Assembly (NCBI GenBank): GCA_023384105.1
Contig: JAHDXR010000002.1
Location: 1 to 64,000 of the forward strand
Direction of reading: 5' to 3'
Source of the DNA: Hyphomonadaceae bacterium
GTDB taxonomy: Bacteria > Pseudomonadota > Alphaproteobacteria > Caulobacterales > Aquidulcibacteraceae
Length of the DNA: 64,000 bases
The notes under the pieces are model-generated. The model was not told the DNA's origin. It saw only the letters and a list, made by a program, of their open reading frames with translations, and ran no database searches. The translations under genes and the position numbers were made by a program. Position 1 is the first letter of the stretch, and every line of letters starts with the position of its first letter. This document shows positions 1 through 64,000 of this stretch, one piece after another.

Positions 1-155
1 CACTTAGCGACGGCGTCGCTAAGCACTATCCCGGGCACAATCGCGCAGGCAAAAATCAAACAGAGCCAATTCAGTGGCTCCGGCAGATACACGATGCCGA
101 GCGCGAACACCAAGGGCGCGCATACAGCAATCACGGCTATCCAGACAAAGATCAC
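1..155 (-). CDS. Partial small membrane protein (3' part beyond the window)
   Basis: An open minus-strand frame starts at a GTG at 155, just after an in-frame TAG at 165-167, and stays open to the window edge. Its 51 visible residues are strongly hydrophobic, with two segments that could be transmembrane helices (VIFVWIAVIAVCAPLVFA and LNWLCLIFACAIVPGIVL). I do not recognise a family. No convincing ribosome binding site precedes the GTG. It is divergent from the alkylation-repair gene at 263. It could be the N-terminus of a small inner-membrane protein, or chance open frame. Confidence 0.4.
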   Translation of the reverse strand, partial: MIFVWIAVIAVCAPLVFALGIVYLPEPLNWLCLIFACAIVPGIVLSDAVAK

Positions 156-262
156 CGGCCAAAACTAGCCCTAGTGGGGTACTGAGTCAAGTATATTAAT
201 GCCTCTGCACACATGTCCGAATCCGGCGAGACGTTTGTGCTGGGCGGGGCCATATTGGCTTC

Positions 263-1690
263 ATGCTCGACGCCGAGACATGCCACGCTGCGTGCGACGC
301 CAAAGACCGCCGGTTCGATGGGCGCTTCTATATCGGCGTCACCTCGACGGGCGTCTATTGCCGCTGCATCTGCCCGGCGCGGACGCCGAAGCGGCGGAAC
401 CGCACCTTCTGGCCGTCCGCCGCCGCGGCGGAAGCGGCCGGCTTCCGGCCGTGCCTGCTGTGCCGGCCGGAGCGCGCGCCGGGTCTTGCGCCGATCGATG
501 CGCCGGCGCGTCTCGCCGCAGCCGCTTACGCGCGGATCGAGGCCGGCGCGCTCGAAGAACGGGGGCTCGAAACGCTGGCGGCGGACCTCGGCGTCACGTC
601 GCGGCATCTGCGCCGGGTGATGAACGCGCAGTTCGGCGCGAGCCCGATCGAGATTGCGCAGACCGGCCGCTTGCTGGCGGCGCGGCGGCTGCTGAACGAA
701 ACCGCGCTGCCGATCACGGAGATTGCGTTCGCATCGGGCTTCCGCAGCCTGCGCCGCTTCAATGCGACGATGAAGCAGCGCTACGGCGCGCCGCCGTCGC
801 AGATGCGGGGGCGCAAGGCGATCGAGCGCGGCGAGACGTTCACCGTCAGCCTGTCGCCGCGCGGCGATTACGCTATCGCGCCGATCCTGGATTTCCTTCG
901 CGCGCGGGCGCTGCCGGGCGTGGAGCTGTGCACGCGCAAGAACTACGCGCGCGTGCTGAAATGGGGCGATGCGCTGGGTTGGGTCGAGATCGGCATGGGG
1001 CCGAAGGGGCTGATGCTGACGCTGTCGGAAAACCTCGCGCCGCATCTACGTCCGCTCGTCGCCAACGTGCGCGGAGCGTTCGACCTCGACGCGGAAATGA
1101 TGAGCGTCGACGCGCATCTCGCGAGCGATCCTGAACTGGCGCGCGACGTGACGCGCGAGCCGGGCGTGCGCGTGCCCGGCGCTCTCGACGGTTTTGAAAC
1201 GGCGATCCGCGCGGTGCTGGGCCAACAGGTCACTGTGGCCGGCGCGCGTACGCTGACGGAGCGGCTCGTGACGCGCTTCGGAGCTGTGCTGGAGCGTGGG
1301 CCGGATGGGCTGACGCGGGCGTTTCCGGATGCGGAACGGCTGGCGCAGGCGGGCGCAGCGGAGATCGCCGCGATCGGCCTGCCGAAGAAGCGCGCCGAGA
1401 CGCTGCATCGGCTGGCCCTGGCCGCGGCGGAGGGAAAGCTGCCGGTCGCGCGCGGCGCCATCGCGGCGGGGCGTGCGGCGCTCGCCGCCATACCGGGCGT
1501 CGGCCCCTGGACGATCGAGTACGTGGCGCTGCGGGCGCTCGGCGATCCCGACGCCTATCCCGCGACCGACATCGCTCTCGTCAACGCGCTCGGCCGCAAG
1601 GGCGAGACGCTCGACCACCTGAAACCCTGGCGCGCCTACGCTGCGATCCGGCTGTGGCGGCGCGCCGCCAAGAAAGGCTTGCGCACATGA
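263..1690 (+). CDS. alkA: Ada/AlkA-type DNA-3-methyladenine glycosylase with AraC-type regulator domain
   Basis: This 475-residue protein combines three parts. Residues about 5-75 form an Ada zinc domain with Cys33, Cys37, Cys64 and Cys67 (C-x3-C and C-x2-C), the family's methylphosphotriester-accepting site. Residues about 80-175 form an AraC-type helix-turn-helix. Residues about 185-475 are an AlkA-like glycosylase with the helix-hairpin-helix IPGVGPWTIEYVALRALG and, after it, the PATD segment whose Asp is the expected catalytic residue. The family excises alkylated bases such as 3-methyladenine. The architecture suggests it senses alkyl damage and activates its own operon. Its stop overlaps the next start as ATGA, so it is probably translationally coupled to the O6-alkylguanine methyltransferase. 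The ATG at 263 was chosen because the Ada domain begins directly after it. Confidence 0.93.
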   Translation: MLDAETCHAACDAKDRRFDGRFYIGVTSTGVYCRCICPARTPKRRNRTFWPSAAAAEAAGFRPCLLCRPERAPGLAPIDAPARLAAAAYARIEAGALEERGLETLAADLGVTSRHLRRVMNAQFGASPIEIAQTGRLLAARRLLNETALPITEIAFASGFRSLRRFNATMKQRYGAPPSQMRGRKAIERGETFTVSLSPRGDYAIAPILDFLRARALPGVELCTRKNYARVLKWGDALGWVEIGMGPKGLMLTLSENLAPHLRPLVANVRGAFDLDAEMMSVDAHLASDPELARDVTREPGVRVPGALDGFETAIRAVLGQQVTVAGARTLTERLVTRFGAVLERGPDGLTRAFPDAERLAQAGAAEIAAIGLPKKRAETLHRLALAAAEGKLPVARGAIAAGRAALAAIPGVGPWTIEYVALRALGDPDAYPATDIALVNALGRKGETLDHLKPWRAYAAIRLWRRAAKKGLRT

Positions 1691-2169
1691 CTGTCAGCAC
1701 GATTTACGAAAGCCCGGTTGGGCCGCTCACCTTGATCTCCAACGGCGCGGCGCTCACCGACCTGCAGTTCGAGAACCCGCGCTATCCGTACGCGCCCGCG
1801 CCGGCCGGCAATGACGGCGTGCTCGACGAGGCGCGCCGACAGCTTGACGCCTACTTCGCCGGAAAGCTGCGCGCGTTCGACCTGCCGCTCGCGCCCAAGG
1901 GCACGCCGTTCCAGCAGCGGGTCTGGGCGGCGCTGCTGACGATCCCCTACGGCGCAACCCGCACCTACGGCCAGCAGGCGGCGGCGATCGGTTCTCCACA
2001 GGCCTCGCGCGCGGTCGGCCTCGCCAACGGCCGCAACCCCATTTCGATCATAATCCCATGCCACCGCGTGATCGGCAGCAACGGCGGGCTCACTGGCTAC
2101 GGCGGCGGCGTGGAGCGCAAGCAGCGGCTTCTCGAACTGGAACAGGGCGAGCCGTTGCTTCGCTGCTGA
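1687..2169 (+). CDS. ogt: Methylated-DNA--[protein]-cysteine S-methyltransferase
   Basis: The 160-residue protein transfers alkyl groups from O6-alkylguanine (and O4-alkylthymine in the family) to its own cysteine in a suicide reaction. The active-site motif IPCHRVIG is present with Cys125, preceded by the conserved DNA-binding stretch TPFQQRVWAALLTIPYG and followed by the C-terminal LxGYGGGxxRKxxLLxxE pattern. The ATG at 1687 overlaps the upstream TGA (ATGA), which decides the start. With the Ada/AlkA gene it rebuilds a split adaptive-response set: the sensor/glycosylase and the O6 methyltransferase are separate proteins here. Confidence 0.95.
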   Translation: MTVSTIYESPVGPLTLISNGAALTDLQFENPRYPYAPAPAGNDGVLDEARRQLDAYFAGKLRAFDLPLAPKGTPFQQRVWAALLTIPYGATRTYGQQAAAIGSPQASRAVGLANGRNPISIIIPCHRVIGSNGGLTGYGGGVERKQRLLELEQGEPLLRC

Positions 2170-2269
2170 CAATTACGAAACCTCAACCGCCTTAGCCCAT
2201 CGCAGAGCGAGCCCAGGGCGTGCTATGCAGCCGCTCCACTTGGATGTGCGGGACGCGGGAGACGATCGG

Positions 2270-2725
2270 ATGCGGAGACTGTTCGCAGCTTGTGTATGCG
2301 TGCTGGCGCTCTCGGCGCCGGGCGTTGGGGCGGCGCAGAGCCAAGAGGGCTGGCAATACGAGTTCGCCAATGGCGTCGCCACCGCCACGCAGCGCGACGA
2401 CCGCGGGCGGGTGACGGCGACGCTGACCTGCCGTCCGCCCGAAGGCGACATCGTCATCACGGATTATGCGTTCGGCCGCAACGCGCGCCGCGTCAGCACG
2501 GCGGCGGTCGGCATCGGCCAGCTGACGGTCAACGTGCCGGCGCAAACGACCGGCCGCGGCCGGAACCAGGCGGTCACGATCAGTCTTCCGCAACGCCCGC
2601 CGATCCTGGCCGGCGTGCAGCCGAACGACCGGATTTCGGTGACGGTTAACGGCCGCACCAACACTTATCTCGCCGGCAGCGCGGCGAAAATGAAGGAAGT
2701 TGCCTGGGCTTGCTGGGGTAGCTGA
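2270..2725 (+). CDS. Secreted protein of unknown function
   Basis: The 151-residue product begins with a clear Sec signal peptide, MRRLFAACVCVLALSAPGVGAAQS, predicted to be cleaved after GVGAA. The mature part has no membrane segment and looks like a small beta-rich domain, with repeated short strands such as VTATLTC and VTVNGRTNTY. I do not recognise a named family. A longer in-frame ATG at 2225 exists, but it would place 15 charged residues ahead of the signal peptide, so 2270 is preferred. It lies about 100 bases after the methyltransferase gene and may have its own promoter. Confidence 0.65.
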   Translation: MRRLFAACVCVLALSAPGVGAAQSQEGWQYEFANGVATATQRDDRGRVTATLTCRPPEGDIVITDYAFGRNARRVSTAAVGIGQLTVNVPAQTTGRGRNQAVTISLPQRPPILAGVQPNDRISVTVNGRTNTYLAGSAAKMKEVAWACWGS

Positions 2726-2817
2726 GTCCTGCGGTTGCGCGGCTTCGCGCTTGGCGCCTAACATTGCCGTCACGTAGGGCTGAAGGACGCCGTCGGGGCG
2801 GGCGGCGCGGTGACTGG

Positions 2818-3159
2818 ATGGACTGGGCTGACCCAAGCAGCTACCGGCTCGGCGCGGCGGCGTCTTCGCAGGCTGTATGCGCGGTGTTGCGCGCGGAGAT
2901 TCATCCGGGCTTCGACACGGAAGCGGAGGCGCTGCTGCGCGAATTGGCGTTGAGCGTGCGCGACGCCGAAGTGGGCTGCGATTCCTATGTCGTCACCCGC
3001 GAGATCGGCTCACGCAACCATTTCGCCGTGCATGCGCAGTTCGCCAACATGGACGCGTTCGAGCGGCACGCCGACACGCTGCTGATGGCGAAGGCGATGC
3101 CGCGTTTAAACGCTCTGCTGGCGACGCCGATGTCGATGGAAATTTTCTTCGCGGTATGA
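2818..3159 (+). CDS. Antibiotic biosynthesis monooxygenase (ABM) domain protein
   Basis: This 113-residue protein has the ferredoxin-like dimeric ABM fold pattern: AVCAVLRAEIHPG at the first strand, a helix with LLRELALSVRDAEVGCDSYVV, then HFAVHAQFANMDAFERHADT and a C-terminal strand. Family members range from quinol monooxygenases to haem-degrading or non-catalytic proteins, so the reaction is open. The frame also opens upstream with a TTG at 2764, but the ATG at 2818 gives a domain-sized product. Its last 54 bases overlap the end of the convergent DUF2339 gene. Confidence 0.7.
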   Translation: MDWADPSSYRLGAAASSQAVCAVLRAEIHPGFDTEAEALLRELALSVRDAEVGCDSYVVTREIGSRNHFAVHAQFANMDAFERHADTLLMAKAMPRLNALLATPMSMEIFFAV

Positions 3160-5130
3160 GCGCGGCGCGCTGCCGACCACGCCGGGCGCGAAATTGATGA
3201 TGACGGCCAGCGCAAGCGCCAGCGCCACCAGCAGCGCGCGCGCCCAGTCCGGCAGCTCGCCGTTGCGCAGCGCTTCGAGCACGACATAGCCTGCGCTGAA
3301 TGCGCCGCCCGCCGCAAATGCGACGCGCGTGCGCACTTCGGAGCCGCGCGCGCGCCAGAACACCCAATGCGCCCAGGCGAACAGCGCCGGCGCAAGGAAG
3401 CCGAGCGGCGCCTGCTGTATCGGCGCGGCCGTCGTCACCGCTTCGCGCGCGCTCCAGAACGGCGTGAGCCACAGGACGCCGGCGAAGGCGGCGCTGAACA
3501 GCGCCAGGCCCCCGAGCGTCGTCGCTGCGGCCACGCGCGTCTCGCCGGCGCCGCGGCGCGCGTGAGAAGCGATCAGCAGCGACGCGAGCAGCCACACGCT
3601 GACGTGCGCGCCCGCCTCGACGAAGCCGATCGGCGCCAGCAGCGTGGCGCCGGCCGAGAAGTAAAGCCGCACGACCAGATTGGCGGCGGCGACGGCCAGC
3701 GCGAACAGCAGCACTTCCTGCAGTCCCGCCGTCGCCTTGGCGCCCATGCGGCCGGCGAACATCGCGCTGGCGCCAAGCAGTGCGGCGGGAAGGCCAAGGC
3801 CCGCGCCGATCAGCAGCCATGGGTTCCAACCCGGCGTTTCCAGCAGCAGCATTTGCGCGGTTTCGTAGGCCATGACGCCGGCGCATAGGGCGGCGATGCA
3901 GCTGAAGGCGCGCCATGCCGCGTCGGTGAAACGCGTGTTGAGCGCAGCAAGGCCAAATGCGAGCGCGGCGAACGCGGGCGCCGCGAACGGCGCAGGCAGC
4001 GCGAGCAGAATGGCGGCGCTCGCGGCGATGAAGGCCGCGATCGTCAGCACCCAGAGCGTGGCGCGGAGCGCGGCCAGGCCGTTGGCCCGGCGGCTTGCCG
4101 CCAGCGCGATCAGGCCCGCGAGCGCGGCGGCGAGCGCGAGGAACGCGCCAGCCGCGGCGTAGCGGTCGGCGAGGCCATGCTGGGCGGCGTGCAGGGCGCC
4201 GGCCGCCAGCAGCGGCGCCAGCGCGCCGGTGCCGGCGACGGCCACGCCGCGCGCGCCCAGTTGCGGCACGCGCACCGCCGCGATGGCGAGGAAGACCGCC
4301 CCCGCCCACGCGGCCGCCGGCGTGAACCAGATCGCCGCAGCGTTTTGTCCGCTCAGCACGAAGAGGCCGATCAGTGCGGCGCCAAAAGCGGCAAGGTGCA
4401 TGGCTTCGAGCCGCAAGCTCAGCGCGCCGACAATCGCTGCGGCGGTGACGATCACGCCGAAGGCCGCGCCCGCTGCGCTGATCACGCCGATCTGGCCGGC
4501 GAGCGCCAGCGCCATCGCCGCCGCGCCGAGGGCGATGACGGCGCCGGCGGGCGTGCGCCGCAAATGCGCATGCAGCAGGCCCGCAGCGCCGCAGAAGGCG
4601 AGGAAGACGGAATAGATGATGGGCGAAGCGTGCGCCGCGCCCGATACGAAGCCAAACAACGCCCAGCCGATCGCGGTGACGGCGGCGGCCCAGGCTGACG
4701 CTTGCCAATCCTGGCGCAGGCCCAGCAACGTCATCGCCAGCGCGACGCCAAGACCGATGGCCGTGACCGCAGCGCTCTCCACGCCGGCGAAGAAGCCGAA
4801 CGCGGGCGCGACCGCGATCAGGCCGAGCAACAGGCCGCGCAGCGTTTCGCGGTGGGAGAACAGCGCCTCGGCCAAGCCGACGTCTTCGGCCGGCCGCCAG
4901 ATCTCCGCCTGTCCTCCGGCGGCGGCGAGCGGAATGATTTGCGCTTCATCGACCTGCGCGCCGCCGCCGCGGGTGCGCCGGCGCTGCACCGTGCGCTCGG
5001 CGGCGGCGGCCGCGAGCGTCGTGCGCAGGCGCGCGACTTCATCGCTGAGCTGACGCTGGCGCCGCCACAGGTAAGCGAAGCCCAGGCCGGTCGCCGCGAG
5101 CTGCAGCGCAAGGAGGATCCAGAGCTCCAT
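3106..5130 (-). CDS. DUF2339 family polytopic membrane protein
   Basis: The 674-residue product is almost entirely hydrophobic, with roughly 18-20 predicted transmembrane segments after a short N-terminal helix (MELWILLALQLAATGLGFAYLW), a basic coiled stretch at about residues 25-60 and a soluble linker. This layout and the Ala/Gly-rich repeating helices fit DUF2339 membrane proteins, whose role is unknown; many family members are somewhat longer. The C-terminus (SYREENFHRHRRRQQSV) reads into the antisense of the ABM gene, so the true end may have been extended by loss of an earlier stop. The gene is monocistronic as far as can be seen. Confidence 0.75.
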   Translation of the reverse strand: MELWILLALQLAATGLGFAYLWRRQRQLSDEVARLRTTLAAAAAERTVQRRRTRGGGAQVDEAQIIPLAAAGGQAEIWRPAEDVGLAEALFSHRETLRGLLLGLIAVAPAFGFFAGVESAAVTAIGLGVALAMTLLGLRQDWQASAWAAAVTAIGWALFGFVSGAAHASPIIYSVFLAFCGAAGLLHAHLRRTPAGAVIALGAAAMALALAGQIGVISAAGAAFGVIVTAAAIVGALSLRLEAMHLAAFGAALIGLFVLSGQNAAAIWFTPAAAWAGAVFLAIAAVRVPQLGARGVAVAGTGALAPLLAAGALHAAQHGLADRYAAAGAFLALAAALAGLIALAASRRANGLAALRATLWVLTIAAFIAASAAILLALPAPFAAPAFAALAFGLAALNTRFTDAAWRAFSCIAALCAGVMAYETAQMLLLETPGWNPWLLIGAGLGLPAALLGASAMFAGRMGAKATAGLQEVLLFALAVAAANLVVRLYFSAGATLLAPIGFVEAGAHVSVWLLASLLIASHARRGAGETRVAAATTLGGLALFSAAFAGVLWLTPFWSAREAVTTAAPIQQAPLGFLAPALFAWAHWVFWRARGSEVRTRVAFAAGGAFSAGYVVLEALRNGELPDWARALLVALALALAVIINFAPGVVGSAPRSYREENFHRHRRRQQSV

Positions 5131-5248
5131 GACGCGCGCTTCCTAGACGAAAGGCGCCTGCGCCGTACACCCAAAAGGGCCGGGAAGGTGTTCGATTATG
5201 GGGCGTGTTGCGCCCGGGCGGCGCCTGGAATTCCCTTGCTTGGGGAAA

Positions 5249-6151
5249 TCAGTCCGCTGATTTGCGGAGGAATTTCTGGGTCTGGCCGGCGCCGGACTGG
5301 TACGCTTCGGCGCCCTTCGGGTCGGTGATCTCGGCCCAGCGGTCGCGCACGGCCTCGGCTGAGGCGCCAGCGCCCAGGAATGCGCCCTCCGTCTCCACGA
5401 TCTGCGCCAGGGCGAAAGCGCCCGCCCCGGCGGTCAGGATCGCGCCGGTGGGGGCGTCCCGCGACGCCAGATAGACCACGCCCGGCGTCACGTGTTCGGG
5501 CGCGAGCTTGGCGAGCATCTCCGGCGGCATCAGCGTATCGGTCATGCGCGTCGCCGCCACCGGCGAGATGGCGTTGATGCGGATGTCGTTCTTGCCGCCT
5601 TCGAGCTTCAGCGTGTTCATGAGGCCCACCAGGGCGAGCTTGGCCGCGCCGTAATTAGCTTGGCCGAAATTGCCGTAGAGGCCGGTGGAGGACGTCGTGA
5701 CGACGATGCGGCCGTAGTTCTGGTTGCGCATGATCTCCCACAGCGCCTTGATCGGCTTCACCGAGCCCATCAGGTGCACGTCGACGACCGTGCCGAAGTC
5801 CGCCAGCTCCATCTTGGCGAAGCTCTTGTCGCGGAGGATGCCGGCGTTGGCGACTAGCACGTCGACGCGGCCCCACTTGCTCATGGCGCGCTCGACCATC
5901 GCCGCGACGCCTGCATCGTTGGTGACCGAGGCGCCGTCGGCGATCGCCTCGCCGCCGGCCTTGACGATCTCGGCGACCACCGCTTCCGCCGCGGCGGACG
6001 ATCCGCCCGAGCCGTCCACCGCGCCGCCGAGGTCGTTCACGACCACCTTGGCGCCCCGGCGCGCGAAATCGAGCGCATGGCTGCGGCCCAATCCCCCGCC
6101 CGCGCCGGTGACGATCACAACCTGGCCGTCGAAGCGAATGTCCGCGCTCAT
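5249..6151 (-). CDS. Short-chain dehydrogenase/reductase, 3-hydroxyacyl-CoA dehydrogenase-like
   Basis: The 300-residue protein is a classical SDR. The cofactor motif TGAGGGLGR is at residues 15-23, NAG at 102-104, and the catalytic triad is Ser154, Tyr167 and Lys171 (YGAAK). The long insert after NDLGG (GAVDGSGGSSAAAEAVV) is typical of the dehydrogenase domain of peroxisomal multifunctional enzyme type 2 and bacterial relatives, so NAD-dependent oxidation of 3-hydroxyacyl-CoA is a reasonable inference. The ATG at 6151 (MSADIRFDG) was chosen because the longer frame from 6196 adds 15 unrelated residues. The neighbouring transporter is divergent. Confidence 0.85.
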   Translation of the reverse strand: MSADIRFDGQVVIVTGAGGGLGRSHALDFARRGAKVVVNDLGGAVDGSGGSSAAAEAVVAEIVKAGGEAIADGASVTNDAGVAAMVERAMSKWGRVDVLVANAGILRDKSFAKMELADFGTVVDVHLMGSVKPIKALWEIMRNQNYGRIVVTTSSTGLYGNFGQANYGAAKLALVGLMNTLKLEGGKNDIRINAISPVAATRMTDTLMPPEMLAKLAPEHVTPGVVYLASRDAPTGAILTAGAGAFALAQIVETEGAFLGAGASAEAVRDRWAEITDPKGAEAYQSGAGQTQKFLRKSAD

Positions 6152-6274
6152 GTCCCTGTACTCCAGACTACGTTGACGGTTTGATGAAGTTTGCACTCCG
6201 CCCGGTCAAGAAGGTCCTTGCGGCGATTGCGTCACGCAAAGCGTCGCACTAGCGTCACACGCGAGGAGCGGGGC

Positions 6275-7558
6275 GTGACGTATTCTTTGGAGAACGCGCG
6301 GAGCCTGCTCGCTATCGCGCTGATCGTTCTTGTCGCCTGGCTGCTCTCGGAGGACAAGCGCCGCTTTCCGTTCCTGCTGACGCTGGGCGCGCTTGCGGTG
6401 CAGGCGGGACTGGTGCTGCTGCTGTTTGCGATCCCCAATTCGCAGGCGGTGCTGACGGGGGTCGCCGCGGCGGTCGACGGGCTGGCCGGCGCCGCCGACA
6501 AAGGCGCCCAGTTCGTGTTCGGTTTTCTGGGCGGAGGCGATCAGCCTTACCTCACGCAAGCCGAAGGCGCTTCGGCGCCATTCATTTTCGGCTTCCGCGT
6601 GCTGCCGCTGATCCTGGTGATCTCGGCGCTGTCGGCGCTGCTGTGGCACTGGCGCATTCTCAGATGGATCACGCGCGGCTTCGGCTTCCTGTTCGAGAAG
6701 ACGATGAATCTGGGCGGCGCCTCGGCGCTGGCGGTGGCGGCCAACATCTTCATGGGCATGGTCGAGAGCCCGATCGTGATCCGCGCCTATCTCGACAGGC
6801 TCTCGCGCGCTGAGCTGTTCCTGATGATGGTGGTGGGACTGGCCACCGTGGCCGGCTCGACCATGGTGGCCTACGCCGTGATCCTGGGGCCGGTGCTGAC
6901 CAACGCCGCCGGCCACGTGCTCGTCGCCTCGATCATCTCGGCGCCGGCCGGCATCCTGCTGGCGCGCATCATGATCCCGGAAACGCACAAGGCCGGAACG
7001 GCCTACGATTACGCCGCCGAGCTTCGCTACGAGAGCTCGATGGATGCGGTCACGCGCGGCGTGCAGGACGGCGTGATGGTGGCGGTGAACGTCGCCGCCT
7101 TCATCATCGTGTTCGTGGCGTTCGTCTGGATCGCCAACAACCTGTTGGCGCTTGCGCCGCCTATCGATGGCGAGCCGGTCACGCTGCAGCTGCTGTTCGG
7201 CTACGTGTTCGCGCCGGCTGCGTGGCTGATCGGCGTGCCTTGGAGCGAGGCGCACGCGGCGGGCAACATTCTCGGCGTCAAGCTGTTCCTCACCGAATTC
7301 ATCGCGTTTATCGAACTCGGCGCGATCCCCGCCGCCGAGATGAGCGAGCGCACGCGTATGATCATGACCTACGCGATCTGCGGCTTCGCCAATGTCGCCT
7401 CGGTCGGCATCATGACCGGCGGCATGACCGTGCTGATGCCGGAGCGGCGCGCGGAGATCATGCCGCTGGCGTGGAAAGCGCTGCTGCCCGGCTTCATGGC
7501 GACGCTGATGACGGCGGCGGTGGTCGCGGCGCTGCCGCAGCACGTGTTCGCGCGTTAA
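6275..7558 (+). CDS. CNT family nucleoside transporter (NupC-like)
   Basis: The 427-residue membrane protein has about ten hydrophobic segments and hallmark CNT stretches: the gate region ALAVAANIFMGMVESPIVIRAYL, the GLATVAGSTMVAYAVILGP segment and, near the end, the FANVASVGIMTGGM segment. The family couples nucleoside uptake to H+ or Na+ entry across the inner membrane. The start is the GTG at 6275, preceded by GAGGAGCGGGG; the frame extends to a TTG at 6191 that would add a basic unrelated tail. The stop TAA at 7556-7558 interlocks with the TAA of the convergent CHAD gene. Confidence 0.88.
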   Translation: MTYSLENARSLLAIALIVLVAWLLSEDKRRFPFLLTLGALAVQAGLVLLLFAIPNSQAVLTGVAAAVDGLAGAADKGAQFVFGFLGGGDQPYLTQAEGASAPFIFGFRVLPLILVISALSALLWHWRILRWITRGFGFLFEKTMNLGGASALAVAANIFMGMVESPIVIRAYLDRLSRAELFLMMVVGLATVAGSTMVAYAVILGPVLTNAAGHVLVASIISAPAGILLARIMIPETHKAGTAYDYAAELRYESSMDAVTRGVQDGVMVAVNVAAFIIVFVAFVWIANNLLALAPPIDGEPVTLQLLFGYVFAPAAWLIGVPWSEAHAAGNILGVKLFLTEFIAFIELGAIPAAEMSERTRMIMTYAICGFANVASVGIMTGGMTVLMPERRAEIMPLAWKALLPGFMATLMTAAVVAALPQHVFAR

Positions 7559-8352
7559 GCGCCGCCGGCGTGCAGCCGCGCGCCAAGCTTGTCGGCGCGC
7601 CGGGACAGCCGGGCGCTTTGCTTGCGCAGCAGCTTCACGACGCGCTCGGCGGCGCGGGTGTCGCCGGCCAGGCCCGGCGCCGCCTCGATCCGCTCCTGCA
7701 GCAGCAGCACATCCCGTTCGCGGCCCAGAATGTCGGCCAATTCGGCGTTACGCTTGGCGCGGCGCGGCAGCGGCCAGGCCCGGTCCAGCAGATCGGCCGC
7801 ATAGAGCCGGTCTTTCTCGCGTTTGCGCCATTCGTGGCGGGCGCCGGGCGTCGCATCCTCGCGCGCGGCGGCGCAGGCCCGCTGCGCCCGCAGCCCGATC
7901 CGCTTGGCGCCGCGCTTGATCTGCCGCGCCGAAGCTTCCGGCCACACCTGCGCCAGCGCCAGCAGATCCTTCAAGCCGGCGTGTGCGGCCTCGACATTGA
8001 GCGGCGTCGCCGCGTGTTCGGCCTCCAGACTGACGGCGACCGCTTTCAGCGCGGCGGCAGTCTTCGGTCCTGCGCGCTTGCGCAGACGGCGCGCGGTCTG
8101 CGCCAGCGCGCAGATGTCGCGCGCGGGGCCGAGCGTGCGCATCACGCCGCGGGCGGTGTCGTTGAACACCGCCGAGAGACCCGGCGCCCCGACGCGGCCC
8201 ACGCGCGCAAGCGCGCGGGCGCGCTTGATGCGGACGCGGCAGCGATGCAGCGCCCTGACGTCTTCGCCGCCGCCGCCAAGCTCTTCTATGGCTGCGCGCA
8301 ACTCCTCAGTCAGCGCCGCACGCAGATCGAATGCCGAGCTTGGCGAGCGCAT
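7555..8352 (-). CDS. CHAD domain protein
   Basis: The 265-residue protein is a helical CHAD (conserved histidine alpha-helical) domain with many Arg and Lys residues and the hallmark HRCRVRIKRARALARV near residues 36-51, a second His region HEWRKREKDRLY, and a helix rich in RRADKL at the end. CHAD domains bind inorganic polyphosphate and often localise to polyP granules; here there is no attached CYTH triphosphatase domain. The ATG at 8352 follows the thioesterase stop by 22 bases, so the two are probably co-transcribed. A longer start at 8427 is less likely because it overlaps the thioesterase. Confidence 0.8.
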   Translation of the reverse strand: MRSPSSAFDLRAALTEELRAAIEELGGGGEDVRALHRCRVRIKRARALARVGRVGAPGLSAVFNDTARGVMRTLGPARDICALAQTARRLRKRAGPKTAAALKAVAVSLEAEHAATPLNVEAAHAGLKDLLALAQVWPEASARQIKRGAKRIGLRAQRACAAAREDATPGARHEWRKREKDRLYAADLLDRAWPLPRRAKRNAELADILGRERDVLLLQERIEAAPGLAGDTRAAERVVKLLRKQSARLSRRADKLGARLHAGGA

Positions 8353-8374
8353 GGAGACCCCCGTCTTCCGCCGC

Positions 8375-8845
8375 CTATGTCTGCGGCGCCCGTCGGGATA
8401 TCTTCTTGAGCGTGCCGGAAAATGCAAGCAGCGGCCGGTCTTGTTGTGTAATCAGTCCGCGCACGAACACGAGCGAGCGGGTTTCGCGCAGAACCTCGCC
8501 GTGGGCCTCGACGACGCCGTCGAGCCCTCCGGCCGAAAGGAACTCGCTATTGCATGTCAGCGTCACCGCGTAGGCGCCGCGCAACGCGTTGTGTGCGATG
8601 GCGAAAAGCGCGAAGTCGGCGAAGCTCATCAGCGCGCCGCCATGGATCGCGCCGCCGCCGTTGAGATGCTCGCGCCGCGGCTGGAACGCCGCCAGCGGCT
8701 CGCCGTCCTCGATCTTGAAGCAGAACGGGCCGATCGAGGTTTCGTAAGGGTCGGCGCCCTTGCCCCAGGTCTGCCAGCCCGCGAATGGCCCTTCCGTCAG
8801 GGTGACCGGGCCGGGATAGCCTTCCGGCCCTGTTTCGTCGCTCAT
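8375..8845 (-). CDS. PaaI-type hotdog-fold acyl-CoA thioesterase
   Basis: This 156-residue protein carries the PaaI/YigI-type hotdog core: HLNGGGAIHGGALMSFADFALFAIAHNAL, in which the HGG motif leads the central hot-dog helix, followed by the strands AVTLTCNSEFLSAG and SLVFVRGLITQQDRPLLAFSGTLKKI. Members hydrolyse acyl-CoA thioesters in the cytoplasm. The ATG at 8843-8845 is the first good start; the much longer open frame upstream (to 9955) is antisense to a lipoprotein and to an acyl-CoA dehydrogenase. It is the first gene of a pair with the CHAD gene. Confidence 0.85.
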   Translation of the reverse strand: MSDETGPEGYPGPVTLTEGPFAGWQTWGKGADPYETSIGPFCFKIEDGEPLAAFQPRREHLNGGGAIHGGALMSFADFALFAIAHNALRGAYAVTLTCNSEFLSAGGLDGVVEAHGEVLRETRSLVFVRGLITQQDRPLLAFSGTLKKISRRAPQT

Positions 8846-8905
8846 GCAATTCCCTCCAAGCCTGCCTGCTGGCATGCTGCGCGCTGGGCTGCAAGGGCAA
8901 GGCAG

Positions 8906-9520
8906 ATGCGTATCCTCTTTGTGCTGCTTGCGGCGGCGCTGCTGGCGCAGTGTGCGACGCCGGAGGACAAGCGGTTCAATGTCGGCCAATCGCCGCGGGC
9001 GCTGGTGGTGATTGGCGTAGCGGAAGCCGCGCGCAACACCTCGCCGGAGTACGTCATGCTCTGGCGGCGGCTTGATGCGGACGGCGCCTTCACCGAATAT
9101 GACGGCGACAACATCATCGAGCTGCGGACAAATACGCGCGGCTCGCTGCGCGTGCGCGAGCTGCCGGGCGAATTCTTCCTCGTCGAGGTGGCGCCCGGCG
9201 CATACGCGCTCGACAGCGTGTTCGCATTGATCCACGACCGCCGCGTCGATTACTCGGCCAACGGCGTCATCACCGGTCCCGAACGGCCGGCGTTCGAGGT
9301 CGCGCCGGGCGAGGCGGTGTATTTGGGCATCTGGCAGGCCGATTTGGACGACGTGACGGCGGTGGCGCGGCCGTGGCGGCTCGAACGGCGCGATGCGGAG
9401 GCCGTCGCCCATCAGGCCGGCCGGATCGTCGGCCAAATCCGGCTGCGCCAGACCCAGATGCGCGCGGCGCCTTGCCAGCCGCATCAGCTCAACACACGAT
9501 CGCAACGACAAATTTGTTAG
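8906..9520 (+). CDS. Signal-peptide protein, possible lipoprotein, unknown function
   Basis: The 204-residue product starts with MRILFVLLAAALLAQCATPE, a signal peptide ending in Cys16. The residue before the Cys is Gln, which is unusual for a lipobox, so lipidation is uncertain. The mature part contains a beta-rich domain with LRVRELPGEFFLVEVAPGAYALDSV, which resembles small periplasmic proteins that carry a carboxypeptidase-regulatory-like or transthyretin-like fold, but I do not recognise a family with confidence. It is divergent from the thioesterase gene and ends 10 bases before the acyl-CoA dehydrogenase start. Confidence 0.6.
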   Translation: MRILFVLLAAALLAQCATPEDKRFNVGQSPRALVVIGVAEAARNTSPEYVMLWRRLDADGAFTEYDGDNIIELRTNTRGSLRVRELPGEFFLVEVAPGAYALDSVFALIHDRRVDYSANGVITGPERPAFEVAPGEAVYLGIWQADLDDVTAVARPWRLERRDAEAVAHQAGRIVGQIRLRQTQMRAAPCQPHQLNTRSQRQIC

Positions 9521-9530
9521 GGACGGACCT

Positions 9531-10676
9531 GTGCACGACCAAGACACCATCACCGAATTGCTGGCGGGGCTGCGCCGCTTCGTCGACGAGCGCCTGATCC
9601 CGCTCGAGGCGAAGGTCTCCGAAGAGGACGCAATCCCGGAGGATGTGCTGCGCGAAATGCGCGAGCTTGGCCTGTTCGGGCTCTCGATCCCGGAAGAATA
9701 TGGCGGACTCGGCCTTTCGATGGAGAACGAGTGCCGGGCGATGTTCGAATTCTGCCGCTGCTCGCCGGCGTTCCGCTCGGCGTTCGGCACCAATGTGGGC
9801 ATTGGCAGCCAGGGCCTCGTCATGTTCGGCGCCGAGGCGCAGAAGCAGAAATATCTGCCCGGCGTCGCCTCGGGCGAAATCGTCACCTCGTTCGCGCTCA
9901 CGGAGCCGGAGGCGGGATCGGATTCGGGCGCGGTGCGCACGCGCGCCGAGTTCAAGGGCGATCACTACGTCCTCAACGGCTCGAAGCGCTACATCACCAA
10001 CGCCGCGCGCGCCTCGCTGTTCACGGTGATGGCGCGCACCAATCCGGAGGTGAAGGGCGGCGCCGGCGTCTCGGCCTTCCTGGTGCCGCGCACGCTCGAG
10101 GGCGTATCCGTCGGCAAGCCCGAAAAGAAGATGGGCCAGCAGGGCGCGCACATCCACGACGTCAATTTCGACAATGTGAAGGTTCCAGTCGAGAACCGCT
10201 TGGGCGAAGAAGGACAAGGCTTCCGCGTGGCGATGCAGGTGCTCGACCGGGGGCGGCTGCACATTTCATCGGTCTGCGTCGGCGTCGCCGAACGCCTGAT
10301 CGAGGAAAGCGTGCGCTACGCCGCCGAGCGCAAGCAGTTCGGTCAGCCGATCGCCAGCTTCCAGATGATCCAGGCGATGCTGGCGGACTGCCGCGCCGAG
10401 GCCAATGCGGGGCGCGCGATGGTGCTGGAGGCGGCGCGCAAGCGCGATGCGGGCGGCGACGTCACCATGGATGCGGCGGCGGCGAAGCTGTTCTGCTCGG
10501 AGATGGTCGGCCGCGTCGCCGACCGCGCGGTGCAGATTTTCGGCGGCTCGGGCTATGTCGCCGATCACGGCATCGAGCGCTTCTATCGCGATGTCCGCAT
10601 CTTCCGGCTCTACGAGGGCACCAGCGAAATCCAGCGCGTGATCATTGCGCGCGAGATGATGAAGCGGGGCGGGTGA
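9531..10676 (+). CDS. Acyl-CoA dehydrogenase
   Basis: The 381-residue flavoprotein has the full family layout: N-terminal helical domain, the middle-domain signature FALTEPEAGSDSGAV at residues 121-135, and the C-terminal QIFGGSGYVADHGIERFYRDVRIFRLYEGTSEIQ region, where Glu362 (YEGTSEIQ) is the expected catalytic base. It should oxidise acyl-CoA to trans-2-enoyl-CoA using FAD. The start is the GTG at 9531, preceded by AGGGACGG; upstream residues in the same frame show no family similarity. The next gene, an acyl-CoA synthetase, begins 6 bases after the stop, so the pair activates a carboxylic acid and then dehydrogenates it. Confidence 0.92.
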   Translation: MHDQDTITELLAGLRRFVDERLIPLEAKVSEEDAIPEDVLREMRELGLFGLSIPEEYGGLGLSMENECRAMFEFCRCSPAFRSAFGTNVGIGSQGLVMFGAEAQKQKYLPGVASGEIVTSFALTEPEAGSDSGAVRTRAEFKGDHYVLNGSKRYITNAARASLFTVMARTNPEVKGGAGVSAFLVPRTLEGVSVGKPEKKMGQQGAHIHDVNFDNVKVPVENRLGEEGQGFRVAMQVLDRGRLHISSVCVGVAERLIEESVRYAAERKQFGQPIASFQMIQAMLADCRAEANAGRAMVLEAARKRDAGGDVTMDAAAAKLFCSEMVGRVADRAVQIFGGSGYVADHGIERFYRDVRIFRLYEGTSEIQRVIIAREMMKRGG

Positions 10677-10682
10677 CGGGCC

Positions 10683-12221
10683 ATGCATCCATCGCTGCAC
10701 GCAAAGTCCGCACCGGATCAGCCCGCCTACATCATGGCGGGAACCGAAGAGACGGTCACCTATCGCCAACTTGAGGAGCGCTCCAACCAGGGCGCCCAGT
10801 TGTTTCGCGCGCTCGGGCTGGGCGCGGGCGACGTGATCGCCATCCTGATGGACAACAACGCCCGCTACTTCGAGATCGTATGGGCGGCGCAGCGCGCGGG
10901 CCTTTATTATACATGCATTTCCTCGAAACTCACGGCGGGCGAGGTCGAGTACATCGTGCGCGATTGCAGCGCCAAGGTGCTGGTCGTGTCGGCGGGCGTG
11001 GGACCGGTGATCGGCGAGTTGCCGGCGCTGTTGTCCGGCGTGCGGCTGTTGGCCGTCGGGGACGCCCCCGCGCCCTATCAAAGCTTCGAGGCGGCGCGCG
11101 CGCCGATGCCGATCACGCCGATCGCCGACGAGACCGCGGGCACGGACATGCTCTACTCGTCGGGGACCACCGGGCGGCCCAAGGGCGTGAAGCCGCCCCT
11201 GAGCGGCGAGCCGATCGACGCGCCCAACGCGCTGGTGGCGTTGCCGAAGGCGTTTTTCGATTTTCCGGACCGGTGCACGTACATCTCGCCTGCGCCGCTC
11301 TATCATGCCGCGCCGCTGCGCTGGTGCATGACCATGCACCGGATGGGCGGAACCGTGATCGTGATGGAAAAGTTCGAGCCGGAGGCCTGCCTGGCTCTGA
11401 TCGAACGCTACAAGGTCGACACCGGCCAGTTCGTGCCGACGCACTTTGTGCGCATGCTGAAACTGCCCGAAGACGTGCGCGCCCGTTACGACGTCTCGAG
11501 CCTGCGCTCGGTGGTGCATGCGGCCGCGCCGTGCCCGGTGCCGGTAAAGGAGCAGATGATCGCCTGGTGGGGGCCGGTGATCCACGAATACTACGCTGGC
11601 ACCGAGGGCAACGGCTTTTGCCATATCTCGCCGACCGACTGGCTGGCGCGAAAGGGATCGGTCGGGCGCGCCATCATCGGCGAACTCAGGATCTGCGGCG
11701 ACGACGGCGAACCGCTGCCGCCGCGCGCCGAAGGGATCGTGTATTTCGCCAACGGTCCGCCGCTCAGCTACCACAACGATCCGCAGAAGGCGGCGGAGAA
11801 CACCAACAGGCACGGCTGGACGACGCTCGGCGATGTCGGCTGGGTCGATGAGGACGGCTATCTCTATCTCACCGACCGCAAGAGCTTCATGATCATCTCG
11901 GGCGGCGTGAACATCTATCCGCAGGAGATCGAGAACCTGCTTGTGACCCATCCGAGTGTGGCCGACGCCGCCGTCGTCGGCGCTCCCGACGAGGAGATGG
12001 GCGAGAAGGTCGTGGCCGTGATCCAGCCTCTGGATTGGGCCGACGCCGGGGAAGCGTTGCGCAGCGAATTGCTCGCGTTCACGCGCGCCAATCTCAGCCA
12101 CATCAAGGCGCCGCGCGTAATCGACTTCATGGAGGAACTGCCGCGCCATCCGACGGGCAAGCTCTACAAGCGCCTCATCCGCGACGCCTACTGGGGCAAG
12201 GAAGGCTCGCGGATCGTCTAG
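10683..12221 (+). CDS. Acyl-CoA synthetase (AMP-forming ligase)
   Basis: The 512-residue protein is an adenylate-forming ligase that makes acyl-CoA from acid, ATP and CoA. The P-loop YSSGTTGRPKG is at residues 158-168, followed by YYAGTEG, TLGDVGWVDEDGYLYLTDR and the hinge ISGGVNIYPQEIE, and HPTGKLYKRLIR with the catalytic Lys near the C-terminus. Length and motifs fit FadD-type medium/long-chain or aryl acid ligases; the substrate cannot be told. It forms a tight operon with the preceding acyl-CoA dehydrogenase. Its stop at 12219-12221 is only 3 bases from the convergent antiporter stop. Confidence 0.92.
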   Translation: MHPSLHAKSAPDQPAYIMAGTEETVTYRQLEERSNQGAQLFRALGLGAGDVIAILMDNNARYFEIVWAAQRAGLYYTCISSKLTAGEVEYIVRDCSAKVLVVSAGVGPVIGELPALLSGVRLLAVGDAPAPYQSFEAARAPMPITPIADETAGTDMLYSSGTTGRPKGVKPPLSGEPIDAPNALVALPKAFFDFPDRCTYISPAPLYHAAPLRWCMTMHRMGGTVIVMEKFEPEACLALIERYKVDTGQFVPTHFVRMLKLPEDVRARYDVSSLRSVVHAAAPCPVPVKEQMIAWWGPVIHEYYAGTEGNGFCHISPTDWLARKGSVGRAIIGELRICGDDGEPLPPRAEGIVYFANGPPLSYHNDPQKAAENTNRHGWTTLGDVGWVDEDGYLYLTDRKSFMIISGGVNIYPQEIENLLVTHPSVADAAVVGAPDEEMGEKVVAVIQPLDWADAGEALRSELLAFTRANLSHIKAPRVIDFMEELPRHPTGKLYKRLIRDAYWGKEGSRIV

Positions 12222-12224
12222 GGC

Positions 12225-13937
12225 TCACGCCGTCTGCGGCGCGAGTTCGGCGAGCATCTGCTTGGCGATCTCACGTTCGCCCATGATGACGCGATCGGCG
12301 CCGCTAGCGGTGATGTGCTCGACTTCGGCGTCGAGGTGCGCGCGCGCGACGATGCGCAGATCAGGCCGCAGCTTGCGCGCATGCGCGACCATTTCGCCGG
12401 CCTCCAGGCCGTTCGGCACCGCGATCAGCAGCATCCGCGCCCGCTCGATGCCCGCGGCGCGCAGCACCTCGTCGCGCACGGCGTTGCCGAGAATGGCCGA
12501 GCGTCCGATTTGGCGAATTTCCTCGACCCGCTCCAGATCGGACTCCACTACCACCACGGGCACATGCTGTTCGGCGAGGGCGTCGGCGACGCGGCGGCCG
12601 ACGCGGCCATAGCCCACGACGATGACGTGATTGGATTCGGTCACGGCGCGCGGCAAGTCGGGTGCGGGCGCCGCGCGGGGTTCGGCCGCCGCGGCGGCTT
12701 CCTCCTGCTCGCGTTTGAGCCGGCGCGCGCGCAAGTGCGCCGCCAGGGCGAACACGGCGGGATTGAGCATGATCGAAAGGATCGCGCCGCCGAGCACCAG
12801 ATCGCGCGCCATTTCGGGGATCAGGTTGTAGCTGAGCCCGAGCGTGATCAGGATGAAGGAGAATTCGCCGATCTGCGCCAGGCTCGCGCTGATGAGCAGC
12901 GCCGTGTCCACCGGCCAGCGGAACGCGCGCACGATCAGGAACGCCGCCGCCGATTTGCCGACGACGATGATGAACAGCGTCGCCAGCACCGGCAGCGGAT
13001 GCTCGATCAGCACCATCGGGTTGAACAGCATGCCGACCGAAACGAAGAACAGCACCGCGAACGCGTCGCGCAGCGGCAGCGTGTTGTCCGCCGCCTGGTG
13101 GCTGAGTTCGGATTCTTTCAGGATCATGCCGGCGAAGAAGGCGCCGAGCGCGAACGAAACCTCGAAGAAGACCGCCGCGCCGTAGGCGACGCCGATGCCG
13201 ATGGCGAGCACTGCGAGCGTGAAGAGTTCGCGCGAGCCGACGCCGGCGACGCGCGCCAGCGCCCACGGGATGACGCGCCTGCCGACGATGAACGTCACCC
13301 CGGCGAAGGCCACCACCTTGCCGAGCGTCAGCGCCAGCGAAAGCAGCAGGCCGCCGCCTTCAGATGTCGCGTGCGCGGCGTCGGCGGCTGCCGCGGCGGC
13401 GTGCTCCACGCCCGGCAGCACCTGCGCGAGCACCGGCAGCAACACGAGTGCGAAAATCATGGCGATGTCTTCGACGATCAGCCAGCCGATGGCGACGTGG
13501 CCGCTGCGGGTGTCGATCAGCTGGCGCTCCTCGAGCGCGCGCAGGAGCACCACCGTGCTCGCGACCGAGAGCGCCAGGCCGAACACGAAGCCGCCGGCGA
13601 GCGGCCAGCCGAGCAGATACGCTAGGCCCATGCCCATCAGCGTGGCTGCGGCGATCTGGGCCACCGCGCCCGGGATGGCGATGTTTCGCACCGCAAACAG
13701 ATCTTTATAGGAAAAGTGAAGCCCGACCCCGAACATCAGCAGGATGACGCCGATTTCCGCGAGTTCTACGGCGAGTTCGGCGTCGGCGACGAAGCCGGGC
13801 GTGAAGGGGCCAACCAGGATGCCGGCGACGAGATAGCCGACGATCGGCGGAAATCGCAGCCGGTTGGCCAGCATGCCGAGAATGAATGCGAAAACGAAAC
13901 TGGCGGCGATGGTGGCGATGAGCGGTGTATGGTGCAT
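12225..13937 (-). CDS. CPA2 family cation:proton antiporter with TrkA-N domain
   Basis: The 570-residue protein has about 12 transmembrane segments (residues about 5-390), then a soluble RCK/TrkA-N NAD-binding domain starting with HVIVVGYGRVGRRVADALAEQ and running to the C-terminus. This is the YbaL/KefB-KefC layout. The Lys/Arg- and Asp-lined membrane core (GFVFGLALSVASTVVLLRALE) fits a K+ or Na+:H+ antiporter; the Rossmann domain would gate it by nucleotide or glutathione status. The start ATG at 13937 is close to the divergent DNA glycosylase region. It stands alone as a transcription unit. Confidence 0.9.
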   Translation of the reverse strand: MHHTPLIATIAASFVFAFILGMLANRLRFPPIVGYLVAGILVGPFTPGFVADAELAVELAEIGVILLMFGVGLHFSYKDLFAVRNIAIPGAVAQIAAATLMGMGLAYLLGWPLAGGFVFGLALSVASTVVLLRALEERQLIDTRSGHVAIGWLIVEDIAMIFALVLLPVLAQVLPGVEHAAAAAADAAHATSEGGGLLLSLALTLGKVVAFAGVTFIVGRRVIPWALARVAGVGSRELFTLAVLAIGIGVAYGAAVFFEVSFALGAFFAGMILKESELSHQAADNTLPLRDAFAVLFFVSVGMLFNPMVLIEHPLPVLATLFIIVVGKSAAAFLIVRAFRWPVDTALLISASLAQIGEFSFILITLGLSYNLIPEMARDLVLGGAILSIMLNPAVFALAAHLRARRLKREQEEAAAAAEPRAAPAPDLPRAVTESNHVIVVGYGRVGRRVADALAEQHVPVVVVESDLERVEEIRQIGRSAILGNAVRDEVLRAAGIERARMLLIAVPNGLEAGEMVAHARKLRPDLRIVARAHLDAEVEHITASGADRVIMGEREIAKQMLAELAPQTA

Positions 13938-14046
13938 TGCATCCTACGTAGAGGATGGATGTGGTGTTCGCCAACACCGCATTTGCCTCCGGTGGGAACT
14001 GCCGCGTGCTGTGGACAGCGCGGCGCTGCGGCCGCTAGCACAGGCC

Positions 14047-14634
14047 ATGGCGAGGAGAGCGTCCGAGCTGGACCGGTTGGTGGCTGAAATAGGCGCATGC
14101 CGCGTCTGTCCGCTGCCGCATGCGCCGCGCCCGGTGGTGTGGGTGCACCCCGACGCGCGCATTCTCATCGCCGGGCAGGCGCCGGGCCGGCGCGTGCACG
14201 AGAGCGGCGTTCCCTGGGACGATCCGAGCGGCGACAGGCTGCGCGAGTGGCTGCAGATGGATCGGCGGCAGTTTTATGACAAAACGCGCATCGCGGTCGC
14301 TGCGATGGGCTTCTGCTATCCGGGCACGGTGAACGGCGCGGATTTGCCGCCGCGGCGGGAGTGCGCGCCGCTGTGGCGGCCGCGCCTGCTGCCGCTGCTG
14401 AAGAATGTGCGCCTCACGCTGCTGGTCGGCAGCTATGCGCAACGATATCATCTCGGCGCGGCGGCGAAGGCGACGCTGGGCGAGACGGTCCGCGCTTGGC
14501 GCGACTATCCGCCGGACGTCATGCCGTTGCCGCATCCCTCTTGGCGGAATAGCGCATGGCTCAAACGCAATCCGTGGTTCGAGCAGGACTTGCTTCCAGA
14601 CTTGCGGCGCAGGGTCTCGCTGGCCTTGCGCTGA
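14047..14634 (+). CDS. Uracil-DNA glycosylase family protein, probable Fe-S type
   Basis: This 195-residue protein has the UDG superfamily first motif GQAPGRRVHESGVPWDDPSG (residues 43-62) and the second motif LPHPSWRN (161-168). Four cysteines, Cys18, Cys21, Cys90 and Cys106, follow a C-x2-C ... C-x15-C spacing that fits the [4Fe-4S] ligands of family 4-type uracil glycosylases. This supports uracil removal from DNA, but the first motif differs from classical family 4 enzymes (GEAPG becomes GQAPG), so substrate range is open. The ATG at 14047 gives a domain-sized protein; the frame opens further upstream through the divergent region. The next gene overlaps its last 79 bases. Confidence 0.8.
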   Translation: MARRASELDRLVAEIGACRVCPLPHAPRPVVWVHPDARILIAGQAPGRRVHESGVPWDDPSGDRLREWLQMDRRQFYDKTRIAVAAMGFCYPGTVNGADLPPRRECAPLWRPRLLPLLKNVRLTLLVGSYAQRYHLGAAAKATLGETVRAWRDYPPDVMPLPHPSWRNSAWLKRNPWFEQDLLPDLRRRVSLALR

Positions 14635-15605
14635 TGCTGATCGCAGCCTGCGCGCCGACGATACAGCAGGCGAACCGTCCAGCGGCGTCGTTCCAGGCGC
14701 CGCACTTCGAGGTGGAGCGGGAGCGCTTCGTCTCGTTCGACGGCGCCGAACTCGGATTGACGGCGTGGCTGCCGCCGGAGGGGCAGGCGCCGCGGGCGGT
14801 GATCATCGGCCTGCACGGCATGAACGACTACGCCAACACGTTCTATCTCGCCGGCCCCTGGTTCGCGGAGCGCGGCGTTGCGCTCTACGCCTATGACGCG
14901 CGCGGTTTCGGCCGTTCGCCCCACCGCGGCGTCTGGCCGGGTCTGGAGCTGATGATCGAGGACTTGCGCACGGCGGTCGGCGTCGCGCGCCAGCTGCATC
15001 CGGACGCCAGGGTCGTCGTGATCGGCGACAGCATGGGCGCGGCCGAAGCGATCGCGACGTTCGGCGCCGAAGGCGCGCCCGAGATCGACCGGCTGGTGCT
15101 GGTCGCGCCCGCCGTGTGGGGCTGGTCGACGCTGCCGGATCATTATGCGCTCACGCTCTGGTTCGGCGCGCACACGTTTCCGTGGCGCGCGGTGCAGCCG
15201 CCGCGCAATGTCACGCGCCGCATCACCGCATCCGACAATCGCGAGGCGCTGCTGCAGGCGGGCCGCGCGCCGCACATGATCTGGCGGACGCGGATCGACG
15301 CTGTCTACGGCCTCGTCAGCCTGATGGAGCGCGCGCACGAGCGCTCGGCCAATCTGCACGGCGACGTGCTGTTTCTCTATGGCGCCCGCGACCAGATCAT
15401 TCCGCGCCAGTCCGCGATCGCCGCGGCGCGCCGGCTGCCGGCGAGCGTCCGCACCGCGTACTATGAGAACGGCTGGCATTGGCTGTTGCGGGATCTGCAG
15501 CGTGAAGTCGTCTATGCGGACATTCTGGCTTTCATAGATGATTCCGCCGCGCCGCTGCCGTCGCTGGCCCCGCCGCTGTTGCCCGTGGTTCAAGCAAATC
15601 GTTAA
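14556..15605 (+). CDS. Alpha/beta hydrolase lipoprotein (monoacylglycerol-lipase-like)
   Basis: The 349-residue protein begins with a lipoprotein-type signal peptide whose lipobox LIAAC ends at Cys32. The hydrolase core shows LHGMND near residues 87-92 (oxyanion loop), the nucleophile elbow GDSMGA with Ser159, the acid in YGARDQIIP and the base in ENGWHWLLRD. The lid and the CGI-58/monoglyceride-lipase-like YAYDARGFGRSPHRG stretch suggest a lipase or esterase of the envelope. The ATG at 14556 lies inside the glycosylase gene; an ATG at 14634 would leave only six residues ahead of the lipobox Cys, too few for a signal peptide. Confidence 0.85.
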   Translation: MAQTQSVVRAGLASRLAAQGLAGLALMLIAACAPTIQQANRPAASFQAPHFEVERERFVSFDGAELGLTAWLPPEGQAPRAVIIGLHGMNDYANTFYLAGPWFAERGVALYAYDARGFGRSPHRGVWPGLELMIEDLRTAVGVARQLHPDARVVVIGDSMGAAEAIATFGAEGAPEIDRLVLVAPAVWGWSTLPDHYALTLWFGAHTFPWRAVQPPRNVTRRITASDNREALLQAGRAPHMIWRTRIDAVYGLVSLMERAHERSANLHGDVLFLYGARDQIIPRQSAIAAARRLPASVRTAYYENGWHWLLRDLQREVVYADILAFIDDSAAPLPSLAPPLLPVVQANR

Positions 15606-15631
15606 CGGGATTGTTCTAGGCTCGCCGCACC

Positions 15632-16624
15632 ATGGCGGTCGCTCTGAAAGCCCTGTTTGATAAACGTCAGCTCGCGCTTACGCGGGCGCGGTTGCGTGCG
15701 TGGTGGGAAGGCGAGACGTTCGATCCCGATACGGTCGTCGCGGAGATCGACGCCAAGCTCGCCGCCGCCAACGACGCAGAGGGTGGTTTCGAAGGCGAAT
15801 TATTCGATGCGCCCGAGTTCACGCCCTCGCCGCGTCTTGTGGCGTTGTCGCTGATCTGGGGCGAGGGCCGCATCCGGCCGGGCGATTCGACTGCCGACAA
15901 GCTTGAGCCGGCGCGCATCAATCTTGCGCCGGACGGCGTGCTGGCGCTGCTTGGCCCGGGCCATATCGGGCCGCTCGCGGCGGTGGCCGCGGCCCATCCC
16001 GGGCCGATCGAAGTGTTCGAGTGGCGCGAAGAGACGTTCGACGCGCTGAAGCACGCCATCGCCGAGGCGAAGCTGGGCGATCGCGTCACCGCGACGCGCA
16101 TCGATCTGGAGGCGTACGTGTTCGCGCCGAACCATTTCGACGGCCTGCTGAGCACCGACGACTTCGCCTATTGCGGCTATCCCCCGCATCTTGCGCAGCA
16201 GATCATGAAGACGCTGAAGCCGGGCGCGAGCGCGATGGTGGAATCCTACGTCGGCATGCGCATCGCCGAACTCTCGACCGCGTTCGCGACCGCTTTCGCC
16301 GAACCGCACATCCGCGCGCCCGCCGACCTGCTGCAATTCTTCCGCGACACTGGCTTGAGGGTCGAGGCCGACGAGGATCTGACCGACGATTTCATCGCCA
16401 CCGCCCGCCAGGGATTTGCACAGCTCAGCGGCAAGCTGAGCGAGACCGGCGATCTCGAGGTCGCGTCCGCGCAGGAGCTGGCGTGGGAGGTCGAGGCCTG
16501 GCGCATGCGGTTGCGGCTGTTGGCGCAGCGGCGGCTGCAGCGGCGTCGTTTCATCTTGCGCAAGCCGCGTGAGGATGAGCCGCTTCAGGATGAAGCCGAG
16601 AACGAGAACGCGCCGGCCGGCTGA
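15632..16624 (+). CDS. Class I methyltransferase-like protein of unknown substrate
   Basis: The 330-residue product has a Rossmann-like central part. GVLALLGPGHIGPLAAVAAAH could be a degenerate SAM-binding motif I, followed by IEVFEWREETFDALKHA, which is the usual second strand, and NHFDGLLSTDDFAYC as strand 4. It resembles SAM-dependent methyltransferases but lacks the typical GxGxG, so binding could be lost. The C-terminal 60 residues are Arg-rich and acidic (AQRRLQRRRFILRKPREDEP). It lies 26 bases after the hydrolase gene and its end overlaps the convergent ABC ATPase gene by 40 bases. Confidence 0.55.
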   Translation: MAVALKALFDKRQLALTRARLRAWWEGETFDPDTVVAEIDAKLAAANDAEGGFEGELFDAPEFTPSPRLVALSLIWGEGRIRPGDSTADKLEPARINLAPDGVLALLGPGHIGPLAAVAAAHPGPIEVFEWREETFDALKHAIAEAKLGDRVTATRIDLEAYVFAPNHFDGLLSTDDFAYCGYPPHLAQQIMKTLKPGASAMVESYVGMRIAELSTAFATAFAEPHIRAPADLLQFFRDTGLRVEADEDLTDDFIATARQGFAQLSGKLSETGDLEVASAQELAWEVEAWRMRLRLLAQRRLQRRRFILRKPREDEPLQDEAENENAPAG

Positions 16625-17604
16625 ATCTCGACCGCGACGGTTTCGCCGAGCGGCGTGCGCGCCGGGATCAGCGCCCGCCACACCACGCCTCCGGCCTCGA
16701 TCCGAACCACATCGTGAGCGCCATGCGGCCGCACGCTCAGCACGCGCGCCCCTTCGCCGGGTCGGAGCGCAAGCGCCTCGGCGCGCACGGCCGCCTGGGC
16801 CGAAGAGCCGTCCGGCAAATGCGCAGCCTTCACCGATCCGAACGGGGTCGCCACGGCCCCGTGCGCGACGCGGCCCGTGAAGACGTTGACCGGGCCGAGC
16901 GCGGCGGCCGCATCGACGGAGGCCGGGAAATCGTACGCCTGCCGCGGCGCGCCTTCCTGCAGCAGCTTGCCGGCTTTCATGATGGCGAGGCGGTCGGCGA
17001 TCTGCAGCGCGTCTTCCGCGTCGTGGGTGACGAACAGCGTCGTCGTGCGCGTCTCCATCAACGTCGCGAGCGTGGCGTCGCGCAACTCGGCGCGCAGCGC
17101 GGCGTCGAGGCCGGAGAACGGCTCGTCCAGCAGCACAGCGCGCGGCGCAGGCGCGAGCGCGCGGGCGAGCGCGACGCGCTGCTGTTCGCCGCCGGAAAGT
17201 TCGTGCGGATAGGCGGCGGCGCGTTGCTTGAGGCCGACGCGGTCGAGCCATTTCAGCGCGGTGGCGTCGCGCTCGGCGCGGCTGAGCTTGTCGAGACCGA
17301 AGGCGACATTGGCGTCGGCGGTCAGGTGCGGAAACAGCGCATAGTCCTGAAACACCATGCCGACGCGCCGCTCCTCCGTCGGCGCGGTGCGGCCCGGCGC
17401 GGAGAGCAGTTCATCGCCGATGCGGATTTCGCCGGCGTCGACCGGCTCCAGCCCGGCGATCACGCGCAGGATGGTGGACTTGCCCGAGCCCGAGGGGCCG
17501 AGCAGCGCCAGGACCTGCGCTTCCGGCGCGGTGAGCGAAACGTCGTCGAGCGCGCGCACGCCGCCATAGGCGCGCCGGACGTGCGAGAGAGCGACGACGC
17601 TCAT
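16585..17604 (-). CDS. fbpC: Ferric-iron ABC transporter ATP-binding protein
   Basis: The 339-residue ATPase has Walker A GPSGSGKST (residues about 36-44), Q-loop FQDYALFPHL, signature LSGGEQQRVALARAL, Walker B VLLDEPFSGLD and the H-loop FVTHDAEDAL. The C-terminal extension fits a MOI/TOBE-like regulatory domain of the CysA/FbpC group. It energises the inner-membrane permease encoded just upstream; the start ATG overlaps the permease stop (ATGA), so the two are translationally coupled. Substrate is inferred from the operon, not from the ATPase itself. Confidence 0.9.
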   Translation of the reverse strand: MSVVALSHVRRAYGGVRALDDVSLTAPEAQVLALLGPSGSGKSTILRVIAGLEPVDAGEIRIGDELLSAPGRTAPTEERRVGMVFQDYALFPHLTADANVAFGLDKLSRAERDATALKWLDRVGLKQRAAAYPHELSGGEQQRVALARALAPAPRAVLLDEPFSGLDAALRAELRDATLATLMETRTTTLFVTHDAEDALQIADRLAIMKAGKLLQEGAPRQAYDFPASVDAAAALGPVNVFTGRVAHGAVATPFGSVKAAHLPDGSSAQAAVRAEALALRPGEGARVLSVRPHGAHDVVRIEAGGVVWRALIPARTPLGETVAVEIQPAGAFSFSASS

Positions 17605-19190
17605 TGCCGCGCGCGTTGGCCGGGGCGCGCTTCGCCGATGCCGCGCGTGAGCAGCAGGATCGGCGCCAGGCCCGCGACGAAAATCAGCAGCGCCGGCGTC
17701 GCCGCCTCCAGCAGGCGTTCGTCGCTGGCGTAGGCATAGGCCTTCACGGCGAGCGTGTCGAAATCGAACGGGCGCAGGATCAAGGTGGCGGGAAGCTCCT
17801 TCAGGATTTCCACGAACAGGATCAGCGCCGCCGCCGCAAGGCTTGGCGCGGCGATGGGGAGATCGATCCGGGCGAAACGGCGCCATGGCCCCGCGCCCAG
17901 CGTGCGCGCCGAAGCGTCAAGGCCCTTGGAGAGGCGGGCGAGGCCGGCGTCGATCGGCTGTACGCCGGCGGAGGCGAAGCGGGCGGCGTAACTCCAGATC
18001 AGCGCGATGAGCGCGAAGTTTGCGCCGAAGCCGCCGACCCAGCCCGCTTCGCGCGCGAGCCCGAACAATGCAAGCGCGCCCATGGCGATCACCGCGCCCG
18101 GCGCGGCGTAGCCCATTGCGGCGGCGTAGAGCGAAGCTTTTCCCAAACCAGCGGCGCGGCGCGCGGCGACGGCGATGGCGGCGGCCAGCGCGAGCGTCGT
18201 CAGCGCGCCGCCGCCGGAGAGCAGCATCGAGTTCATGAACGGGCCGGCGACGTCCTCGACGTTCGCATGCAGGATCGCAAGCCGCCCGAGCCAGGCCAGC
18301 GGCAACAGCGCGCCGAAAACGATCGGCGCCGTACAGAAGACGATCGCCGCCGCCGAAGCGAGCGGATCGAGCTGATAGCGCGGCAGCGGCCGCCAGCGCG
18401 TGGAGCCGCCGGCGTAAGAGGCGCGGCCGCGCGCGCGGCGCTCCAGCACGAGGAAAACGATGGCGCCGAGCAGCAGCACGGCGGAAATCTGCAGCGCGAC
18501 GCTGGGCGCTCCGTGCGCGTACCAGGCGCGGAAGATCGCGGTCGACAGCGTCGTGAGGCCAAAATGATGCGCCGCGCCGTAGTCGGCGGCGATTTCCATC
18601 ATCGCCAACGCGCCGCCTGCAGCGATGCCGGGACGCGCCAGCGGCAGCGCTACGCGCCAGAACACATGGCCGGGCTTGGCGCCGAGCGTACGCGCGGCTT
18701 CGAGCGTGCACGAGGACTGGCTCGCAAACGCCGCGCGCGCGGCGAGATAGACATAGGGATAAAGCCCCACCGCATAGACAAAGGCCGCGCCCCAGAAACC
18801 CGAGACCGGAACGGGACTGACGCCGCCGGCCCAGGTCAGGCTCGCATAGGCGTAGGCGAGAATGTAGCTCGGCGCCGCGAGCGGGAGCACGAGCATCCAC
18901 TCGAAGACGCCGCGCCCGGGAAATCGGCAAAGGCTCACCAGCCACGCCGCCGCTGCGCCGAACAGGACCGCGCCGCCGCCGCCCGCCAGCATCAGCGACA
19001 CCGTGCCGATGGCGCCGTCGCGCAGCAGATCGCCGCCGAAAGCCGCGCCCGTGTCGGCGCGCGTGAGCGCGAGGCCGAGCACCGCCAGCGCCGGCGCCGC
19101 GCAGATCAGCGTCGCCAGCGCAGCGACAAGCGCCACGCCGTCGATGCGCCAGCTTTGCTTCGGCGCCGCCAGAACGCCGGCGTTTATCAT
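17601..19190 (-). CDS. fbpB: Ferric-iron ABC transporter permease
   Basis: The 529-residue inner-membrane protein has about 12 predicted helices in two related halves, each with an EAA-type loop (TLEAARTLGAKPGHVFWRVALPLARPGI and LDASARTLGAGPWRRFARIDLPIAAP). Such double-length permeases serve as the sole membrane component of FbpABC-type Fe3+ importers. It begins at the ATG of 19190, 24 bases after the binding-protein stop, and its end overlaps the ATPase start by 4 bases. The order A-B-C is that of a classic fbp operon. Confidence 0.92.
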   Translation of the reverse strand: MINAGVLAAPKQSWRIDGVALVAALATLICAAPALAVLGLALTRADTGAAFGGDLLRDGAIGTVSLMLAGGGGAVLFGAAAAWLVSLCRFPGRGVFEWMLVLPLAAPSYILAYAYASLTWAGGVSPVPVSGFWGAAFVYAVGLYPYVYLAARAAFASQSSCTLEAARTLGAKPGHVFWRVALPLARPGIAAGGALAMMEIAADYGAAHHFGLTTLSTAIFRAWYAHGAPSVALQISAVLLLGAIVFLVLERRARGRASYAGGSTRWRPLPRYQLDPLASAAAIVFCTAPIVFGALLPLAWLGRLAILHANVEDVAGPFMNSMLLSGGGALTTLALAAAIAVAARRAAGLGKASLYAAAMGYAAPGAVIAMGALALFGLAREAGWVGGFGANFALIALIWSYAARFASAGVQPIDAGLARLSKGLDASARTLGAGPWRRFARIDLPIAAPSLAAAALILFVEILKELPATLILRPFDFDTLAVKAYAYASDERLLEAATPALLIFVAGLAPILLLTRGIGEARPGQRARQ

Positions 19191-19214
19191 CGTGCTCCGC
19201 AGCCCGGCCCGCGC

Positions 19215-20252
19215 CTAGCGCCAGCCGACCTCCTCGAAGATGCGCGCGGCTTCCGCCTGGTGGCGGCCAAGCGCGTCGAGCGGGATGTCTTCTTCCTTGA
19301 ACGCGCCAATCGCGGCGAGATCGGGGGCGGGCGCGATGTCCGGGCGGATCGGAAATTCGACATTGAGCGGCGCCAGCATCGTCTGCGCTTCGTCGCTGAC
19401 GAGATATTCGAGCAGCCGCACGGCGTTGTCGCGCCGCTTGGCGTGCGCGGTGACGCCGGCGCCGGAGATGTTCACGTGCGCGCCGGCGCCGGCCTGATCC
19501 GGAAACACGATGCCGGTGCGGGCGACGATGTCGCGGTCGGCCGGATCCTCCGAGCGCATGAGGCGGAAATAGTAATAGTGGTTGCAGAGCGTCGCCTGTG
19601 CTTCGCCGGCGGCGACCGCCTTGATCTGCTCGGTGTCGCTGCCCTGCGGATCGCGCGCGAAATTGGCGCGCACGCCGGCGGCCCAGGCGCGGGCGTTCTC
19701 GGCGCCCAGCCGCTCGATGCGCGAGGCGAGCGTCGAGAGCTGATAGACGTTGGTCGAGCTGCGGGCGACGATCTGGCCGCGGAAGCGCGGATTGGCGAGA
19801 TCGTCGTACGAGGCGACTTGCGCCGGCTGCACCGCGTCCTTGCGGTAGATGATGACGCGGGCGCGCTTGGTGAAGCCCCAATAGGCGCCGTCGGGATCGC
19901 GCAGGCGTTGCGGCACGCCGGCTTCGAGCGCGGGCGTGACGACGTTCCGCAGCAGCCCAGCGTCCTTGATGCGCCAGAGATTGCCGGCGTCGGCGGCGAC
20001 GACGAGGTCGGCCTCGGTCGCGTCGCCCTCGGCGCGCAGCCGCTCGAGCAATTGCTCGGCGTTGGCCGGCAGCACGCGCACGGCGACGCCGGTGGCCTCC
20101 TCGAACGCGGCGTAGAGCATCCGGTCGGCGTCGTAGTGGCGCGCGGAATAGACGTTGACGACGTTCTCGGACGCCCCGCGCGGAGCGCAGGCGGCGAGGG
20201 CGGCGGCGGATGCGCCAAGGCCGAAGGCCCGGCGGTTCAGAGAGAAGGACAG
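19215..20252 (-). CDS. fbpA: Ferric-iron ABC transporter substrate-binding lipoprotein
   Basis: This 345-residue periplasmic protein has the cluster MSFSLNRRAFGLGASAAALAACAPRG, a twin-arginine-like NRRAFG followed by a lipobox LAAC, so it may be exported folded and lipid-anchored. Following is the Fe3+-binding protein core: NVVNVYSARHYDADRMLYAAFEE, then AATLCNHYYYFRLMRS with the adjacent tyrosines that coordinate iron in FbpA homologues. No ATG lies at a sensible place; the CTG at 20252 follows GGGAG with 6 bases between, so CTG is the likely start. A perfect 10-3-10 palindrome sits 19-41 bases upstream. Confidence 0.9.
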   Translation of the reverse strand: MSFSLNRRAFGLGASAAALAACAPRGASENVVNVYSARHYDADRMLYAAFEEATGVAVRVLPANAEQLLERLRAEGDATEADLVVAADAGNLWRIKDAGLLRNVVTPALEAGVPQRLRDPDGAYWGFTKRARVIIYRKDAVQPAQVASYDDLANPRFRGQIVARSSTNVYQLSTLASRIERLGAENARAWAAGVRANFARDPQGSDTEQIKAVAAGEAQATLCNHYYYFRLMRSEDPADRDIVARTGIVFPDQAGAGAHVNISGAGVTAHAKRRDNAVRLLEYLVSDEAQTMLAPLNVEFPIRPDIAPAPDLAAIGAFKEEDIPLDALGRHQAEAARIFEEVGWR

Positions 20253-20270
20253 GGTGGTCTCCCGCGATAA

Positions 20271-20293
20271 TATTTGCGAACTATTCGCAAATA
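20271..20293. promoter_or_regulatory. Fur-like operator palindrome upstream of fbpABC
   Basis: A perfect inverted repeat, arm TATTTGCGAA, spacer CTA, arm TTCGCAAATA, lies just upstream of the iron-importer start codon at 20252. Its length and AT-rich ends fit a repressor dimer site; the inner TTGCGAA-N3-TTCGCAA resembles alphaproteobacterial Fur sites from general knowledge. Assignment to Fur is an inference from position and shape. Confidence 0.6.
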
Positions 20294-20389
20294 CGCAGCA
20301 AGCACGGAGAAGGTCAAGTGCGGCGCCGCACGCCCGCTTGACGCCGGCAGGGCTCCGCATCATGGTCCGCGCCCTCCGGCCTGGGGTCC

Positions 20390-20464
20390 GGGCGCGTAGC
20401 TCAGCGGGAGAGCACTCCCTTCACACGGGAGGGGTCGCAGGTTCAATCCCTGCCGCGCCCACCA
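20390..20464 (+). tRNA. tRNA-Val(CAC)
   Basis: The sequence folds into a full cloverleaf: acceptor GGGCGCG/CGCGCCC, D-stem GCTC/GAGC with a short AGCGGGA loop, anticodon stem CTCCC/GGGAG around the loop TTCACAC with anticodon CAC, variable loop GGGTC, T-stem GCAGG/CCTGC with loop TTCAATC, then discriminator A and an encoded CCA (20462-20464). It reads the valine codon GTG. Confidence 0.95.
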
Positions 20465-20878
20465 TTTCCCCAAGGAGCGAGTTGAGGCGCGATCACGCTC
20501 CTTGCGCGTTGAATTTGTGTAGAAAAACGTGTTTCTAGTTTCGCTGTGGAATGCCTCGGTTTGACGACGCAAGAGCGCCAGCACAAATTTGTTGATTTGT
20601 GAATGACTTAGCGTTCAATCCCTGTCGGCTCTCACGCCATGAACTGTCGGGTGCAGACGGCGCTTCTGTCGCGAGCAAGCGTCATGACTTTGGACGATCA
20701 CGCAACGTGGGCGTCAGAGGACTTCGTTTCGACGATGTGCGACGAACACGAATTCAGCGTTATGGATGTGAGCGTCCGATCCGAGCCAACAGCTGACTTA
20801 AACTTGCCTCAGATGGCTCCGATGTCAAAATCACTGCTGTTGAAGGCGATGGCGGTATGGCGCGATTGCCTATGATTA
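20465..20878. other. 414-base stretch without a convincing gene
   Basis: Only short open frames occur here (for example 20639-20875, a 78-residue frame with no recognisable domain or ribosome binding site). The stretch holds three small inverted repeats: 20471-20504, 20520-20537 (arm TAGAAA) and 20582-20601 (arm CACAAAT, loop TTGTTG). It also contains a 12-base copy of the tRNA T-arm (GTTCAATCCCTG at 20613-20624). I see no promoter that I can defend. Confidence 0.6.
20471..20504 (+). terminator. Candidate hairpin after tRNA-Val
   Basis: A 9-bp perfect stem CAAGGAGCG/CGCTCCTTG with a 16-base loop starts 7 bases after the tRNA CCA. There is no strong run of T after it, so intrinsic termination is uncertain. 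Confidence 0.4.
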
Positions 20879-21949
20879 TCATTCTAGCGCGTCGATAATC
20901 GCTTTGCCGCACTCGCGTGTGGTTGCGCGCCCGCCGAGATCGGGCGTGCGGCATTGCGGTTGAGCCAGCACCTGTTCAATTGCGCGCAGGACGGCTGCGG
21001 CTGCTGCGGTCTCGCCAAGGTGATCGAGCATGAGCGACGCGGACCAGATCTGGCCGATGGGATTGGCGACGCCTTGTCCGGCAATGTCCGGCGCCGAGCC
21101 GTGCACGGGCTCGAAAAGCGAAGGGAAACGCCGTTCGGGGTTGATGTTGCCGGCGGGGGCGATGCCGATCGTGCCCGTGCATGCGGGCCCGAGATCGGAA
21201 AGGATGTCGCCGAAAAGGTTCGACGCCACCACCACGTCGAACCAATCGGGATGCTGCACGAAGTGCGCGGTGAGGATGTCGATATGATACTTGTCCCAGC
21301 GCACCTCGGGAAACTTCGCCGCCATCGCTTCGACGCGCTTGTCCCAATAGGGCATCGTGATCGAGATGCCGTTCGATTTGGTCGCCGACGTGAGATGGCG
21401 CTTTTCGCGCCGCGCAGCGAATTCGAAGGCGTAGCGCAGAATGCGGTCGACGCCCACGCGCGTCATGATTGTTTCCTGGATCACCACCTCACGCTCGGTG
21501 TCCGGAAATATCGTCCCGCCGATCGAGGAATATTCGCCTTCGGTATTCTCGCGCACGACATAGAAATCGATCTCGCCGGGGCGGCGATTGGCCAAGGGGC
21601 TCGGCACGCCGGGCATCAGCCGAACCGGGCGTAGATTGACGTACTGATCGAATGCGCGGCGGAACTGGATGAGCGAGCCCCAGAGCGAAATATGATCCGG
21701 CACGGTCGCCGGCCAGCCCACGGCGCCGAAGAAGATGGCGTCATGCGCGCCGATCTTTAGTTTCCAGTCGTCCGGCATCATGACGCCGTGCCGCGAATAG
21801 TAATCGCAACTGGCGAAGTCGAAATGATCGAAGACGAAGCGGCAATCGAACTTCCGCGCCACTGCTTCGAGCACGGCGAGGCCTTCGGGCACGACTTCCT
21901 TGCCGATGCCGTCTCCCGGGATCACTGCGATGCGATGAGCATTGGTCAT
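20879..21949 (-). CDS. ttuC: Tartrate dehydrogenase/decarboxylase (or D-malate dehydrogenase)
   Basis: The 356-residue protein belongs to the isocitrate/isopropylmalate dehydrogenase superfamily. It has the family beginning IAVIPGDGIGKEVVPEGL, the tartrate-type stretch DFASCDYYSRHG, the substrate loop YVVRENTEGEYSSIGG, and DILSDLGPACTGTIGIAPAGNINPERRFP with the metal-binding aspartates. In the family it oxidises tartrate or D-malate with NAD and may decarboxylate to D-glycerate. The GTG/ATG question is settled by the ATG at 21949, overlapping the preceding gene's TGA (ATGA). It is the last gene of the hydroxyacid dehydrogenase, glycerate kinase, tartrate dehydrogenase operon, so tartrate is the favoured substrate. 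Confidence 0.92.
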   Translation of the reverse strand: MTNAHRIAVIPGDGIGKEVVPEGLAVLEAVARKFDCRFVFDHFDFASCDYYSRHGVMMPDDWKLKIGAHDAIFFGAVGWPATVPDHISLWGSLIQFRRAFDQYVNLRPVRLMPGVPSPLANRRPGEIDFYVVRENTEGEYSSIGGTIFPDTEREVVIQETIMTRVGVDRILRYAFEFAARREKRHLTSATKSNGISITMPYWDKRVEAMAAKFPEVRWDKYHIDILTAHFVQHPDWFDVVVASNLFGDILSDLGPACTGTIGIAPAGNINPERRFPSLFEPVHGSAPDIAGQGVANPIGQIWSASLMLDHLGETAAAAAVLRAIEQVLAQPQCRTPDLGGRATTRECGKAIIDALE

Positions 21950-23214
21950 TGCAACCTCAAACGCTGGGGTGCGACGAGCATCGCGCGAAAATCGTTTACA
22001 TTGGTGCGCGTGGGACCTGTCACCACGAGCTGATCGAGTTTAGCGAAGAACCTATAAGCGTCATTATGAGCCAGGTGCGTCTCCGGATCGAGACCGCGCT
22101 CTCGCGCGCGTGCGAGCGTGTCTGGCGTCCACACCGCGCCTGCATTGTCCTCGCTTCCATCGATTCCGTCGGTGTCTGCGGCCAGCGCCCAGACATCTGA
22201 ACGGTTGGCCAGGGAGAGCCCCAGCGCAAGCAAATATTCGGCGTTGCGGCCGCCGCGGCCCTCGCCGCGAACGGTCACTGTCGTCTCACCGCCGGAGAGG
22301 AATAGGGATGTCTCGCCTCGTTCGGCCGCTTGGCGCGCGGCGCCCGCATGCGCTTCCGCGACCTCGCGCGCTTCGCCTTCGATGGCGTCGCCCAAGATGT
22401 GTGGCGCAAGGCCGAAATCCATCGCCGCCGAGGCGGACGCCTCAAGCGCATCGCGCGCGTTAGCGACAATCCGGTAGTCGATTTCCGCCGGAGGACGCGG
22501 TGCAGATTTTGCGGCGGGCCGATCCAGCCAGCGTGTGACGCCGGGCGGGGGAGCGATACCGTAGCGGCGAAGGATGGCGAGCGCGTCACGCGGCGCAGCG
22601 GAATCGGGAACGGTCGGGCCGGAAGCAATGGCCAAAGGATCGTCGTTCGGCACGTCCGATATGGCGAGCGTGACGATGCGTGCCGGCGCCGCCGCCGCGG
22701 CGAGGCCGCCTCCGCGTATGAGAGAAATCTTCCGGCGCACCATGTTCATTTCGCCAATACGGGCGCCGGAACGCAACAACGCAGAGGTCAGCGCACGCTC
22801 TTCCGCCAAGGTGATTCCTGGCGGCTTCGCGGCCAGAAGCGCCGACCCGCCGCCCGAAAGCAAGCAAAGCACAAGGTCATTCACGGTTAAGTTCGAAACG
22901 GCGGCGAACAGGCGATGCGCGGCGACGACGCCGGCTTCATCCGGAATGGGATGGCCTGCTTCGAGCACATCGATGCGCCGGCAGGGCAGGGCGTGGCCGT
23001 AGCGCGTGACGACGACCCCTTCGAGCGGCGTGGGCCAGTGCTTTTCGACCGCCTGCGCCATACTCGCTGCGGCTTTGCCGGCGCCGACCACGATCGTCCT
23101 GCCCCGCGGCGGTTCAGGGAGATGCATGGGCACACAAATGTCGGGGCGCGCGCGAGCCACCGCGGCGGCGAACATCGTTCGCAGCAAGTTTTCGTGGGCG
23201 TCGATATCGCGCAT
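21946..23214 (-). CDS. ttuD: Glycerate 2-kinase (DUF4147/MOFRL)
   Basis: The 422-residue protein matches the TtuD/GckA type glycerate kinase: the N-terminal DUF4147 domain with IVVGAGKAAASMAQAVE and LLSGGGSALLAAKPPGI, and a C-terminal MOFRL domain with FLSGGETTVTVRGEGRGGRNAEYLLALGL and ALAADTDGIDGSEDNAGA. The family phosphorylates D-glycerate to 2-phosphoglycerate, feeding glycolysis. It starts 3 bases after the hydroxyacid dehydrogenase stop and its stop overlaps the tartrate dehydrogenase start (ATGA). In the pathway it takes up glycerate released by the tartrate enzyme. Confidence 0.92.
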   Translation of the reverse strand: MRDIDAHENLLRTMFAAAVARARPDICVPMHLPEPPRGRTIVVGAGKAAASMAQAVEKHWPTPLEGVVVTRYGHALPCRRIDVLEAGHPIPDEAGVVAAHRLFAAVSNLTVNDLVLCLLSGGGSALLAAKPPGITLAEERALTSALLRSGARIGEMNMVRRKISLIRGGGLAAAAAPARIVTLAISDVPNDDPLAIASGPTVPDSAAPRDALAILRRYGIAPPPGVTRWLDRPAAKSAPRPPAEIDYRIVANARDALEASASAAMDFGLAPHILGDAIEGEAREVAEAHAGAARQAAERGETSLFLSGGETTVTVRGEGRGGRNAEYLLALGLSLANRSDVWALAADTDGIDGSEDNAGAVWTPDTLARARERGLDPETHLAHNDAYRFFAKLDQLVVTGPTRTNVNDFRAMLVAPQRLRLQ

Positions 23215-23217
23215 GGG

Positions 23218-24231
23218 TCACCTCGTCGGCGCCGCCCTGCCATCGGCCACGACGCAGGCGGAAGGCGGATCGGCGCCGTCGAGGACTGTGACGACATTGC
23301 GCGCTGCGATCATGTTGGTGCGGGCGAGCCCCTCGCGTGACGACGCCGCAGCATGAGGCGTGGCGATGACGTTCGGCAAGGCGACCAGCGCCTCCGTGAC
23401 GGCTTGCAGGGACGGATCGGACTCGCTTTCAAACACATCGAGCGCCGCACCCGCGATCTCTTTGGCTTCCAGCGCTGCGAGCAGGGCGCGATCGTCGACC
23501 AGGCCGCCGCGCGCGGTGTTGATCAGGTACGCCGTGGGCTTCATGCGCGAGAGCGCTTCGGCGTTGATCATATGGCGCGTGGCGGGGGTCAGCGGCGCGT
23601 GGATCGTGACATAGTCGCTTCGCTCGAGCAGCGTCGCGAGATCGGCATAGGCGATCCCTTCTCGTGCGGCGCAGCTCTCATCGCGCCGTGCGCTGAGCGC
23701 CAGAATCTCCGCTTCGAACCCGCGCAAGCGCTGCACCACGGCGCGGCCGATGCGGCCTAGTCCAATGACGCCGACAGTGCGCCGGTACAGATCGTTTCCG
23801 GGCAGGATCGACCAATTTCCGTGGAGCATATTCGACTGGGTTTCGCGCAGGCGATGGCCTACACCAAGCATCAGCGCAAGCGTATGGTCCGCCACCGACG
23901 CGTCATTGCCGCCGACGGCGATGCAGGCGACCTTGCCGAGATCCCGCACGGCGGTTGCGTCGACGCGCTCATAGCCGACGCCACGGCGCGAGATGATCTT
24001 GAGTTTTGGCAATCTGGCTAGAAGCGCCCGGGTGACGTGGGCGTGACCGACGATCCAGCCTGCCGCGTCCTCGAGGTGCGCGACCAGGTCGTCTTCGCTG
24101 AAGTCGCCATCACCTTTGCCCGCCGGCGGATCGATCAGAACGACTTCGCAGCCCTGTTGCTTGAGATAGGCGATAGAGTCAGCTTCAAAAAAGCGCTGCG
24201 TTACCACTACGCGCCGGCTATTTGATCCCAT
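23218..24231 (-). CDS. D-2-hydroxyacid dehydrogenase (hydroxypyruvate/glyoxylate reductase type)
   Basis: The 337-residue protein has the D-isomer-specific 2-hydroxyacid dehydrogenase signature. It shows GVIGLGRIGRAVVQRL (NAD-binding GxGxxG), the LINTARGGLVDDRALLAALE motif with the catalytic Arg, and NVIATPHAAASS with the His of the acid-base pair. Relatives include phosphoglycerate dehydrogenase and glyoxylate/hydroxypyruvate reductase. Next to glycerate kinase and tartrate dehydrogenase it probably interconverts hydroxypyruvate (or tartronate semialdehyde) with glycerate. Its ATG at 24231 is divergent from the LysR gene, so they likely share control sequences. Confidence 0.88.
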   Translation of the reverse strand: MGSNSRRVVVTQRFFEADSIAYLKQQGCEVVLIDPPAGKGDGDFSEDDLVAHLEDAAGWIVGHAHVTRALLARLPKLKIISRRGVGYERVDATAVRDLGKVACIAVGGNDASVADHTLALMLGVGHRLRETQSNMLHGNWSILPGNDLYRRTVGVIGLGRIGRAVVQRLRGFEAEILALSARRDESCAAREGIAYADLATLLERSDYVTIHAPLTPATRHMINAEALSRMKPTAYLINTARGGLVDDRALLAALEAKEIAGAALDVFESESDPSLQAVTEALVALPNVIATPHAAASSREGLARTNMIAARNVVTVLDGADPPSACVVADGRAAPTR

Positions 24232-24370
24232 GTGCGTCCGTTCCTCGCTCGCCGCTACTCAGCGGGCGGGCGCCGGTCCAATACGAAATCCGCATGATTT
24301 GCTTCACGTGCGGGATCCGTCGCCTTTGGATTGCTTGTCCTGTCTCGACATCGCTGCCAGAATAGCGGCA

Positions 24371-25252
24371 ATGGATTTTGCCTGGCTTGAAGACTTCCTG
24401 GAGCTGGTCGAGTGCGAAAATTTCTCGCGTGCGGCGGAAAAGCGAGGCGTGAGCCAGCCGAACTTCAGCCGCCGCATTCGTGCGCTTGAGGAATGGGTCG
24501 GCGCCACGCTGGTCGATCGCAGTACGCACAATATTCGTCTGACGGCCGCTGGCGAACGCTTCCGTCTGGCGGCGGAAGAAACGTTGCGCCGATTGCAGCT
24601 GGGGCGTGAAGAGACGCGGGCGGCGGCGAAGGCGGCCTCCGAGACGCTGCGGTTCGCTGCGACGCACGTGCTTTCGCTCACCTTCTTCGCGCCATGGCTG
24701 CGGCGATTGGAGGCGGAGCGGCCCCTCAATACGACGATCGAACTGACAGCCGACAGCATGGTCGCTTGCGAACGCTTGATGATCGGCGGGCGAGTGCAGT
24801 TTCTGCTCTGTCATCATCACGAAGCGGCGGCGACGCGGCTCGACGGCGAGTTCCGTTCGGTGCATGTCGGCGATGACGTGTTGCTGCCGGTCAAGGCGCC
24901 CGGGGCATTTCCCGATGCGCGCATCGCTGATGCTCCACAGCTGTGCTTCACCGCGGAATCGGGCATGGGCCGCATCCTCGCAGCTGCGTGGGCGCGCGCG
25001 GGCCGGCCCGCGCCCGCGCCGCCGGTTTTCGCCTCGCACCTCGCCAGCGTTCTGACCGCGATGGCGCGCGATGGGCGAGGCGTCGCCTGGACTGCGCGGA
25101 GCTTGGTGGAGGACGATCTGCGCAACGGCGTGCTCGAGCGCGCCGGAACGGTGCAGGACGAAGTGCCGATTGAGATCCGGCTTTGGCGCGCCAGGGCGCG
25201 TCAATCCCCTGCCGCCGAGGCGTTGTGGCGCCGCGTCACCCGCACCGAATAG
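24371..25252 (+). CDS. LysR-family transcriptional regulator of the tartrate-type operon
   Basis: The 293-residue protein begins with a winged helix-turn-helix, MDFAWLEDFLELVECENFSRAAEKRGVSQPNFSRRIRALE, and continues with a periplasmic-binding-like effector domain. LysR proteins usually activate a divergent operon in response to a small ligand. It is transcribed opposite to the hydroxyacid dehydrogenase gene, whose start is 139 bases away. The ATG at 24371 removes a 47-residue non-homologous leader present in the longest frame. Confidence 0.88.
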   Translation: MDFAWLEDFLELVECENFSRAAEKRGVSQPNFSRRIRALEEWVGATLVDRSTHNIRLTAAGERFRLAAEETLRRLQLGREETRAAAKAASETLRFAATHVLSLTFFAPWLRRLEAERPLNTTIELTADSMVACERLMIGGRVQFLLCHHHEAAATRLDGEFRSVHVGDDVLLPVKAPGAFPDARIADAPQLCFTAESGMGRILAAAWARAGRPAPAPPVFASHLASVLTAMARDGRGVAWTARSLVEDDLRNGVLERAGTVQDEVPIEIRLWRARARQSPAAEALWRRVTRTE

Positions 25253-25262
25253 GCCGGCGGGG

Positions 25263-26057
25263 TTAGAGCGGCTTCTGCGCCAAGTAAAACGGGCTTGAGA
25301 AAACACGGCGTACAATTCCGTCTTGAGCTTCGTCTGCGGCGCTGGCTTCGACCGCCGCCAAACGCTGATCGCGCTTTTCCACCGGCAATGCGCGCAGCGG
25401 GGAGAAGGTAGCGTAGAGCGCACGCAGCGCCGCCGGCGTGAATTCGACTGTGTGCTCCACCTTCTCGAAGGCGGCGTTGGTGAACCCATTCGCCGCCAGC
25501 TTCCTCAGCCAGCGCTCATGGTCGAGGGCGGCGTGTCGGCCGCTGCTGAACGACGGCGGACGCGGCGTGTCGCGCAGCGCCGCCTGGAAGATCGGATCGC
25601 CGCGCACGTCTTCAAATAGATTCCACCACATCGCCCACCAGCCGCCGGGCCGCAGCGCGTCAAGGACGTTCGGAAGCGCGATATCCGGGTCCAGCCATGT
25701 GAAGGAGGTAGCGGCCACGCCGAGGTCGAAGGTATTCGGCGCTAGCTTGGCCGTCTCGAAAGCTTCGTTGCGCACAATCAGCTGGCCGGGCGAAGCGCCG
25801 ACATTGTTGGCCAGCGTCGTCGCCAGCGCCGGATCGGGTTCGATCGCGGTCACTATCGCGCCGCGGCGGATGAGTTCCGCCGTAGCCTGACCGGAGCCGG
25901 GGCCGATCTCGAAGACTTGTGCGTCCTCAAGGCTGCACACAGCGGCGATGCGGTCATAGATGGCGGCGGGATAGCTCAGCCGCCCTGCGGCGTATCCTGC
26001 CGCATCACTGCCAAAAACGTTGCGCCCGACTGCGCGCTCCAGAAATGCTTCGTTCAT
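25263..26057 (-). CDS. SAM-dependent methyltransferase
   Basis: The 264-residue class I methyltransferase shows motif I VFEIGPGSGQATAELI, motif II acidic residue in VTAIEPDPA and motif IV in FDLGVAATSFTWLDP. Its start ATG at 26057 overlaps the tail of the truncated aldolase remnant, and it is the last gene of the AtuA-DUF4387 run. Target unknown; it could act on a small molecule or be a passenger. Confidence 0.85.
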   Translation of the reverse strand: MNEAFLERAVGRNVFGSDAAGYAAGRLSYPAAIYDRIAAVCSLEDAQVFEIGPGSGQATAELIRRGAIVTAIEPDPALATTLANNVGASPGQLIVRNEAFETAKLAPNTFDLGVAATSFTWLDPDIALPNVLDALRPGGWWAMWWNLFEDVRGDPIFQAALRDTPRPPSFSSGRHAALDHERWLRKLAANGFTNAAFEKVEHTVEFTPAALRALYATFSPLRALPVEKRDQRLAAVEASAADEAQDGIVRRVFSSPFYLAQKPL

Positions 26058-26329
26058 TGGTTCACGGGATAATTCGATGGCTCTGCCTCGGCGCTGTCGA
26101 GATCGACCTTCACCAGCGAGGGGGCGGTGATCTCGTCGAACATGGGGCGATAGAGATTGATGAGAAACTGGTGCTCAGGCCCGGGTGCGCGCGCCGAGAT
26201 GTGCGTGAAGACGAGATCGTCCCAGCCGAAAAGAGCCACAAGGCGGTACGCCGCCGCCAAATCCACGCGAAGGGCGCGTTCAGCGTCGGTATGCGCTGCA
26301 TCGCCGGTTTTAAGAGCAGCATTCGCCAC
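26054..26329 (-). pseudogene. Remnant of a class II aldolase/adducin family gene
   Basis: The 91-residue frame starts at a GTG at 26329 (AGGAG, then 7 bases) and contains the N-terminal class II aldolase stretch RVDLAAAYRLVALFGWDDLVFTHISARAPGP, then a degraded FLINLYRPMFDEITAPSLVKVDLDS and ends in SNYPVNQ. Full family members are about 250 residues with a zinc-binding His pair in the missing C-terminal half. The reading frame stops exactly where the next gene's ATG begins (CCAATGA). The final residues would in the family continue PVNPAGF, so the break looks like a deletion that joined the methyltransferase. It is probably non-functional. Confidence 0.8.
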
Positions 26330-26340
26330 GCGTATTCTCC

Positions 26341-26649
26341 TCAATCCAATTCAATGTCGAGCAGGCGCACGAATTGCTGGCCGCAATGCATGTCGCGTTC
26401 GACCTCTCCGCCTTGCGCGCTGGTGCGGGGGTAGGAGATCTTGACCATGTGGAGGTCGGGTACAGGGAAGCGCTTCACCAGGGAAGCGTCTGCGCCATAG
26501 AGTTCGGCGAACAGCGCAGGGCCCAGCGTCGGGCTCTCCGCATATTTGGCGAAACTCTCGGCGCCATCGAAGAACAAATCCACCGTGACCCAGAACGGCC
26601 CTGCGTTCTTGGAGCGGATGTGGCGGCAAACGTCTTTCACCGTGGCCAT
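26341..26649 (-). CDS. DUF4387 protein (AtuA-associated)
   Basis: The 102-residue protein begins MATVKDVCRHIRSKNAGPFWVTVDLFF and ends MHCGQQFVRLLDIELD, a compact family seen next to AtuA/DUF1446 proteins. Its role is not known to me; constant pairing suggests a complex or shared step with AtuA. The start ATG at 26649 overlaps the AtuA stop by one base (TGATG), so translation is coupled. The GTG of the aldolase remnant lies about 10 bases after its stop. Confidence 0.82.
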   Translation of the reverse strand: MATVKDVCRHIRSKNAGPFWVTVDLFFDGAESFAKYAESPTLGPALFAELYGADASLVKRFPVPDLHMVKISYPRTSAQGGEVERDMHCGQQFVRLLDIELD

Positions 26650-28034
26650 CAGGCGGTTTCCTTGCTGGCGAGATCGATCCATTCCGTCCGCACGAGTTCC
26701 ATCGGATCGTTCACTTCGACGATATGGTTGAGCTTGAATTCGTAGACCGGCCCACGCTCGATATCGGCGGGGGAGAAGGCGAAGCCGTAGCTCGGCAATT
26801 CCTTGTCCAGGTCGATCGGGAAATGAAAGAAGTAGGGATTGCACGCCTTGGCGATCTGCGTCGCCATGGCCTGTGTGTCCGCCGTCGCCACAAACAGCAC
26901 GCCGACTTCGCGCGGCGGCGGCGTGCCGGGCGCCGGCTTGTCGCCCGATACGGCGTTCCAGCCGTACAGGCGAAGCGAGATGTGGAAGTCGCCCGCGGCG
27001 GGGCCGATTGCCTTGTGCACGCGTTCGTAGAGAGCAGCGAGCATCCGATCGTGGAATTCGTCGATGCGGTTCAGCACGGCCGGGTCCTGGATGCCGATCA
27101 GCATGATGGTCTGGAAACGGCCCTTGGCGGCGCCTTCGAGCTTCATCGTGTAGGGGGCCGCCTTCCAGATCGAGCCAGTCACTTCAACCGTGCGGTCATC
27201 TATGGCGGCGTAGTGCGCGTCCGTGACGTCCAGTACGCCGCCGGGCTCGGTCAACAGGAACGGGTTGGCGTTCTCATAGAGCATATGGGCGGAAACGCTG
27301 TGCGGATCGCAGCGATTGTCCGGGCTGAGCGGCTCAACCTTGAAGCCGCTCTTGCCGATGGAGATCAGCACGCCGGCGCCGCGCGTCGGATAGACGGCGC
27401 ATTGCGCGCCGCATTCCGCGACCTTTGCCGCATGCCAAGCGGGTCCCGCAGAGGCGCCTTTCATCAGCGCAAAGCTCGCGAGCACGGCGGTGTCTGTGGT
27501 GCGTCCGCCGAGTACGATGTCGGCCCCCGCTTCGAGCGCGGCGATATACGGCTCCGGTCCCATGACCGCGACGATATGCTCGCAGACCTCGATCGTCTCG
27601 TCGCTGAGCGGGCCTAGCGCCGCCAGCGGCTTGATCTCGCCGGCGGCGTTCTTTGCCTTGAGCACAGCTTTGTCCTGCTCGCAAAAGGTGGCGGCGATCT
27701 TGGGCTTTAGGCCAAGTTCGCGCGCGATCTCGATGGCAATGTCTCGTGTCCAGGCGACGCCCGCGTCGCCGCCGGCTTGGCCGCACGAGCCGACCAGCAG
27801 CGGAATCCGCGCCTCGGCCTGTGCTTTCATGAGGATCGCAAGGTCGCGTTTGACGGCTTCGCGATTGTTCTTCGAGACGCCGAGCGCCAGATAGGCGGCG
27901 CCGCTGTCGGTGGAGCCGGCGTCGCTGGCGATAGCGTGGGCGCCGCGCTCGACGCCATAGCGGATCTCATCGGGGCGGACACCGGCGCCGAGAGAACCGA
28001 CCGGAACAATGATCTTGATGGCGTCGTCGCGCAT
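26649..28034 (-). CDS. AtuA (DUF1446) family protein
   Basis: The 461-residue protein has the AtuA family features: IVPVGSLGAGVRPDEIRYGVERGAHAIASDAGSTDSG near the N-terminus, PLLVGSCGQAGGDAGVAWTRDI, GADIVLGGRTTDTA, and PGGVLDVTDAHYAAID. AtuA is named for acyclic terpene utilisation, but many homologues lie outside that pathway and the reaction is not settled. It is coupled to DUF4387. The aldolase remnant, CitMHS carrier and GntR gene around it suggest handling of a hydroxy- or keto-carboxylate. Confidence 0.88.
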   Translation of the reverse strand: MRDDAIKIIVPVGSLGAGVRPDEIRYGVERGAHAIASDAGSTDSGAAYLALGVSKNNREAVKRDLAILMKAQAEARIPLLVGSCGQAGGDAGVAWTRDIAIEIARELGLKPKIAATFCEQDKAVLKAKNAAGEIKPLAALGPLSDETIEVCEHIVAVMGPEPYIAALEAGADIVLGGRTTDTAVLASFALMKGASAGPAWHAAKVAECGAQCAVYPTRGAGVLISIGKSGFKVEPLSPDNRCDPHSVSAHMLYENANPFLLTEPGGVLDVTDAHYAAIDDRTVEVTGSIWKAAPYTMKLEGAAKGRFQTIMLIGIQDPAVLNRIDEFHDRMLAALYERVHKAIGPAAGDFHISLRLYGWNAVSGDKPAPGTPPPREVGVLFVATADTQAMATQIAKACNPYFFHFPIDLDKELPSYGFAFSPADIERGPVYEFKLNHIVEVNDPMELVRTEWIDLASKETA

Positions 28035-28040
28035 GAGTGC

Positions 28041-28757
28041 TCAGACCTTCTTCTTTCGATTGGAGTGCGCTGTGCGCGTTCGCGAATCCTCGAGGGCGTC
28101 GCAAATCGCGATCGCGCCGTTATGCAGGTGCGATCGCATCGCCCGTTCCGCACGCAGCGCGTCGCCATTGAGAATGGCCTCGATGATCTCTTCGTGCTCC
28201 TTCAGCGAAGCCTCGGCGCGTTTGCGGCCGGTAAGCTCGTTGAAAAGCAGGCGGTTCACCGGAAATGTAAGGCGCTCGGCCGCTTCCTTGATCGCGGCGT
28301 TTCCGCCGAACTCGTAGATCAGGTCGTGGAAGAGCTGATGGACTTCGGACAATTCCTCGACGCTGCCGCGCACGGTTTCGCGCAGGCGCCTTTGGCAATG
28401 GCGCAGCCGCTCCGCGTAATCGGCGTGATGGATGTTCTCTGCCGCGAGCTTGGCTGCGTAGCCCTCGATGGCTTCGCGCAGCTGATAGATATCGCGGACG
28501 TCGCGCTCGGAATAGGCGCGAACGCTGGCGCCGCGGTGGGGGGCGAACTCGAGCAGGCCCTCGCCGGTGAGGCGGCGGATGGCCTCGCGCACTGGGCCGA
28601 CGCTGACGCCGAACATCTGTGCGATATCGGCGACGACAAGGCGTTCGCCTTGCGCGAAGCGACCTTTGCGAATGTCGTCGCGGATGGCGTTGACTACGTG
28701 TTCGACGATAGTTTCCGCCGTCGTGGCGCGGGAAGGCGGGGAGGCAGAGCTAATCAT
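28041..28757 (-). CDS. GntR family (FCD domain) transcriptional regulator
   Basis: The 238-residue regulator has a winged HTH at residues about 15-80 (ADIAQMFGVSVGPVREAIRRLTGEGLLEFAPHRGASV), followed by a helical FCD ligand-binding domain with conserved His residues (FHDLIYEFGG, MRSHLHNGA). Such regulators respond to carboxylic acids and usually repress a catabolic operon. The gene sits between the CitMHS carrier (10 bases upstream) and AtuA (6 bases downstream). Confidence 0.9.
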   Translation of the reverse strand: MISSASPPSRATTAETIVEHVVNAIRDDIRKGRFAQGERLVVADIAQMFGVSVGPVREAIRRLTGEGLLEFAPHRGASVRAYSERDVRDIYQLREAIEGYAAKLAAENIHHADYAERLRHCQRRLRETVRGSVEELSEVHQLFHDLIYEFGGNAAIKEAAERLTFPVNRLLFNELTGRKRAEASLKEHEEIIEAILNGDALRAERAMRSHLHNGAIAICDALEDSRTRTAHSNRKKKV

Positions 28758-28767
28758 TGTTCAAACC

Positions 28768-30063
28768 TCAGGGCGCCGCCAACGGGACGGCGCCGGTTGC
28801 GATGGCCACAACGATCATGAAGAGGTAGAGCAGAAGCGCGAAGGGGAGCGCAAAGCGCTGGAGTTCGCCCACCTCCACTTTCATAAGGCCTGACACGAGA
28901 TAGATCGCCGCGATCAGCGGACTTAGGGCGTGCAGCGTCTGGCCGAGCAGCGACGCGCGCGCGACTTCCGCAGGTGCGATGCCGAAATGACCTGCGGTTT
29001 CGGCCAGGATTGGCACGATCCCGAAATAATAAGCGTCATTCGACATCACGAACGTGAATGGACCGCTCGTCAGCGCCACCAGCGGACCCAGATTGGGGCC
29101 GTACTCGGCAGGCACGAGCGCCAGCAAAGCGCGGCCCATCGCGTCCACCATGCCTGTGCCTTCGAGAATGCCGGTGAAGACGCCCGCAGCGAAGATCAGC
29201 AGCGCGATCGGAAGGGCGTTGGCGGCGTGTGCATTTATGCGATCGCGCTGCATCGACAATTTGGGATAGTTGACGATCATCGCGACGGCGAGACCGATCA
29301 TGAAGGCCAGCGGCAATGGCACAAGCCCGGCAATGGCGCTGGCCAGAAGCGCAAGCGTGAAAAGCAAGTTGACCCAAAAGAGACGCGGCCGTTCGATTCC
29401 CGCGTCGCGTTCGAACAGCGAGGGCGACATGTCGCTCTCCAGCGCAACGACGCCGAGTCGCCTTCGCTCCAGCGAGCCCAGGAAGAAGGCGATGACGAAC
29501 ACGCCCGCAATGCCGGCGAGCATGGTCGGGATGAGCGGAACGAAGATGTCGAGCATGGGCACGTTTAGCGATGAGGCGACACGCGCCATCGGCCCGCCCC
29601 AGGGCATCATGTTGACTATTGAGTTCGAAGAGCCCAGCAGCACCGCGAGGATAAGCGGGTTCATGCCAATCTTGCGATAGATCGGCAAAAAAGCGCCGAT
29701 CGTCACGATGGCGGTGGTGGCGCCGTCTCCATCCAGCGAGACGAGCGTGGCCACTGCCGCGGTCGCGAGCGCCACTTTTCGCGGGTCGCCGTGGGCGAAG
29801 CGCACCGCTCCGCGCACGAGCGGGTCGAACAGGCCCGCGTCGGTCATGACGCTGAAATAGAGAACGGCAAACATCAGCGTAACCGCTGTCGGCGCCAGCG
29901 CGGTCACCCCGGCGAGCGCCATCTCCGTCATGTCGAGTCCGTGCCCCGCCATCAAACCGAAAATGATCGGCACGAGGATCAGCGCCGCTACCGCGGAGAG
30001 CGCGCGCGTCATGATCAGCGCCATGAACGCCGCGATCATTGCAAAGCCGATGATCGCCAGCAT
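28768..30063 (-). CDS. CitMHS family citrate/divalent-metal:H+ symporter
   Basis: The 431-residue membrane protein has about 11-12 transmembrane segments and the hallmark VSLDGDGATTAIVTIGAFLPIYRKIGM, FGIVPILAETAGHFGI and LLGSSNSIVNMMPWGGPMARV regions of CitMHS transporters, which move metal-citrate complexes or other di/tricarboxylates. Length is typical of the family (about 430). It lies 10 bases upstream of the GntR gene and, behind a strong terminator-like hairpin, downstream of the TonB receptor. Confidence 0.9.
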   Translation of the reverse strand: MLAIIGFAMIAAFMALIMTRALSAVAALILVPIIFGLMAGHGLDMTEMALAGVTALAPTAVTLMFAVLYFSVMTDAGLFDPLVRGAVRFAHGDPRKVALATAAVATLVSLDGDGATTAIVTIGAFLPIYRKIGMNPLILAVLLGSSNSIVNMMPWGGPMARVASSLNVPMLDIFVPLIPTMLAGIAGVFVIAFFLGSLERRRLGVVALESDMSPSLFERDAGIERPRLFWVNLLFTLALLASAIAGLVPLPLAFMIGLAVAMIVNYPKLSMQRDRINAHAANALPIALLIFAAGVFTGILEGTGMVDAMGRALLALVPAEYGPNLGPLVALTSGPFTFVMSNDAYYFGIVPILAETAGHFGIAPAEVARASLLGQTLHALSPLIAAIYLVSGLMKVEVGELQRFALPFALLLYLFMIVVAIATGAVPLAAP

Positions 30064-30091
30064 CAGCCGCGCTCCCGCGAGCGCGAAAAGG

Positions 30092-30119
30092 ACGCCAGCG
30101 GCCCAGGAGCCGCTGGCGT
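30092..30119 (-). terminator. Rho-independent terminator-like hairpin between TonB receptor and CitMHS genes
   Basis: An 11-bp perfect stem (ACGCCAGCGGC at 30092-30102, GCCGCTGGCGT at 30109-30119) with a 6-base loop. In the minus direction it is followed by CCTTTT, a short T run. It fits an intrinsic terminator after the TonB gene, so the CitMHS operon probably relies on read-through or its own promoter. Confidence 0.75.
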
Positions 30120-30145
30120 TTCAAGGGCGAGGCCGGAAGGGGCGC

Positions 30146-32329
30146 TCAATAGTTCCAACGCAGTGTTGCCCCGTAGGTCGGCGGCGGATTGTAGGAGGCG
30201 AAATTGGCGCCAAGAAACGTAGCCTGGTGCGTGCGCGTGAGTTCGTCGGTGAGGTTTTTGCCCCAGAGCGCGAGCGACCAATGGCCTTGCGGCGAGGTGT
30301 AGACTGCGCGCGCATCGAGGAAGTGCGTGGCGTCGCGGAACTCTGTGCTGGAATTGCTGGCGTCGTCCCAGATGTCGCTCTCGTATTGGTAGTCAACCGC
30401 GAACTCAAGTTCGGCGCCAGAGCCGAAGCCGAGTGTATAGGACGGCGAGAGCGTGACCTTGTGCTCCGGCGTGCGGGTGAGGCGGTTGCCGGAATAGTCG
30501 GCCGAAGGCAGCACGTAACTATCGAACGTCGCGTCCGTATAGGCGTAGGAGGCGCTCAGCTCGAAGCCCGCCCCGGCAATCCAACGCAGCAACGTCTCGT
30601 AGCCGTTGATGGTGGCGTCGGCGTTCGCTGTGAAGATGTTAAGGCCGCTCGTCTCGCGGACTTGCAGGTCTTCATAGTTCATCGTGTAGAGGGTGTTGTT
30701 CCAGATCACGCGTCCGTCGAGGAAGGCGCTGCGCGTCCCGATTTCGTATTGCGTGGCGTATTCGGGGTCGAACGGAGTAGACGCGTCCAGCGCGTTCTCC
30801 GGCGTTTCCTGGAAACCGCCGCTTTTGAAGCCGCGCGAGATCATCGCGTAGATCATGTGGTCTTCAGTGAAATGATAGTCGGCGCCAATGCGCCAGGTTA
30901 CGGCGTCCCAGCTTGCACGATTGGCGACAGAGAAGCTTTCGTTCGCACGGAACGTGGCGTCGCTGTCGAGATTGTCGACGCTGTAGCTCTTCTCGTCCTC
31001 GGTATAGCGCACGCCTGCGGTAATGTTCGCACGCTCGGTGATCGGGAAGGTGGCGTCCGCATAGACGGCGCGGCTCTCCACGTCGGCGTTCTGGTGGTAG
31101 ATTTCGGTCAGCAGCAATCCTTCCGTGCCGCCGTCGCTGAAATCGAACGAACCGTCGAAATCCGGGATGGCGAGATCGAGAATGTCGTCGCGCCGCGTGT
31201 CGGCGTCGTAGGCGTAGAGCCCGATCACCCAATCGATGCGGCTGTCGGATGGCGAAACGAAGCGGAGTTCGTGGCTCGTCATCGAGCCTGCTTCGAGGTT
31301 GCCGCCGCCGATGCTGATGCGGGCCGCCGGATTCCGGGGGCCGCCGTCGAAGTCATAGCCGACCTCGTAATTCACTTCGCGATAGGCGCCGAGATAATTG
31401 ACGCTGAAGGCGGGCAGATCCCAGACGGCCTGGCCGCGAACGCCCCACGTATCGCGATCCTGGCGACCGTCGTACTCGGACGCACCGGTGTCGCGCCCCG
31501 TATCGATCGACCAGAAGCCCGAAAGCGGATCGCCCGCATCGAGCGCCACGACGTGCTTGGCGGGTCCGCTGGCGCGGTCGGCGGTGGAGTCGGCGCTTAG
31601 GCTGAAGCGTAACGTGCCGGTCGGTTCGAGCAGGAACTGAAGCCGCGCGCTGCGCGTGTCCTGATCGTCGAGCTCCCCGCCGGTTGTAACGTTGTCGGCA
31701 TAGCCTTCATGGGTGCGGATGCTGCCGCTGGCGCGTATCGCCGCCATGTCGCCCAAGGGGACGTTAAGGAATCCGGCCGCCTCCTGGCGGTCGTAGTCGC
31801 CGAACGTGCCTTCCAGAGCCGCGCCGAAAACGTCGAGTTCCGGGCGGGAGGGAATGATATTGATGGCGCCGCCGACGACATTGCGGCCGTAGAGCGTGCC
31901 CTGTGGGCCCTTGAGCACCTCGATGCGCGCGACGTCGAAGGCGTCGAATGCGATCATGGCGGGGCGGCCGAGATACACTTCGTCCAGGAAAACGCCGGCG
32001 CTCGGATCGCCGGCCGCGCCGCGGTCGGAAGAGCCGACGCCGCGCACGGTGAGGCGCGGCTGGCCCGACGGGAAGGCGTCAAAATTGAGGCCCGGCGTGC
32101 GCGCGACCACGTCTTGAACTTCCTGAATACGCGCTTCCCGGATTTCCTCCGCGCCGAACGTCGTCACTGTTATCGGCACGTCCTGCAAGCTCTGATCGCG
32201 CCTTTGCGCAGTGACGACGATTTCGTTTTCGCTAGGGAGCTGCTGCGCAAACGCAGCCATCGGCGCTCCCAGCACTGCTCCAAGTGAAACACTCGCGTAC
32301 AAAGCGCCCCGCGCAATCCTCAGCCGCAT
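30146..32329 (-). CDS. TonB-dependent receptor
   Basis: The 727-residue outer-membrane protein begins with a signal peptide ending AAFAQ, then the TonB box/plug start ENEIVVTAQRRDQSLQDVPITVTTFGAEEI, the plug feature TVRGVGSSDRGA and VLKGPQGTLYGRNVVGGAINIIP, and a beta-barrel ending in an aromatic (LRWNY). Receptors with this QDVP-type plug are abundant in sphingomonads and Hyphomonadaceae and are often used for catabolic substrates rather than iron. A CitMHS carrier follows on the same strand, so import of a carboxylate is a reasonable guess. Confidence 0.92.
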   Translation of the reverse strand: MRLRIARGALYASVSLGAVLGAPMAAFAQQLPSENEIVVTAQRRDQSLQDVPITVTTFGAEEIREARIQEVQDVVARTPGLNFDAFPSGQPRLTVRGVGSSDRGAAGDPSAGVFLDEVYLGRPAMIAFDAFDVARIEVLKGPQGTLYGRNVVGGAINIIPSRPELDVFGAALEGTFGDYDRQEAAGFLNVPLGDMAAIRASGSIRTHEGYADNVTTGGELDDQDTRSARLQFLLEPTGTLRFSLSADSTADRASGPAKHVVALDAGDPLSGFWSIDTGRDTGASEYDGRQDRDTWGVRGQAVWDLPAFSVNYLGAYREVNYEVGYDFDGGPRNPAARISIGGGNLEAGSMTSHELRFVSPSDSRIDWVIGLYAYDADTRRDDILDLAIPDFDGSFDFSDGGTEGLLLTEIYHQNADVESRAVYADATFPITERANITAGVRYTEDEKSYSVDNLDSDATFRANESFSVANRASWDAVTWRIGADYHFTEDHMIYAMISRGFKSGGFQETPENALDASTPFDPEYATQYEIGTRSAFLDGRVIWNNTLYTMNYEDLQVRETSGLNIFTANADATINGYETLLRWIAGAGFELSASYAYTDATFDSYVLPSADYSGNRLTRTPEHKVTLSPSYTLGFGSGAELEFAVDYQYESDIWDDASNSSTEFRDATHFLDARAVYTSPQGHWSLALWGKNLTDELTRTHQATFLGANFASYNPPPTYGATLRWNY

Positions 32330-32402
32330 GGTTTTCCTCCCTCCCCCGATTGCATTCGGGTTTGAGGGATCATTAACACTCGCCCGTAGGTTTCGTCATC
32401 AA

Positions 32403-32438
32403 ATTATATTATAATCTTTCAATTCAAATACATTTGAA
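32403..32438 (-). promoter_or_regulatory. Candidate promoter and operator of the TonB receptor gene
   Basis: Two overlapping TATAAT -10 hexamers (plus-strand ATTATA at 32403-32408 and 32408-32413) lie about 75-85 bases before the receptor start. Directly upstream in the minus direction a 7-2-7 inverted repeat (TTCAAAT-AC-ATTTGAA, 32423-32438) occupies the spacer/-35 region, which is where a repressor would bind. It may be the GntR site, but which protein binds is not known. Confidence 0.5.
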
Positions 32439-32490
32439 AATCTATATAAAACAGAGAGATACGTAGATAAAATGAATTGATGCATCTCGC

Positions 32491-32503
32491 GTATACCGTA
32501 TAT
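32491..32503. promoter_or_regulatory. TATACCGTATA palindrome upstream of TonB receptor
   Basis: The 11-base perfect 5-1-5 palindrome (32492-32502) lies in the AT-rich region 160 bases upstream of the receptor gene at 32329. Its size and AT-rich arms suit a GntR-family dimer. No second exact copy was found near 28757. Confidence 0.4.
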
Positions 32504-32624
32504 CATCATACGTTTTTGTGAGATCTGGCCTAAGGCCTGTGTCGGTAGTCTTGGTCGTCAAGGGCCTGCCAAGCAGCGCAATGCGGATGTTTAGGACGGC
32601 GGCGGTCGGGCGGCGGCGCGACGT

Positions 32625-34118
32625 TCACGATGGAAAATTGATATAGATCGGGTTGCCGATCAGGATGAGGCGGCCGTCCTCGGCGCGTACGTTGGCGCTG
32701 AACCAATGGCGGGCGCCGTCGCTGCGCCAGCTGAAGCGGCGCGTTTCGTTGGCGGCGAGCGGCGCGTCGTCCGCGTCGGTTTCAAACGGCGCGCCATCGC
32801 GCCAGATTTCGAGCCGCGCACCCTCCGGCGCGCCGTGCGTTTCGACGGCGAACGAAACAAGCGCGCCTCGCGCGGCGGCGATGGTCTCGCCCATCATCGC
32901 GCTGCGGTGTCCGCGCGTCGCCGTCAGCGCCAGAAAGCGTTCGCGAACGCCTTCGACGTCGATGAACACGTGGCCGGCGCGCACGCCGGCCAGAATGTCC
33001 GCCGGAGAGAGCGTGGCGGCGTACACCACCGTGCTCGGCCCGCCGACGGAGGACAGCGTTTCGGTGTCGGTCGGAGTGTGATTGTCGCTGCCGCCGATCG
33101 CGGCGATGCGGCGGCCTTCATTGAGGCGTGCGATCCAGAACGGCAGCGAACTCGCCGGCCCTTCGGGGCCTTCGCCCCAACCGGCCACCACGCCATTGAC
33201 GACCTCGACCGCGGCCACGCCCGCATAATCTGTCACCGGCGCGGACCAGCCGCAGCCGGGGCAGCCCTCGCTGAGCGAGATGCCCGGATGATTGATGGAA
33301 AGCACCCCGCCCAAAGCGCTGACGTGCGCAGCGAGGGTCTCAACGTCCGGTGCTTGCGCCGCACCCAGGCGAAACTCGATTGGCGCGGCGGGCCCGAAGA
33401 CGTTCATGTGGCCCCGGTAAGTCGTCACCTCCTGCGCGGCGATGATGGCGAGCGTGTCGAAATAGGCCGAAAGTTCGCGCAGGCTCTGCAGATGCGAGAC
33501 GGTGTTGTGATCAGTCACGGCGATGAAATCGAGTCCGCGCGCGGCCGCAGCCTCAAGCGTGCGGAATACGGGGCAGGGCGCGCGTGCGCCGGAAAGGGCT
33601 GTGCAATAGCCGTCGCTGTGACCGGTGTGCGCGTGGAAATCGCCGCGATACCAGCCAGGCGCGTCGCGGACCATGCGCGCGAACGCGGGAGCGGATCGGC
33701 CGCGTCGTTCAGCGCGGATGCGCACGCTATAGGGCGTTTCGCGGCCTTCCGGCGCGTTCGCGCCGCCAAGAACGAGCCGCCAGCGTCCCTCAGGCAGCGG
33801 GCCCGGCAGGTAGGAGGGCGTCGCGTCATATTCGCCGATATCGATGAGGGTTTTGGAGAAGATGCTGGCGCCGCGAAAGCGCTGGGTATCGTAAACGGCC
33901 ATATCGATCGCCGCCCATGGCTCGCCGCGCTCATAGATGATCTCGATGTAAAGGCGCGCCGTCTCCGGCGGAACATCGAAGGCGATTTCGCGATACGCGC
34001 CGTGATCGGCGCGCGTGAGCACGCCTTCGAACACCTGCTCGGCCTCTTGGGCCGCGGCCGCGGAAGCGGAAACCCAAAAGCAAAGCGCAAGCAGCCACTG
34101 ACGGGCGGGTCGGATCAT
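32625..34118 (-). CDS. CehA/McbA family metallohydrolase with PHP-like metal site
   Basis: The 497-residue secreted protein has a signal peptide (MIRPARQWLLALCFWVSASAAAAQ), an N-terminal beta region, and the PHP-type domain with metal ligands in GDFHAHTGHSDG, ITVTDHN-type FIAVTDHN, GHMNVFG, SINHPG and GSDNHT, then a C-terminal beta domain. Named family members hydrolyse carbamates such as carbaryl, but the family includes unrelated phosphoesterases. It is the third gene of a TonB receptor, cytochrome b561, metallohydrolase operon; its ATG overlaps the cytochrome stop. Confidence 0.85.
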   Translation of the reverse strand: MIRPARQWLLALCFWVSASAAAAQEAEQVFEGVLTRADHGAYREIAFDVPPETARLYIEIIYERGEPWAAIDMAVYDTQRFRGASIFSKTLIDIGEYDATPSYLPGPLPEGRWRLVLGGANAPEGRETPYSVRIRAERRGRSAPAFARMVRDAPGWYRGDFHAHTGHSDGYCTALSGARAPCPVFRTLEAAAARGLDFIAVTDHNTVSHLQSLRELSAYFDTLAIIAAQEVTTYRGHMNVFGPAAPIEFRLGAAQAPDVETLAAHVSALGGVLSINHPGISLSEGCPGCGWSAPVTDYAGVAAVEVVNGVVAGWGEGPEGPASSLPFWIARLNEGRRIAAIGGSDNHTPTDTETLSSVGGPSTVVYAATLSPADILAGVRAGHVFIDVEGVRERFLALTATRGHRSAMMGETIAAARGALVSFAVETHGAPEGARLEIWRDGAPFETDADDAPLAANETRRFSWRSDGARHWFSANVRAEDGRLILIGNPIYINFPS

Positions 34119-34663
34119 CGCCGGGCATCCTTGGATTTTACACCGAGCATGTCGGTGATGACGGGATCGCGGCGCAGCAATTGCCGCCGCAACGCAGCCA
34201 GCACATGCAGCGCGATCAGCGCGAGAAATGCGTACGCGCCGGCATCGTGTGCGTAGGTCAGCACCGCGCCAATCCGCTCATTGCGCGAGACGGGTGAGAC
34301 AAGCGGGGGAAGCCCGGGCAGGGCTATGCCTTCGCCCCAGAATGCATTCGCCGCAAAGCCGACCGCCGGCGTCGCGAGCGCGAGAACGATGAGCGCCAGG
34401 TGGGCGATCCTGGCGGCCCGCTGCTCAAGCGCCGATCCGGTATGCGGCGGGCGCCTGTGATGCTGAAGCGCCAGCGCCAGCGCGGCGATGAAGGCGACGA
34501 GTCCCAGCGCCTTATGATACTCGATGCCGGCGACGTAGCGTTGGATGTAGGGGTCCGACCATTCCGGCGGATAAACCAGAACGATCGCCATGGTCGCCGT
34601 GGCGATAACGCAAAGTGCGAGCAGCCAATGCGCCGCGCGCAGGTCCAAAGGCCAGCGTCGCAT
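34115..34663 (-). CDS. Cytochrome b561-type membrane protein
   Basis: The 182-residue protein has four hydrophobic helices. The histidines expected as haem ligands are in RAAHWLLALC, GIEYHKALGLVA, LTYAHDAGA and ALIALHVLAAL. The C-terminus is LRRQLLRRDPVITDML. Such proteins transfer electrons across the membrane, often from the quinone pool. The start ATG at 34663 is 24 bases after the TonB receptor stop, so the two are probably in one operon; the stop overlaps the metallohydrolase start (ATGA). Confidence 0.85.
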   Translation of the reverse strand: MRRWPLDLRAAHWLLALCVIATATMAIVLVYPPEWSDPYIQRYVAGIEYHKALGLVAFIAALALALQHHRRPPHTGSALEQRAARIAHLALIVLALATPAVGFAANAFWGEGIALPGLPPLVSPVSRNERIGAVLTYAHDAGAYAFLALIALHVLAALRRQLLRRDPVITDMLGVKSKDARR

Positions 34664-34686
34664 CGGCTGCTGATGATGGGGCTCCA

Positions 34687-36669
34687 CTAGAAAGACCCGC
34701 GAACGCCGAACCAGAAGGTGCGCGGCTGGCCGCGATAGGCGTTCGGATCTTCGTAGCGCTCGTCCGTCAGATTGCTGACGCTGGAGACCAGGGAGATGTT
34801 GTCGTTGAGCTGGAAGCGCCCGGCCAGATTGAACACCTGATAGCCTTCCGCCGGCCCGTTGCCGACATAGCCCCCGCCCAATCCCCAAGGATTGGTATTG
34901 CTGTACAGCACGTCCATCCGATCGCCGCGGTTAAGGTAGGAGAGCGTCAGCACCAGCGGCTCGACCGGCGTCAGCTCAAGCGCGGCGCTCCAGGCGTGCG
35001 GCGGCCGGCGCAGCAATTCCGCGCCGGTAAGGCCGTTGCGCGCGTCCGTGTAGGTGTAGTTCACGCGCAGGCGCAGCATGTCCAGCGGCGCGAGATCGAT
35101 GAAGGCTTCGTAGCCGTCGATCTCCGCTACGCCGACATTGCGGTTCTCGCCCGCGAACGTGATCGGATCGACGGTGACGTATTCGATCAGATTCTCGATC
35201 TCGGAGCTGAAATAGGTGGCGCCGAAGGTCACGCTGCTGAGCGGGCGATAGTCGAAGCCGACTTCCCAGGATTCCCCTTCCTCGGGCGCGAGATCGGGGT
35301 TGGGGATGGTGTAAGCGCTGCTCCCGTACCGCTCGTTCAGAGTCGGCGCCTTGAACGAGGAGCCGGTCGAGGCGTAGAGCCGGGCGCCGATTTCCGGCAA
35401 TTGCAGCACTGCGCCGATATTCCAGGTGGTCGCTTCGTCGAAATTGTCGTTGTCGTCGCGCCGCACCGAGGCGGAGAGATCGACTCGGCCGGCAAGGCGC
35501 GCACGCGCCATCGCATAGATTCCGAGCGCGTCCTCCGCGCGCGAGAGCGGATCCGAATAACCGCCCGAAACATCGATGTCTTCGCGTTGCCATTCGACGC
35601 CGCCGCTGAGCACGACATCATGCAGCGCGCCGGCGCTGCCGAGATTCAGCGTGTTGCGCCAATTGGCGAAGCTGCGCACGCCCTCGGCTTCGGACGAAGG
35701 CGCGGGGAAGCTCTGGTTGACGTCGGCCGCGTCGCGACTGGTGCGCTCATTGCGAACCTCGCCGACGTTGAGTTCGGTTTCGTAGAGATCGCCAAACAGC
35801 GATAAGCGCGGGCCAAGGCGCCAGACGAAGTATTCGTCGTCCCCGGTGCGGCCGATGCGGTCGAGCGCGCTATCGTCGAAATCCGCTTCCGATTGGCGCC
35901 AGCGTACAAGGCCCCGCAGCGTGATGTTGTCGGTGAAGCTGAAATCGGCGACGCCCGTGATCGTGTCGAACGAGGCGGTGTCGTCCTCGCCGAGATTGTC
36001 GGGAAAGCGATCGGCCACATTGTTGAAGCCGGCGGTTTCATAATGTTCGCCGGTAACCGCGTAGGAAATCGGCCCCGCGGAACCGACGGCGCCCGCGGAG
36101 AGGCGATAGCTCTCGCGCGAGCCGGCGCCGATCTCGAAGAAGGGCGCGATCGGCCGATCGCCGCCCACGCGCGGGATGAAATTGATGACCCCGCCGATGG
36201 CGTCGCTGCCATAGACGGAAGAAGCCGCTCCGCGAACGACCTCGATGCGTTCCAGTCCCGACACCGTGTCCTGGCCGAAATTATACTGCCCGTTGGGCGC
36301 GGAGGCGTCATTCAGGCGAATGCCGTCGAAAAGCGCTAGCGTGTGCTTGGAATTCGTACCGCGCGAAAACATCGAAGTGATCGCGCCGGCCCCGCCGCTT
36401 TGCACCACGTTCAAGCCTGGCGTCTGTGCGAGCGCATCGACGGCGGTGACGTAGTTGCGGTTCTCCATCTCCGCGCGTGTGACCACATCAACGCGGGCGG
36501 CGATCCGCTCAACAGATGTTTGCGTGCGCGTTGCGGTGACGACGATTTCCGCATCGTCGCCGTTATTGGCGTCCTGCGCGAGCGCGGGCTGCGCATGGCC
36601 GGCCGCCAGCATCAGCGCCAACGCGACTATTGAAACATTTCCCTCAATAAACCGACGATAATTCGTCAT
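34687..36669 (-). CDS. BtuB-like TonB-dependent receptor
   Basis: The 660-residue outer-membrane receptor has a signal peptide (MTNYRRFIEGNVSIVALALMLAAGHAQPALA), the TonB-box-like EIVVTATRTQTSVERI, the plug VVTRAEMENRNYVTAVDALAQTPGLNVVQSGG, LFDGIRLNDASAPNGQYNF and a barrel ending WFGVRGSF. The plug resembles cobalamin/BtuB-type receptors, but no B12 riboswitch was found upstream and the substrate is unknown. The ribosome binding site (AAGGGGG) can be masked by a hairpin at 36676-36708. An HTH regulator gene is divergent. Confidence 0.88.
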   Translation of the reverse strand: MTNYRRFIEGNVSIVALALMLAAGHAQPALAQDANNGDDAEIVVTATRTQTSVERIAARVDVVTRAEMENRNYVTAVDALAQTPGLNVVQSGGAGAITSMFSRGTNSKHTLALFDGIRLNDASAPNGQYNFGQDTVSGLERIEVVRGAASSVYGSDAIGGVINFIPRVGGDRPIAPFFEIGAGSRESYRLSAGAVGSAGPISYAVTGEHYETAGFNNVADRFPDNLGEDDTASFDTITGVADFSFTDNITLRGLVRWRQSEADFDDSALDRIGRTGDDEYFVWRLGPRLSLFGDLYETELNVGEVRNERTSRDAADVNQSFPAPSSEAEGVRSFANWRNTLNLGSAGALHDVVLSGGVEWQREDIDVSGGYSDPLSRAEDALGIYAMARARLAGRVDLSASVRRDDNDNFDEATTWNIGAVLQLPEIGARLYASTGSSFKAPTLNERYGSSAYTIPNPDLAPEEGESWEVGFDYRPLSSVTFGATYFSSEIENLIEYVTVDPITFAGENRNVGVAEIDGYEAFIDLAPLDMLRLRVNYTYTDARNGLTGAELLRRPPHAWSAALELTPVEPLVLTLSYLNRGDRMDVLYSNTNPWGLGGGYVGNGPAEGYQVFNLAGRFQLNDNISLVSSVSNLTDERYEDPNAYRGQPRTFWFGVRGSF

Positions 36670-36675
36670 GGATCG

Positions 36676-36708
36676 CCCCCTTCGTCTGCGCGGCGCGACT
36701 TAAGGGGG
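36676..36708 (-). promoter_or_regulatory. Leader hairpin masking the ribosome binding site of the BtuB-like receptor
   Basis: The minus-strand leader contains CCCCCTT (36702-36708 on the minus read) pairing with AAGGGGG (36676-36682 on the minus read), the ribosome binding site 6 bases before the ATG at 36669. The loop has 19 bases. The geometry would block translation until something opens it; I cannot assign a ligand. Confidence 0.45.
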
Positions 36709-36846
36709 CACTGCAACAACTCTGTCACACGCTTTGCATATTTCTGCGACAGGGACGCATAAAAGCGCATGCGACGGCTGCGGCCGCTTTTTTGCGCGTC
36801 CGGGCCGCTTCTAGTATGCTGACGCGATCCGAAGGAGAGAGCTGTT

Positions 36847-37461
36847 GTGGCCGATGAATATTGGCCTCGCCTGATCAAGGCGTTGCGTGCGCGCGAGGGC
36901 ATGACCCAGAGTGAATTGGGCGAGCGCTTGGGCGTGGATCAATCAGCCGTCTCGCGTTGGGAGCGTGCGGTCGATGCGCCGAACCTAAGTTTGCGCCGCG
37001 CTCTGCGCGATCTGTACAAGCGCAACTTCGCCAGCAAGCAGGATCAGGCGTTGCGCCGGCGCGTGCAGGCGGCTTTTCTGCCGTCCACCCTGGTGGGACG
37101 CGGGGCGGTGTTTCTTGAGATCAATGAAGTCTGCGCCCGAGAAGCCCGCCTATCGCGCCATGCGCTCCAGGGACGCTCGATCTACGGGGCTTTCGGCGCC
37201 AAGACCGATGAAGTGACTCAGCAATGGGAGCGCGGCGGCATCTTTGATGGCGATGTGATGATGAGCATGTCCGTCAATCGCCTGGATTTGGGGAAAGGCA
37301 ATCGCATTTTTATCCGCACGCTCGACACCCCTTACGTCGCCAGCGACGGCGAGATTTGGTGCCTCACCGAACTCAAGCGCATTTCCCGCGCGCAATACGA
37401 AACGCTGTATCGTGAATGGGGCGCCGACACCGTGTCGTTTCCATTTGACGAGATGTGCTAG
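36847..37461 (+). CDS. XRE-type HTH regulator with C-terminal PAS-like domain
   Basis: The 204-residue protein starts (GTG at 36847, with AGGAG in front) with an XRE helix-turn-helix, LIKALRAREGMTQSELGERLGVDQSAVSRWERAVDAP, followed by a linker and a C-terminal domain with FLEINEVCAREARLSRHALQGRSIYGAFGAK that looks PAS-like. It is divergent from the BtuB-like receptor operon, so it is a good candidate controller of it. No ligand known. Confidence 0.75.
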   Translation: MADEYWPRLIKALRAREGMTQSELGERLGVDQSAVSRWERAVDAPNLSLRRALRDLYKRNFASKQDQALRRRVQAAFLPSTLVGRGAVFLEINEVCAREARLSRHALQGRSIYGAFGAKTDEVTQQWERGGIFDGDVMMSMSVNRLDLGKGNRIFIRTLDTPYVASDGEIWCLTELKRISRAQYETLYREWGADTVSFPFDEMC

Positions 37462-37569
37462 ACGCATCCGGAGCGCCTGCGGCGAGAGTAATTCGAAACA
37501 TTCTGTGTCTGTTCAGATTCGACGATGACGGCAGAAGAGCGCGAGTTACGCCGGGCCGCACAGTTTCGC

Positions 37570-39099
37570 TTAGTTCACCTGGCGCTCCTTGTCGCGCCAG
37601 TAGGGCTTTCGCAGTTCGTTCTTCAGGATTTTTCCGACTGCCGACAGGGGCAGGGGAGAACGGCGAATTTCGAGGCTGCGCGGCGTTTTGTAGCCGGCGA
37701 TCAGCCGTTTGCAGTGCTGGTAGATTTCTTCATATGTGGGTTCTGTTCCCGGCTTGGGCACGATGATGGCGTGCACGCGCTCGCCCCAATGCGCATCGGG
37801 AACGCCGATGACGGCGACCTCCGCGACCTTTGGATGTGTCGCGACCGCGCGTTCGACCTCGGCGGAGTACACGTTTTCCCCGCCGCTAATGATCATGTCC
37901 TTAACGCGGTCGCAGATGTAGAGGTAGCCGTCGGCGTCCAGATAACCGGCGTCGCCGGTGTGCACCCGGCCGTTCCTGAGCGCAGAGGCGGTTTCAACGT
38001 CCTTGTTGAGGTAGCCCGACATTACGAACGCGCCCCGAATGCATATCTCCCCCACCTCGCCTTCCCCGGCTTGCCCGCCGTCGGAGCGGATCACGCTGAT
38101 TTCGCAACCGACGCTTGATCGGCCGACTGCGCCTTGCCGTCCGCTTTGATCGTCAGGCAGCATTACGCCGGCGCCGCAAGTTTCGGTTTGGCCGAAAACC
38201 TGCACCAGGCGGGCGCCCGCGAAGAGCCGTCGCGCGCTCGCCTGTCGCTCTTCTTCGATGGGCGCGCCGCCATAGATAAGAATGCGCACGCTTTGCAGAT
38301 GGTCGGGTCTCACATCGGCGGAATCGACGAGCGTGCCGATCATGGAAGGGACAAGGCTGCAAATTTGAACCTGATGCTTCCTGACCAGGTCGGAATAGGC
38401 CGTCGGGTCGAAGCGCGGCATGAACACATGAGACCCGCCGAGGACGGTCACGGCGAAAGTGTGTCCAAGATCCCCAAGGTGAAACATCGGCAGAGCATGA
38501 ATGTATCGCGCTCCGTGAGGGTACTGCGCATCGAGCGCGATCGTGAGCGCCGCCGCGAAAAGCGAGGCGGCCGTATGAACGACGCCCTTCGGGAAGCCGG
38601 TCGTTCCGCCCGTGTAGAAGACGCCAGCAATGTCGTTCAGCGACTGTTGAAAGGGCGATGCGGGGGGCGTGCTGCGGATCAGCGCATCGGCATCGTGCGC
38701 AGCGCCCGATCCAGGCGTCAACGCCACCATGCCTTGGAGAGACGGCCGCGCTTCTGCGCACCGATACGCCATTTCCGCGAACGCGCCGTCAAAGAGCAAA
38801 AAAGAGATGCCGGCGTCGTCGATGCTGTACAAGTGCTCCGGCAGCGCCCAGCGCGTGTTCATGGGGACCGCCACTGCGCCCGCCCACCAGATTGCGTAGA
38901 GGGATTCCAGAAAATGGTCCGCATTCTGGGCAAGCAGCCCCACCTTCGACCGAGGTTTGACGCCGATGCGTGTGAGCCCCGCAGCCAGGCGAGCGATACG
39001 ATCGCAGAACTCAGCGTGCGTGCGTTCGCGGCCGCTGTCTATCGTCGCGATTGCGTTCGGCGTCAGGCGTGCGGCGCGGCGGACAGATTCCAGGATCAC
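37570..39099 (-). CDS. Acyl-CoA ligase (AMP-forming)
   Basis: The 509-residue protein is a class I adenylate-forming enzyme. The P-loop FYTGGTTGFPKG is at residues 161-172, then QVFGQTETCG, VHTGDAGYLDADGYLYICDR, ISGGENVYSAEVE and SAVGKILKNELR with the catalytic Lys. It activates a carboxylic acid as acyl-CoA via acyl-AMP. The start of the divergent nitronate monooxygenase-like gene is 140 bases away, so they share an intergenic control region. Confidence 0.9.
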   Translation of the reverse strand: MILESVRRAARLTPNAIATIDSGRERTHAEFCDRIARLAAGLTRIGVKPRSKVGLLAQNADHFLESLYAIWWAGAVAVPMNTRWALPEHLYSIDDAGISFLLFDGAFAEMAYRCAEARPSLQGMVALTPGSGAAHDADALIRSTPPASPFQQSLNDIAGVFYTGGTTGFPKGVVHTAASLFAAALTIALDAQYPHGARYIHALPMFHLGDLGHTFAVTVLGGSHVFMPRFDPTAYSDLVRKHQVQICSLVPSMIGTLVDSADVRPDHLQSVRILIYGGAPIEEERQASARRLFAGARLVQVFGQTETCGAGVMLPDDQSGRQGAVGRSSVGCEISVIRSDGGQAGEGEVGEICIRGAFVMSGYLNKDVETASALRNGRVHTGDAGYLDADGYLYICDRVKDMIISGGENVYSAEVERAVATHPKVAEVAVIGVPDAHWGERVHAIIVPKPGTEPTYEEIYQHCKRLIAGYKTPRSLEIRRSPLPLSAVGKILKNELRKPYWRDKERQVN

Positions 39100-39240
39100 G
39101 GCACACTCCCTTAGACCTCGCTGTGTGCGCGGATATCAAACCAGCCGGCGTGCGGCGTCAAATTCCAGGAAGTGATAGGTAGAGTACAAGTTCGCATTGG
39201 ACCTCCGGCGCATCCCACATTCACCCTGACCTCGAGGCGG

Positions 39241-40188
39241 GTGCAGGATATTGATGCCGTGAAACTGAGCGTTCCTCTTATCGTCGCGCCGATGCTGCGC
39301 ATTTCGGGGCCCGATCTTGTGATCGCCAGCTGCAATGCCGGCGTGGTGGGGGCTTTCCCGGCGCTCAACGCGGCTTCTGGCGCAGAACTGGACAATTGGC
39401 TGGCGAGAATTTCGCGCAACAGCGAGGAGTCCGGCGTACCGTATGCGGTAAACGTGATTGCGCACGGAAGCAATCGCCGGCTCGCCGACGACCTGTCGGT
39501 GATCGTGTCACATCGCTCACCCTTGGTGATCGCAAGCGTTGGGTCGCCGGAAAATGTCGTTGCCGCCGTGAAGGGCTATGGCGGGACGGTGTACTCCGAC
39601 GTCGTCAGCATTCGTCATGCCCGCAAAGCGGCGAGCATCGGCGTAGACGGCATGGTTCTGCTCTGCGCGGGCGCCGGAGGGCAGACGGGTTGGCTCAATC
39701 CGTTCGCATTCGTTGAAGCGGTCCGGGAGTTCTACGACGGTGCGTTAGCGGTGGCGGGAAGCATCACCCACGGCCGCCAGCTTGCGGCGCTTGAGCTGAT
39801 CGGCGCCAATTTCGGATATGCGGGAACGGCGTTCATTGTGGCGAACGAAAGCATGGCGACGGAGGACTATCGCGCAGCCATCGTGCGCGCCGTCGCGGAC
39901 GATGTTTTCGCCACGCGCGCGTTGACGGGAATCCCGACAAATGTCCTGCGGAACAGCGCCGCTGGGGTTGGGATCACCGACGATACGGAGTGGGCCAGTC
40001 CGGAGCAGAAGTACGACATGCGCCACATCAAGCTCGGCAAGCATGTTCACAGCGCCGGTCACGGCGTCGGCGCCGTGCATCGCGAGGAGTCGTGCGCCGC
40101 GATCGTCGCTCGTTTCACAGAACAGTATCGAGTGGCTTGCGCTGGCGAGGCGGCAGCGGCGCCGAGGGTGTCTCGGCAAGGGACCTGA
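39241..40188 (+). CDS. Nitronate monooxygenase family protein (2-nitropropane dioxygenase-like)
   Basis: The 315-residue TIM-barrel flavoprotein begins PLIVAPMLRISGPDLVIASCNAGVVGAFPALNA, the hallmark N-terminal of the NMO/2-nitropropane dioxygenase family, and continues with the FMN-phosphate stretch VDGMVLLCAGAGGQTG and GSITHGRQLAALELIGANFGYAGTAF. The start is uncertain: GTG at 39241 gives a homologue-sized N-terminus, but GTG codons at 39172 and 39259 are also possible. Members oxidise nitronates or, in some cases, act as enoyl reductases. It is divergent from the acyl-CoA ligase and 62 bases upstream of a LysR gene on the same strand. Confidence 0.85.
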   Translation: MQDIDAVKLSVPLIVAPMLRISGPDLVIASCNAGVVGAFPALNAASGAELDNWLARISRNSEESGVPYAVNVIAHGSNRRLADDLSVIVSHRSPLVIASVGSPENVVAAVKGYGGTVYSDVVSIRHARKAASIGVDGMVLLCAGAGGQTGWLNPFAFVEAVREFYDGALAVAGSITHGRQLAALELIGANFGYAGTAFIVANESMATEDYRAAIVRAVADDVFATRALTGIPTNVLRNSAAGVGITDDTEWASPEQKYDMRHIKLGKHVHSAGHGVGAVHREESCAAIVARFTEQYRVACAGEAAAAPRVSRQGT

Positions 40189-40250
40189 ATTGTGGATCGA
40201 CGCGTCTGGTCTATAGTCAGGCTTTGCTGCGAGCCACGTGGGAGAGCTTT

Positions 40251-41159
40251 GTGATTGATCTCCGCAAGATCCGCCACCTGCTGGGCGTGGTGGAATTCGG
40301 CGGTTTTGCTAATGCTGCAGATGCGCTGAACATCACGCAATCGGCGCTTACGAAGAGCGTGCAGAGTATCGAGGCGACGCTGGGCTTTCGGGTGCTGGAG
40401 CGAACCTCCCGCGGGGTGTTCCCCACCGCGGAAGGGGAATGGTTCATCGAGCGCGCGACGCGATTGTTGGCCGACGCCGAGTTGATTGGAGAGCACAGCC
40501 GCGCCGTGCGCGAACTCAGGGGAGGCCGCCTGCGGGTGGGGGTTGCGCCTGCGGCATTTGACTGGGTCGCGGCGACGCCGGCGGCCGAATTTGCGCGCAT
40601 CTATCCGTTGGTGAAGCTCGAACTGGTCAACGAAAATGTCGATATGATCCGACGCTTCCTGCTGCAGGGAAGGGTTGATGTCGCGCTGGGCGTGCTCGGC
40701 GAACTGGAATGTGAACCGGAACTCGTAATCACGCTTCTGCGCAAATATTCGGTCCACATGTTCGTTCGGAGAGGCCACCCTCTCGACCTCGACGAACGCC
40801 CCGAGCCCGAGGCCCTGTTTCGCTATCCAATGGTAGGCACGCCGCGGGCGGAGCCGCTCTACTCGGCTTATCGGGCGATGCGGCCGCAGGATATTACCGA
40901 TCCAGAAGTCTTCCACTATGTGGCGGACTCGTTTCCTCTTGTTATGCGACTGGTGCAGGCGACGGATGCGTTCTCGATGGTGGTGGAGGCGCGGGCGCTC
41001 GATCCACGATTTCAGGCGCGTTTTAGAACCTGGCGCACCTATGACGCGCTGCCACCCCATCTGACTATTTATGCGGCCACGCGCGTGAGTTCCGTTGCCT
41101 CCCCCGCAGTCAAACGATTTCTGGCGCTTTGCGCCGAAAAGATGTTTGACGCATCGTAG
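40251..41159 (+). CDS. LysR-family transcriptional regulator
   Basis: The 302-residue regulator starts (GTG at 40251, with GGGAG in front) with VIDLRKIRHLLGVVEFGGFANAADALNITQSALTKSVQSIE, an HTH of the LysR type, and continues with an effector-binding domain (RGGRLRVGVAPAAFDWVAA). It is between the NMO-like gene and a TonB receptor. A 10-base palindrome (ATTACGTAAT) at 41339-41348 lies upstream of that receptor and may be its site. Confidence 0.85.
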   Translation: MIDLRKIRHLLGVVEFGGFANAADALNITQSALTKSVQSIEATLGFRVLERTSRGVFPTAEGEWFIERATRLLADAELIGEHSRAVRELRGGRLRVGVAPAAFDWVAATPAAEFARIYPLVKLELVNENVDMIRRFLLQGRVDVALGVLGELECEPELVITLLRKYSVHMFVRRGHPLDLDERPEPEALFRYPMVGTPRAEPLYSAYRAMRPQDITDPEVFHYVADSFPLVMRLVQATDAFSMVVEARALDPRFQARFRTWRTYDALPPHLTIYAATRVSSVASPAVKRFLALCAEKMFDAS

Positions 41160-41177
41160 TCGGCCCCACGGGCCGAC
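41159..41177 (+). terminator. Hairpin at the LysR gene end
   Basis: GTCGGCCC (41159-41166), loop CAC, GGGCCGAC (41170-41177): an 8-bp perfect stem that starts in the LysR stop codon. There is no T run, so Rho-independent termination is not certain. Confidence 0.45.
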
Positions 41178-41335
41178 AGTGGAATGCGAGGGCGTCGATG
41201 GGGAAGCTTGTGCTTCTCATATGCGAAATCTGCGTAGCGGATTCGATGCGCCTCGTCGGAGCTGCCGAGATGTATCCGGCGACATTGCGTCGCGGCGATG
41301 TTGCGGCCGACGCCCAGGCCGGACAAGTCGCGGAA

Positions 41336-41351
41336 GGGATTACGTAATTCC
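41336..41351. promoter_or_regulatory. GGGATTACGTAATTCCC-like palindrome upstream of TonB receptor
   Basis: The perfect palindrome ATTACGTAAT (41339-41348) is flanked by GGG and, after one extra T, CCC. It lies 78 bases before the receptor start at 41426. A regulator dimer, perhaps the LysR protein just upstream, could bind. This is a prediction from shape only. Confidence 0.35.
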
Positions 41352-41425
41352 CAGATTGAATTGGACGGTTCGATTCATTGCGATGAACACTACCCATCAA
41401 CAAGAAGCAAGAGATGGGGAGAGAT

Positions 41426-43621
41426 ATGATTCCGTCCAAGTTGCGCGACACCCGCGCCGCGCTCGGTGTGGTTGGCGCCCTCCTGGCGTCGACGATGTCG
41501 CCGGCGTGGGCGCAAACCGAAGACGAGAGCGGCGGCGGCCCCCTGGATGAGATCGTCGTCACTGCAACGAAGCGCGGCGTTGCGGAATCGGCTCAGGATG
41601 TGCCCGTTGCGATAACAGCTTTTAGCGCCGAGCAACTCGACCGCCTTCAGGTGCAGGACCTCTCCGACCTCACGACTGCGGCGCCGAACGTGTCGCTCGA
41701 TACGGTCGGCAATGCGCCCGGCTACGCGAATTTCACTATTCGAGGACTCGGCATCAACAGCTCCATTCCGTCGGTGGAGCCGGCGGTGGGCATGTTCGTC
41801 GATGGCGTTTATCTGGGAATGTCCGCCGGCGTTGTGATCAACATGTCCGACGTGGAGAGCGTCGAACTGCTGCGCGGGCCGCAGGGTCTTCTCTACGGCC
41901 GCAATACTACAGGCGGTGCGGTGCTCCTGCGAACGCGGAGGCCGGGACGGGAGTTTGCAGTCCGTGGACGCGCCGACATTTCCACGGGCCCCGAGTACGC
42001 GACCAGCCTGAGCATTGAAGGACCTCTTGCGGGTGAAGCGCTGCGCGCCAGCCTCGCCGGTTATTACGGCAAAGACGAGGGCTGGTTCACGAACGGATTC
42101 GATGGCGCCTCCTTTGGCGCCTCCGAAACGCGTTACCTGCGTCCGACGATCATTTGGGAGCCGTCGCCCGACATTGATCTCACGCTCATCCTGGAGCGCG
42201 GAGCGGTCGACGGCGACGGTCCGCCCGAGCAGAATTCCGGGGCGTTCTCGGGGTTCGACATCTCGATCAATTTCCCGGGCTACGTGCACATGGACTGGAC
42301 CTCGGCGACGCTGGAGGCCAATTGGCGTGTGGGCGTCGGCGATGGCGTGATCACGTCGGTGACCGGGTATCGGACGCTCGAACAGGGGAACGGGATCGAC
42401 GGAGACGCGCTCCCGACATCGGGCTTCCATGTGCAAACCGCGTTGGATCAGGAGCAGTTCAGCCAGGAATTGAGATATGCGGGTTCATTCGGCCCCTTGG
42501 ACGTCACTGCCGGTCTCTATTATTTCCAGCAGGACTATCTCTACATCGAAGAGCGGAATCTCGTCGGCGGCGCAATCATCTCCGCCTTCGGCGGCGACGT
42601 GGACCAGACAAGCTACGCCGCCTTCAGCCAGCTGACGTGGAATGTCACGCCGACCGTCGCGCTGATCGGCGGCCTGCGCTATTCCTGGGAGGAGAAGGAC
42701 GCGCGCGTCGCAACATTCGCGCCCTCCACCGCGGGATCGCGCTGCTCGCTCGCCGCCAGGACTTGCGATTTCAACTTTCCTGGACCGGGTTTTCCCGGAG
42801 TCTCCGGCGTCGAGAGCTGGGACTCTACGACCCCCATGCTGGGCTTCCAGTGGCGGCCAAACGACGACCTGATGGTCTATGGTCACTGGAGCCAAGGGGT
42901 GCGCAGCGGCGGCTACAATGTTCGGAGCACCAGTCTCACCTTTGCGCCCGGTCCCTACGATCCCGAGTATCAGGATGCGTACGAGCTGGGTATAAAATCG
43001 GATTGGTTCGACGGGCGATTGCGCGCCAACCTCGCGGTGTTCCAGAACCGGTTCGAGGGCATGCAGCGCGACATCAACCAAGCCGATCCATTGTCGGGAG
43101 TCGTGCAGCTCACGCGCAACACCGCCGACGCCACGATCAACGGCGCCGAGCTGGAGATTGCGTGGGCGCCGATCGACAATCTCGTGATCAACACCAATGT
43201 TGGGCATCTCGACGGCAGCTACGATCGCATTCTCTTCGACCTGGATGGGGGTGGGATCGGCCCCTCGGACTACGCGTTGCGCATTCCGCGGCTCGCCGAC
43301 TGGGCCTACAATATCGGCGCCACCTATACGCTGCCGTTACAGAACGGAATCGAATTGGATTGGCATGTGGACTACGGCTATCGCGACGCCGCAGCCTTCA
43401 CCGACAGCAATTCCTCGTTTCTCAGCAAGGTCAATCTTCTGAACGCGCATTTTGGCGCGACGTCGTCAGACGGAATGCGTGTGTCGCTCTATGGCAGAAA
43501 TCTCCTCGATGAGGACACCGAGGGCAGCGTCACGCCCCTGCCAGCTCTAGTGGGCGGAGGCGCGCTCCGCCCGCTGAACAAAGGGCGCGTCATAGGCGTT
43601 TCGTTCTCGTTCCGGCGTTAG
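41426..43621 (+). CDS. TonB-dependent receptor (module A)
   Basis: The 731-residue receptor has a signal peptide (ending MSPAWAQ), a plug beginning LDEIVVTATKRGVAESAQDVPVAITAFSAEQLDRLQ, NFTIRGLGINSSIPSVEPAVGMFVDGVYLGMSAG, and LLRGPQGLLYGRNTTGGAVLL. The barrel ends GVSFSFRR. The ATG at 41426 is chosen because GGGGAGAG precedes it; a second ATG at 41414 lies directly upstream. The next gene, a hydrolase-ligase fusion, begins 61 bases after its stop on the same strand, suggesting that what enters here is hydrolysed and activated. Confidence 0.92.
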   Translation: MIPSKLRDTRAALGVVGALLASTMSPAWAQTEDESGGGPLDEIVVTATKRGVAESAQDVPVAITAFSAEQLDRLQVQDLSDLTTAAPNVSLDTVGNAPGYANFTIRGLGINSSIPSVEPAVGMFVDGVYLGMSAGVVINMSDVESVELLRGPQGLLYGRNTTGGAVLLRTRRPGREFAVRGRADISTGPEYATSLSIEGPLAGEALRASLAGYYGKDEGWFTNGFDGASFGASETRYLRPTIIWEPSPDIDLTLILERGAVDGDGPPEQNSGAFSGFDISINFPGYVHMDWTSATLEANWRVGVGDGVITSVTGYRTLEQGNGIDGDALPTSGFHVQTALDQEQFSQELRYAGSFGPLDVTAGLYYFQQDYLYIEERNLVGGAIISAFGGDVDQTSYAAFSQLTWNVTPTVALIGGLRYSWEEKDARVATFAPSTAGSRCSLAARTCDFNFPGPGFPGVSGVESWDSTTPMLGFQWRPNDDLMVYGHWSQGVRSGGYNVRSTSLTFAPGPYDPEYQDAYELGIKSDWFDGRLRANLAVFQNRFEGMQRDINQADPLSGVVQLTRNTADATINGAELEIAWAPIDNLVINTNVGHLDGSYDRILFDLDGGGIGPSDYALRIPRLADWAYNIGATYTLPLQNGIELDWHVDYGYRDAAAFTDSNSSFLSKVNLLNAHFGATSSDGMRVSLYGRNLLDEDTEGSVTPLPALVGGGALRPLNKGRVIGVSFSFRR

Positions 43622-43681
43622 CGCCGGAACGGCTGCGTTTGGCGCCATCCGCTTCATTGGTGAAGGGCGTGGGAGGAGGTC

Positions 43682-46183
43682 ATGCGGCAGCAGGATCGAT
43701 CTGTCGCCACGAGGGAGATTGCGGTTGGAGGCATGACATTCACGACGTCATGCGCAGGTCCGGAAGACGGATTTCCGCTCCTGCTCCTTCATGGATTTCC
43801 GCATTCGCGCCATACCTGGGCGCGCTTGCTCCCGCGTCTCGCCGGGGCGGGCTTTCGCGCATACGCGCCCGATCAAAGGGGCTATTCGCCGGGCGCTCGC
43901 CCTCGGTCCGTTGAAGCTTATTCTTCCGATCAGCTCGTCAGCGACGTGTTTGGCATTGCTGACGCCGTCGGTGCCGAGCGTTTCGGCCTCGCGGGACACG
44001 ATTGGGGCGGCCAGATCGCATGGCTGGCCGCTACAAAGAGTCCCAAGCGCGTCTCGGCGCTCGCAGTATTGTCAAGACCGCATCCGGCGGCATTCGCGGC
44101 CGCGCTTGAATTAGATCCGCAACAAGCGGATCGCTCCGGTCACCATAAGAAGTTTCAGGACAAGGGCATGGCTGCTCGCCTGCTCGAGCGAGACGCTGAG
44201 CGCTTGCGGCTGCTGCTGCGTTTGGAAATGCCCGCGGTGATGTTCGATGACGCGGCTCTGAGCGGAGCGCGCAGTATGACGGAAGCACGCCTGGGTGAAG
44301 CGGATGTCGAAGCCTACGTGTCGACATTCGATTCTGAAGCGACATTGGACGCGGCGCTCAATTGGTACAGAGCGAGCTTCAAGGGAAAGTCCGTCTTGGC
44401 GGCCGGCGAGAACGAACCGACCGTCGTTCCGACGCTTTATGTGTGGGGCGATCGGGACGTGGCCGTCGGCGAAGAGGCGGCTTTGGCCACGCGCCGCTTC
44501 GTATCTGCGCCTTACAGGTTTGCGCATGTCGACGGCGCCGGACATTTTCTCTGCGAGCAGGCGGAGGGCCGCGTCGCCGAGGAGATCATCTCTCATTTTT
44601 CTTTGCATACCTGCGCAGAGCAGGGCGAGCCGCCAACGGCAGCGCAGAGTGGACCTCTTCTTCCCGGGATCATGGATCTTCATGGTCGGCATCGATCGAC
44701 CAAGGCGGCGCTGATCTCCGACGACGGTGCGCATTCATGGGGCGAATTGGCGCTCGCCATGCGCAAGGTCGCCGCGGGTTTGCATGCGCACGGCATTCGG
44801 CGCGGCGATGTTGTCGCCGTCGTCGCACCGAACAGGCTGGAGACCATAGAGACCTATCTGGGGGCCATGGCCGCCGGCGCGGTCGTCGCCCCGATCAATC
44901 TCGGGCTTCCCGATGACGCCATCGTCGCCCAAATCCGCGATTGCAGCGCTAAGGCGCTGATCGCCTCCAGTGACGAGGCCGAGCGACTTAGCCGGTCCGG
45001 CGTTGCGCGCGAATGTCCCGTTCGCGTTTCGATTGGCGGCGGTGTCGATAGCTGGACGGATTGGCGGGATTTCCTCGCCGGCGTACAGGGGGTGGCCCTG
45101 CACGCCGCATCAGGGGAGGATCGCTGTTCGATCCTTTACAGCTCGGGAACGACGGGCGTTCCCAAAGGCATCGTGCATACGCATGCGGCGCGCTTGGAGT
45201 TTGCGCGCAATTCGGCGCTCAGTCTCGAGTTTGGCCAGGACGCCCGCGTGATTTGCACGATCGGGCTATATTCAAATGCGATGTGGGGTGCGGCTCTGAG
45301 TGCGCTCATTGTGGGCGGCAGCGTCGTCATTGAACCGCGCTTCGATCTGGAGCGGTTCTTCGCTGCGGTCGAAGCGCGCCGCGTTACGCATGCGTTTCTC
45401 GTTCCAACTCAAATCGAAGCCATCGTGAAATTCACCGAGGAGACCGGACGCAAGCTGGAGTCCTTGCGCGTCGTGATTTCCGCCGGATCGGCGTTGCCTG
45501 CGAATGTCAAGGCGGCGCTTCTGGCAAACTTTCCGGTGCGCCTTATCGAAGCATATGGTTTGACCGAAGGGTTCGCCACCATCCTCTCGCACGAAGACGG
45601 CCTGCTCAGGCCGGCCTCAGTGGGCCGGCCAATGCTGGGGTCTTCAATTGCCATTATAGATGACGACGGTTGCACAGCGGGCTTCGGCGAGGCGGGCGAG
45701 ATCATAGGATCGTCAGCCTGGCTCATGCGGGAATATCTCAATCGTCCTGCCGAGACAGGCGAGGCGATTTTCGTCGATGGCGAGGGGCGGCGCTGGCTCA
45801 GAACCGGCGATATAGGCCGGCTCGATCAGGATGGATTTCTGCAGATACTGGACCGCAAGAAGGACATGATCCTTTCCGGCGGACAGAACATCTATCCGGC
45901 CGATCTCGAAGCGAAGCTTAGCGAGCACGAAAGCGTCGCCCATGCGTGCGTCATTGCAGCGCCGCATGAAAAGTGGGGGGAAACGCCCTTGGCGGTCGTC
46001 GTGCTGAAACCCGGCGCATACGTTTCTGAAGAAGAGCTGAAAGCATGGACGAATGAACGCGTTGCGAAATGGCAGCGCGTTTCAGAGGTGCGGTTCACAG
46101 ATGAGCTGCCGCGAAACGCCATGGGTAAAGTGCTCAAGCGCCATGTGCGCAACGAAATTCTGAAAATAGAATATGATACCTGA
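43682..46183 (+). CDS. Alpha/beta hydrolase fused to acyl-CoA ligase (bifunctional)
   Basis: The 833-residue protein joins two whole enzymes. Residues 1-310 are an epoxide-hydrolase/dehalogenase-like alpha/beta hydrolase: oxyanion HGFP (37-40), YAPDQRGYSPGARP, nucleophile Asp107 in GHDWGG, acid Asp259 in WGDRD and His288 in GAGHFL. Residues about 330-833 are an adenylate-forming ligase: SSGTTGVPKG (487-496), YGLTEG, RTGDIGRLDQDGF, DRKKDMILSGGQNIYPAD, and GKVLKRHVRNE with the catalytic Lys. The ATG at 43682 has a good ribosome binding site (GGAGGAGG). No stop or frameshift separates the parts. A cytoplasmic enzyme that hydrolyses a compound (ester, lactone, epoxide or halo-acid) and loads the acid onto CoA is inferred; no signal peptide is present. 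Confidence 0.88.
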   Translation: MRQQDRSVATREIAVGGMTFTTSCAGPEDGFPLLLLHGFPHSRHTWARLLPRLAGAGFRAYAPDQRGYSPGARPRSVEAYSSDQLVSDVFGIADAVGAERFGLAGHDWGGQIAWLAATKSPKRVSALAVLSRPHPAAFAAALELDPQQADRSGHHKKFQDKGMAARLLERDAERLRLLLRLEMPAVMFDDAALSGARSMTEARLGEADVEAYVSTFDSEATLDAALNWYRASFKGKSVLAAGENEPTVVPTLYVWGDRDVAVGEEAALATRRFVSAPYRFAHVDGAGHFLCEQAEGRVAEEIISHFSLHTCAEQGEPPTAAQSGPLLPGIMDLHGRHRSTKAALISDDGAHSWGELALAMRKVAAGLHAHGIRRGDVVAVVAPNRLETIETYLGAMAAGAVVAPINLGLPDDAIVAQIRDCSAKALIASSDEAERLSRSGVARECPVRVSIGGGVDSWTDWRDFLAGVQGVALHAASGEDRCSILYSSGTTGVPKGIVHTHAARLEFARNSALSLEFGQDARVICTIGLYSNAMWGAALSALIVGGSVVIEPRFDLERFFAAVEARRVTHAFLVPTQIEAIVKFTEETGRKLESLRVVISAGSALPANVKAALLANFPVRLIEAYGLTEGFATILSHEDGLLRPASVGRPMLGSSIAIIDDDGCTAGFGEAGEIIGSSAWLMREYLNRPAETGEAIFVDGEGRRWLRTGDIGRLDQDGFLQILDRKKDMILSGGQNIYPADLEAKLSEHESVAHACVIAAPHEKWGETPLAVVVLKPGAYVSEEELKAWTNERVAKWQRVSEVRFTDELPRNAMGKVLKRHVRNEILKIEYDT

Positions 46184-46222
46184 TATCCTACACCGCCGCC
46201 TTGATCCTGGAGGGTGATCGTT

Positions 46223-47515
46223 TCAAGCTTGTCTGTGGCGGTGAGTTTGGAGAACAAGGCAAAGGGCCGCAGCACCCAGCAGGGCGGGCGGAGCGCCTGC
46301 GACCAGCGCGGCGACAGCGCCGACGCCGCCGATTGCTAGTGCGCCGCCAACGAGCGCCGGGCCGACCGCGAGCCCAAGCTTTTCGCTGGCAGTCCAAAGC
46401 CCGGTAAAGGTTGCTTCCAGGGCGCGATTGTGTTCGCGGCGTTCATTGTGGGCCAGATGCGCGAGCATGGCGAAGGGGAGGACCTGCAGGCCGGCGAAGG
46501 CGAAGCCGCCGGCAGCGAAAATGAAAAGCAAGCTTGTCCAAGGCGTATGGAAGGCAACCGCTGCGCCGATCGCCAGCGTGACGATGCAGAAGAGCGCGAT
46601 GGCGCTCATCAACGCGCGTTTTTCGCCGAAGCGCTTGCCGAGGAAAGTCCACAAGGGCGGCGTCACGACGGCGCTTCCGAGCAATGCGGCCATCGCCACG
46701 CTGATATCGCTTTCCGGACGTTGCAGCGCGCGCGCCACCAGATAAGGCATCGACGCGGTCAAGACGCCGACCGAAGTGATCATCAGGAAATAGGCCCCAG
46801 CCAAGAATACGAAGCCGCGCGCCTGCAGCGCGTCCCTTGCGCCGCGCCAGAAGGACGGACGTGTCCGTGGGGCCGATGTCGCGCGATCTGTTGGCGCGAC
46901 AGCCAGCGGCGTCGCCATGGCGGCAAAGCAGAAGAGCGCCACGACCCACGACATCATTGCGTATCCCGCGCGCCCGCCGCCGAAGGCGGATACCAGCGCT
47001 GGCGCCGCGGCCGCGCCAACGAACACGCCGGCCATGCCCGCGACCATGCGCCATGACACCAGCGACGAGCGCGCCGCGTTGGTGTGTGCGATCTCGGCGG
47101 GAAGCGCGATGTAGGGGACGGCATAGAGCGAGTAGAGCGTGGCTAGCAGAAAATAGCTTGCGCCCACCCAGGCGATAAGCGCCGGCTCACTCAAGGGCGG
47201 CGCAGAAAAGAGCGCGGCGAAACCGGCGGCGACACCGGTCGCGCCGATCAGCAGGAAGGGCGCGCGCCGGCCCCATGGCGAGCGCAGATTGTCAGACCAG
47301 GCCCCGACAAAGGGATCCCACGCGATCGACCACGTCTTCGGCAGCAACACAAGCGCACTGGCGATGGCCGCAGGCAGGGCGAGCGTCTCCGTACAATAAT
47401 AGAGCAGCAGCACGGTGGGGATGGTGGAGAAGAGACCGGTGCCCAGGGAACCGACGGCGTAAAGGCCGATCCGCGTCGGATGAAGAGGAGGGGGCGCGGC
47501 TAAGGCGTCGGTCAT
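46223..47515 (-). CDS. MFS transporter, GPH-like sugar/organic-anion symporter family (paralogue 1)
   Basis: The 430-residue carrier has about 12 predicted helices with IGLYAVGSLGTGLFSTIPTVLLLYYCTETL and the MFS loop DPFVGAWSDNLRSPWGRRAPFL, which are typical of MFS_2/GPH carriers that move glycosides and related solutes. It closely resembles the carrier at 61907-63196 (for example SSLVSWRMV-AGMAGVFVGAAAAPALVSAFGGGR versus SSLVSWRMV-MAMAGVFIGAAAAPSLVSAFGGGR). The ATG at 47515 is preferred over a TTG at 47536. The double TetR gene sits upstream on the same strand, 31 bases away. Confidence 0.85.
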   Translation of the reverse strand: MTDALAAPPPLHPTRIGLYAVGSLGTGLFSTIPTVLLLYYCTETLALPAAIASALVLLPKTWSIAWDPFVGAWSDNLRSPWGRRAPFLLIGATGVAAGFAALFSAPPLSEPALIAWVGASYFLLATLYSLYAVPYIALPAEIAHTNAARSSLVSWRMVAGMAGVFVGAAAAPALVSAFGGGRAGYAMMSWVVALFCFAAMATPLAVAPTDRATSAPRTRPSFWRGARDALQARGFVFLAGAYFLMITSVGVLTASMPYLVARALQRPESDISVAMAALLGSAVVTPPLWTFLGKRFGEKRALMSAIALFCIVTLAIGAAVAFHTPWTSLLFIFAAGGFAFAGLQVLPFAMLAHLAHNERREHNRALEATFTGLWTASEKLGLAVGPALVGGALAIGGVGAVAALVAGAPPALLGAAALCLVLQTHRHRQA

Positions 47516-47529
47516 GGCCGCGTTACTTA

Positions 47530-47548
47530 TACTCAATACTCACTTTCT
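47530..47548 (-). promoter_or_regulatory. Candidate operator AGAAAGTGAG-N3-TGAGTA upstream of MFS carrier
   Basis: The minus-strand copy (plus TACTCAATACTCACTTTCT at 47530-47548) matches at 16 of 19 positions the element at 49128-49146. The two flanks of the regulator gene carry the same element. A role as the binding site of the neighbouring tandem-TetR protein is inferred. Confidence 0.55.
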
Positions 47549-49043
47549 ACAATGGCGTCGGCCTTACCATATCGCGCAGGAAGCTGTGACGGTCGAGAAT
47601 TTCCGCCGGCGGCTGCTCCAGGAAGAGCGCCCGCAGCCAGATCGCCGCCAGCAGTTCGGCTTGCTCGTGTCCCGGCGCCGGAGACGCGCCGGACGGCAGC
47701 GCGCCGAGATCGTAGGAGAAGCGCTCGATCATCGCCAGCATGGCGTAGCCGATGAGGATCAGCGCCGCGCGCGCCGAGGGCTGAGCGCCAAGATGGAAGC
47801 CCACAAGATCTGCGAGCGCACGCGCCCAGACGCGGCGGAAGGCGCCGAACATATCGGTGATTTCGATGTCGTCCTGTTCAAGGCGGTAGAGCGCACGCAA
47901 AACGCCTGGATTGGCGCGGTACTCCTCCAGGAAAGCGGCGATGGCGGTGCGCAAATCCTCGAAGCGGGATGCGGCGGGGCGTGCGCTGCTTTCCATCAGG
48001 CGCGCGTGCATCGTTTCCAGCTGTTCGCGCAGAAGGGTCGCGACAAGTTCGCGCTTCTCGCCGAAATAATGGTAGATGCCGCCGCGCGTGACGGCGCCCT
48101 CTTCCTCGATGTCGCGGATGCGCAATTCGTCGTAGGAGAGTAGGTTGAGCAGGCGCAGCGCCGTCGATTTGAGCAAGTCGAACGAGGCGGTGGAATCGGA
48201 GCGTTTGGGCTGTCTTTTGTGCGGGACGCCCGGGGTTTCGACGGGCTGAATTTCAGGACGAGGCCCCGTCGCGGCGGCGACTTGGCGCGGCAGGGACGAG
48301 GCCGTGACTCCGACGTCGGACATGGTCAGCATGCGCACGCGCAATTGCGCCAGGAAGGTCGAAACATCGACCCGGGCGGCTCGTTCCAGCGCCGCGGTTT
48401 CGTCGCGCCCAGTGCAATATCGGAAGAGGAAATTGTCGGCCATGGCCGTGACCGCGTGCGCCAGCGGCAGGATCGCTTCAGGTTGTGGCGGCTTCGGCGC
48501 GTCGAGGGCGACAATGGCGCGCTCGGCGTGCATGCGGTCATAGCTTCGCGTTTGATCCTGAAAGAATTTCGTGAACGGAGTTTCGCCGGCGTCGAGTGCA
48601 TAATAGCAATCGAGCACGCCCGGGGATTCGGTAAACAACTGAATGAGGTTCCGATGCGAGGCGATCTGAAAGTCGAACAGGCTCGATCCGGACGCGGGCA
48701 TGCGCGACTTGTGTCGCCCCACGATCTCGTCGAGTGCGGCGAGGACCGCCTCGGTCTTATCGGTGAAGTAGCGATAGAATAGGCTTATGGGCGCGCCGGC
48801 TTCATCGGCGATGTTGGCGATCGATAGGTCGCGGTAGCCGAACCGGTTCAGCGCGCGGGCGGTTGCGTCGAGTAATTGCTGCCGGCGCTTGCGCCCCTTG
48901 GGCGTCAGCGGCGCGGGCTTGGCGAGGGCTTGCTTCGAGCGCGGCCGCTTTTGTTGCGGGGGTGCTCCGGCAGCGCCCTTGGGGGCGAGGCTGTCGTCTT
49001 GCGGGCGCTGGCGCGGCGGCCGCTTCGAGGCTTGTTTGGTCAT
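47547..49043 (-). CDS. Tandem TetR-type regulator (two TetR units in one protein)
   Basis: The 498-residue protein has two TetR-like DNA-binding HTH regions. The first is at residues about 50-100 (KGRKRRQQLLDATARALNRF, IADEAGAPISLFYRYFTDKTEAV). The second is at about 288-335 (LLKSTALRLLNLLSYDELRIRDIEEEGAVTRGGIYHYFGEKREL). Each is followed by a helical ligand domain, so the product is about twice the usual length of a TetR protein (about 200 residues). The first 45 residues are a Lys/Arg/Pro-rich tail. It is divergent from the TonB receptor at 49203 and upstream of an MFS carrier. The ATG at 49043 removes a non-homologous N-terminal extension. Confidence 0.85.
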   Translation of the reverse strand: MTKQASKRPPRQRPQDDSLAPKGAAGAPPQQKRPRSKQALAKPAPLTPKGRKRRQQLLDATARALNRFGYRDLSIANIADEAGAPISLFYRYFTDKTEAVLAALDEIVGRHKSRMPASGSSLFDFQIASHRNLIQLFTESPGVLDCYYALDAGETPFTKFFQDQTRSYDRMHAERAIVALDAPKPPQPEAILPLAHAVTAMADNFLFRYCTGRDETAALERAARVDVSTFLAQLRVRMLTMSDVGVTASSLPRQVAAATGPRPEIQPVETPGVPHKRQPKRSDSTASFDLLKSTALRLLNLLSYDELRIRDIEEEGAVTRGGIYHYFGEKRELVATLLREQLETMHARLMESSARPAASRFEDLRTAIAAFLEEYRANPGVLRALYRLEQDDIEITDMFGAFRRVWARALADLVGFHLGAQPSARAALILIGYAMLAMIERFSYDLGALPSGASPAPGHEQAELLAAIWLRALFLEQPPAEILDRHSFLRDMVRPTPL

Positions 49044-49127
49044 CTTGAGTGTCTTGGCGCGCTCGCGCGAGTTTGAACGCAAGACTAAGGTTTGGGCGCG
49101 GCCGGGCCAAGCGCTCTTGCAAAAAAG

Positions 49128-49146
49128 AGAAAGTGAGGTATGAGTA
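49128..49146 (+). promoter_or_regulatory. Candidate operator AGAAAGTGAG-N3-TGAGTA upstream of TonB receptor
   Basis: The plus-strand element (AGAAAGTGAG, GTA, TGAGTA) lies in the 160-base divergent region between the tandem TetR gene and the TonB receptor. Its matching copy at 47530-47548 is on the far side of the regulator gene. Position suggests control of the receptor promoter and autoregulation. Confidence 0.55.
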
Positions 49147-49202
49147 GATGAAATAGAATTACGGCGGCGCTGGCCGACCGCAAACGAGGGAGGGTTGTGA
49201 CT

Positions 49203-51374
49203 ATGACCGGGCGTAAAAATCTTCTGGCGGGCGCTGGGGCGGGGGCGTTCGCGGCGCTTTTGGGCGCGGGCGCGCCCGCTTATGCGCAGGAGATCTCCGA
49301 TGAGATCGTGGTGACGGCGCAAAAGCGCTCCGAGCGGCTGCAGGACGTGCCGCTGTCGATTACCGCGCTTTCGGCGGAAAATATCGAACAGGCGGGCATC
49401 ACCGAGTTCCGCGATTATGCGGTGCGCATTCCCAATCTGGCGTTCTCGTATTCCAACAGCGTCGGCGCGCAGTCGCAGGCGATCGCGATCCGCGGCGTTT
49501 TCGGCGCCAACACGACGGGCGTCTATCTGGACGAAGTGCCGCTGCCGTCGAGCGTCGATCCGCGCGTGGCCGATATCGAGCGCATCGAGGTGCTGCGCGG
49601 TCCCCAGGGCACGTTATATGGGGCGCGTTCGATGGGAGGCACTGTGCGCCTCATCACCAGTCAGCCAGACTTGGACGAGTTCAGCGGCCACGCGCGCGCG
49701 GTCGGCTCCCACACCGATGAGGGGAGCTGGAACGGCTCCTCGGATATGGGGCTCAATATTCCGGTGGTTGAAGGCGTGTTCGCGCTGCGCGGCAATATTT
49801 TCTACGATTATGAGGACGGCGTATTCGACCGTGTGGCGTCGGCCGACGCACCGATCGATTTTGGCGTCAACGAGAATGTCGATGGATCGCGGCGCGTAGG
49901 CGGACAGCTCGCCGGCCGGCTCTCGCTGCTGAACGGCCGTTTGACCGTCACCCCACGCTTCGCCTTCGAGAATGCCGACACGTTCGGGCGCGCCTATGCC
50001 GACATCGCTCCGGGCAATTTTACGCATAGCCGGATGTTCAACGAGGATGAGAAGGGGTGGAACGATTGGCGTCTTTACTCGGTGTCCGCCCAGTACGATG
50101 TCAGCTATGGGACGTTCGTGTCCTCGACCTCGCATTTCACGCGCGATTTCGGCGACAGCGAGGATTTCGCGGAGTTCACGTCCTTTGCCTTCGGGCTGCC
50201 GCCGTCGCGTTCGGTGATCCGCGCCAACGGCGAATACGAAGCCACGGCGCAGGAATTGCGCTTCGTTTCGGACTTCAGCGGGCCGCTGCAGCTCACTGCA
50301 GGCGTGTTCTATCAGAGCACGGACAATGCGTTTACCTTTCCGCCCACGCCTGTAGGCGATGTGTTCTCGAACATTTTCAGCCAGCGGCTCCAAACCGAAG
50401 TGGAGGAGCAGGCTGTTTTTGGCGAAGCCCGCTACAGCTTGACGGATCGTCTTCATGTCACGATCGGCGCGCGCTGGTTCGACAATAGCGTCGATTTCAA
50501 CGGCTTTCAGACCGGCGACTGGGTGTCCACCGATACGTTCGCCGGCAGCCAGGCCGAGCAGGACATCAATCCGCGCTACCGCGTCGAGTATGACGTCACC
50601 GACGATGTGCTGGTATACGCCAACGCCGCCAAGGGGTTCCGCATCGGCGGGGTGAATTCCTTCTCCAACCTGCTCTGCGCCCCGGATCTCGCGGCGCTGG
50701 GCATTAGCGCCGCCGACGCGCTGAGTTTCGATTCGGACACGCTTTGGAGTTATGAACTCGGCGCCAAGACCTCGTGGGCGCAGAACCGCTTCACCGCCAA
50801 CGGCGCGATCTACTCGATCGAGTGGGACGGGCTGCAACAGCTTGTGCCGCTCACCAGTTGCGGGTTCTTTCTCACTTTGAATGCCGGAACCGCCGAGAGC
50901 GTGGGGTTCGAACTCGAATTCACCGCGCGCTTGACGGACGATCTCACGCTGACCGCCGGCGTCGGCCACGCCGACACAGAGATCACCAGCGCAGGGGCCT
51001 ATGGCGCCTCCATCCCAGTGGGCGCGCCGGTGCAGCAAGTCCCGGAATGGACCTATTCGGCGGCGCTCGATTATCGCTTCGATCTGATGAACCTGCCCGC
51101 CTATGCGCACCTCGATTATTCTTTCGTGGGCGAGAGCTACAGCGGCAACAACGATTCGCTCAATCGGCGGGTCCGGCCCTCCTACGAGATCGTCAATCTG
51201 CGCAGCGGAATCGAGCTTGGCTCCTGGCAGCTCGCCGCGTTCGCCTACAATCTCTTCAACGAGCACGCCAATCTTTCCGACGTGCCGCCCTTGGCGATCG
51301 AATCGCCCGGGCGGCCGCGCATCGCCACCAACAGGCCGCGCACGATCGGTCTTGAAGCGCGCGTGAACTTTTGA
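49203..51374 (+). CDS. TonB-dependent receptor (module B)
   Basis: The 723-residue receptor has a signal peptide (GRKNLLAGAGAGAFAALLGAGAPAYAQ), the plug start ISDEIVVTAQKRSERLQDVPLSITALSAENIEQAGI, the IRGVFGANTTGVYLDEVPLPSS stretch and VLRGPQGTLYGARSMGGTV. The C-terminus is IGLEARVNF. The ATG at 49203 follows AGGGAGGG by 8 bases; a GTG at 49197 is an alternative. An aminotransferase, acyl-CoA ligase and CocE-type hydrolase are coupled downstream. Confidence 0.92.
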   Translation: MTGRKNLLAGAGAGAFAALLGAGAPAYAQEISDEIVVTAQKRSERLQDVPLSITALSAENIEQAGITEFRDYAVRIPNLAFSYSNSVGAQSQAIAIRGVFGANTTGVYLDEVPLPSSVDPRVADIERIEVLRGPQGTLYGARSMGGTVRLITSQPDLDEFSGHARAVGSHTDEGSWNGSSDMGLNIPVVEGVFALRGNIFYDYEDGVFDRVASADAPIDFGVNENVDGSRRVGGQLAGRLSLLNGRLTVTPRFAFENADTFGRAYADIAPGNFTHSRMFNEDEKGWNDWRLYSVSAQYDVSYGTFVSSTSHFTRDFGDSEDFAEFTSFAFGLPPSRSVIRANGEYEATAQELRFVSDFSGPLQLTAGVFYQSTDNAFTFPPTPVGDVFSNIFSQRLQTEVEEQAVFGEARYSLTDRLHVTIGARWFDNSVDFNGFQTGDWVSTDTFAGSQAEQDINPRYRVEYDVTDDVLVYANAAKGFRIGGVNSFSNLLCAPDLAALGISAADALSFDSDTLWSYELGAKTSWAQNRFTANGAIYSIEWDGLQQLVPLTSCGFFLTLNAGTAESVGFELEFTARLTDDLTLTAGVGHADTEITSAGAYGASIPVGAPVQQVPEWTYSAALDYRFDLMNLPAYAHLDYSFVGESYSGNNDSLNRRVRPSYEIVNLRSGIELGSWQLAAFAYNLFNEHANLSDVPPLAIESPGRPRIATNRPRTIGLEARVNF

Positions 51375-51394
51375 CGCGATGCGGGAGTTTCGCT

Positions 51395-52768
51395 TTGACT
51401 GAATCGGCCCCGTCCGCTGTACGGCGGATGCAGCATTTCATCACACCGGCGAATGCGCCGCCGTTTCCGGAGATCGATTGCGGCGAAGGCGTGTATCTCT
51501 GGGACCGTGCGGGCAAGCGTTATCTGGACGGATCGTCCGGCGCAGTCGTCTGCAATATCGGGCACGGCAATGCGCGCGTGAAAGCGGCGCTGCTGAAACA
51601 GGTCGACCGCGTCTCGTTCGCCTATGGCCGCGTCTGGGAGAGCGAGGCGAACGAGGATATGGCGGCGCGGCTCGTTCGCATGGCCGATTGGGGCTATGGC
51701 GCCTGCTTTTTCGTTTCGGGCGGCACCGAGGCGGTGGAAGCTGCGCTGAAGCTGGCGCGCCAGCTCAGCGTCGCACGCGGACGGCCCGACCGTTGGAAGG
51801 TCATCAGCCGGGCGCCGTCTTACCATGGCAGCACGCTCGCGGTGCTTGGCGTGACCGGCGATCCGGATTTCGGCGGGCCGTTCGCGCCGATGTTCGTGAT
51901 GCACCCCAAAGTGCCGGCGCCGCTTTCGTATCGGCCGGCTGCCGGCATGGACGCAGAGGCCTACGCCACGCATTGCGCACGTGAACTCGAGCGGCGCATC
52001 GCCGAAGAAGGCGAGGACACTGTGCTGGCCTTCATCATGGAGCCGGTGGGTGGGGTTTCCACGGGCGCGCTCGTGGCGCCGGACGCCTATTATCGTGAGA
52101 TCAGACAAATCTGCGATCGTCACGGCGTTCTGCTTATTTTCGATGAGGTGATGAGCGGGGCGGGCCGAACCGGAAAATTCCTGGCCGCGCATCATTGGCG
52201 CGAATGTCGGCCGGACATTGTCGTTCTGGCCAAGGGATTGAGCGGCGGCTATGCGCCGCTCGGCGCCGTGATGACGACGGGCGAAATTGTCGATGAAGTG
52301 CGCGCCATGGGTGGATTTCTGCACGGCCACACCTACGCCGCCAATCCGTTGGCGTGCGCCGTCGGCGCGGCGGTGCTCGATGAGCTTGAGCGTCGGGAGC
52401 TGATCGCGCGCGCCGCGGCGATGGGAGAGAGGCTGCAAATGCGCCTCAAGGAGGTGCAGGCCCGGCGCGATTGCATTGGCGACGTGCGTGGACGCGGTCT
52501 TTTGTGCGCGGCGGAGATCGTCGCCGATCGCGCGACTAAGCGCATCTTTCCCGCCGAGGCGGGCGCCATGGACAAGTTGCGCGCCCTGGCCATGGAAGAG
52601 GGACTGATGCTTCTGTCGCGGCGCACTTCCGGCGGGCGCTTCGGCGAATGGCTAATGGCTTGTCCGCCGCTGATCGTCAGCGAGGAGGAGGTGGACATGT
52701 TCGCTGAAATGCTCGACTGCGCGCTCAAGCGGTTCGAAGATTGGGCCGCGCGCGAGGGGTTCGTCTGA
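51395..52768 (+). CDS. Class III (omega) aminotransferase
   Basis: The 457-residue PLP enzyme has the fold-type I class III motifs: VSGGTEAVEAAL (residues 108-119), FDEVMSGAGRTG with Asp250, and LAKGLSGGYAPLGAV with the PLP Lys280. Family members transaminate omega-amines and omega-amino acids such as GABA, beta-alanine or 2,4-diaminobutyrate, with pyruvate or 2-oxoglutarate. The start is TTG at 51395, with GGGAG 7 bases in front. The next gene, an acyl-CoA ligase, overlaps the stop (TGATG), so the two are coupled; this suggests that an amino acid-like product is deaminated before or after activation. Confidence 0.9.
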   Translation: MTESAPSAVRRMQHFITPANAPPFPEIDCGEGVYLWDRAGKRYLDGSSGAVVCNIGHGNARVKAALLKQVDRVSFAYGRVWESEANEDMAARLVRMADWGYGACFFVSGGTEAVEAALKLARQLSVARGRPDRWKVISRAPSYHGSTLAVLGVTGDPDFGGPFAPMFVMHPKVPAPLSYRPAAGMDAEAYATHCARELERRIAEEGEDTVLAFIMEPVGGVSTGALVAPDAYYREIRQICDRHGVLLIFDEVMSGAGRTGKFLAAHHWRECRPDIVVLAKGLSGGYAPLGAVMTTGEIVDEVRAMGGFLHGHTYAANPLACAVGAAVLDELERRELIARAAAMGERLQMRLKEVQARRDCIGDVRGRGLLCAAEIVADRATKRIFPAEAGAMDKLRALAMEEGLMLLSRRTSGGRFGEWLMACPPLIVSEEEVDMFAEMLDCALKRFEDWAAREGFV

Positions 52769-54327
52769 TGTCGGCCGCCAACGCGCTCTATCGCGGGCCG
52801 ACGCTGGGCGACCTCTTTCTACGTGCGCTCAAGAGCAATCCGCCCGACCGTCTGGCCGTGTGGGACGATCGGGAGGAATTGACCTTCGCGCAATTCGCGG
52901 CGCGCGTGGCGGGGTTCAGCGACGCGATGCGCGCCGCAGGCTTGCGTCCTGGGCAGGCTCTGGCGCAATTGAGTAAGAATAAGGCGGATGCGCTCTGCGC
53001 CATCGCGGCGGCGTTTCTGGTTGGGCTGCGCTACACGCCGCTGCATCCATTGGCGTCCGCAGCCGATCACGCCTTCATCCTAGCCGACGCCCAAATCGAT
53101 GCGCTGGTGGTGGACGAGGAAGGTTTCTCGGCGAACGTCGAATCCTTGAGACAGGCGATGCGTCCTGGCGCGATCGTATTCTCGCACAACGAATCGGCGT
53201 TCGGTCTCGCGCTACGGAGCGGCCGCGTTCAGGCGGATGCGTTATATAGCGAAGCCCGCCCAGAAGACATTGCACTGATTGCATATACGGGCGGAACAAC
53301 GGGGCGCGCCAAAGGCGTCGTACATAGACACGCCTCGCTCGTGACCAATCTTCTGCTGGCGATGGGCGAGTGGGAATGGCGAGATCCGATCCGCTTCGTG
53401 GCGGCGACGCCGATCAGCCATGCGGCGTTTCTCTTCGTTTTGCCTGTATTGTTGCGGGGCGGTTCATTTGGCATGGCTGGGGCATTCTCGCCCGCCGCCT
53501 TCGCCGAACTCGTCGAACGGCGGGGCGTGACCGCGACCTTCTTGGTGCCGACGATGATCTATGCGCTGTTGGATGCGCCGGAAACTGTGCAATCCAAACT
53601 GGCCGGTCTCGACACCATAATCTACGGCGCCGCGCCGATCGCGTCCGCGCGTCTGGAGCAGGCGCTTCAGCGGTTCGGACCGATCTTTGCGCAGCTCTAC
53701 GGCCAAACCGAAGCGCCGAACGCCATTTCGATGTTGTTTAAGCGCGACCACACGCCGGATCGACTAAGCTCGTGCGGCGTGGCGTTGGCGGCCAACAAGG
53801 TGGCCGTGCTCGACGCCGCGTCGGCGCCGGTGAAGATTGGCGAAGTGGGTGAAATATGCGTGCGCGGCCCGCTCCTGATGGACGGATATTGGAACAGGCC
53901 CGAGGAGAGTGCGGCCGCGTTTGAAAGCGGCTGGCTGCACACGGGCGACCTCGGGCGGATGGATGAGAACGGGTTCATTTATCTGGTGGACCGCAAGAAG
54001 GACATGATCATTTCCGGCGGATTCAACATCTATCCGCGTGAGGTGGAGGATGTGCTGAGCACGCATCCGGCGGTGGACTATTGCTGTGTGGCGGGGGTCG
54101 CCGATCCCAAATGGGGTGAAGCGACAACCGCGCTGGTGGTCTTGAAAGAGGGCCGCGCGTGCGCGCCGGAGGACCTCATAGCCCATGTCAGATCGATCAA
54201 AGGGCCGTTGATGGCGCCGAAATTCGTGCTGCTTGCGCGGAGCGCGCCGCTGACCGCGCTCGGAAAGCCGGACCGCAAGGCGGCGCGCGCGCTGCTCGCG
54301 AAAGCCTATCCTGGGGCGCGATCATGA
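52768..54327 (+). CDS. Acyl-CoA ligase (AMP-forming, module B)
   Basis: The 519-residue ligase has the P-loop AYTGGTTGRAKG (residues 172-183), QLYGQTEAPN, HTGDLGRMDENGFIYLVDRKKD and ISGGFNIYPREVED, with TALGKPDRKAAR near the end; note GKPDRK where most ligases have GKxxR/K at the catalytic Lys. It activates a carboxylic acid as CoA thioester. Its start overlaps the aminotransferase stop and its stop overlaps the hydrolase start (ATGA), so all three are translationally coupled. Confidence 0.9.
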   Translation: MSAANALYRGPTLGDLFLRALKSNPPDRLAVWDDREELTFAQFAARVAGFSDAMRAAGLRPGQALAQLSKNKADALCAIAAAFLVGLRYTPLHPLASAADHAFILADAQIDALVVDEEGFSANVESLRQAMRPGAIVFSHNESAFGLALRSGRVQADALYSEARPEDIALIAYTGGTTGRAKGVVHRHASLVTNLLLAMGEWEWRDPIRFVAATPISHAAFLFVLPVLLRGGSFGMAGAFSPAAFAELVERRGVTATFLVPTMIYALLDAPETVQSKLAGLDTIIYGAAPIASARLEQALQRFGPIFAQLYGQTEAPNAISMLFKRDHTPDRLSSCGVALAANKVAVLDAASAPVKIGEVGEICVRGPLLMDGYWNRPEESAAAFESGWLHTGDLGRMDENGFIYLVDRKKDMIISGGFNIYPREVEDVLSTHPAVDYCCVAGVADPKWGEATTALVVLKEGRACAPEDLIAHVRSIKGPLMAPKFVLLARSAPLTALGKPDRKAARALLAKAYPGARS

Positions 54328-56156
54328 TCCGCCGGTCTTTTCTGCTTGGATCGGCGCTCGCGCTGGCGCCGATCTGCGAGGGGGTCGCTTTGGCCGAGCC
54401 GGTTTCAGAATCGCATTATGTGCCGGGCGCAGACGGCGTTTTGCTCGCCGTCGACGTTTGGCGCGGCGCAGCGTCGCTCGCGCCCATGCCCGCCGTTGTG
54501 CAATTCACCCGCTATTGGCGCGCGTTTCGCGGCGGCGTTCTTGCGGAGCCGTCATCTGTCTCCGCCCTGACGCAGGCGGGATATGCCGTCGTCATTGTCG
54601 ACGTGCGCGGCACGGGCGCGTCGTTCGGCGCGCGCGAGGCGGAATTCTCGGATGCCGAGGTCGCCGATATGGGCGCGGTGTTCGATTGGATCGTGCGCCA
54701 GCCCTGGTCCAACGGGCGGTTGGCGACGCTGGGGACGTCCTATTTGGGCAATACGGCCGAGCTGGCGGCGATGACGCGCCACCCGGCGCTCAGGGCGGTC
54801 GTGTCGCGCTTCTCCGACTTTTCCGAGTATCGCCACGCCGTTCGTCCGGGCGGCGTCGCCAATGCGGTGATCGCGGCGGAATGGCCGAATTTCGTCATGG
54901 CTCTGGATCGCAACGATCCTTGCGCGGCGTTCATGGGGCAGGCCGGGCCGGACTGTGCGCCGGGCGCGCCGTGGGCGGGCGGCGTGCGTCCGGTTGAGAG
55001 CCGCGACGACATGCTCATTGACGCGCTCAGCGAGCACCGGAGCAATGCAAACCTCGCCGAGATCATGCGCCGGCTTCGGTATTCCGACGATACGTTCCAT
55101 CGCGACGGGCGCGCGGACGTGACGCTGGATTCCGTCAGCCCCGCCATGCGGTGGCCTGCCATCGACGCGGCGCAGGTTCCGTCCTTCCATTGGGCGAGTT
55201 GGTTCGATGCGGGAACGGCGGAAGGGGTGCTGGAGCGTTTCCGGCTGTATCAGGGGCCAATGCGCGCCGTCATCGGCGCTTGGACTCATGGCGGGGGCCG
55301 CCGCGCCGATCCGTTTGCACGCGGCGGCGCGGCGCCCGATCCGACGCCCGATGCACAGATACGGGACATCATCGCCTTTCTCAATCCGCTCCTGAAAGCG
55401 GATTCGGCTTCGCCCGCGCCTGCCGCGTATGGCAAGGAGATTCGCTATTTCACCTTGGGCGTGAACACATGGCGCACGAGCGACGTGTGGCCGCCGCGCG
55501 AGGTTGAGATGCGGCGCTGGAGGCCACACGCAGGCGGAGTGCTATCGCAGCGCGCAGCCCGCGCTGGCCGGGACGTCTACGATGTGGACTTTGCAGCGAC
55601 AACTGGGCGCGCAAACCGCTGGCATACGCAATTGGGTGCGCCCGTCGACTATGGCGACCGGGCGGACACCGACCGCGCTCTGCTCACCTATACGAGTGAA
55701 CCGTTCACCGGCGCGGTGGAACTAACCGGCGCCGCTTCTGCGCAGATCACGCTGATAAGTTCGCAGCCTGACGGAGCGATCTTTGTTTATCTTGAGGCGG
55801 TTTTGCCGGATAGGCGCGTAATCAATCTGGCGGAAGGCGTTCGCCGTCTTACGTTTCACCAGCGCCGCGCCGAAGGCGCGTCGCAAGAGCCAAGATTCAC
55901 ACGCGCCGAGGCGCGTGACGCGCCGGTTGGCGAATGGATCACGCTGCGCTTGTCGCTCAGCCCTATTTCAGTTGTTTTGCCGCCGGACAGTCGGATTCGG
56001 TTTGCCCTTGCAGGCGCAGACGCGGACACGTTTGAACGTTTGCCCCAAGGCGAGGGGCAGCTCAGACTAACGATCGATCGCCGTCGGACATATTTTGAGG
56101 CGCCCACCGCCAGTTCCGGCGGTGGAAGCGATAGCCGCCGGAATAACTCTCACTGA
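54324..56156 (+). CDS. CocE/NonD-type (S15/X-Pro dipeptidyl-peptidase family) hydrolase, exported
   Basis: The 610-residue hydrolase starts MIRRSFLLGSALALAPICEGVALA, a signal with an RR pair that could be twin-arginine or Sec. The mature part has the CocE fold: GYAVVIVDVRGTGASFG, the nucleophile Ser139 in GTSYLG, then a cap and the C-terminal jelly-roll ending with ADADTFERLPQGEGQLRLTI. The family cleaves esters such as cocaine and amino acid esters. It sits directly after the ligase, with ATGA coupling. Its partner substrate may enter by the module B receptor. Confidence 0.88.
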   Translation: MIRRSFLLGSALALAPICEGVALAEPVSESHYVPGADGVLLAVDVWRGAASLAPMPAVVQFTRYWRAFRGGVLAEPSSVSALTQAGYAVVIVDVRGTGASFGAREAEFSDAEVADMGAVFDWIVRQPWSNGRLATLGTSYLGNTAELAAMTRHPALRAVVSRFSDFSEYRHAVRPGGVANAVIAAEWPNFVMALDRNDPCAAFMGQAGPDCAPGAPWAGGVRPVESRDDMLIDALSEHRSNANLAEIMRRLRYSDDTFHRDGRADVTLDSVSPAMRWPAIDAAQVPSFHWASWFDAGTAEGVLERFRLYQGPMRAVIGAWTHGGGRRADPFARGGAAPDPTPDAQIRDIIAFLNPLLKADSASPAPAAYGKEIRYFTLGVNTWRTSDVWPPREVEMRRWRPHAGGVLSQRAARAGRDVYDVDFAATTGRANRWHTQLGAPVDYGDRADTDRALLTYTSEPFTGAVELTGAASAQITLISSQPDGAIFVYLEAVLPDRRVINLAEGVRRLTFHQRRAEGASQEPRFTRAEARDAPVGEWITLRLSLSPISVVLPPDSRIRFALAGADADTFERLPQGEGQLRLTIDRRRTYFEAPTASSGGGSDSRRNNSH

Positions 56157-56176
56157 CTTCGGCCTCAGCCGGAAAT

Positions 56177-56189
56177 CGGGCTTCGCCCG
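56177..56189 (+). terminator. Hairpin 21 bases after the module B hydrolase
   Basis: CGGGC-TTC-GCCCG, a 5-bp stem with no strong T run. An unrelated 9-bp stem (TTCCGGCGG 56114-56122, CCGCCGGAA 56135-56143) occurs inside the hydrolase's last codons. Either may aid termination. Confidence 0.35.
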
Positions 56190-56306
56190 TCGCCCGTGCG
56201 CGGCGACGAAGCGTTCGCGTCCCCAACACAGTTCTTACGGTAGCCGAAGCTGTCAAATTCGCTTTCTGAATTCCCATTGACAAACGCATCGCTCCCCGGG
56301 ATGAAC

Positions 56307-56326
56307 AATTGAGGTTAACCTCAATT
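56307..56326. promoter_or_regulatory. Perfect 20-base palindrome upstream of module C TonB receptor
   Basis: AATTGAGGTTAACCTCAATT lies 23 bases before the ATG at 56349, just downstream of a TTGACA-like -35 (56277-56282). TGAGG-N4-CCTCA is repeated at 61096-61109 between the MaoC and TetR genes. Its position over the promoter fits repression by that TetR protein. Confidence 0.7.
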
Positions 56327-56348
56327 ATAAATCCGGGGAGGGATTCTC

Positions 56349-58532
56349 ATGCGCGCGCTAGGTTTGCTCGTTGGAAGCGTTATGACTCTGAGCGCGGGGG
56401 GAGCTTTGGCTCAGGAGGCCCAGTCCCAGGGCGAACTCGAGGAGATCATCGTCACCGCCCGCAAAACTGCAGAGGACATCCAAGACACTCCCCTTTCGGT
56501 GTCGGCCTACACTGCAGCGGCCATGGAGCGTCTCGGCATAGCCGATCTCGGCGACGTGGCGCAGCGGACGCCGGGCATGCACTTCGGGGACTTCGGGGAC
56601 ATCAAGCTGTCGCCCACGTCGCTGCGCGGCATTATCGGCGATGCGACCTCCGCGGGCGCCGACCCGGCGGTCGGCTATTATGTCGACGAGGTGTTTGTCG
56701 GCCAGGGGGCGGGCGCCAATGTCGATTTGTTCGACATTGCGCGGGTCGAAGTGTTGCGCGGCCCTCAAGGCGCGCTATTCGGCCGCAACACGATCGGCGG
56801 CGTCATCAGCATTACGACGGAGCGCCCCAGCGATACGTTCGAGGCCTCCGCATTGGCTGAGCTGGGCGACTACGATCATCGCCGTTTCGCGGCTTCCATA
56901 TCCGGCCCGCTCGGCGAAAGCGTCTCCGCCAAACTTTCTTTCAGCGGACGCGAGCGTGGAGGCATATCGGAAAATCTCTGGCTTGATCGCGACGTGAACA
57001 CGCTAGGCTCATGGACCGCGCGCGGGCAGGTCTTGTTCGAGCTCAACAGCAATACCGAGCTCACATTGACGGCGGATTACAATGTCGTCGATCAAGAACC
57101 GCTTATGTACGAGACAATTCGGTACAACGATGCTGCGATCTTGCCGCAGGTGCTCGATCTCTACGGTCTGCCGCGCAATACCAGCGTCAGCGACCGCAAC
57201 GTCTATTCCGAAAACGTCAACCAGGAGGAGCTGGACGCGCTGGGCTTCGCCGCCACGTTCCGCACGCAAATCGGCGCCGTCGGCGTCACCAACGTGCTCT
57301 CCTATCGCACGCACGACTATTACAGCCGCATCGACACCGACCGTTCGCCGCTGTCGATGCTGTATGACGGCGATCCAGAGGAGGTTTCGCGCTGGTCCGA
57401 GGAATTGCGGCTGAACTGGTCGACCGGCCCGGTCGATTGGATCGCGGGCGTCTATTATTTTCAGCAGACGACGGACAACCAGGCCTTTGTCGAGGTCGGC
57501 TCCGATCTTGCCGATCTGATCGGCGATCCGAGCCTTGCCGGCATGCTCGCCGGCTCGGTCGCAACGCTCGACGCCACCAGCACCGCACTGTTCGCCAGCG
57601 CCAATTGGACTGTCAACGATCGCCTGGATATCGCCCTCGGCGGCCGCTACACGCGCGACGAAAAGGAGATATCCTACCAGCAGTCCGACCCCCTCGGCCT
57701 GCTGGGCGGGGACGCCGACATCGACGCTTCCGACGATTGGAGCGAGTTCACGCCACAGGCGAACGTCCGCTATCGCTTCACGGGAGACGTGATGGGCTAC
57801 GCTACGATCAGCCGCGGCTTCAAGAGCGGGGGGTTCAACGACGCGTTGGGCAGCGCCACCGGCATCGCTTTCGACACCGAGACGCTATGGAATTATGAGA
57901 TCGGGTTGAAGAGCGAACTGTTCGATCGGCGCGTGCGCCTGAACATCGCGCTCTTCTACATGGATTGGAGTTCGATCCAGGTGCTGGAGGACAACCCGGC
58001 GACGCCCAGCATCTATGACCCGATCACCACCAACGCCGGCGCGGCGCACAGTCAGGGCGTGGAGATCGAGCTCGATGCGGCGCCGACCGAAAACCTCCGT
58101 CTGGGCGCCAGCCTTTCGCTGCTGGAAGCGGAATTCGACGAGGGCGCGCTGCCGAACGGCCAGCCGCTGACGCACATTCCGTTCGCGCCGGAATACACCG
58201 CCTCGATCCATGCGCAATATACCTGGCCGGTGGGCGCCAATGGCGAGCTGTCGCTGCTCGGCGAATATATCGCCCGCGGTCAATCCTATCTCGGCTACGA
58301 CCCGATGCCCGACAATCGCGTCGATCCCTACGGCCTCGCCAATATGCGACTTTCCTACAGGCACGCTTCGGAGGCAAACGCCTGGAGCGTTGCGCTTTGG
58401 GGCCGCAACCTCGCCGACGAAACCTATCAGGTGCGCATGTTCGACCTCTACGACCTCGATTTCGTGGGCCAGCGCTTCGCCATCCTGGGCGAGCCGCGCA
58501 CGTTCGGCGTCGAGTTGCGTTACGATTATTGA
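56349..58532 (+). CDS. TonB-dependent receptor (module C)
   Basis: The 727-residue receptor begins with a signal peptide (MRALGLLVGSVMTLSAGGALAQ), then the plug ELEEIIVTARKTAEDIQDTPLSVSAYTAAAMERLGI, SLRGIIGDATSAGADPAVGYYVDEVFVGQ and VLRGPQGALFGRNTIGGVISI; the C-terminus is GVELRYDY. It is the largest barrel class here. The following hydrolase starts 12 bases after the stop, so the two are probably one operon. The palindrome at 56307-56326 precedes it. Confidence 0.92.
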   Translation: MRALGLLVGSVMTLSAGGALAQEAQSQGELEEIIVTARKTAEDIQDTPLSVSAYTAAAMERLGIADLGDVAQRTPGMHFGDFGDIKLSPTSLRGIIGDATSAGADPAVGYYVDEVFVGQGAGANVDLFDIARVEVLRGPQGALFGRNTIGGVISITTERPSDTFEASALAELGDYDHRRFAASISGPLGESVSAKLSFSGRERGGISENLWLDRDVNTLGSWTARGQVLFELNSNTELTLTADYNVVDQEPLMYETIRYNDAAILPQVLDLYGLPRNTSVSDRNVYSENVNQEELDALGFAATFRTQIGAVGVTNVLSYRTHDYYSRIDTDRSPLSMLYDGDPEEVSRWSEELRLNWSTGPVDWIAGVYYFQQTTDNQAFVEVGSDLADLIGDPSLAGMLAGSVATLDATSTALFASANWTVNDRLDIALGGRYTRDEKEISYQQSDPLGLLGGDADIDASDDWSEFTPQANVRYRFTGDVMGYATISRGFKSGGFNDALGSATGIAFDTETLWNYEIGLKSELFDRRVRLNIALFYMDWSSIQVLEDNPATPSIYDPITTNAGAAHSQGVEIELDAAPTENLRLGASLSLLEAEFDEGALPNGQPLTHIPFAPEYTASIHAQYTWPVGANGELSLLGEYIARGQSYLGYDPMPDNRVDPYGLANMRLSYRHASEANAWSVALWGRNLADETYQVRMFDLYDLDFVGQRFAILGEPRTFGVELRYDY

Positions 58533-58543
58533 GCGAGGCTCCG

Positions 58544-60406
58544 ATGAAGACCGTCGCAAGCGCGTTTTGCTGTCTGCTTTTGGCGTCGCTCGCCGGTTGC
58601 GCCAGCGCACCGCCGCCCGACGCGCCCGCCGTCGAACGGCCGCAGGGCTGGAGCGACCGCTCATATTATCTGCCCATGCGCGACGGCGTGCGTCTGGCGG
58701 TGAGTCTCTATTTTCCCGACGGCGCGCCTCCGCGCGCGCGCGCGCCGGCCATCCTCATTCAAACACGCTATGGCCGCGCCAGCGAAGCGATGCGGCTGGA
58801 CGAGGCGGCGAGCGCCGAGACTTGGCGCGCCGACGGGGAGTCGGACGTCGATCGCTGGCGCGGGCGCGGCTATGTCGTGGCCGTGGCGGACGTGCGCGGC
58901 TCGACCTCATCCTATGGACTGCGCAGGTTCGAGATCGGCCCCGACGAGCGGGCCGACATGGACGAACTGATTGCGCATTTCGCCAGCCAGCCTTGGTCGG
59001 ACGGGCGCGTCATCGCCTATGGCTTCTCTTATATGGCCGACACCGCAGACGTCGCCACGAGCCGCCCCGCGCCGGCTCTTGTGGCGGCGATCCCGCGCGA
59101 GACGGATTTCGACGTGTATCTGCACGTGTTCTTTCCCGGCGGCTTGAGAAACGATTTCATGCTCAACGCCTGGGGCGGGTTCACGCGCGAGATCGACGAG
59201 GGCCGTTCCGGACAGGACGACGGCACTGACTGCCAACGGCGCGTCGAGGACTGCCGGGCGCTGTTTCCGCTTCTGCAGCCGGTGGACGACGACCACGATC
59301 TGTCGCAGCTGCGCACGGCGCTGCGCAACCGCGACCGCTGGAGCCCGGAAGATTTCGCGGACGCGGAATTCCGCGACGATCTCGGCGCCAACGGTTATCG
59401 TATGTTCGATTCCTCGCCGGCGGCGTATCTCGATGGCATCCGCCGCGAAGCAAAGCCGGTGCAATATTGGGGATCGTGGCTGGATGGAGGCACGGCTGAA
59501 GCCGCGCTGGCGCGCTTCCGTTCGGCGCCCGAAGCGCCCATGGAAGTGTGGATCACGGCCAACAATCACGGCCACAATATCGGCGCCGATCCGTTCTTTC
59601 CCGACCGCCGCGCGCCCGCGCCCAGCCGCGACGCGCAATTCAACTCGGTGGCGGACTTTTCGGACCGTGTGCTGCGCGGCGAGGAGATCGGGCGTGAGAT
59701 CAATTATTATGTGATGGGTGCGGGAGAGTTCCGGCGCACGCGCGTGTGGCCACCCGAAGGCGTGCGCGAGACGCAGTTCTTCCTGGCCGCGAACAACGCG
59801 CTCGCCGCGCGCTCGCCCGCGTACGGGCGCGTGGACTACGCCGTCGACTTCACCGCCGAGACGGGGGCGAACACGCGCTGGTCCACCCAGTTCGGGCCGC
59901 CGCCCGCCTATCCGGATCGGCGCGAGGCGGATCGCAAGCTGATCGTGTTCGACTCATCGCCGATGACGCAGGACATGGAATTGTCGGGTGCGCCGATCGT
60001 CGATCTCTATCTCGCCGCGCGCTCGCGCGATCCGGCGGTGATCGCGTATCTTGAGGATGTCGCACCCGACGGGCGCGTGACCTATCTCGCCGAAGGCATG
60101 CTGCGCGCGGTCAATCGCGCGCCCGCCGATCCGGCGGATTTGCCCTATGACCAGGGCGAGGCCGCGCACACTTATGCGCGCGCCGACGCCTTGCCGGTGA
60201 CGCCCGGGGAAGTGATGCGCCTGCGCTTTGCGCTGTTTCCCACGGCGGCGCTGGTGCGGCGGGGCCATCGCTTGCGCCTGGCGATCGCCGGGGCGGACGC
60301 GGCGGTGTTCCGGCGCTATTCCGAGGGTGGAGAGGATGTCTTCACCATCGGCTATGGCGGCGCCGAAGCCAGCGCGCTGATCGTCCCGATGCGCCCCTGG
60401 CGCTGA
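58544..60406 (+). CDS. CocE/NonD-type hydrolase lipoprotein
   Basis: The 620-residue protein has the signal MKTVASAFCCLLLASLAGCAS with lipobox LAGC and Cys19. The CocE fold follows: GYVVAVADVRGSTSSYG, nucleophile Ser162 in GFSYMAD, and a C-terminal jelly roll ending AVFRRYSEGGEDVFTIGYGG. It differs from the usual GxSYxG, having ADT where G is common, so activity needs confirming. It probably hydrolyses an ester in the periplasm or outer-membrane face for the receptor encoded just upstream. Confidence 0.88.
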   Translation: MKTVASAFCCLLLASLAGCASAPPPDAPAVERPQGWSDRSYYLPMRDGVRLAVSLYFPDGAPPRARAPAILIQTRYGRASEAMRLDEAASAETWRADGESDVDRWRGRGYVVAVADVRGSTSSYGLRRFEIGPDERADMDELIAHFASQPWSDGRVIAYGFSYMADTADVATSRPAPALVAAIPRETDFDVYLHVFFPGGLRNDFMLNAWGGFTREIDEGRSGQDDGTDCQRRVEDCRALFPLLQPVDDDHDLSQLRTALRNRDRWSPEDFADAEFRDDLGANGYRMFDSSPAAYLDGIRREAKPVQYWGSWLDGGTAEAALARFRSAPEAPMEVWITANNHGHNIGADPFFPDRRAPAPSRDAQFNSVADFSDRVLRGEEIGREINYYVMGAGEFRRTRVWPPEGVRETQFFLAANNALAARSPAYGRVDYAVDFTAETGANTRWSTQFGPPPAYPDRREADRKLIVFDSSPMTQDMELSGAPIVDLYLAARSRDPAVIAYLEDVAPDGRVTYLAEGMLRAVNRAPADPADLPYDQGEAAHTYARADALPVTPGEVMRLRFALFPTAALVRRGHRLRLAIAGADAAVFRRYSEGGEDVFTIGYGGAEASALIVPMRPWR

Positions 60407-60491
60407 AACTCGGGTCGCCGGCGCGCGCCCGCGCTCGTCGGCATGACGCGACCGCACCTGACAGCCGCAGCGTTGGTGCGATCGGGCGCAT

Positions 60492-60571
60492 GCCGGCGAG
60501 AACGCCGGCGGTCCGGAAGCGAGCGCGCTCACAAACGCGGGTCCGAAGACCCGCGTGCCGGAGGAGCCGGC
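60492..60571. terminator. Three hairpins between convergent genes
   Basis: GCCGGCG-AGAA-CGCCGGC (60492-60509), ACGCGGGTC-CGAA-GACCCGCGT (60535-60556) and GCCGG-AGGAG-CCGGC (60557-60571) fill the 183-base gap between the hydrolase and the MaoC gene. The CGAA loop and 9-bp stem form the strongest of them. They can act on either strand; no T run follows. Confidence 0.5.
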
Positions 60572-60589
60572 GGTGCGTTCACGGGCGGC

Positions 60590-61075
60590 TCAGGCGCCGG
60601 GCGGGACCCACATGGTCAGCCATTCGGCGATCAGCGCCGGGCGGTCCGAGCCCTCGACTTCGATTGTGACGTGGACGCGCGAGACGAAGCGGTTCTTCTC
60701 GTCGCGCTCGCGCGCGAGCAGGACGAAGCGCCCGCGCACCCGGGCGTTGACCGGAACCGGCGCGACAAGGCGCAGCCGGTCGAACCCGTAGTTCAAATAA
60801 TAGCCGTGTTCGGCGGGCTCGCGCGCGGAATCGGTGCGCATGGCGTCGTGCAGCAGGTTGGTGAGCAACGACATGGTGAGAAAGCCGAAGGCCACGGTGT
60901 GCCCGAACGGCCCCTTCGTGCGCGCCCATTCCGGATCGATGTGCATCGGATCGGCGTCGAGCGTCACCTCGCCGAAACCGTCGATCATCCGCTGGGTGAT
61001 CTCCACCCAATGGGAGACGCCGATTTCCGATCCGGGCTTCAATTCGCCGAAGGGGTCGCGTAATGCAAGGTCCAC
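60590..61075 (-). CDS. MaoC family dehydratase (R-specific enoyl-CoA hydratase type)
   Basis: The 161-residue protein has the hot-dog hydratase 2 signature: VTLDADPMHIDPEWA with Asp40 and His45 in the D-x-D/N-P-x-H motif, and FGHTVAFGFLTMSLL. It hydrates enoyl-CoA in the R direction or dehydrates the reverse. The start is GTG at 61075, and the TetR gene begins 38 bases away, divergent, so one operator (61096-61109) can serve both. Confidence 0.85.
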   Translation of the reverse strand: MDLALRDPFGELKPGSEIGVSHWVEITQRMIDGFGEVTLDADPMHIDPEWARTKGPFGHTVAFGFLTMSLLTNLLHDAMRTDSAREPAEHGYYLNYGFDRLRLVAPVPVNARVRGRFVLLARERDEKNRFVSRVHVTIEVEGSDRPALIAEWLTMWVPPGA

Positions 61076-61095
61076 GTATTCGCTCCTGTGTAAAA

Positions 61096-61109
61096 TGAGG
61101 TTTTCCTCA
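61096..61109. promoter_or_regulatory. TGAGG-TTTT-CCTCA operator between MaoC and TetR genes
   Basis: The 14-base inverted repeat lies 4 bases before the TetR ATG and 21 bases before the MaoC GTG, and shares its arms and the right flank (CCTCAATTAT) with the palindrome at 56307-56326. Autorepression by the TetR protein and joint control of MaoC is inferred. Confidence 0.65.
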
Positions 61110-61112
61110 ATT

Positions 61113-61901
61113 ATGGCTTCGCGTCAACCCATTGCAAACGTTTTACCGGCGCTCTCGTCGGAGGATGTGTCCTACGTGCGGCGGCTGGGTCGCCGGCTGA
61201 AGGAGAGTCCGCCGAAGCTCAAAAGCGATCGGACGCGCATGCGGATACGCTTGGCGTGCGCGCAAGTTCTGGAAGAGCGCGGCTTCCACGCGGCGCGCGT
61301 TATCGACATCACCAACGCCGCGGGCCTCGCCGAGGGGTCGTTCTACGTTTATTTCCGCGATAAGACCGATGCGGCGACCGATGTGCTGTCGTCGATGCTG
61401 GATCATTTCGGCGACATCCTGGGGCGGCCGCGCGAAAGCGACACGCCTTTCAACGCGCTGCGGGACAGCAATCGCCGTTGGATCGCCTATTGCCGGCAGA
61501 ATCCCGGTCTGATGCGTTGCTTGCTGCAGCTCGGCGACGAGGTGCCGGAATTCGCCAAGCTCACGCACCGCGTTAACCGCACATGGTACGAGCGCGTGGC
61601 GCGATCGGTGTTGCGGCGTTTCCCGCGCAAGGGGCTGGCGCATGGCGAGGTTCTATTCGCCGTCTATGCGCTAGGTTCGATGATGGATGAAATCGCGCGA
61701 AAGCTGTTCGTCTATCCCGATCCGTTTTTTCTCGAAATGCTCAAAGAGCTCGCCCTGGACGACGAGGGGCTCGCTGACGCCGCGAGCGTGATATGGTTCA
61801 AGATTCTTTATCCAGGAGTGAGGACGCCGACCAAGCTTAGCGGCCTTGCCGAAAAGCTGATGGCGTGGGATGGCCGCAGCCCAAACCGCAAAACGGATTG
61901 A
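61113..61901 (+). CDS. TetR-family transcriptional regulator
   Basis: The 262-residue protein has the TetR HTH at residues about 43-88 (RMRIRLACAQVLEERGFHAARVIDITNAAGLAEGSFYVYFRDKTDAATDV) after a 40-residue N-terminal extension, then a ligand-binding helical domain ending SGLAEKLMAWDGR. It is divergent from MaoC and its predicted site recurs at the module C TonB promoter, so it is likely the module C repressor. The ATG at 61113 is the nearest to the HTH; the frame is open further upstream as an antisense shadow of MaoC. Confidence 0.9.
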   Translation: MASRQPIANVLPALSSEDVSYVRRLGRRLKESPPKLKSDRTRMRIRLACAQVLEERGFHAARVIDITNAAGLAEGSFYVYFRDKTDAATDVLSSMLDHFGDILGRPRESDTPFNALRDSNRRWIAYCRQNPGLMRCLLQLGDEVPEFAKLTHRVNRTWYERVARSVLRRFPRKGLAHGEVLFAVYALGSMMDEIARKLFVYPDPFFLEMLKELALDDEGLADAASVIWFKILYPGVRTPTKLSGLAEKLMAWDGRSPNRKTD

Positions 61902-61906
61902 GCGCT

Positions 61907-63196
61907 TCACGATCTGGCGAGAAATACCGCCGCTAATGTCAGCAATGACGCCGGTCCGACCGCGACAAGCGGTCCGATTGCGGCGTCGCCGCCGAGTGCG
62001 AGCGCGGATGCGACGAGCGCCGGCCCCAGTGCGAGCCCGAGTTTTTCGCTCGCCGTCCAAAGCCCGGTGAACGTGGCTTCGAGCGCCGCGCCTGTATGGG
62101 CGCGCTCACGGTGCGCAAGATGAGCGAGCATGGAAAAAGGCAGCACCGACAAGCCGGCGAACGCGACGCCGGCCGTGGCGAAGACGCAAAGCAGCGCCGT
62201 CCACGGCAGCTGCGCCATGATCGCGGCCGCCGTCGCGGCGGCGCTCACGGCGAAGAACGCGATTGCGGCGAACAAGCTGGCTTTTTCGCCGAAGCGGTTG
62301 CCCAGCCAGCTCCAAAGCGGCGGCGTCGCGACCGAGCCGCCAATCAACGCCGCAAGGGCCACGCCAATATCGCTTTCAGGCCGCATCAGCACCTTGGAGA
62401 CGAGGTAAGGCATTGACGCCGTGAGCACGCCGACGGCGGTGATTTGAAGCAGATAAGAACCGGCCAGCGCCGCGAATCCCGGCGTGCCTAGCGCGTTGCG
62501 GGTAGCGCGCCAAAGCGGCGGCGCCTTGGCGGCGCGCTCGGGCTGGGCGTTGCGTCTCGGCGCGACGAACAAGGGCGCCAGCATGGCCAGAAAGCATGCC
62601 GCGCCGACGACCAACGCCATCCCGGCATAGCCGTTGCGGCCGCCTCCGAATGCCGAAACGAGCGACGGCGCCGCGGCTGCGCCGATGAACACGCCCGCCA
62701 TCGCCATGACCATGCGCCATGACACGAGCGAGGAACGTTCGCTGTCCGCGTGCGCCATTTCGGCCGGCAGCGCGATGTAGGGCACAGCGTAGATCGAAAA
62801 AATTGTAGCGAGGAAGAAATAGGCGAGGCCGACCCACCAGACGATCGCGGCTGTCCCCCAGGCGGGCGCTGAAAACAGCATGACAAAGCCTGCGGCGACG
62901 CCGATTGCACCGACGAACAAGAAGGGGATGCGCCGTCCCCACGGCGAGCGCGCGCGATCCGACCAGGCGCCGACGAGCGGATCCCACACGATTGCCCAGG
63001 TCTTCGGCAGAAATACGAGTGCGCCGGCAAGCGCGGCCGGGATAAGCAGAGTCTCCGTGCAATAATAGAGCAACAATACGGTCGGCACGGTTGAGAACAC
63101 GCCGACGCCTAGAGAACCTAGCGCATACGCCCCTATCGTCAGTGTCGAGTGCGAACGGGCGTTATCCGTTACCTGTGAAGACGCCTGTTCGGCCAT
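61907..63196 (-). CDS. MFS transporter, GPH-like family (paralogue 2)
   Basis: The 429-residue, 12-helix carrier is close to the carrier at 46223-47515. It has IGAYALGSLGVGVFSTVPTVLLLYYCTETL, DPLVGAWSDRARSPWGRRIPFL and SSLVSWRMVMAMAGVFIGAAAAPSLVSAFGGGR. It follows the acyl-CoA ligase by 15 bases on the same strand, so that ligase and this carrier are probably one operon whose promoter lies beyond the window. It should move the hydrolysed acid or its precursor over the inner membrane. Confidence 0.85.
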   Translation of the reverse strand: MAEQASSQVTDNARSHSTLTIGAYALGSLGVGVFSTVPTVLLLYYCTETLLIPAALAGALVFLPKTWAIVWDPLVGAWSDRARSPWGRRIPFLFVGAIGVAAGFVMLFSAPAWGTAAIVWWVGLAYFFLATIFSIYAVPYIALPAEMAHADSERSSLVSWRMVMAMAGVFIGAAAAPSLVSAFGGGRNGYAGMALVVGAACFLAMLAPLFVAPRRNAQPERAAKAPPLWRATRNALGTPGFAALAGSYLLQITAVGVLTASMPYLVSKVLMRPESDIGVALAALIGGSVATPPLWSWLGNRFGEKASLFAAIAFFAVSAAATAAAIMAQLPWTALLCVFATAGVAFAGLSVLPFSMLAHLAHRERAHTGAALEATFTGLWTASEKLGLALGPALVASALALGGDAAIGPLVAVGPASLLTLAAVFLARS

Positions 63197-63211
63197 GGAG
63201 CTTCCTGTCTG

Positions 63212-64000
63212 TCAGTGCGGCGCCGGTTCTGCGTATTCATGCGCGAGTTTGGCGAGCGCGGATTTGTCTATCTTGCCGATCGGCAGCAGCGGCATCCGCT
63301 CAAGCACCACGAACGATTTTGGAATTTTATAGTTGGCGAGGCGATTGCGGCAGTGCGCCTCAAGCGCTTCTTTCGTAAGAGCGCCGCGCAGCGTGACGAA
63401 GGCGATTCCGACCTCCTGCCAGAGCGCGTCGGGGATGCTCACGACCGCGGCTTGATCGACAAGAGCATGCGCTTCGAGCGCAGATTCGATCTCGCGCGGG
63501 TAAACATTATAGCCGCCCGATTTGAACATCTCCTTGATCCGCCCGACGATCCGATAGCGGCCGTCGCTGCGGCGGATCGCCGTATCTCCGGTGCGCATCC
63601 AACCTTCAGCGTCGATCGTTTCGGCGGTCGCACGAGGATTTCGCCAATAGCCGAGCATATTGTACTTGGAGCGTGTCTGGATTTCGCCGGGCGTGTCGTT
63701 TGACTCGATGACGACCCCGTCGGCGCCGACCAGGCGCACCTCAACGCCCCTGGCCGGCAATCCGACCGTGTTGGCGAGAATGTCGCGATCCCGCGTCGGC
63801 GTTGTGACCGTCATCGCGCACGTGGATTCCGTCATGCTGTAATTGGTTGCAAGCGGGAGACCAAACATGAGCAACCGATCGAGCGTTTCGGCGGGAATGG
63901 CTGCGCCTTCCCACACGATCAGTTGGACCGCCGACAGGTCGAACGAAGCAAAGTCCGGCAACGCCAGCTGCATCTGAAATACGCTTGGAACGCTTGCCCA
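63212..64000 (-). CDS. Acyl-CoA ligase, 5' end beyond the window (module C)
   Basis: The visible 262 residues are the C-terminal half of an adenylate-forming ligase: NYSMTESTCA, MRTGDTAIRRSDGRYRIVGRIKE, KSGGYNVYPREIE and LPIGKIDKSALAKLAHEYA with the catalytic Lys. The frame is open beyond the ATG at 63973 to the edge (…SVPSVFQMQLA), so the P-loop is missing only because the window ends. It precedes the MFS carrier and completes module C. Confidence 0.88.
   Translation of the reverse strand, partial: WASVPSVFQMQLALPDFASFDLSAVQLIVWEGAAIPAETLDRLLMFGLPLATNYSMTESTCAMTVTTPTRDRDILANTVGLPARGVEVRLVGADGVVIESNDTPGEIQTRSKYNMLGYWRNPRATAETIDAEGWMRTGDTAIRRSDGRYRIVGRIKEMFKSGGYNVYPREIESALEAHALVDQAAVVSIPDALWQEVGIAFVTLRGALTKEALEAHCRNRLANYKIPKSFVVLERMPLLPIGKIDKSALAKLAHEYAEPAPH

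Follow-up and report, generated by a model that had tools for sequence, protein, structure and literature searches.

A tRNA-Val-associated accessory island with three probable nutrient modules headed by TonB receptors in a Hyphomonadaceae bacterium

The island and its insertion site

The window, that is, the whole stretch of 64,000 nucleotides that was analysed (positions 1–64,000 of contig JAHDXR010000002.1), carries most of an accessory island of ~49 kb (about 20.5–69.8 kb). The island consists of foreign-looking DNA inserted directly after a tRNA-Val gene, which is the sole Rfam match in the window and L001. Its GC content is 0.61–0.67, compared to 0.66–0.72 before 20 kb.

20390..20464, + strand: tRNA-Val (CAC), left edge of the island
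20465..64000 in the window, no strand: accessory island, extending beyond the window to about contig position 69.7–69.8 kb
20879..30063, − strand (one LysR gene inside on +): left island part (TIGR02089, 575 bits; cut-off 470.4)

A comparison of the flanks of 20 relatives revealed an empty site in three genomes of the same genus (G018, G021 and G026), where genes g15–g19 and the tRNA-Val are followed by g55 at a distance of 0.2–0.4 kb from the tRNA. The cargo adjoining g55 varies among other relatives: G006 has a B-like module (described below), G019 and, judged by eye, G023 have a receptor–MFS–COesterase–ligase set, G005, G020 and G027 have other receptor genes, and G002 has a large molybdenum-hydroxylase-like gene (family assigned by eye). 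The tRNA edge, the GC shift and the empty site in relatives are features of known tRNA-associated genomic islands. Unlike in those, no integrase family was found among the island genes scanned (those other than g53 and g54), and no direct repeat, i.e. no copy of the tRNA end of at least 13 bases, was found at the right edge. A 15-base partial copy of the tRNA end is located at 20613.

The left half of the island encodes a tartrate-type pathway consisting of tartrate dehydrogenase, glycerate kinase, 2-hydroxyacid dehydrogenase, an AtuA/DUF4387 pair, a GntR regulator and a CitMHS carrier. The right part carries three gene modules (A, B and C), each headed by a TonB-dependent receptor. All genes named in a preliminary description of this DNA are present as open frames with matching families, and their boundaries are as listed there, save for start-codon details (51395 or 51428, and 61113 or 61239). 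The last ligase of that description, at 63212, is present but extends beyond the window, as far as contig position 64810, and a 498-residue regulator between A and B has to be added to its gene list.

Module A and its fusion enzyme

37570..39099, − strand: AMP-binding ligase, possibly a member of module A
39259..40188, + strand: nitronate monooxygenase family gene, possibly a member of module A
41426..43621, + strand: module A TonB-dependent receptor (family match)
43682..46183, + strand: module A fusion, 833 aa, with an epoxide-hydrolase-like domain (about 1–310) and an AMP-binding CoA ligase (about 325–830)

Module A pairs its receptor with a fusion enzyme that seems to be cytoplasmic. The best solved match of the hydrolase half (7e-39 over residues 30–305) is of the epoxide hydrolase type (e.g. 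PDB id: 5ng7). Like α/β-type epoxide hydrolases, it has the GHDWGGQIAW motif and the WYRA tyrosine, both found in 12/12 aligned sequences, as is the Asp nucleophile in HDWGG. Unlike them, it is joined to a ligase and its first cap tyrosine is not at the expected place (there is a K before FQ); the cap domain was read using what we take to be the place of this residue in classical epoxide hydrolases. The hydrolase half is a member of the Asp-nucleophile epoxide-hydrolase/dehalogenase family, and this family membership rules out an esterase or amidase. The hydrolytic release of an acid that had been envisaged for module A is not supported with such an epoxide-hydrolase-like domain.

The closest matches of the ligase half are general ligases of the fatty-acyl/4-coumarate type. 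In a structure model of the fusion (m73919df2d6d3, mean pLDDT of 76), the hydrolase part is confident and the stretch before the ligase part (residues 315–356) has low confidence. The 50 Foldseek matches listed for this model are all of the AMP-ligase type, and none concerns the hydrolase half. No full-length homolog of the fusion was found in any other genome searched (a set without G192, G153, G364, G297 and G329). The neighbouring nitronate monooxygenase has a 36% identical homolog in L042, where it is clustered with a homolog of the fusion hydrolase.

OleB, a beta-lactone decarboxylase of olefin biosynthesis, has a fold like that of the hydrolase half and an Asp nucleophile, and OleC is of the AMP-dependent type. 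The module A fusion resembles OleBC in joining a hydrolase-type enzyme and an AMP-dependent ligase in one chain; it differs in adjoining a TonB receptor and in its ligase half, which is nearest to the types named above. Natural oleBC fusions have been described, typically from Actinobacteria (PMC7064751). No OleA thiolase or OleD reductase was found among the neighbours scanned (37.5 to 68.3 kb), and membership in OleBC was rejected on these gene neighbours.

Carrier and regulator between modules A and B

46223..47515, − strand: MFS_A, an MFS_2/GPH-type carrier
47530..47544, − strand: motif AGTGAG-N3-TGAGTA upstream of MFS_A
47547..49043, − strand: regulator of 498 aa with two TetR_N stretches
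49132..49146, + strand: the same motif in the module B promoter

MFS_A and the carrier of module C (MFS_C) are sisters, 65% identical, with a support of 97/98. MFS_A also has a 15-bp motif in common with the module B promoter, a pattern derived from these two sites themselves, i.e. after the fact.

Modules B and C

49203..51374, + strand: module B TonB-dependent receptor
51395 (or 51428)..52768, + strand: module B class-III aminotransferase
52768..54327, + strand: module B acyl-CoA ligase, FadD8-like
54324..56156, + strand: CocE_B, exported CocE/NonD hydrolase (TIGR00976, 263.9 bits; cut-off 66.3)
56308..56325, no strand: putative operator, module C site 1, a perfect palindrome
56349..58532, + strand: module C TonB-dependent receptor
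58544..60406, + strand: CocE_C, CocE/NonD lipoprotein hydrolase (TIGR00976, 259.5 bits; cut-off 66.3)
60590..61075, − strand: module C MaoC-like hydratase (nearest solved chain: RV0130)
61094..61111, no strand: module C operator site 2, in the MaoC/TetR divergent promoter
61113 (or 61239)..61901, + strand: module C TetR regulator
61907..63196, − strand: MFS_C, an MFS_2/GPH-type carrier
63212..64000 in the window, − strand: module C ligase, with its start beyond the window at contig position 64810
contig 64854–64871: module C operator site 3, between the ligase and indolepyruvate oxidoreductase genes
contig 64903–68337: indolepyruvate oxidoreductase gene, beyond the third operator

Module B is a four-gene operon. 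Its homologs are found in the same order in one distant genome, G305, where the contig begins within the receptor gene, the aminotransferase is 60% identical and the ligase 52%. B-like modules in G124 and G214 have beta-keto acid cleavage enzymes nearby. A mosaic B-like module in G006 combines a B-type receptor with the nearest relative of CocE_C.

Module C is a conserved six-gene cluster. Among 398 genomes searched, 16 have the CocE_C subfamily, and in nine of these, all of the same order, the six gene types (TonB receptor, CocE, TetR, MaoC, GPH-type carrier and ligase) occur together. The receptor–hydrolase–carrier–ligase slots recur with other hydrolases, namely a COesterase in G019 and a beta-lactamase-fold hydrolase on G006 C28.

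Both CocE proteins exceed the TIGR00976 cut-off about fourfold, are 37% identical to each other and have cocaine esterase as their nearest solved chain. In four aligned CocE sequences, themselves aligned to cocaine esterase, Ser162, Asp314 and His342 (CocE_C numbering) are invariant, and we take these residues to be the catalytic triad. In score and triad the two proteins are like the CocE/NonD family; they differ in that they look exported (twin-arginine-like or lipoprotein starts; the CocE_B export start and the CocE_C lipobox were judged by eye) and lie within receptor–carrier–ligase modules. A structure model of CocE_C built from a two-row alignment has a mean pLDDT of 37 and was not used.

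The putative module C operator

An 18-bp palindrome (TGAGG-N4-CCTCA) marks three module C promoters and matching promoters in other genomes. There are four sites in the genome, and three of them are at module C promoters. All 18 module promoters tested in the remaining eight full-set genomes score at least 11 of 14, versus 28/125 other promoters of the same loci. A loose scan allowing three mismatches gave three matches in the window, a number reached by 14/100 shuffles and thus at chance level; it is the near-perfect sites that support the operator. Further genes lie behind the operator in two relatives: S58 and M81 peptidases, DUF1611 together with a biotin-dependent carboxylase, and a member of the arginase family in G006, and an S58 gene in G023. 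Judging by these sites, module C is a shared unit that is probably switched as one, and the palindrome is probably where its TetR protein acts to repress all three promoters. The operator is absent from the promoters of A and B, which speaks against co-regulation of all three modules through it.

Relationship among the modules

The division into three modules is borne out by the conserved cluster of C and the ordered homolog of B in G305. The preliminary description had gone further and proposed one integrated, conserved set, but A, B and C are not inherited together across the genomes compared. In G006 and G023, module C is accompanied by neither the A fusion nor a close CocE_B (best match 37%), B is present in G305 with no C-type CocE at a threshold of 1e-60, and G192, G153, G364, G297 and G329 gave no further CocE of the subfamily at 1e-60. 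The occurrence of C or B apart in relatives, and of the A fusion in this genome alone among those searched, rules out conservation of the whole set. Against this, G124 combines C with a B-like set located on a different contig, and G006 has its mosaic B-like set. The receptors of A, B and C are 31–32% alike and the ligases 29–31%, which is no higher than their similarity to other such proteins of the island; recent duplication is ruled out for receptors, ligases and CocE proteins and is true only of the carriers. The family search gave 51 receptor matches in the genome, of which 50 exceed the cut-off. If these 51 are placed at random, three within 17.2 kb is an ordinary outcome (P = 0.67), and such clustering was discarded as evidence in itself; five within 28.2 kb is mildly unusual (P = 0.026). 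Proximity alone is weak evidence, and conserved neighbourhoods are strong evidence.

That A, B and C handle members of a single ester or amide family, as first proposed, is improbable. Their presence in one island, the sister carriers, the motif shared by MFS_A and the module B promoter (with its after-the-fact origin) and the pairing of C with a B-like set in G124 (on separate contigs) or a mosaic one in G006 are consistent with this proposal, but the relatives that have C or B apart, the failure to find an operator common to the three modules, the different reaction class of the module A hydrolase and the low similarity of receptors and ligases argue against it. From the sequence comparisons, three modules hold and one integrated ester system does not. 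A rather better contender, though still short of even odds, is that chance brought unrelated modules with no common substrate class together at an insertion hot spot. The differing cargo at g55 and the tartrate-type left half would be expected in this case, but B and C share a CocE slot with sister carriers nearby, and the mosaic module of G006 joins parts of the B and C types. We favour, with a probability of about 0.65, the reading that the right part of the island comprises three or more TonB-receptor-headed nutrient modules, each inherited separately, and that C is under TetR control.

Proposed function and substrates

In module C, the receptor would take the substrate into the periplasm, where the CocE lipoprotein would cleave it. 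The acid product would then pass the inner membrane by way of the GPH-type carrier and be converted by the ligase to its CoA thioester, and the MaoC protein would hydrate the enoyl form. Module B would be a separate operon (receptor, aminotransferase, ligase and exported CocE) for a substrate that yields an amine. For B and C, the most likely substrates are acylated amino acids or unusual peptides, to which the peptidase and DUF1611 genes fronted by the operator in G006 (and partly in G023) point. It speaks against this reading that only four of the eight other full-set genomes have genes of peptidase or D-amino-acid type next to C (assigned by Pfam in G006 and for one gene each in G153 and G023, and by eye for the others in G023 and for G192) and that none were seen in this island. 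Among the candidates named in the preliminary description, acyl amino acids fit best; no sign of plant esters or terpenoids was seen. Esters are the best-known substrates of the CocE family, so the CocE modules may act on esters instead.

A role of the CocE modules in detoxifying or disarming foreign peptide antibiotics, instead of using them as food, is very improbable. Weak matches indicate a distant relationship of CocE to alpha-amino acid ester hydrolases, and serine-hydrolase and peptidase genes of G006 share the module C operator, but the TonB receptor, inner-membrane carrier, CoA ligase and MaoC protein fit use of the substrate as a carbon source. Extending the nutrient reading, we tentatively suggest that B- and C-type modules might represent an undescribed mosaic class, "unusual-peptide utilisation loci" of Caulobacterales-like bacteria, which would dismantle acylated peptides with beta- and D-amino acids and swap parts at tRNA hot spots. 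The set would include a TonB receptor, an exported CocE peptidase/esterase, a carrier, a class-III aminotransferase, a CoA ligase, and a MaoC or beta-keto acid cleavage enzyme. No paper on modules of TonB receptor, CocE and ligase was found among titles and abstract openings of the open-licence papers searched.

TonB receptors are numerous in this genome (about 50), and to our knowledge those of such bacteria mostly have no known substrate. A unit that is conserved and has an operator of its own offers a defined regulon and a short list of candidates for testing in a single strain. Should the peptide reading be true, it would identify one way in which lipopeptides or other nonribosomal peptides re-enter the carbon cycle. 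The epoxide-hydrolase/ligase fusion of module A, as a compact two-step enzyme, is of interest in itself.

Gene content of the region

The window covers the initial 64 kb of contig C23 (382 kb) in a genome of 3.67 Mb that is 99.8% complete. We place this genome near Caulobacterales, as its Der protein shares 86% identity with that of a genome labelled 'Hyphomonadaceae bacterium SJ474', 84% with that of same-genus G001 and 66–67% with Phenylobacterium/Caulobacteraceae. The genes named in the preliminary description as modules A, B and C, each with a TonB receptor, a hydrolase and a CoA ligase, are all present and match their families. We add a double-TetR regulator and the remainder of the last ligase. 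Gene calling relied on a simple codon-based script, which makes start positions approximate. Features used below are:

20390–20464, tRNA-Val(CAC)
47547–49043, double-TetR regulator (added here)
56308, operator site before the module C receptor
61094, operator site between MaoC and TetR
up to 64810 of the contig, last ligase, module C (extent added here)
64854, operator site between the ligase and the oxidoreductase gene
64903–68337, single-chain indolepyruvate ferredoxin oxidoreductase (1535 bits, cut-off 816)

The added regulator is 498 aa long, with two TetR_N stretches within one chain. We read the region, with a probability of about 0.65, as an accessory island whose scavenging modules were inherited independently; one of them is well-defined and probably TetR-controlled.

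An accessory island at tRNA-Val

The GC content is 0.61–0.67 after tRNA-Val versus 0.66–0.72 before it. The DNA upstream of glmU was compared in 20 relatives, G006 among them. In three (G018, G021 and G026) the site is empty: genes g15–g19 are followed by the tRNA and, after 0.2–0.4 kb, by g55–g57, with g14 also preceding the tRNA in G018 and G026. In the genome studied here g55–g57 begin at 69935. Because these three relatives join the tRNA flank almost directly to g55–g57, the segment at ~20.5–69.8 kb is extra DNA. Six of the 20 (G006, G005, G019, G020, G023, G027) carry a TonB receptor gene in the stretch read upstream of glmU, and in the others different genes are present or the contigs are short. 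In G006 a receptor–aminotransferase–ligase–amino-acid-permease–CocE set lies beside g55. Upstream of g55, a receptor–MFS–COesterase–ligase set fills the same slots with a different hydrolase family in locus L163 of G019 and, judged by eye, in L167 of G023; a gene that is TetR-like by eye accompanies it.

The island's right edge contains no copy of the tRNA end. A 15-base partial copy is found at 20613, ~150 bp after tRNA-Val, and matches the tRNA form of the relatives, whose T-arm pair is A-T (G018, G021, G026) versus G-C here. The differing pair and the 15-base copy may record an earlier insertion.

On its left side the island encodes a tartrate-type pathway (tartrate dehydrogenase and CitMHS above cut-offs, glycerate kinase and hydroxyacid dehydrogenase), so its genes do not all serve one substrate. 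An Aldolase_II fragment at 26054–26344 (about 91–96 aa) is 60–62% identical to the start of ~250-aa proteins of Sphingobium and Niveispirillum, whose clusters also hold a fusion-hydrolase homolog, a receptor and a ligase. Beyond the window, at ~74.5–86.2 kb of C23 (L001, L002), there are phage head genes (portal, head/protease and large terminase) and an integrase, adjoined by tRNA-Gln at 86426; no tail protein was found among four proteins scanned there. These genes could be a phage satellite or a prophage remnant.

Module C and its probable operator

A profile built from four CocE sequences detects their subfamily (E 1e-60) in 16 of the 398 genomes searched within the order. Besides the neighbourhoods in G006 and G023, 15 further stretches were fetched, with tblastn supplementing the gene calling, which performs poorly in low-GC loci. 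Receptor, CocE, TetR, MaoC, carrier and ligase occur together in nine of the 16: here and in G006, G023, G124, G192, G153, G364, G297 and G329. Sequence identities range from 38 to 63% in the other eight genomes and exceed 50% in 35 of 48 best-hit values, the carriers being least identical. The ligase stands ~14 kb apart from the other genes in G006 and G023, and CocE of G023 is broken into two frames. Diverged, partial sets are present in G170 and G233, a B-type set in G305 and a B-like set, with no aminotransferase seen, in G214. Gene calls and tblastn revealed no such set in G254, G304 or G360, with a receptor piece in G254. On a Novosphingobium plasmid (THN1), a CocE of 54% identity and a receptor of 47% identity flank transposase-like genes (by eye), a hint of transfer. 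Module C is thus a real, well-defined unit, probably under TetR control.

When exact gapped palindromes were enumerated in 27 promoters, a TGAG-type element turned up at several promoters of module C. A score made from this element then found sites absent from the palindrome listing. Genome-wide the operator pattern has four sites, three of them at module C; reversed, as a control, it has one. In the other eight genomes all 18 module C promoters tested score at least 11 of 14, and 97 of 125 other promoters of the same loci score 10 or less. The 28 others scoring at least 11 comprise 13 of module C genes or divergent neighbours, 10 of the extended G006/G023 set and five of neither group. The two sites of G153 score just 11, under the cut of 12 used in the locus scan. 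Single sites mean little, because the pattern also occurs elsewhere across 12 genomes (1–9 sites per genome), including genomes without module C. When three mismatches are allowed, the palindrome is at chance level in the window.

Operator partners in relatives

G006 has seven sites scoring at least 12 in 40 kb, all intergenic and six within the cluster (0.6 expected from shuffles). The genes behind them include those for S58 and M81 peptidases, a DUF1611 protein and a biotin-dependent carboxylase. Two more are transcribed divergently from module genes: one for a beta-lactamase-fold hydrolase, opposite a receptor, and one of the arginase family, opposite the ligase. The same stretch contains genes for an M55 D-aminopeptidase, a TRAP carrier and an enolase-superfamily protein. 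G023 has six sites scoring at least 12, all intergenic; its S58 gene behind an operator was confirmed and the other genes there were judged by eye. DUF1611 corresponds to DgcN. PMC12363236 gives dgcN a key role in D-glutamate racemisation. Beta-keto acid cleavage enzymes are encoded near B-like modules in G124 and G214. Such partners would fit acylated amino acids as substrates, or peptides that contain D- or beta-amino acids; half of the other genomes with module C show none of them.

Relations between the modules

The receptors of A, B and C are 31–32% identical, the ligases 29–31%, and the CocE proteins of B and C 37%, too dissimilar for any module to be a copy of another. The carriers of A and C are sisters (65% identity, support 97/98), and the module C CocE groups with that of the B-like G006 module (96/98), not with the G006 module C copy. 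Together with G124, which carries module C and a B-like set on different contigs, this indicates that parts have been exchanged between modules. Such exchange lends some substance, for B and C, to the earlier idea that one series of steps recurs in different forms.

The preliminary description also had A, B and C form one integrated catabolic system for related esters or amides. The modules themselves stand; their integration does not, and we consider it unlikely. The presence of both sets in G124 speaks for it. Operator scores at the module A and module B promoters resemble background, and B-type loci L117, L199, L207 and L121 have no site scoring at least 12; L205 has two, one within a gene. 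The only two mismatch-free copies of AGTGAG-N3-TGAGTA in the window, upstream of the module A carrier and of the module B receptor, form a weak link, since the pattern was defined from these same two sites. An island of independently inherited modules remains the most likely reading.

Modules A and B

Residues 1–310 of the module A fusion best match epoxide hydrolases (5ng7, 7e-39). All 12 aligned sequences share the Asp-nucleophile motif, and by eye the hydrolase part shows no signal sequence. All 11 homologs have the hydrolase in an open frame of its own. The full fusion is found only in this genome, both among the matches listed for 101 genomes (own included) and among 80 of 128 loci and 385 genomes of the class, where one G497 match extends to residue 367 through two stops. 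With the window and three own loci excluded, 222 of 226 records were checked for adjacency of the halves, giving two plasmid cases of separate genes side by side. The single chain might be an assembly error. The nearest described architecture is OleBC, but its partner genes are missing among the neighbours scanned around the fusion.

In module B the receptor, aminotransferase, ligase and CocE genes run in series on one strand, and the ligase gene overlaps each neighbour by a few bases. G305 has the same order, with identities of 58, 60, 52 and 43%, respectively, and a receptor truncated at the contig start. Another contig of the genome studied here (C13, L121 1308–3419) carries a TetR gene and a receptor start, then a CocE end, of a G006-type module, with ~7 kb between receptor start and CocE end absent. 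The remnant looks like a fourth, decayed module, or else the assembly is wrong there.
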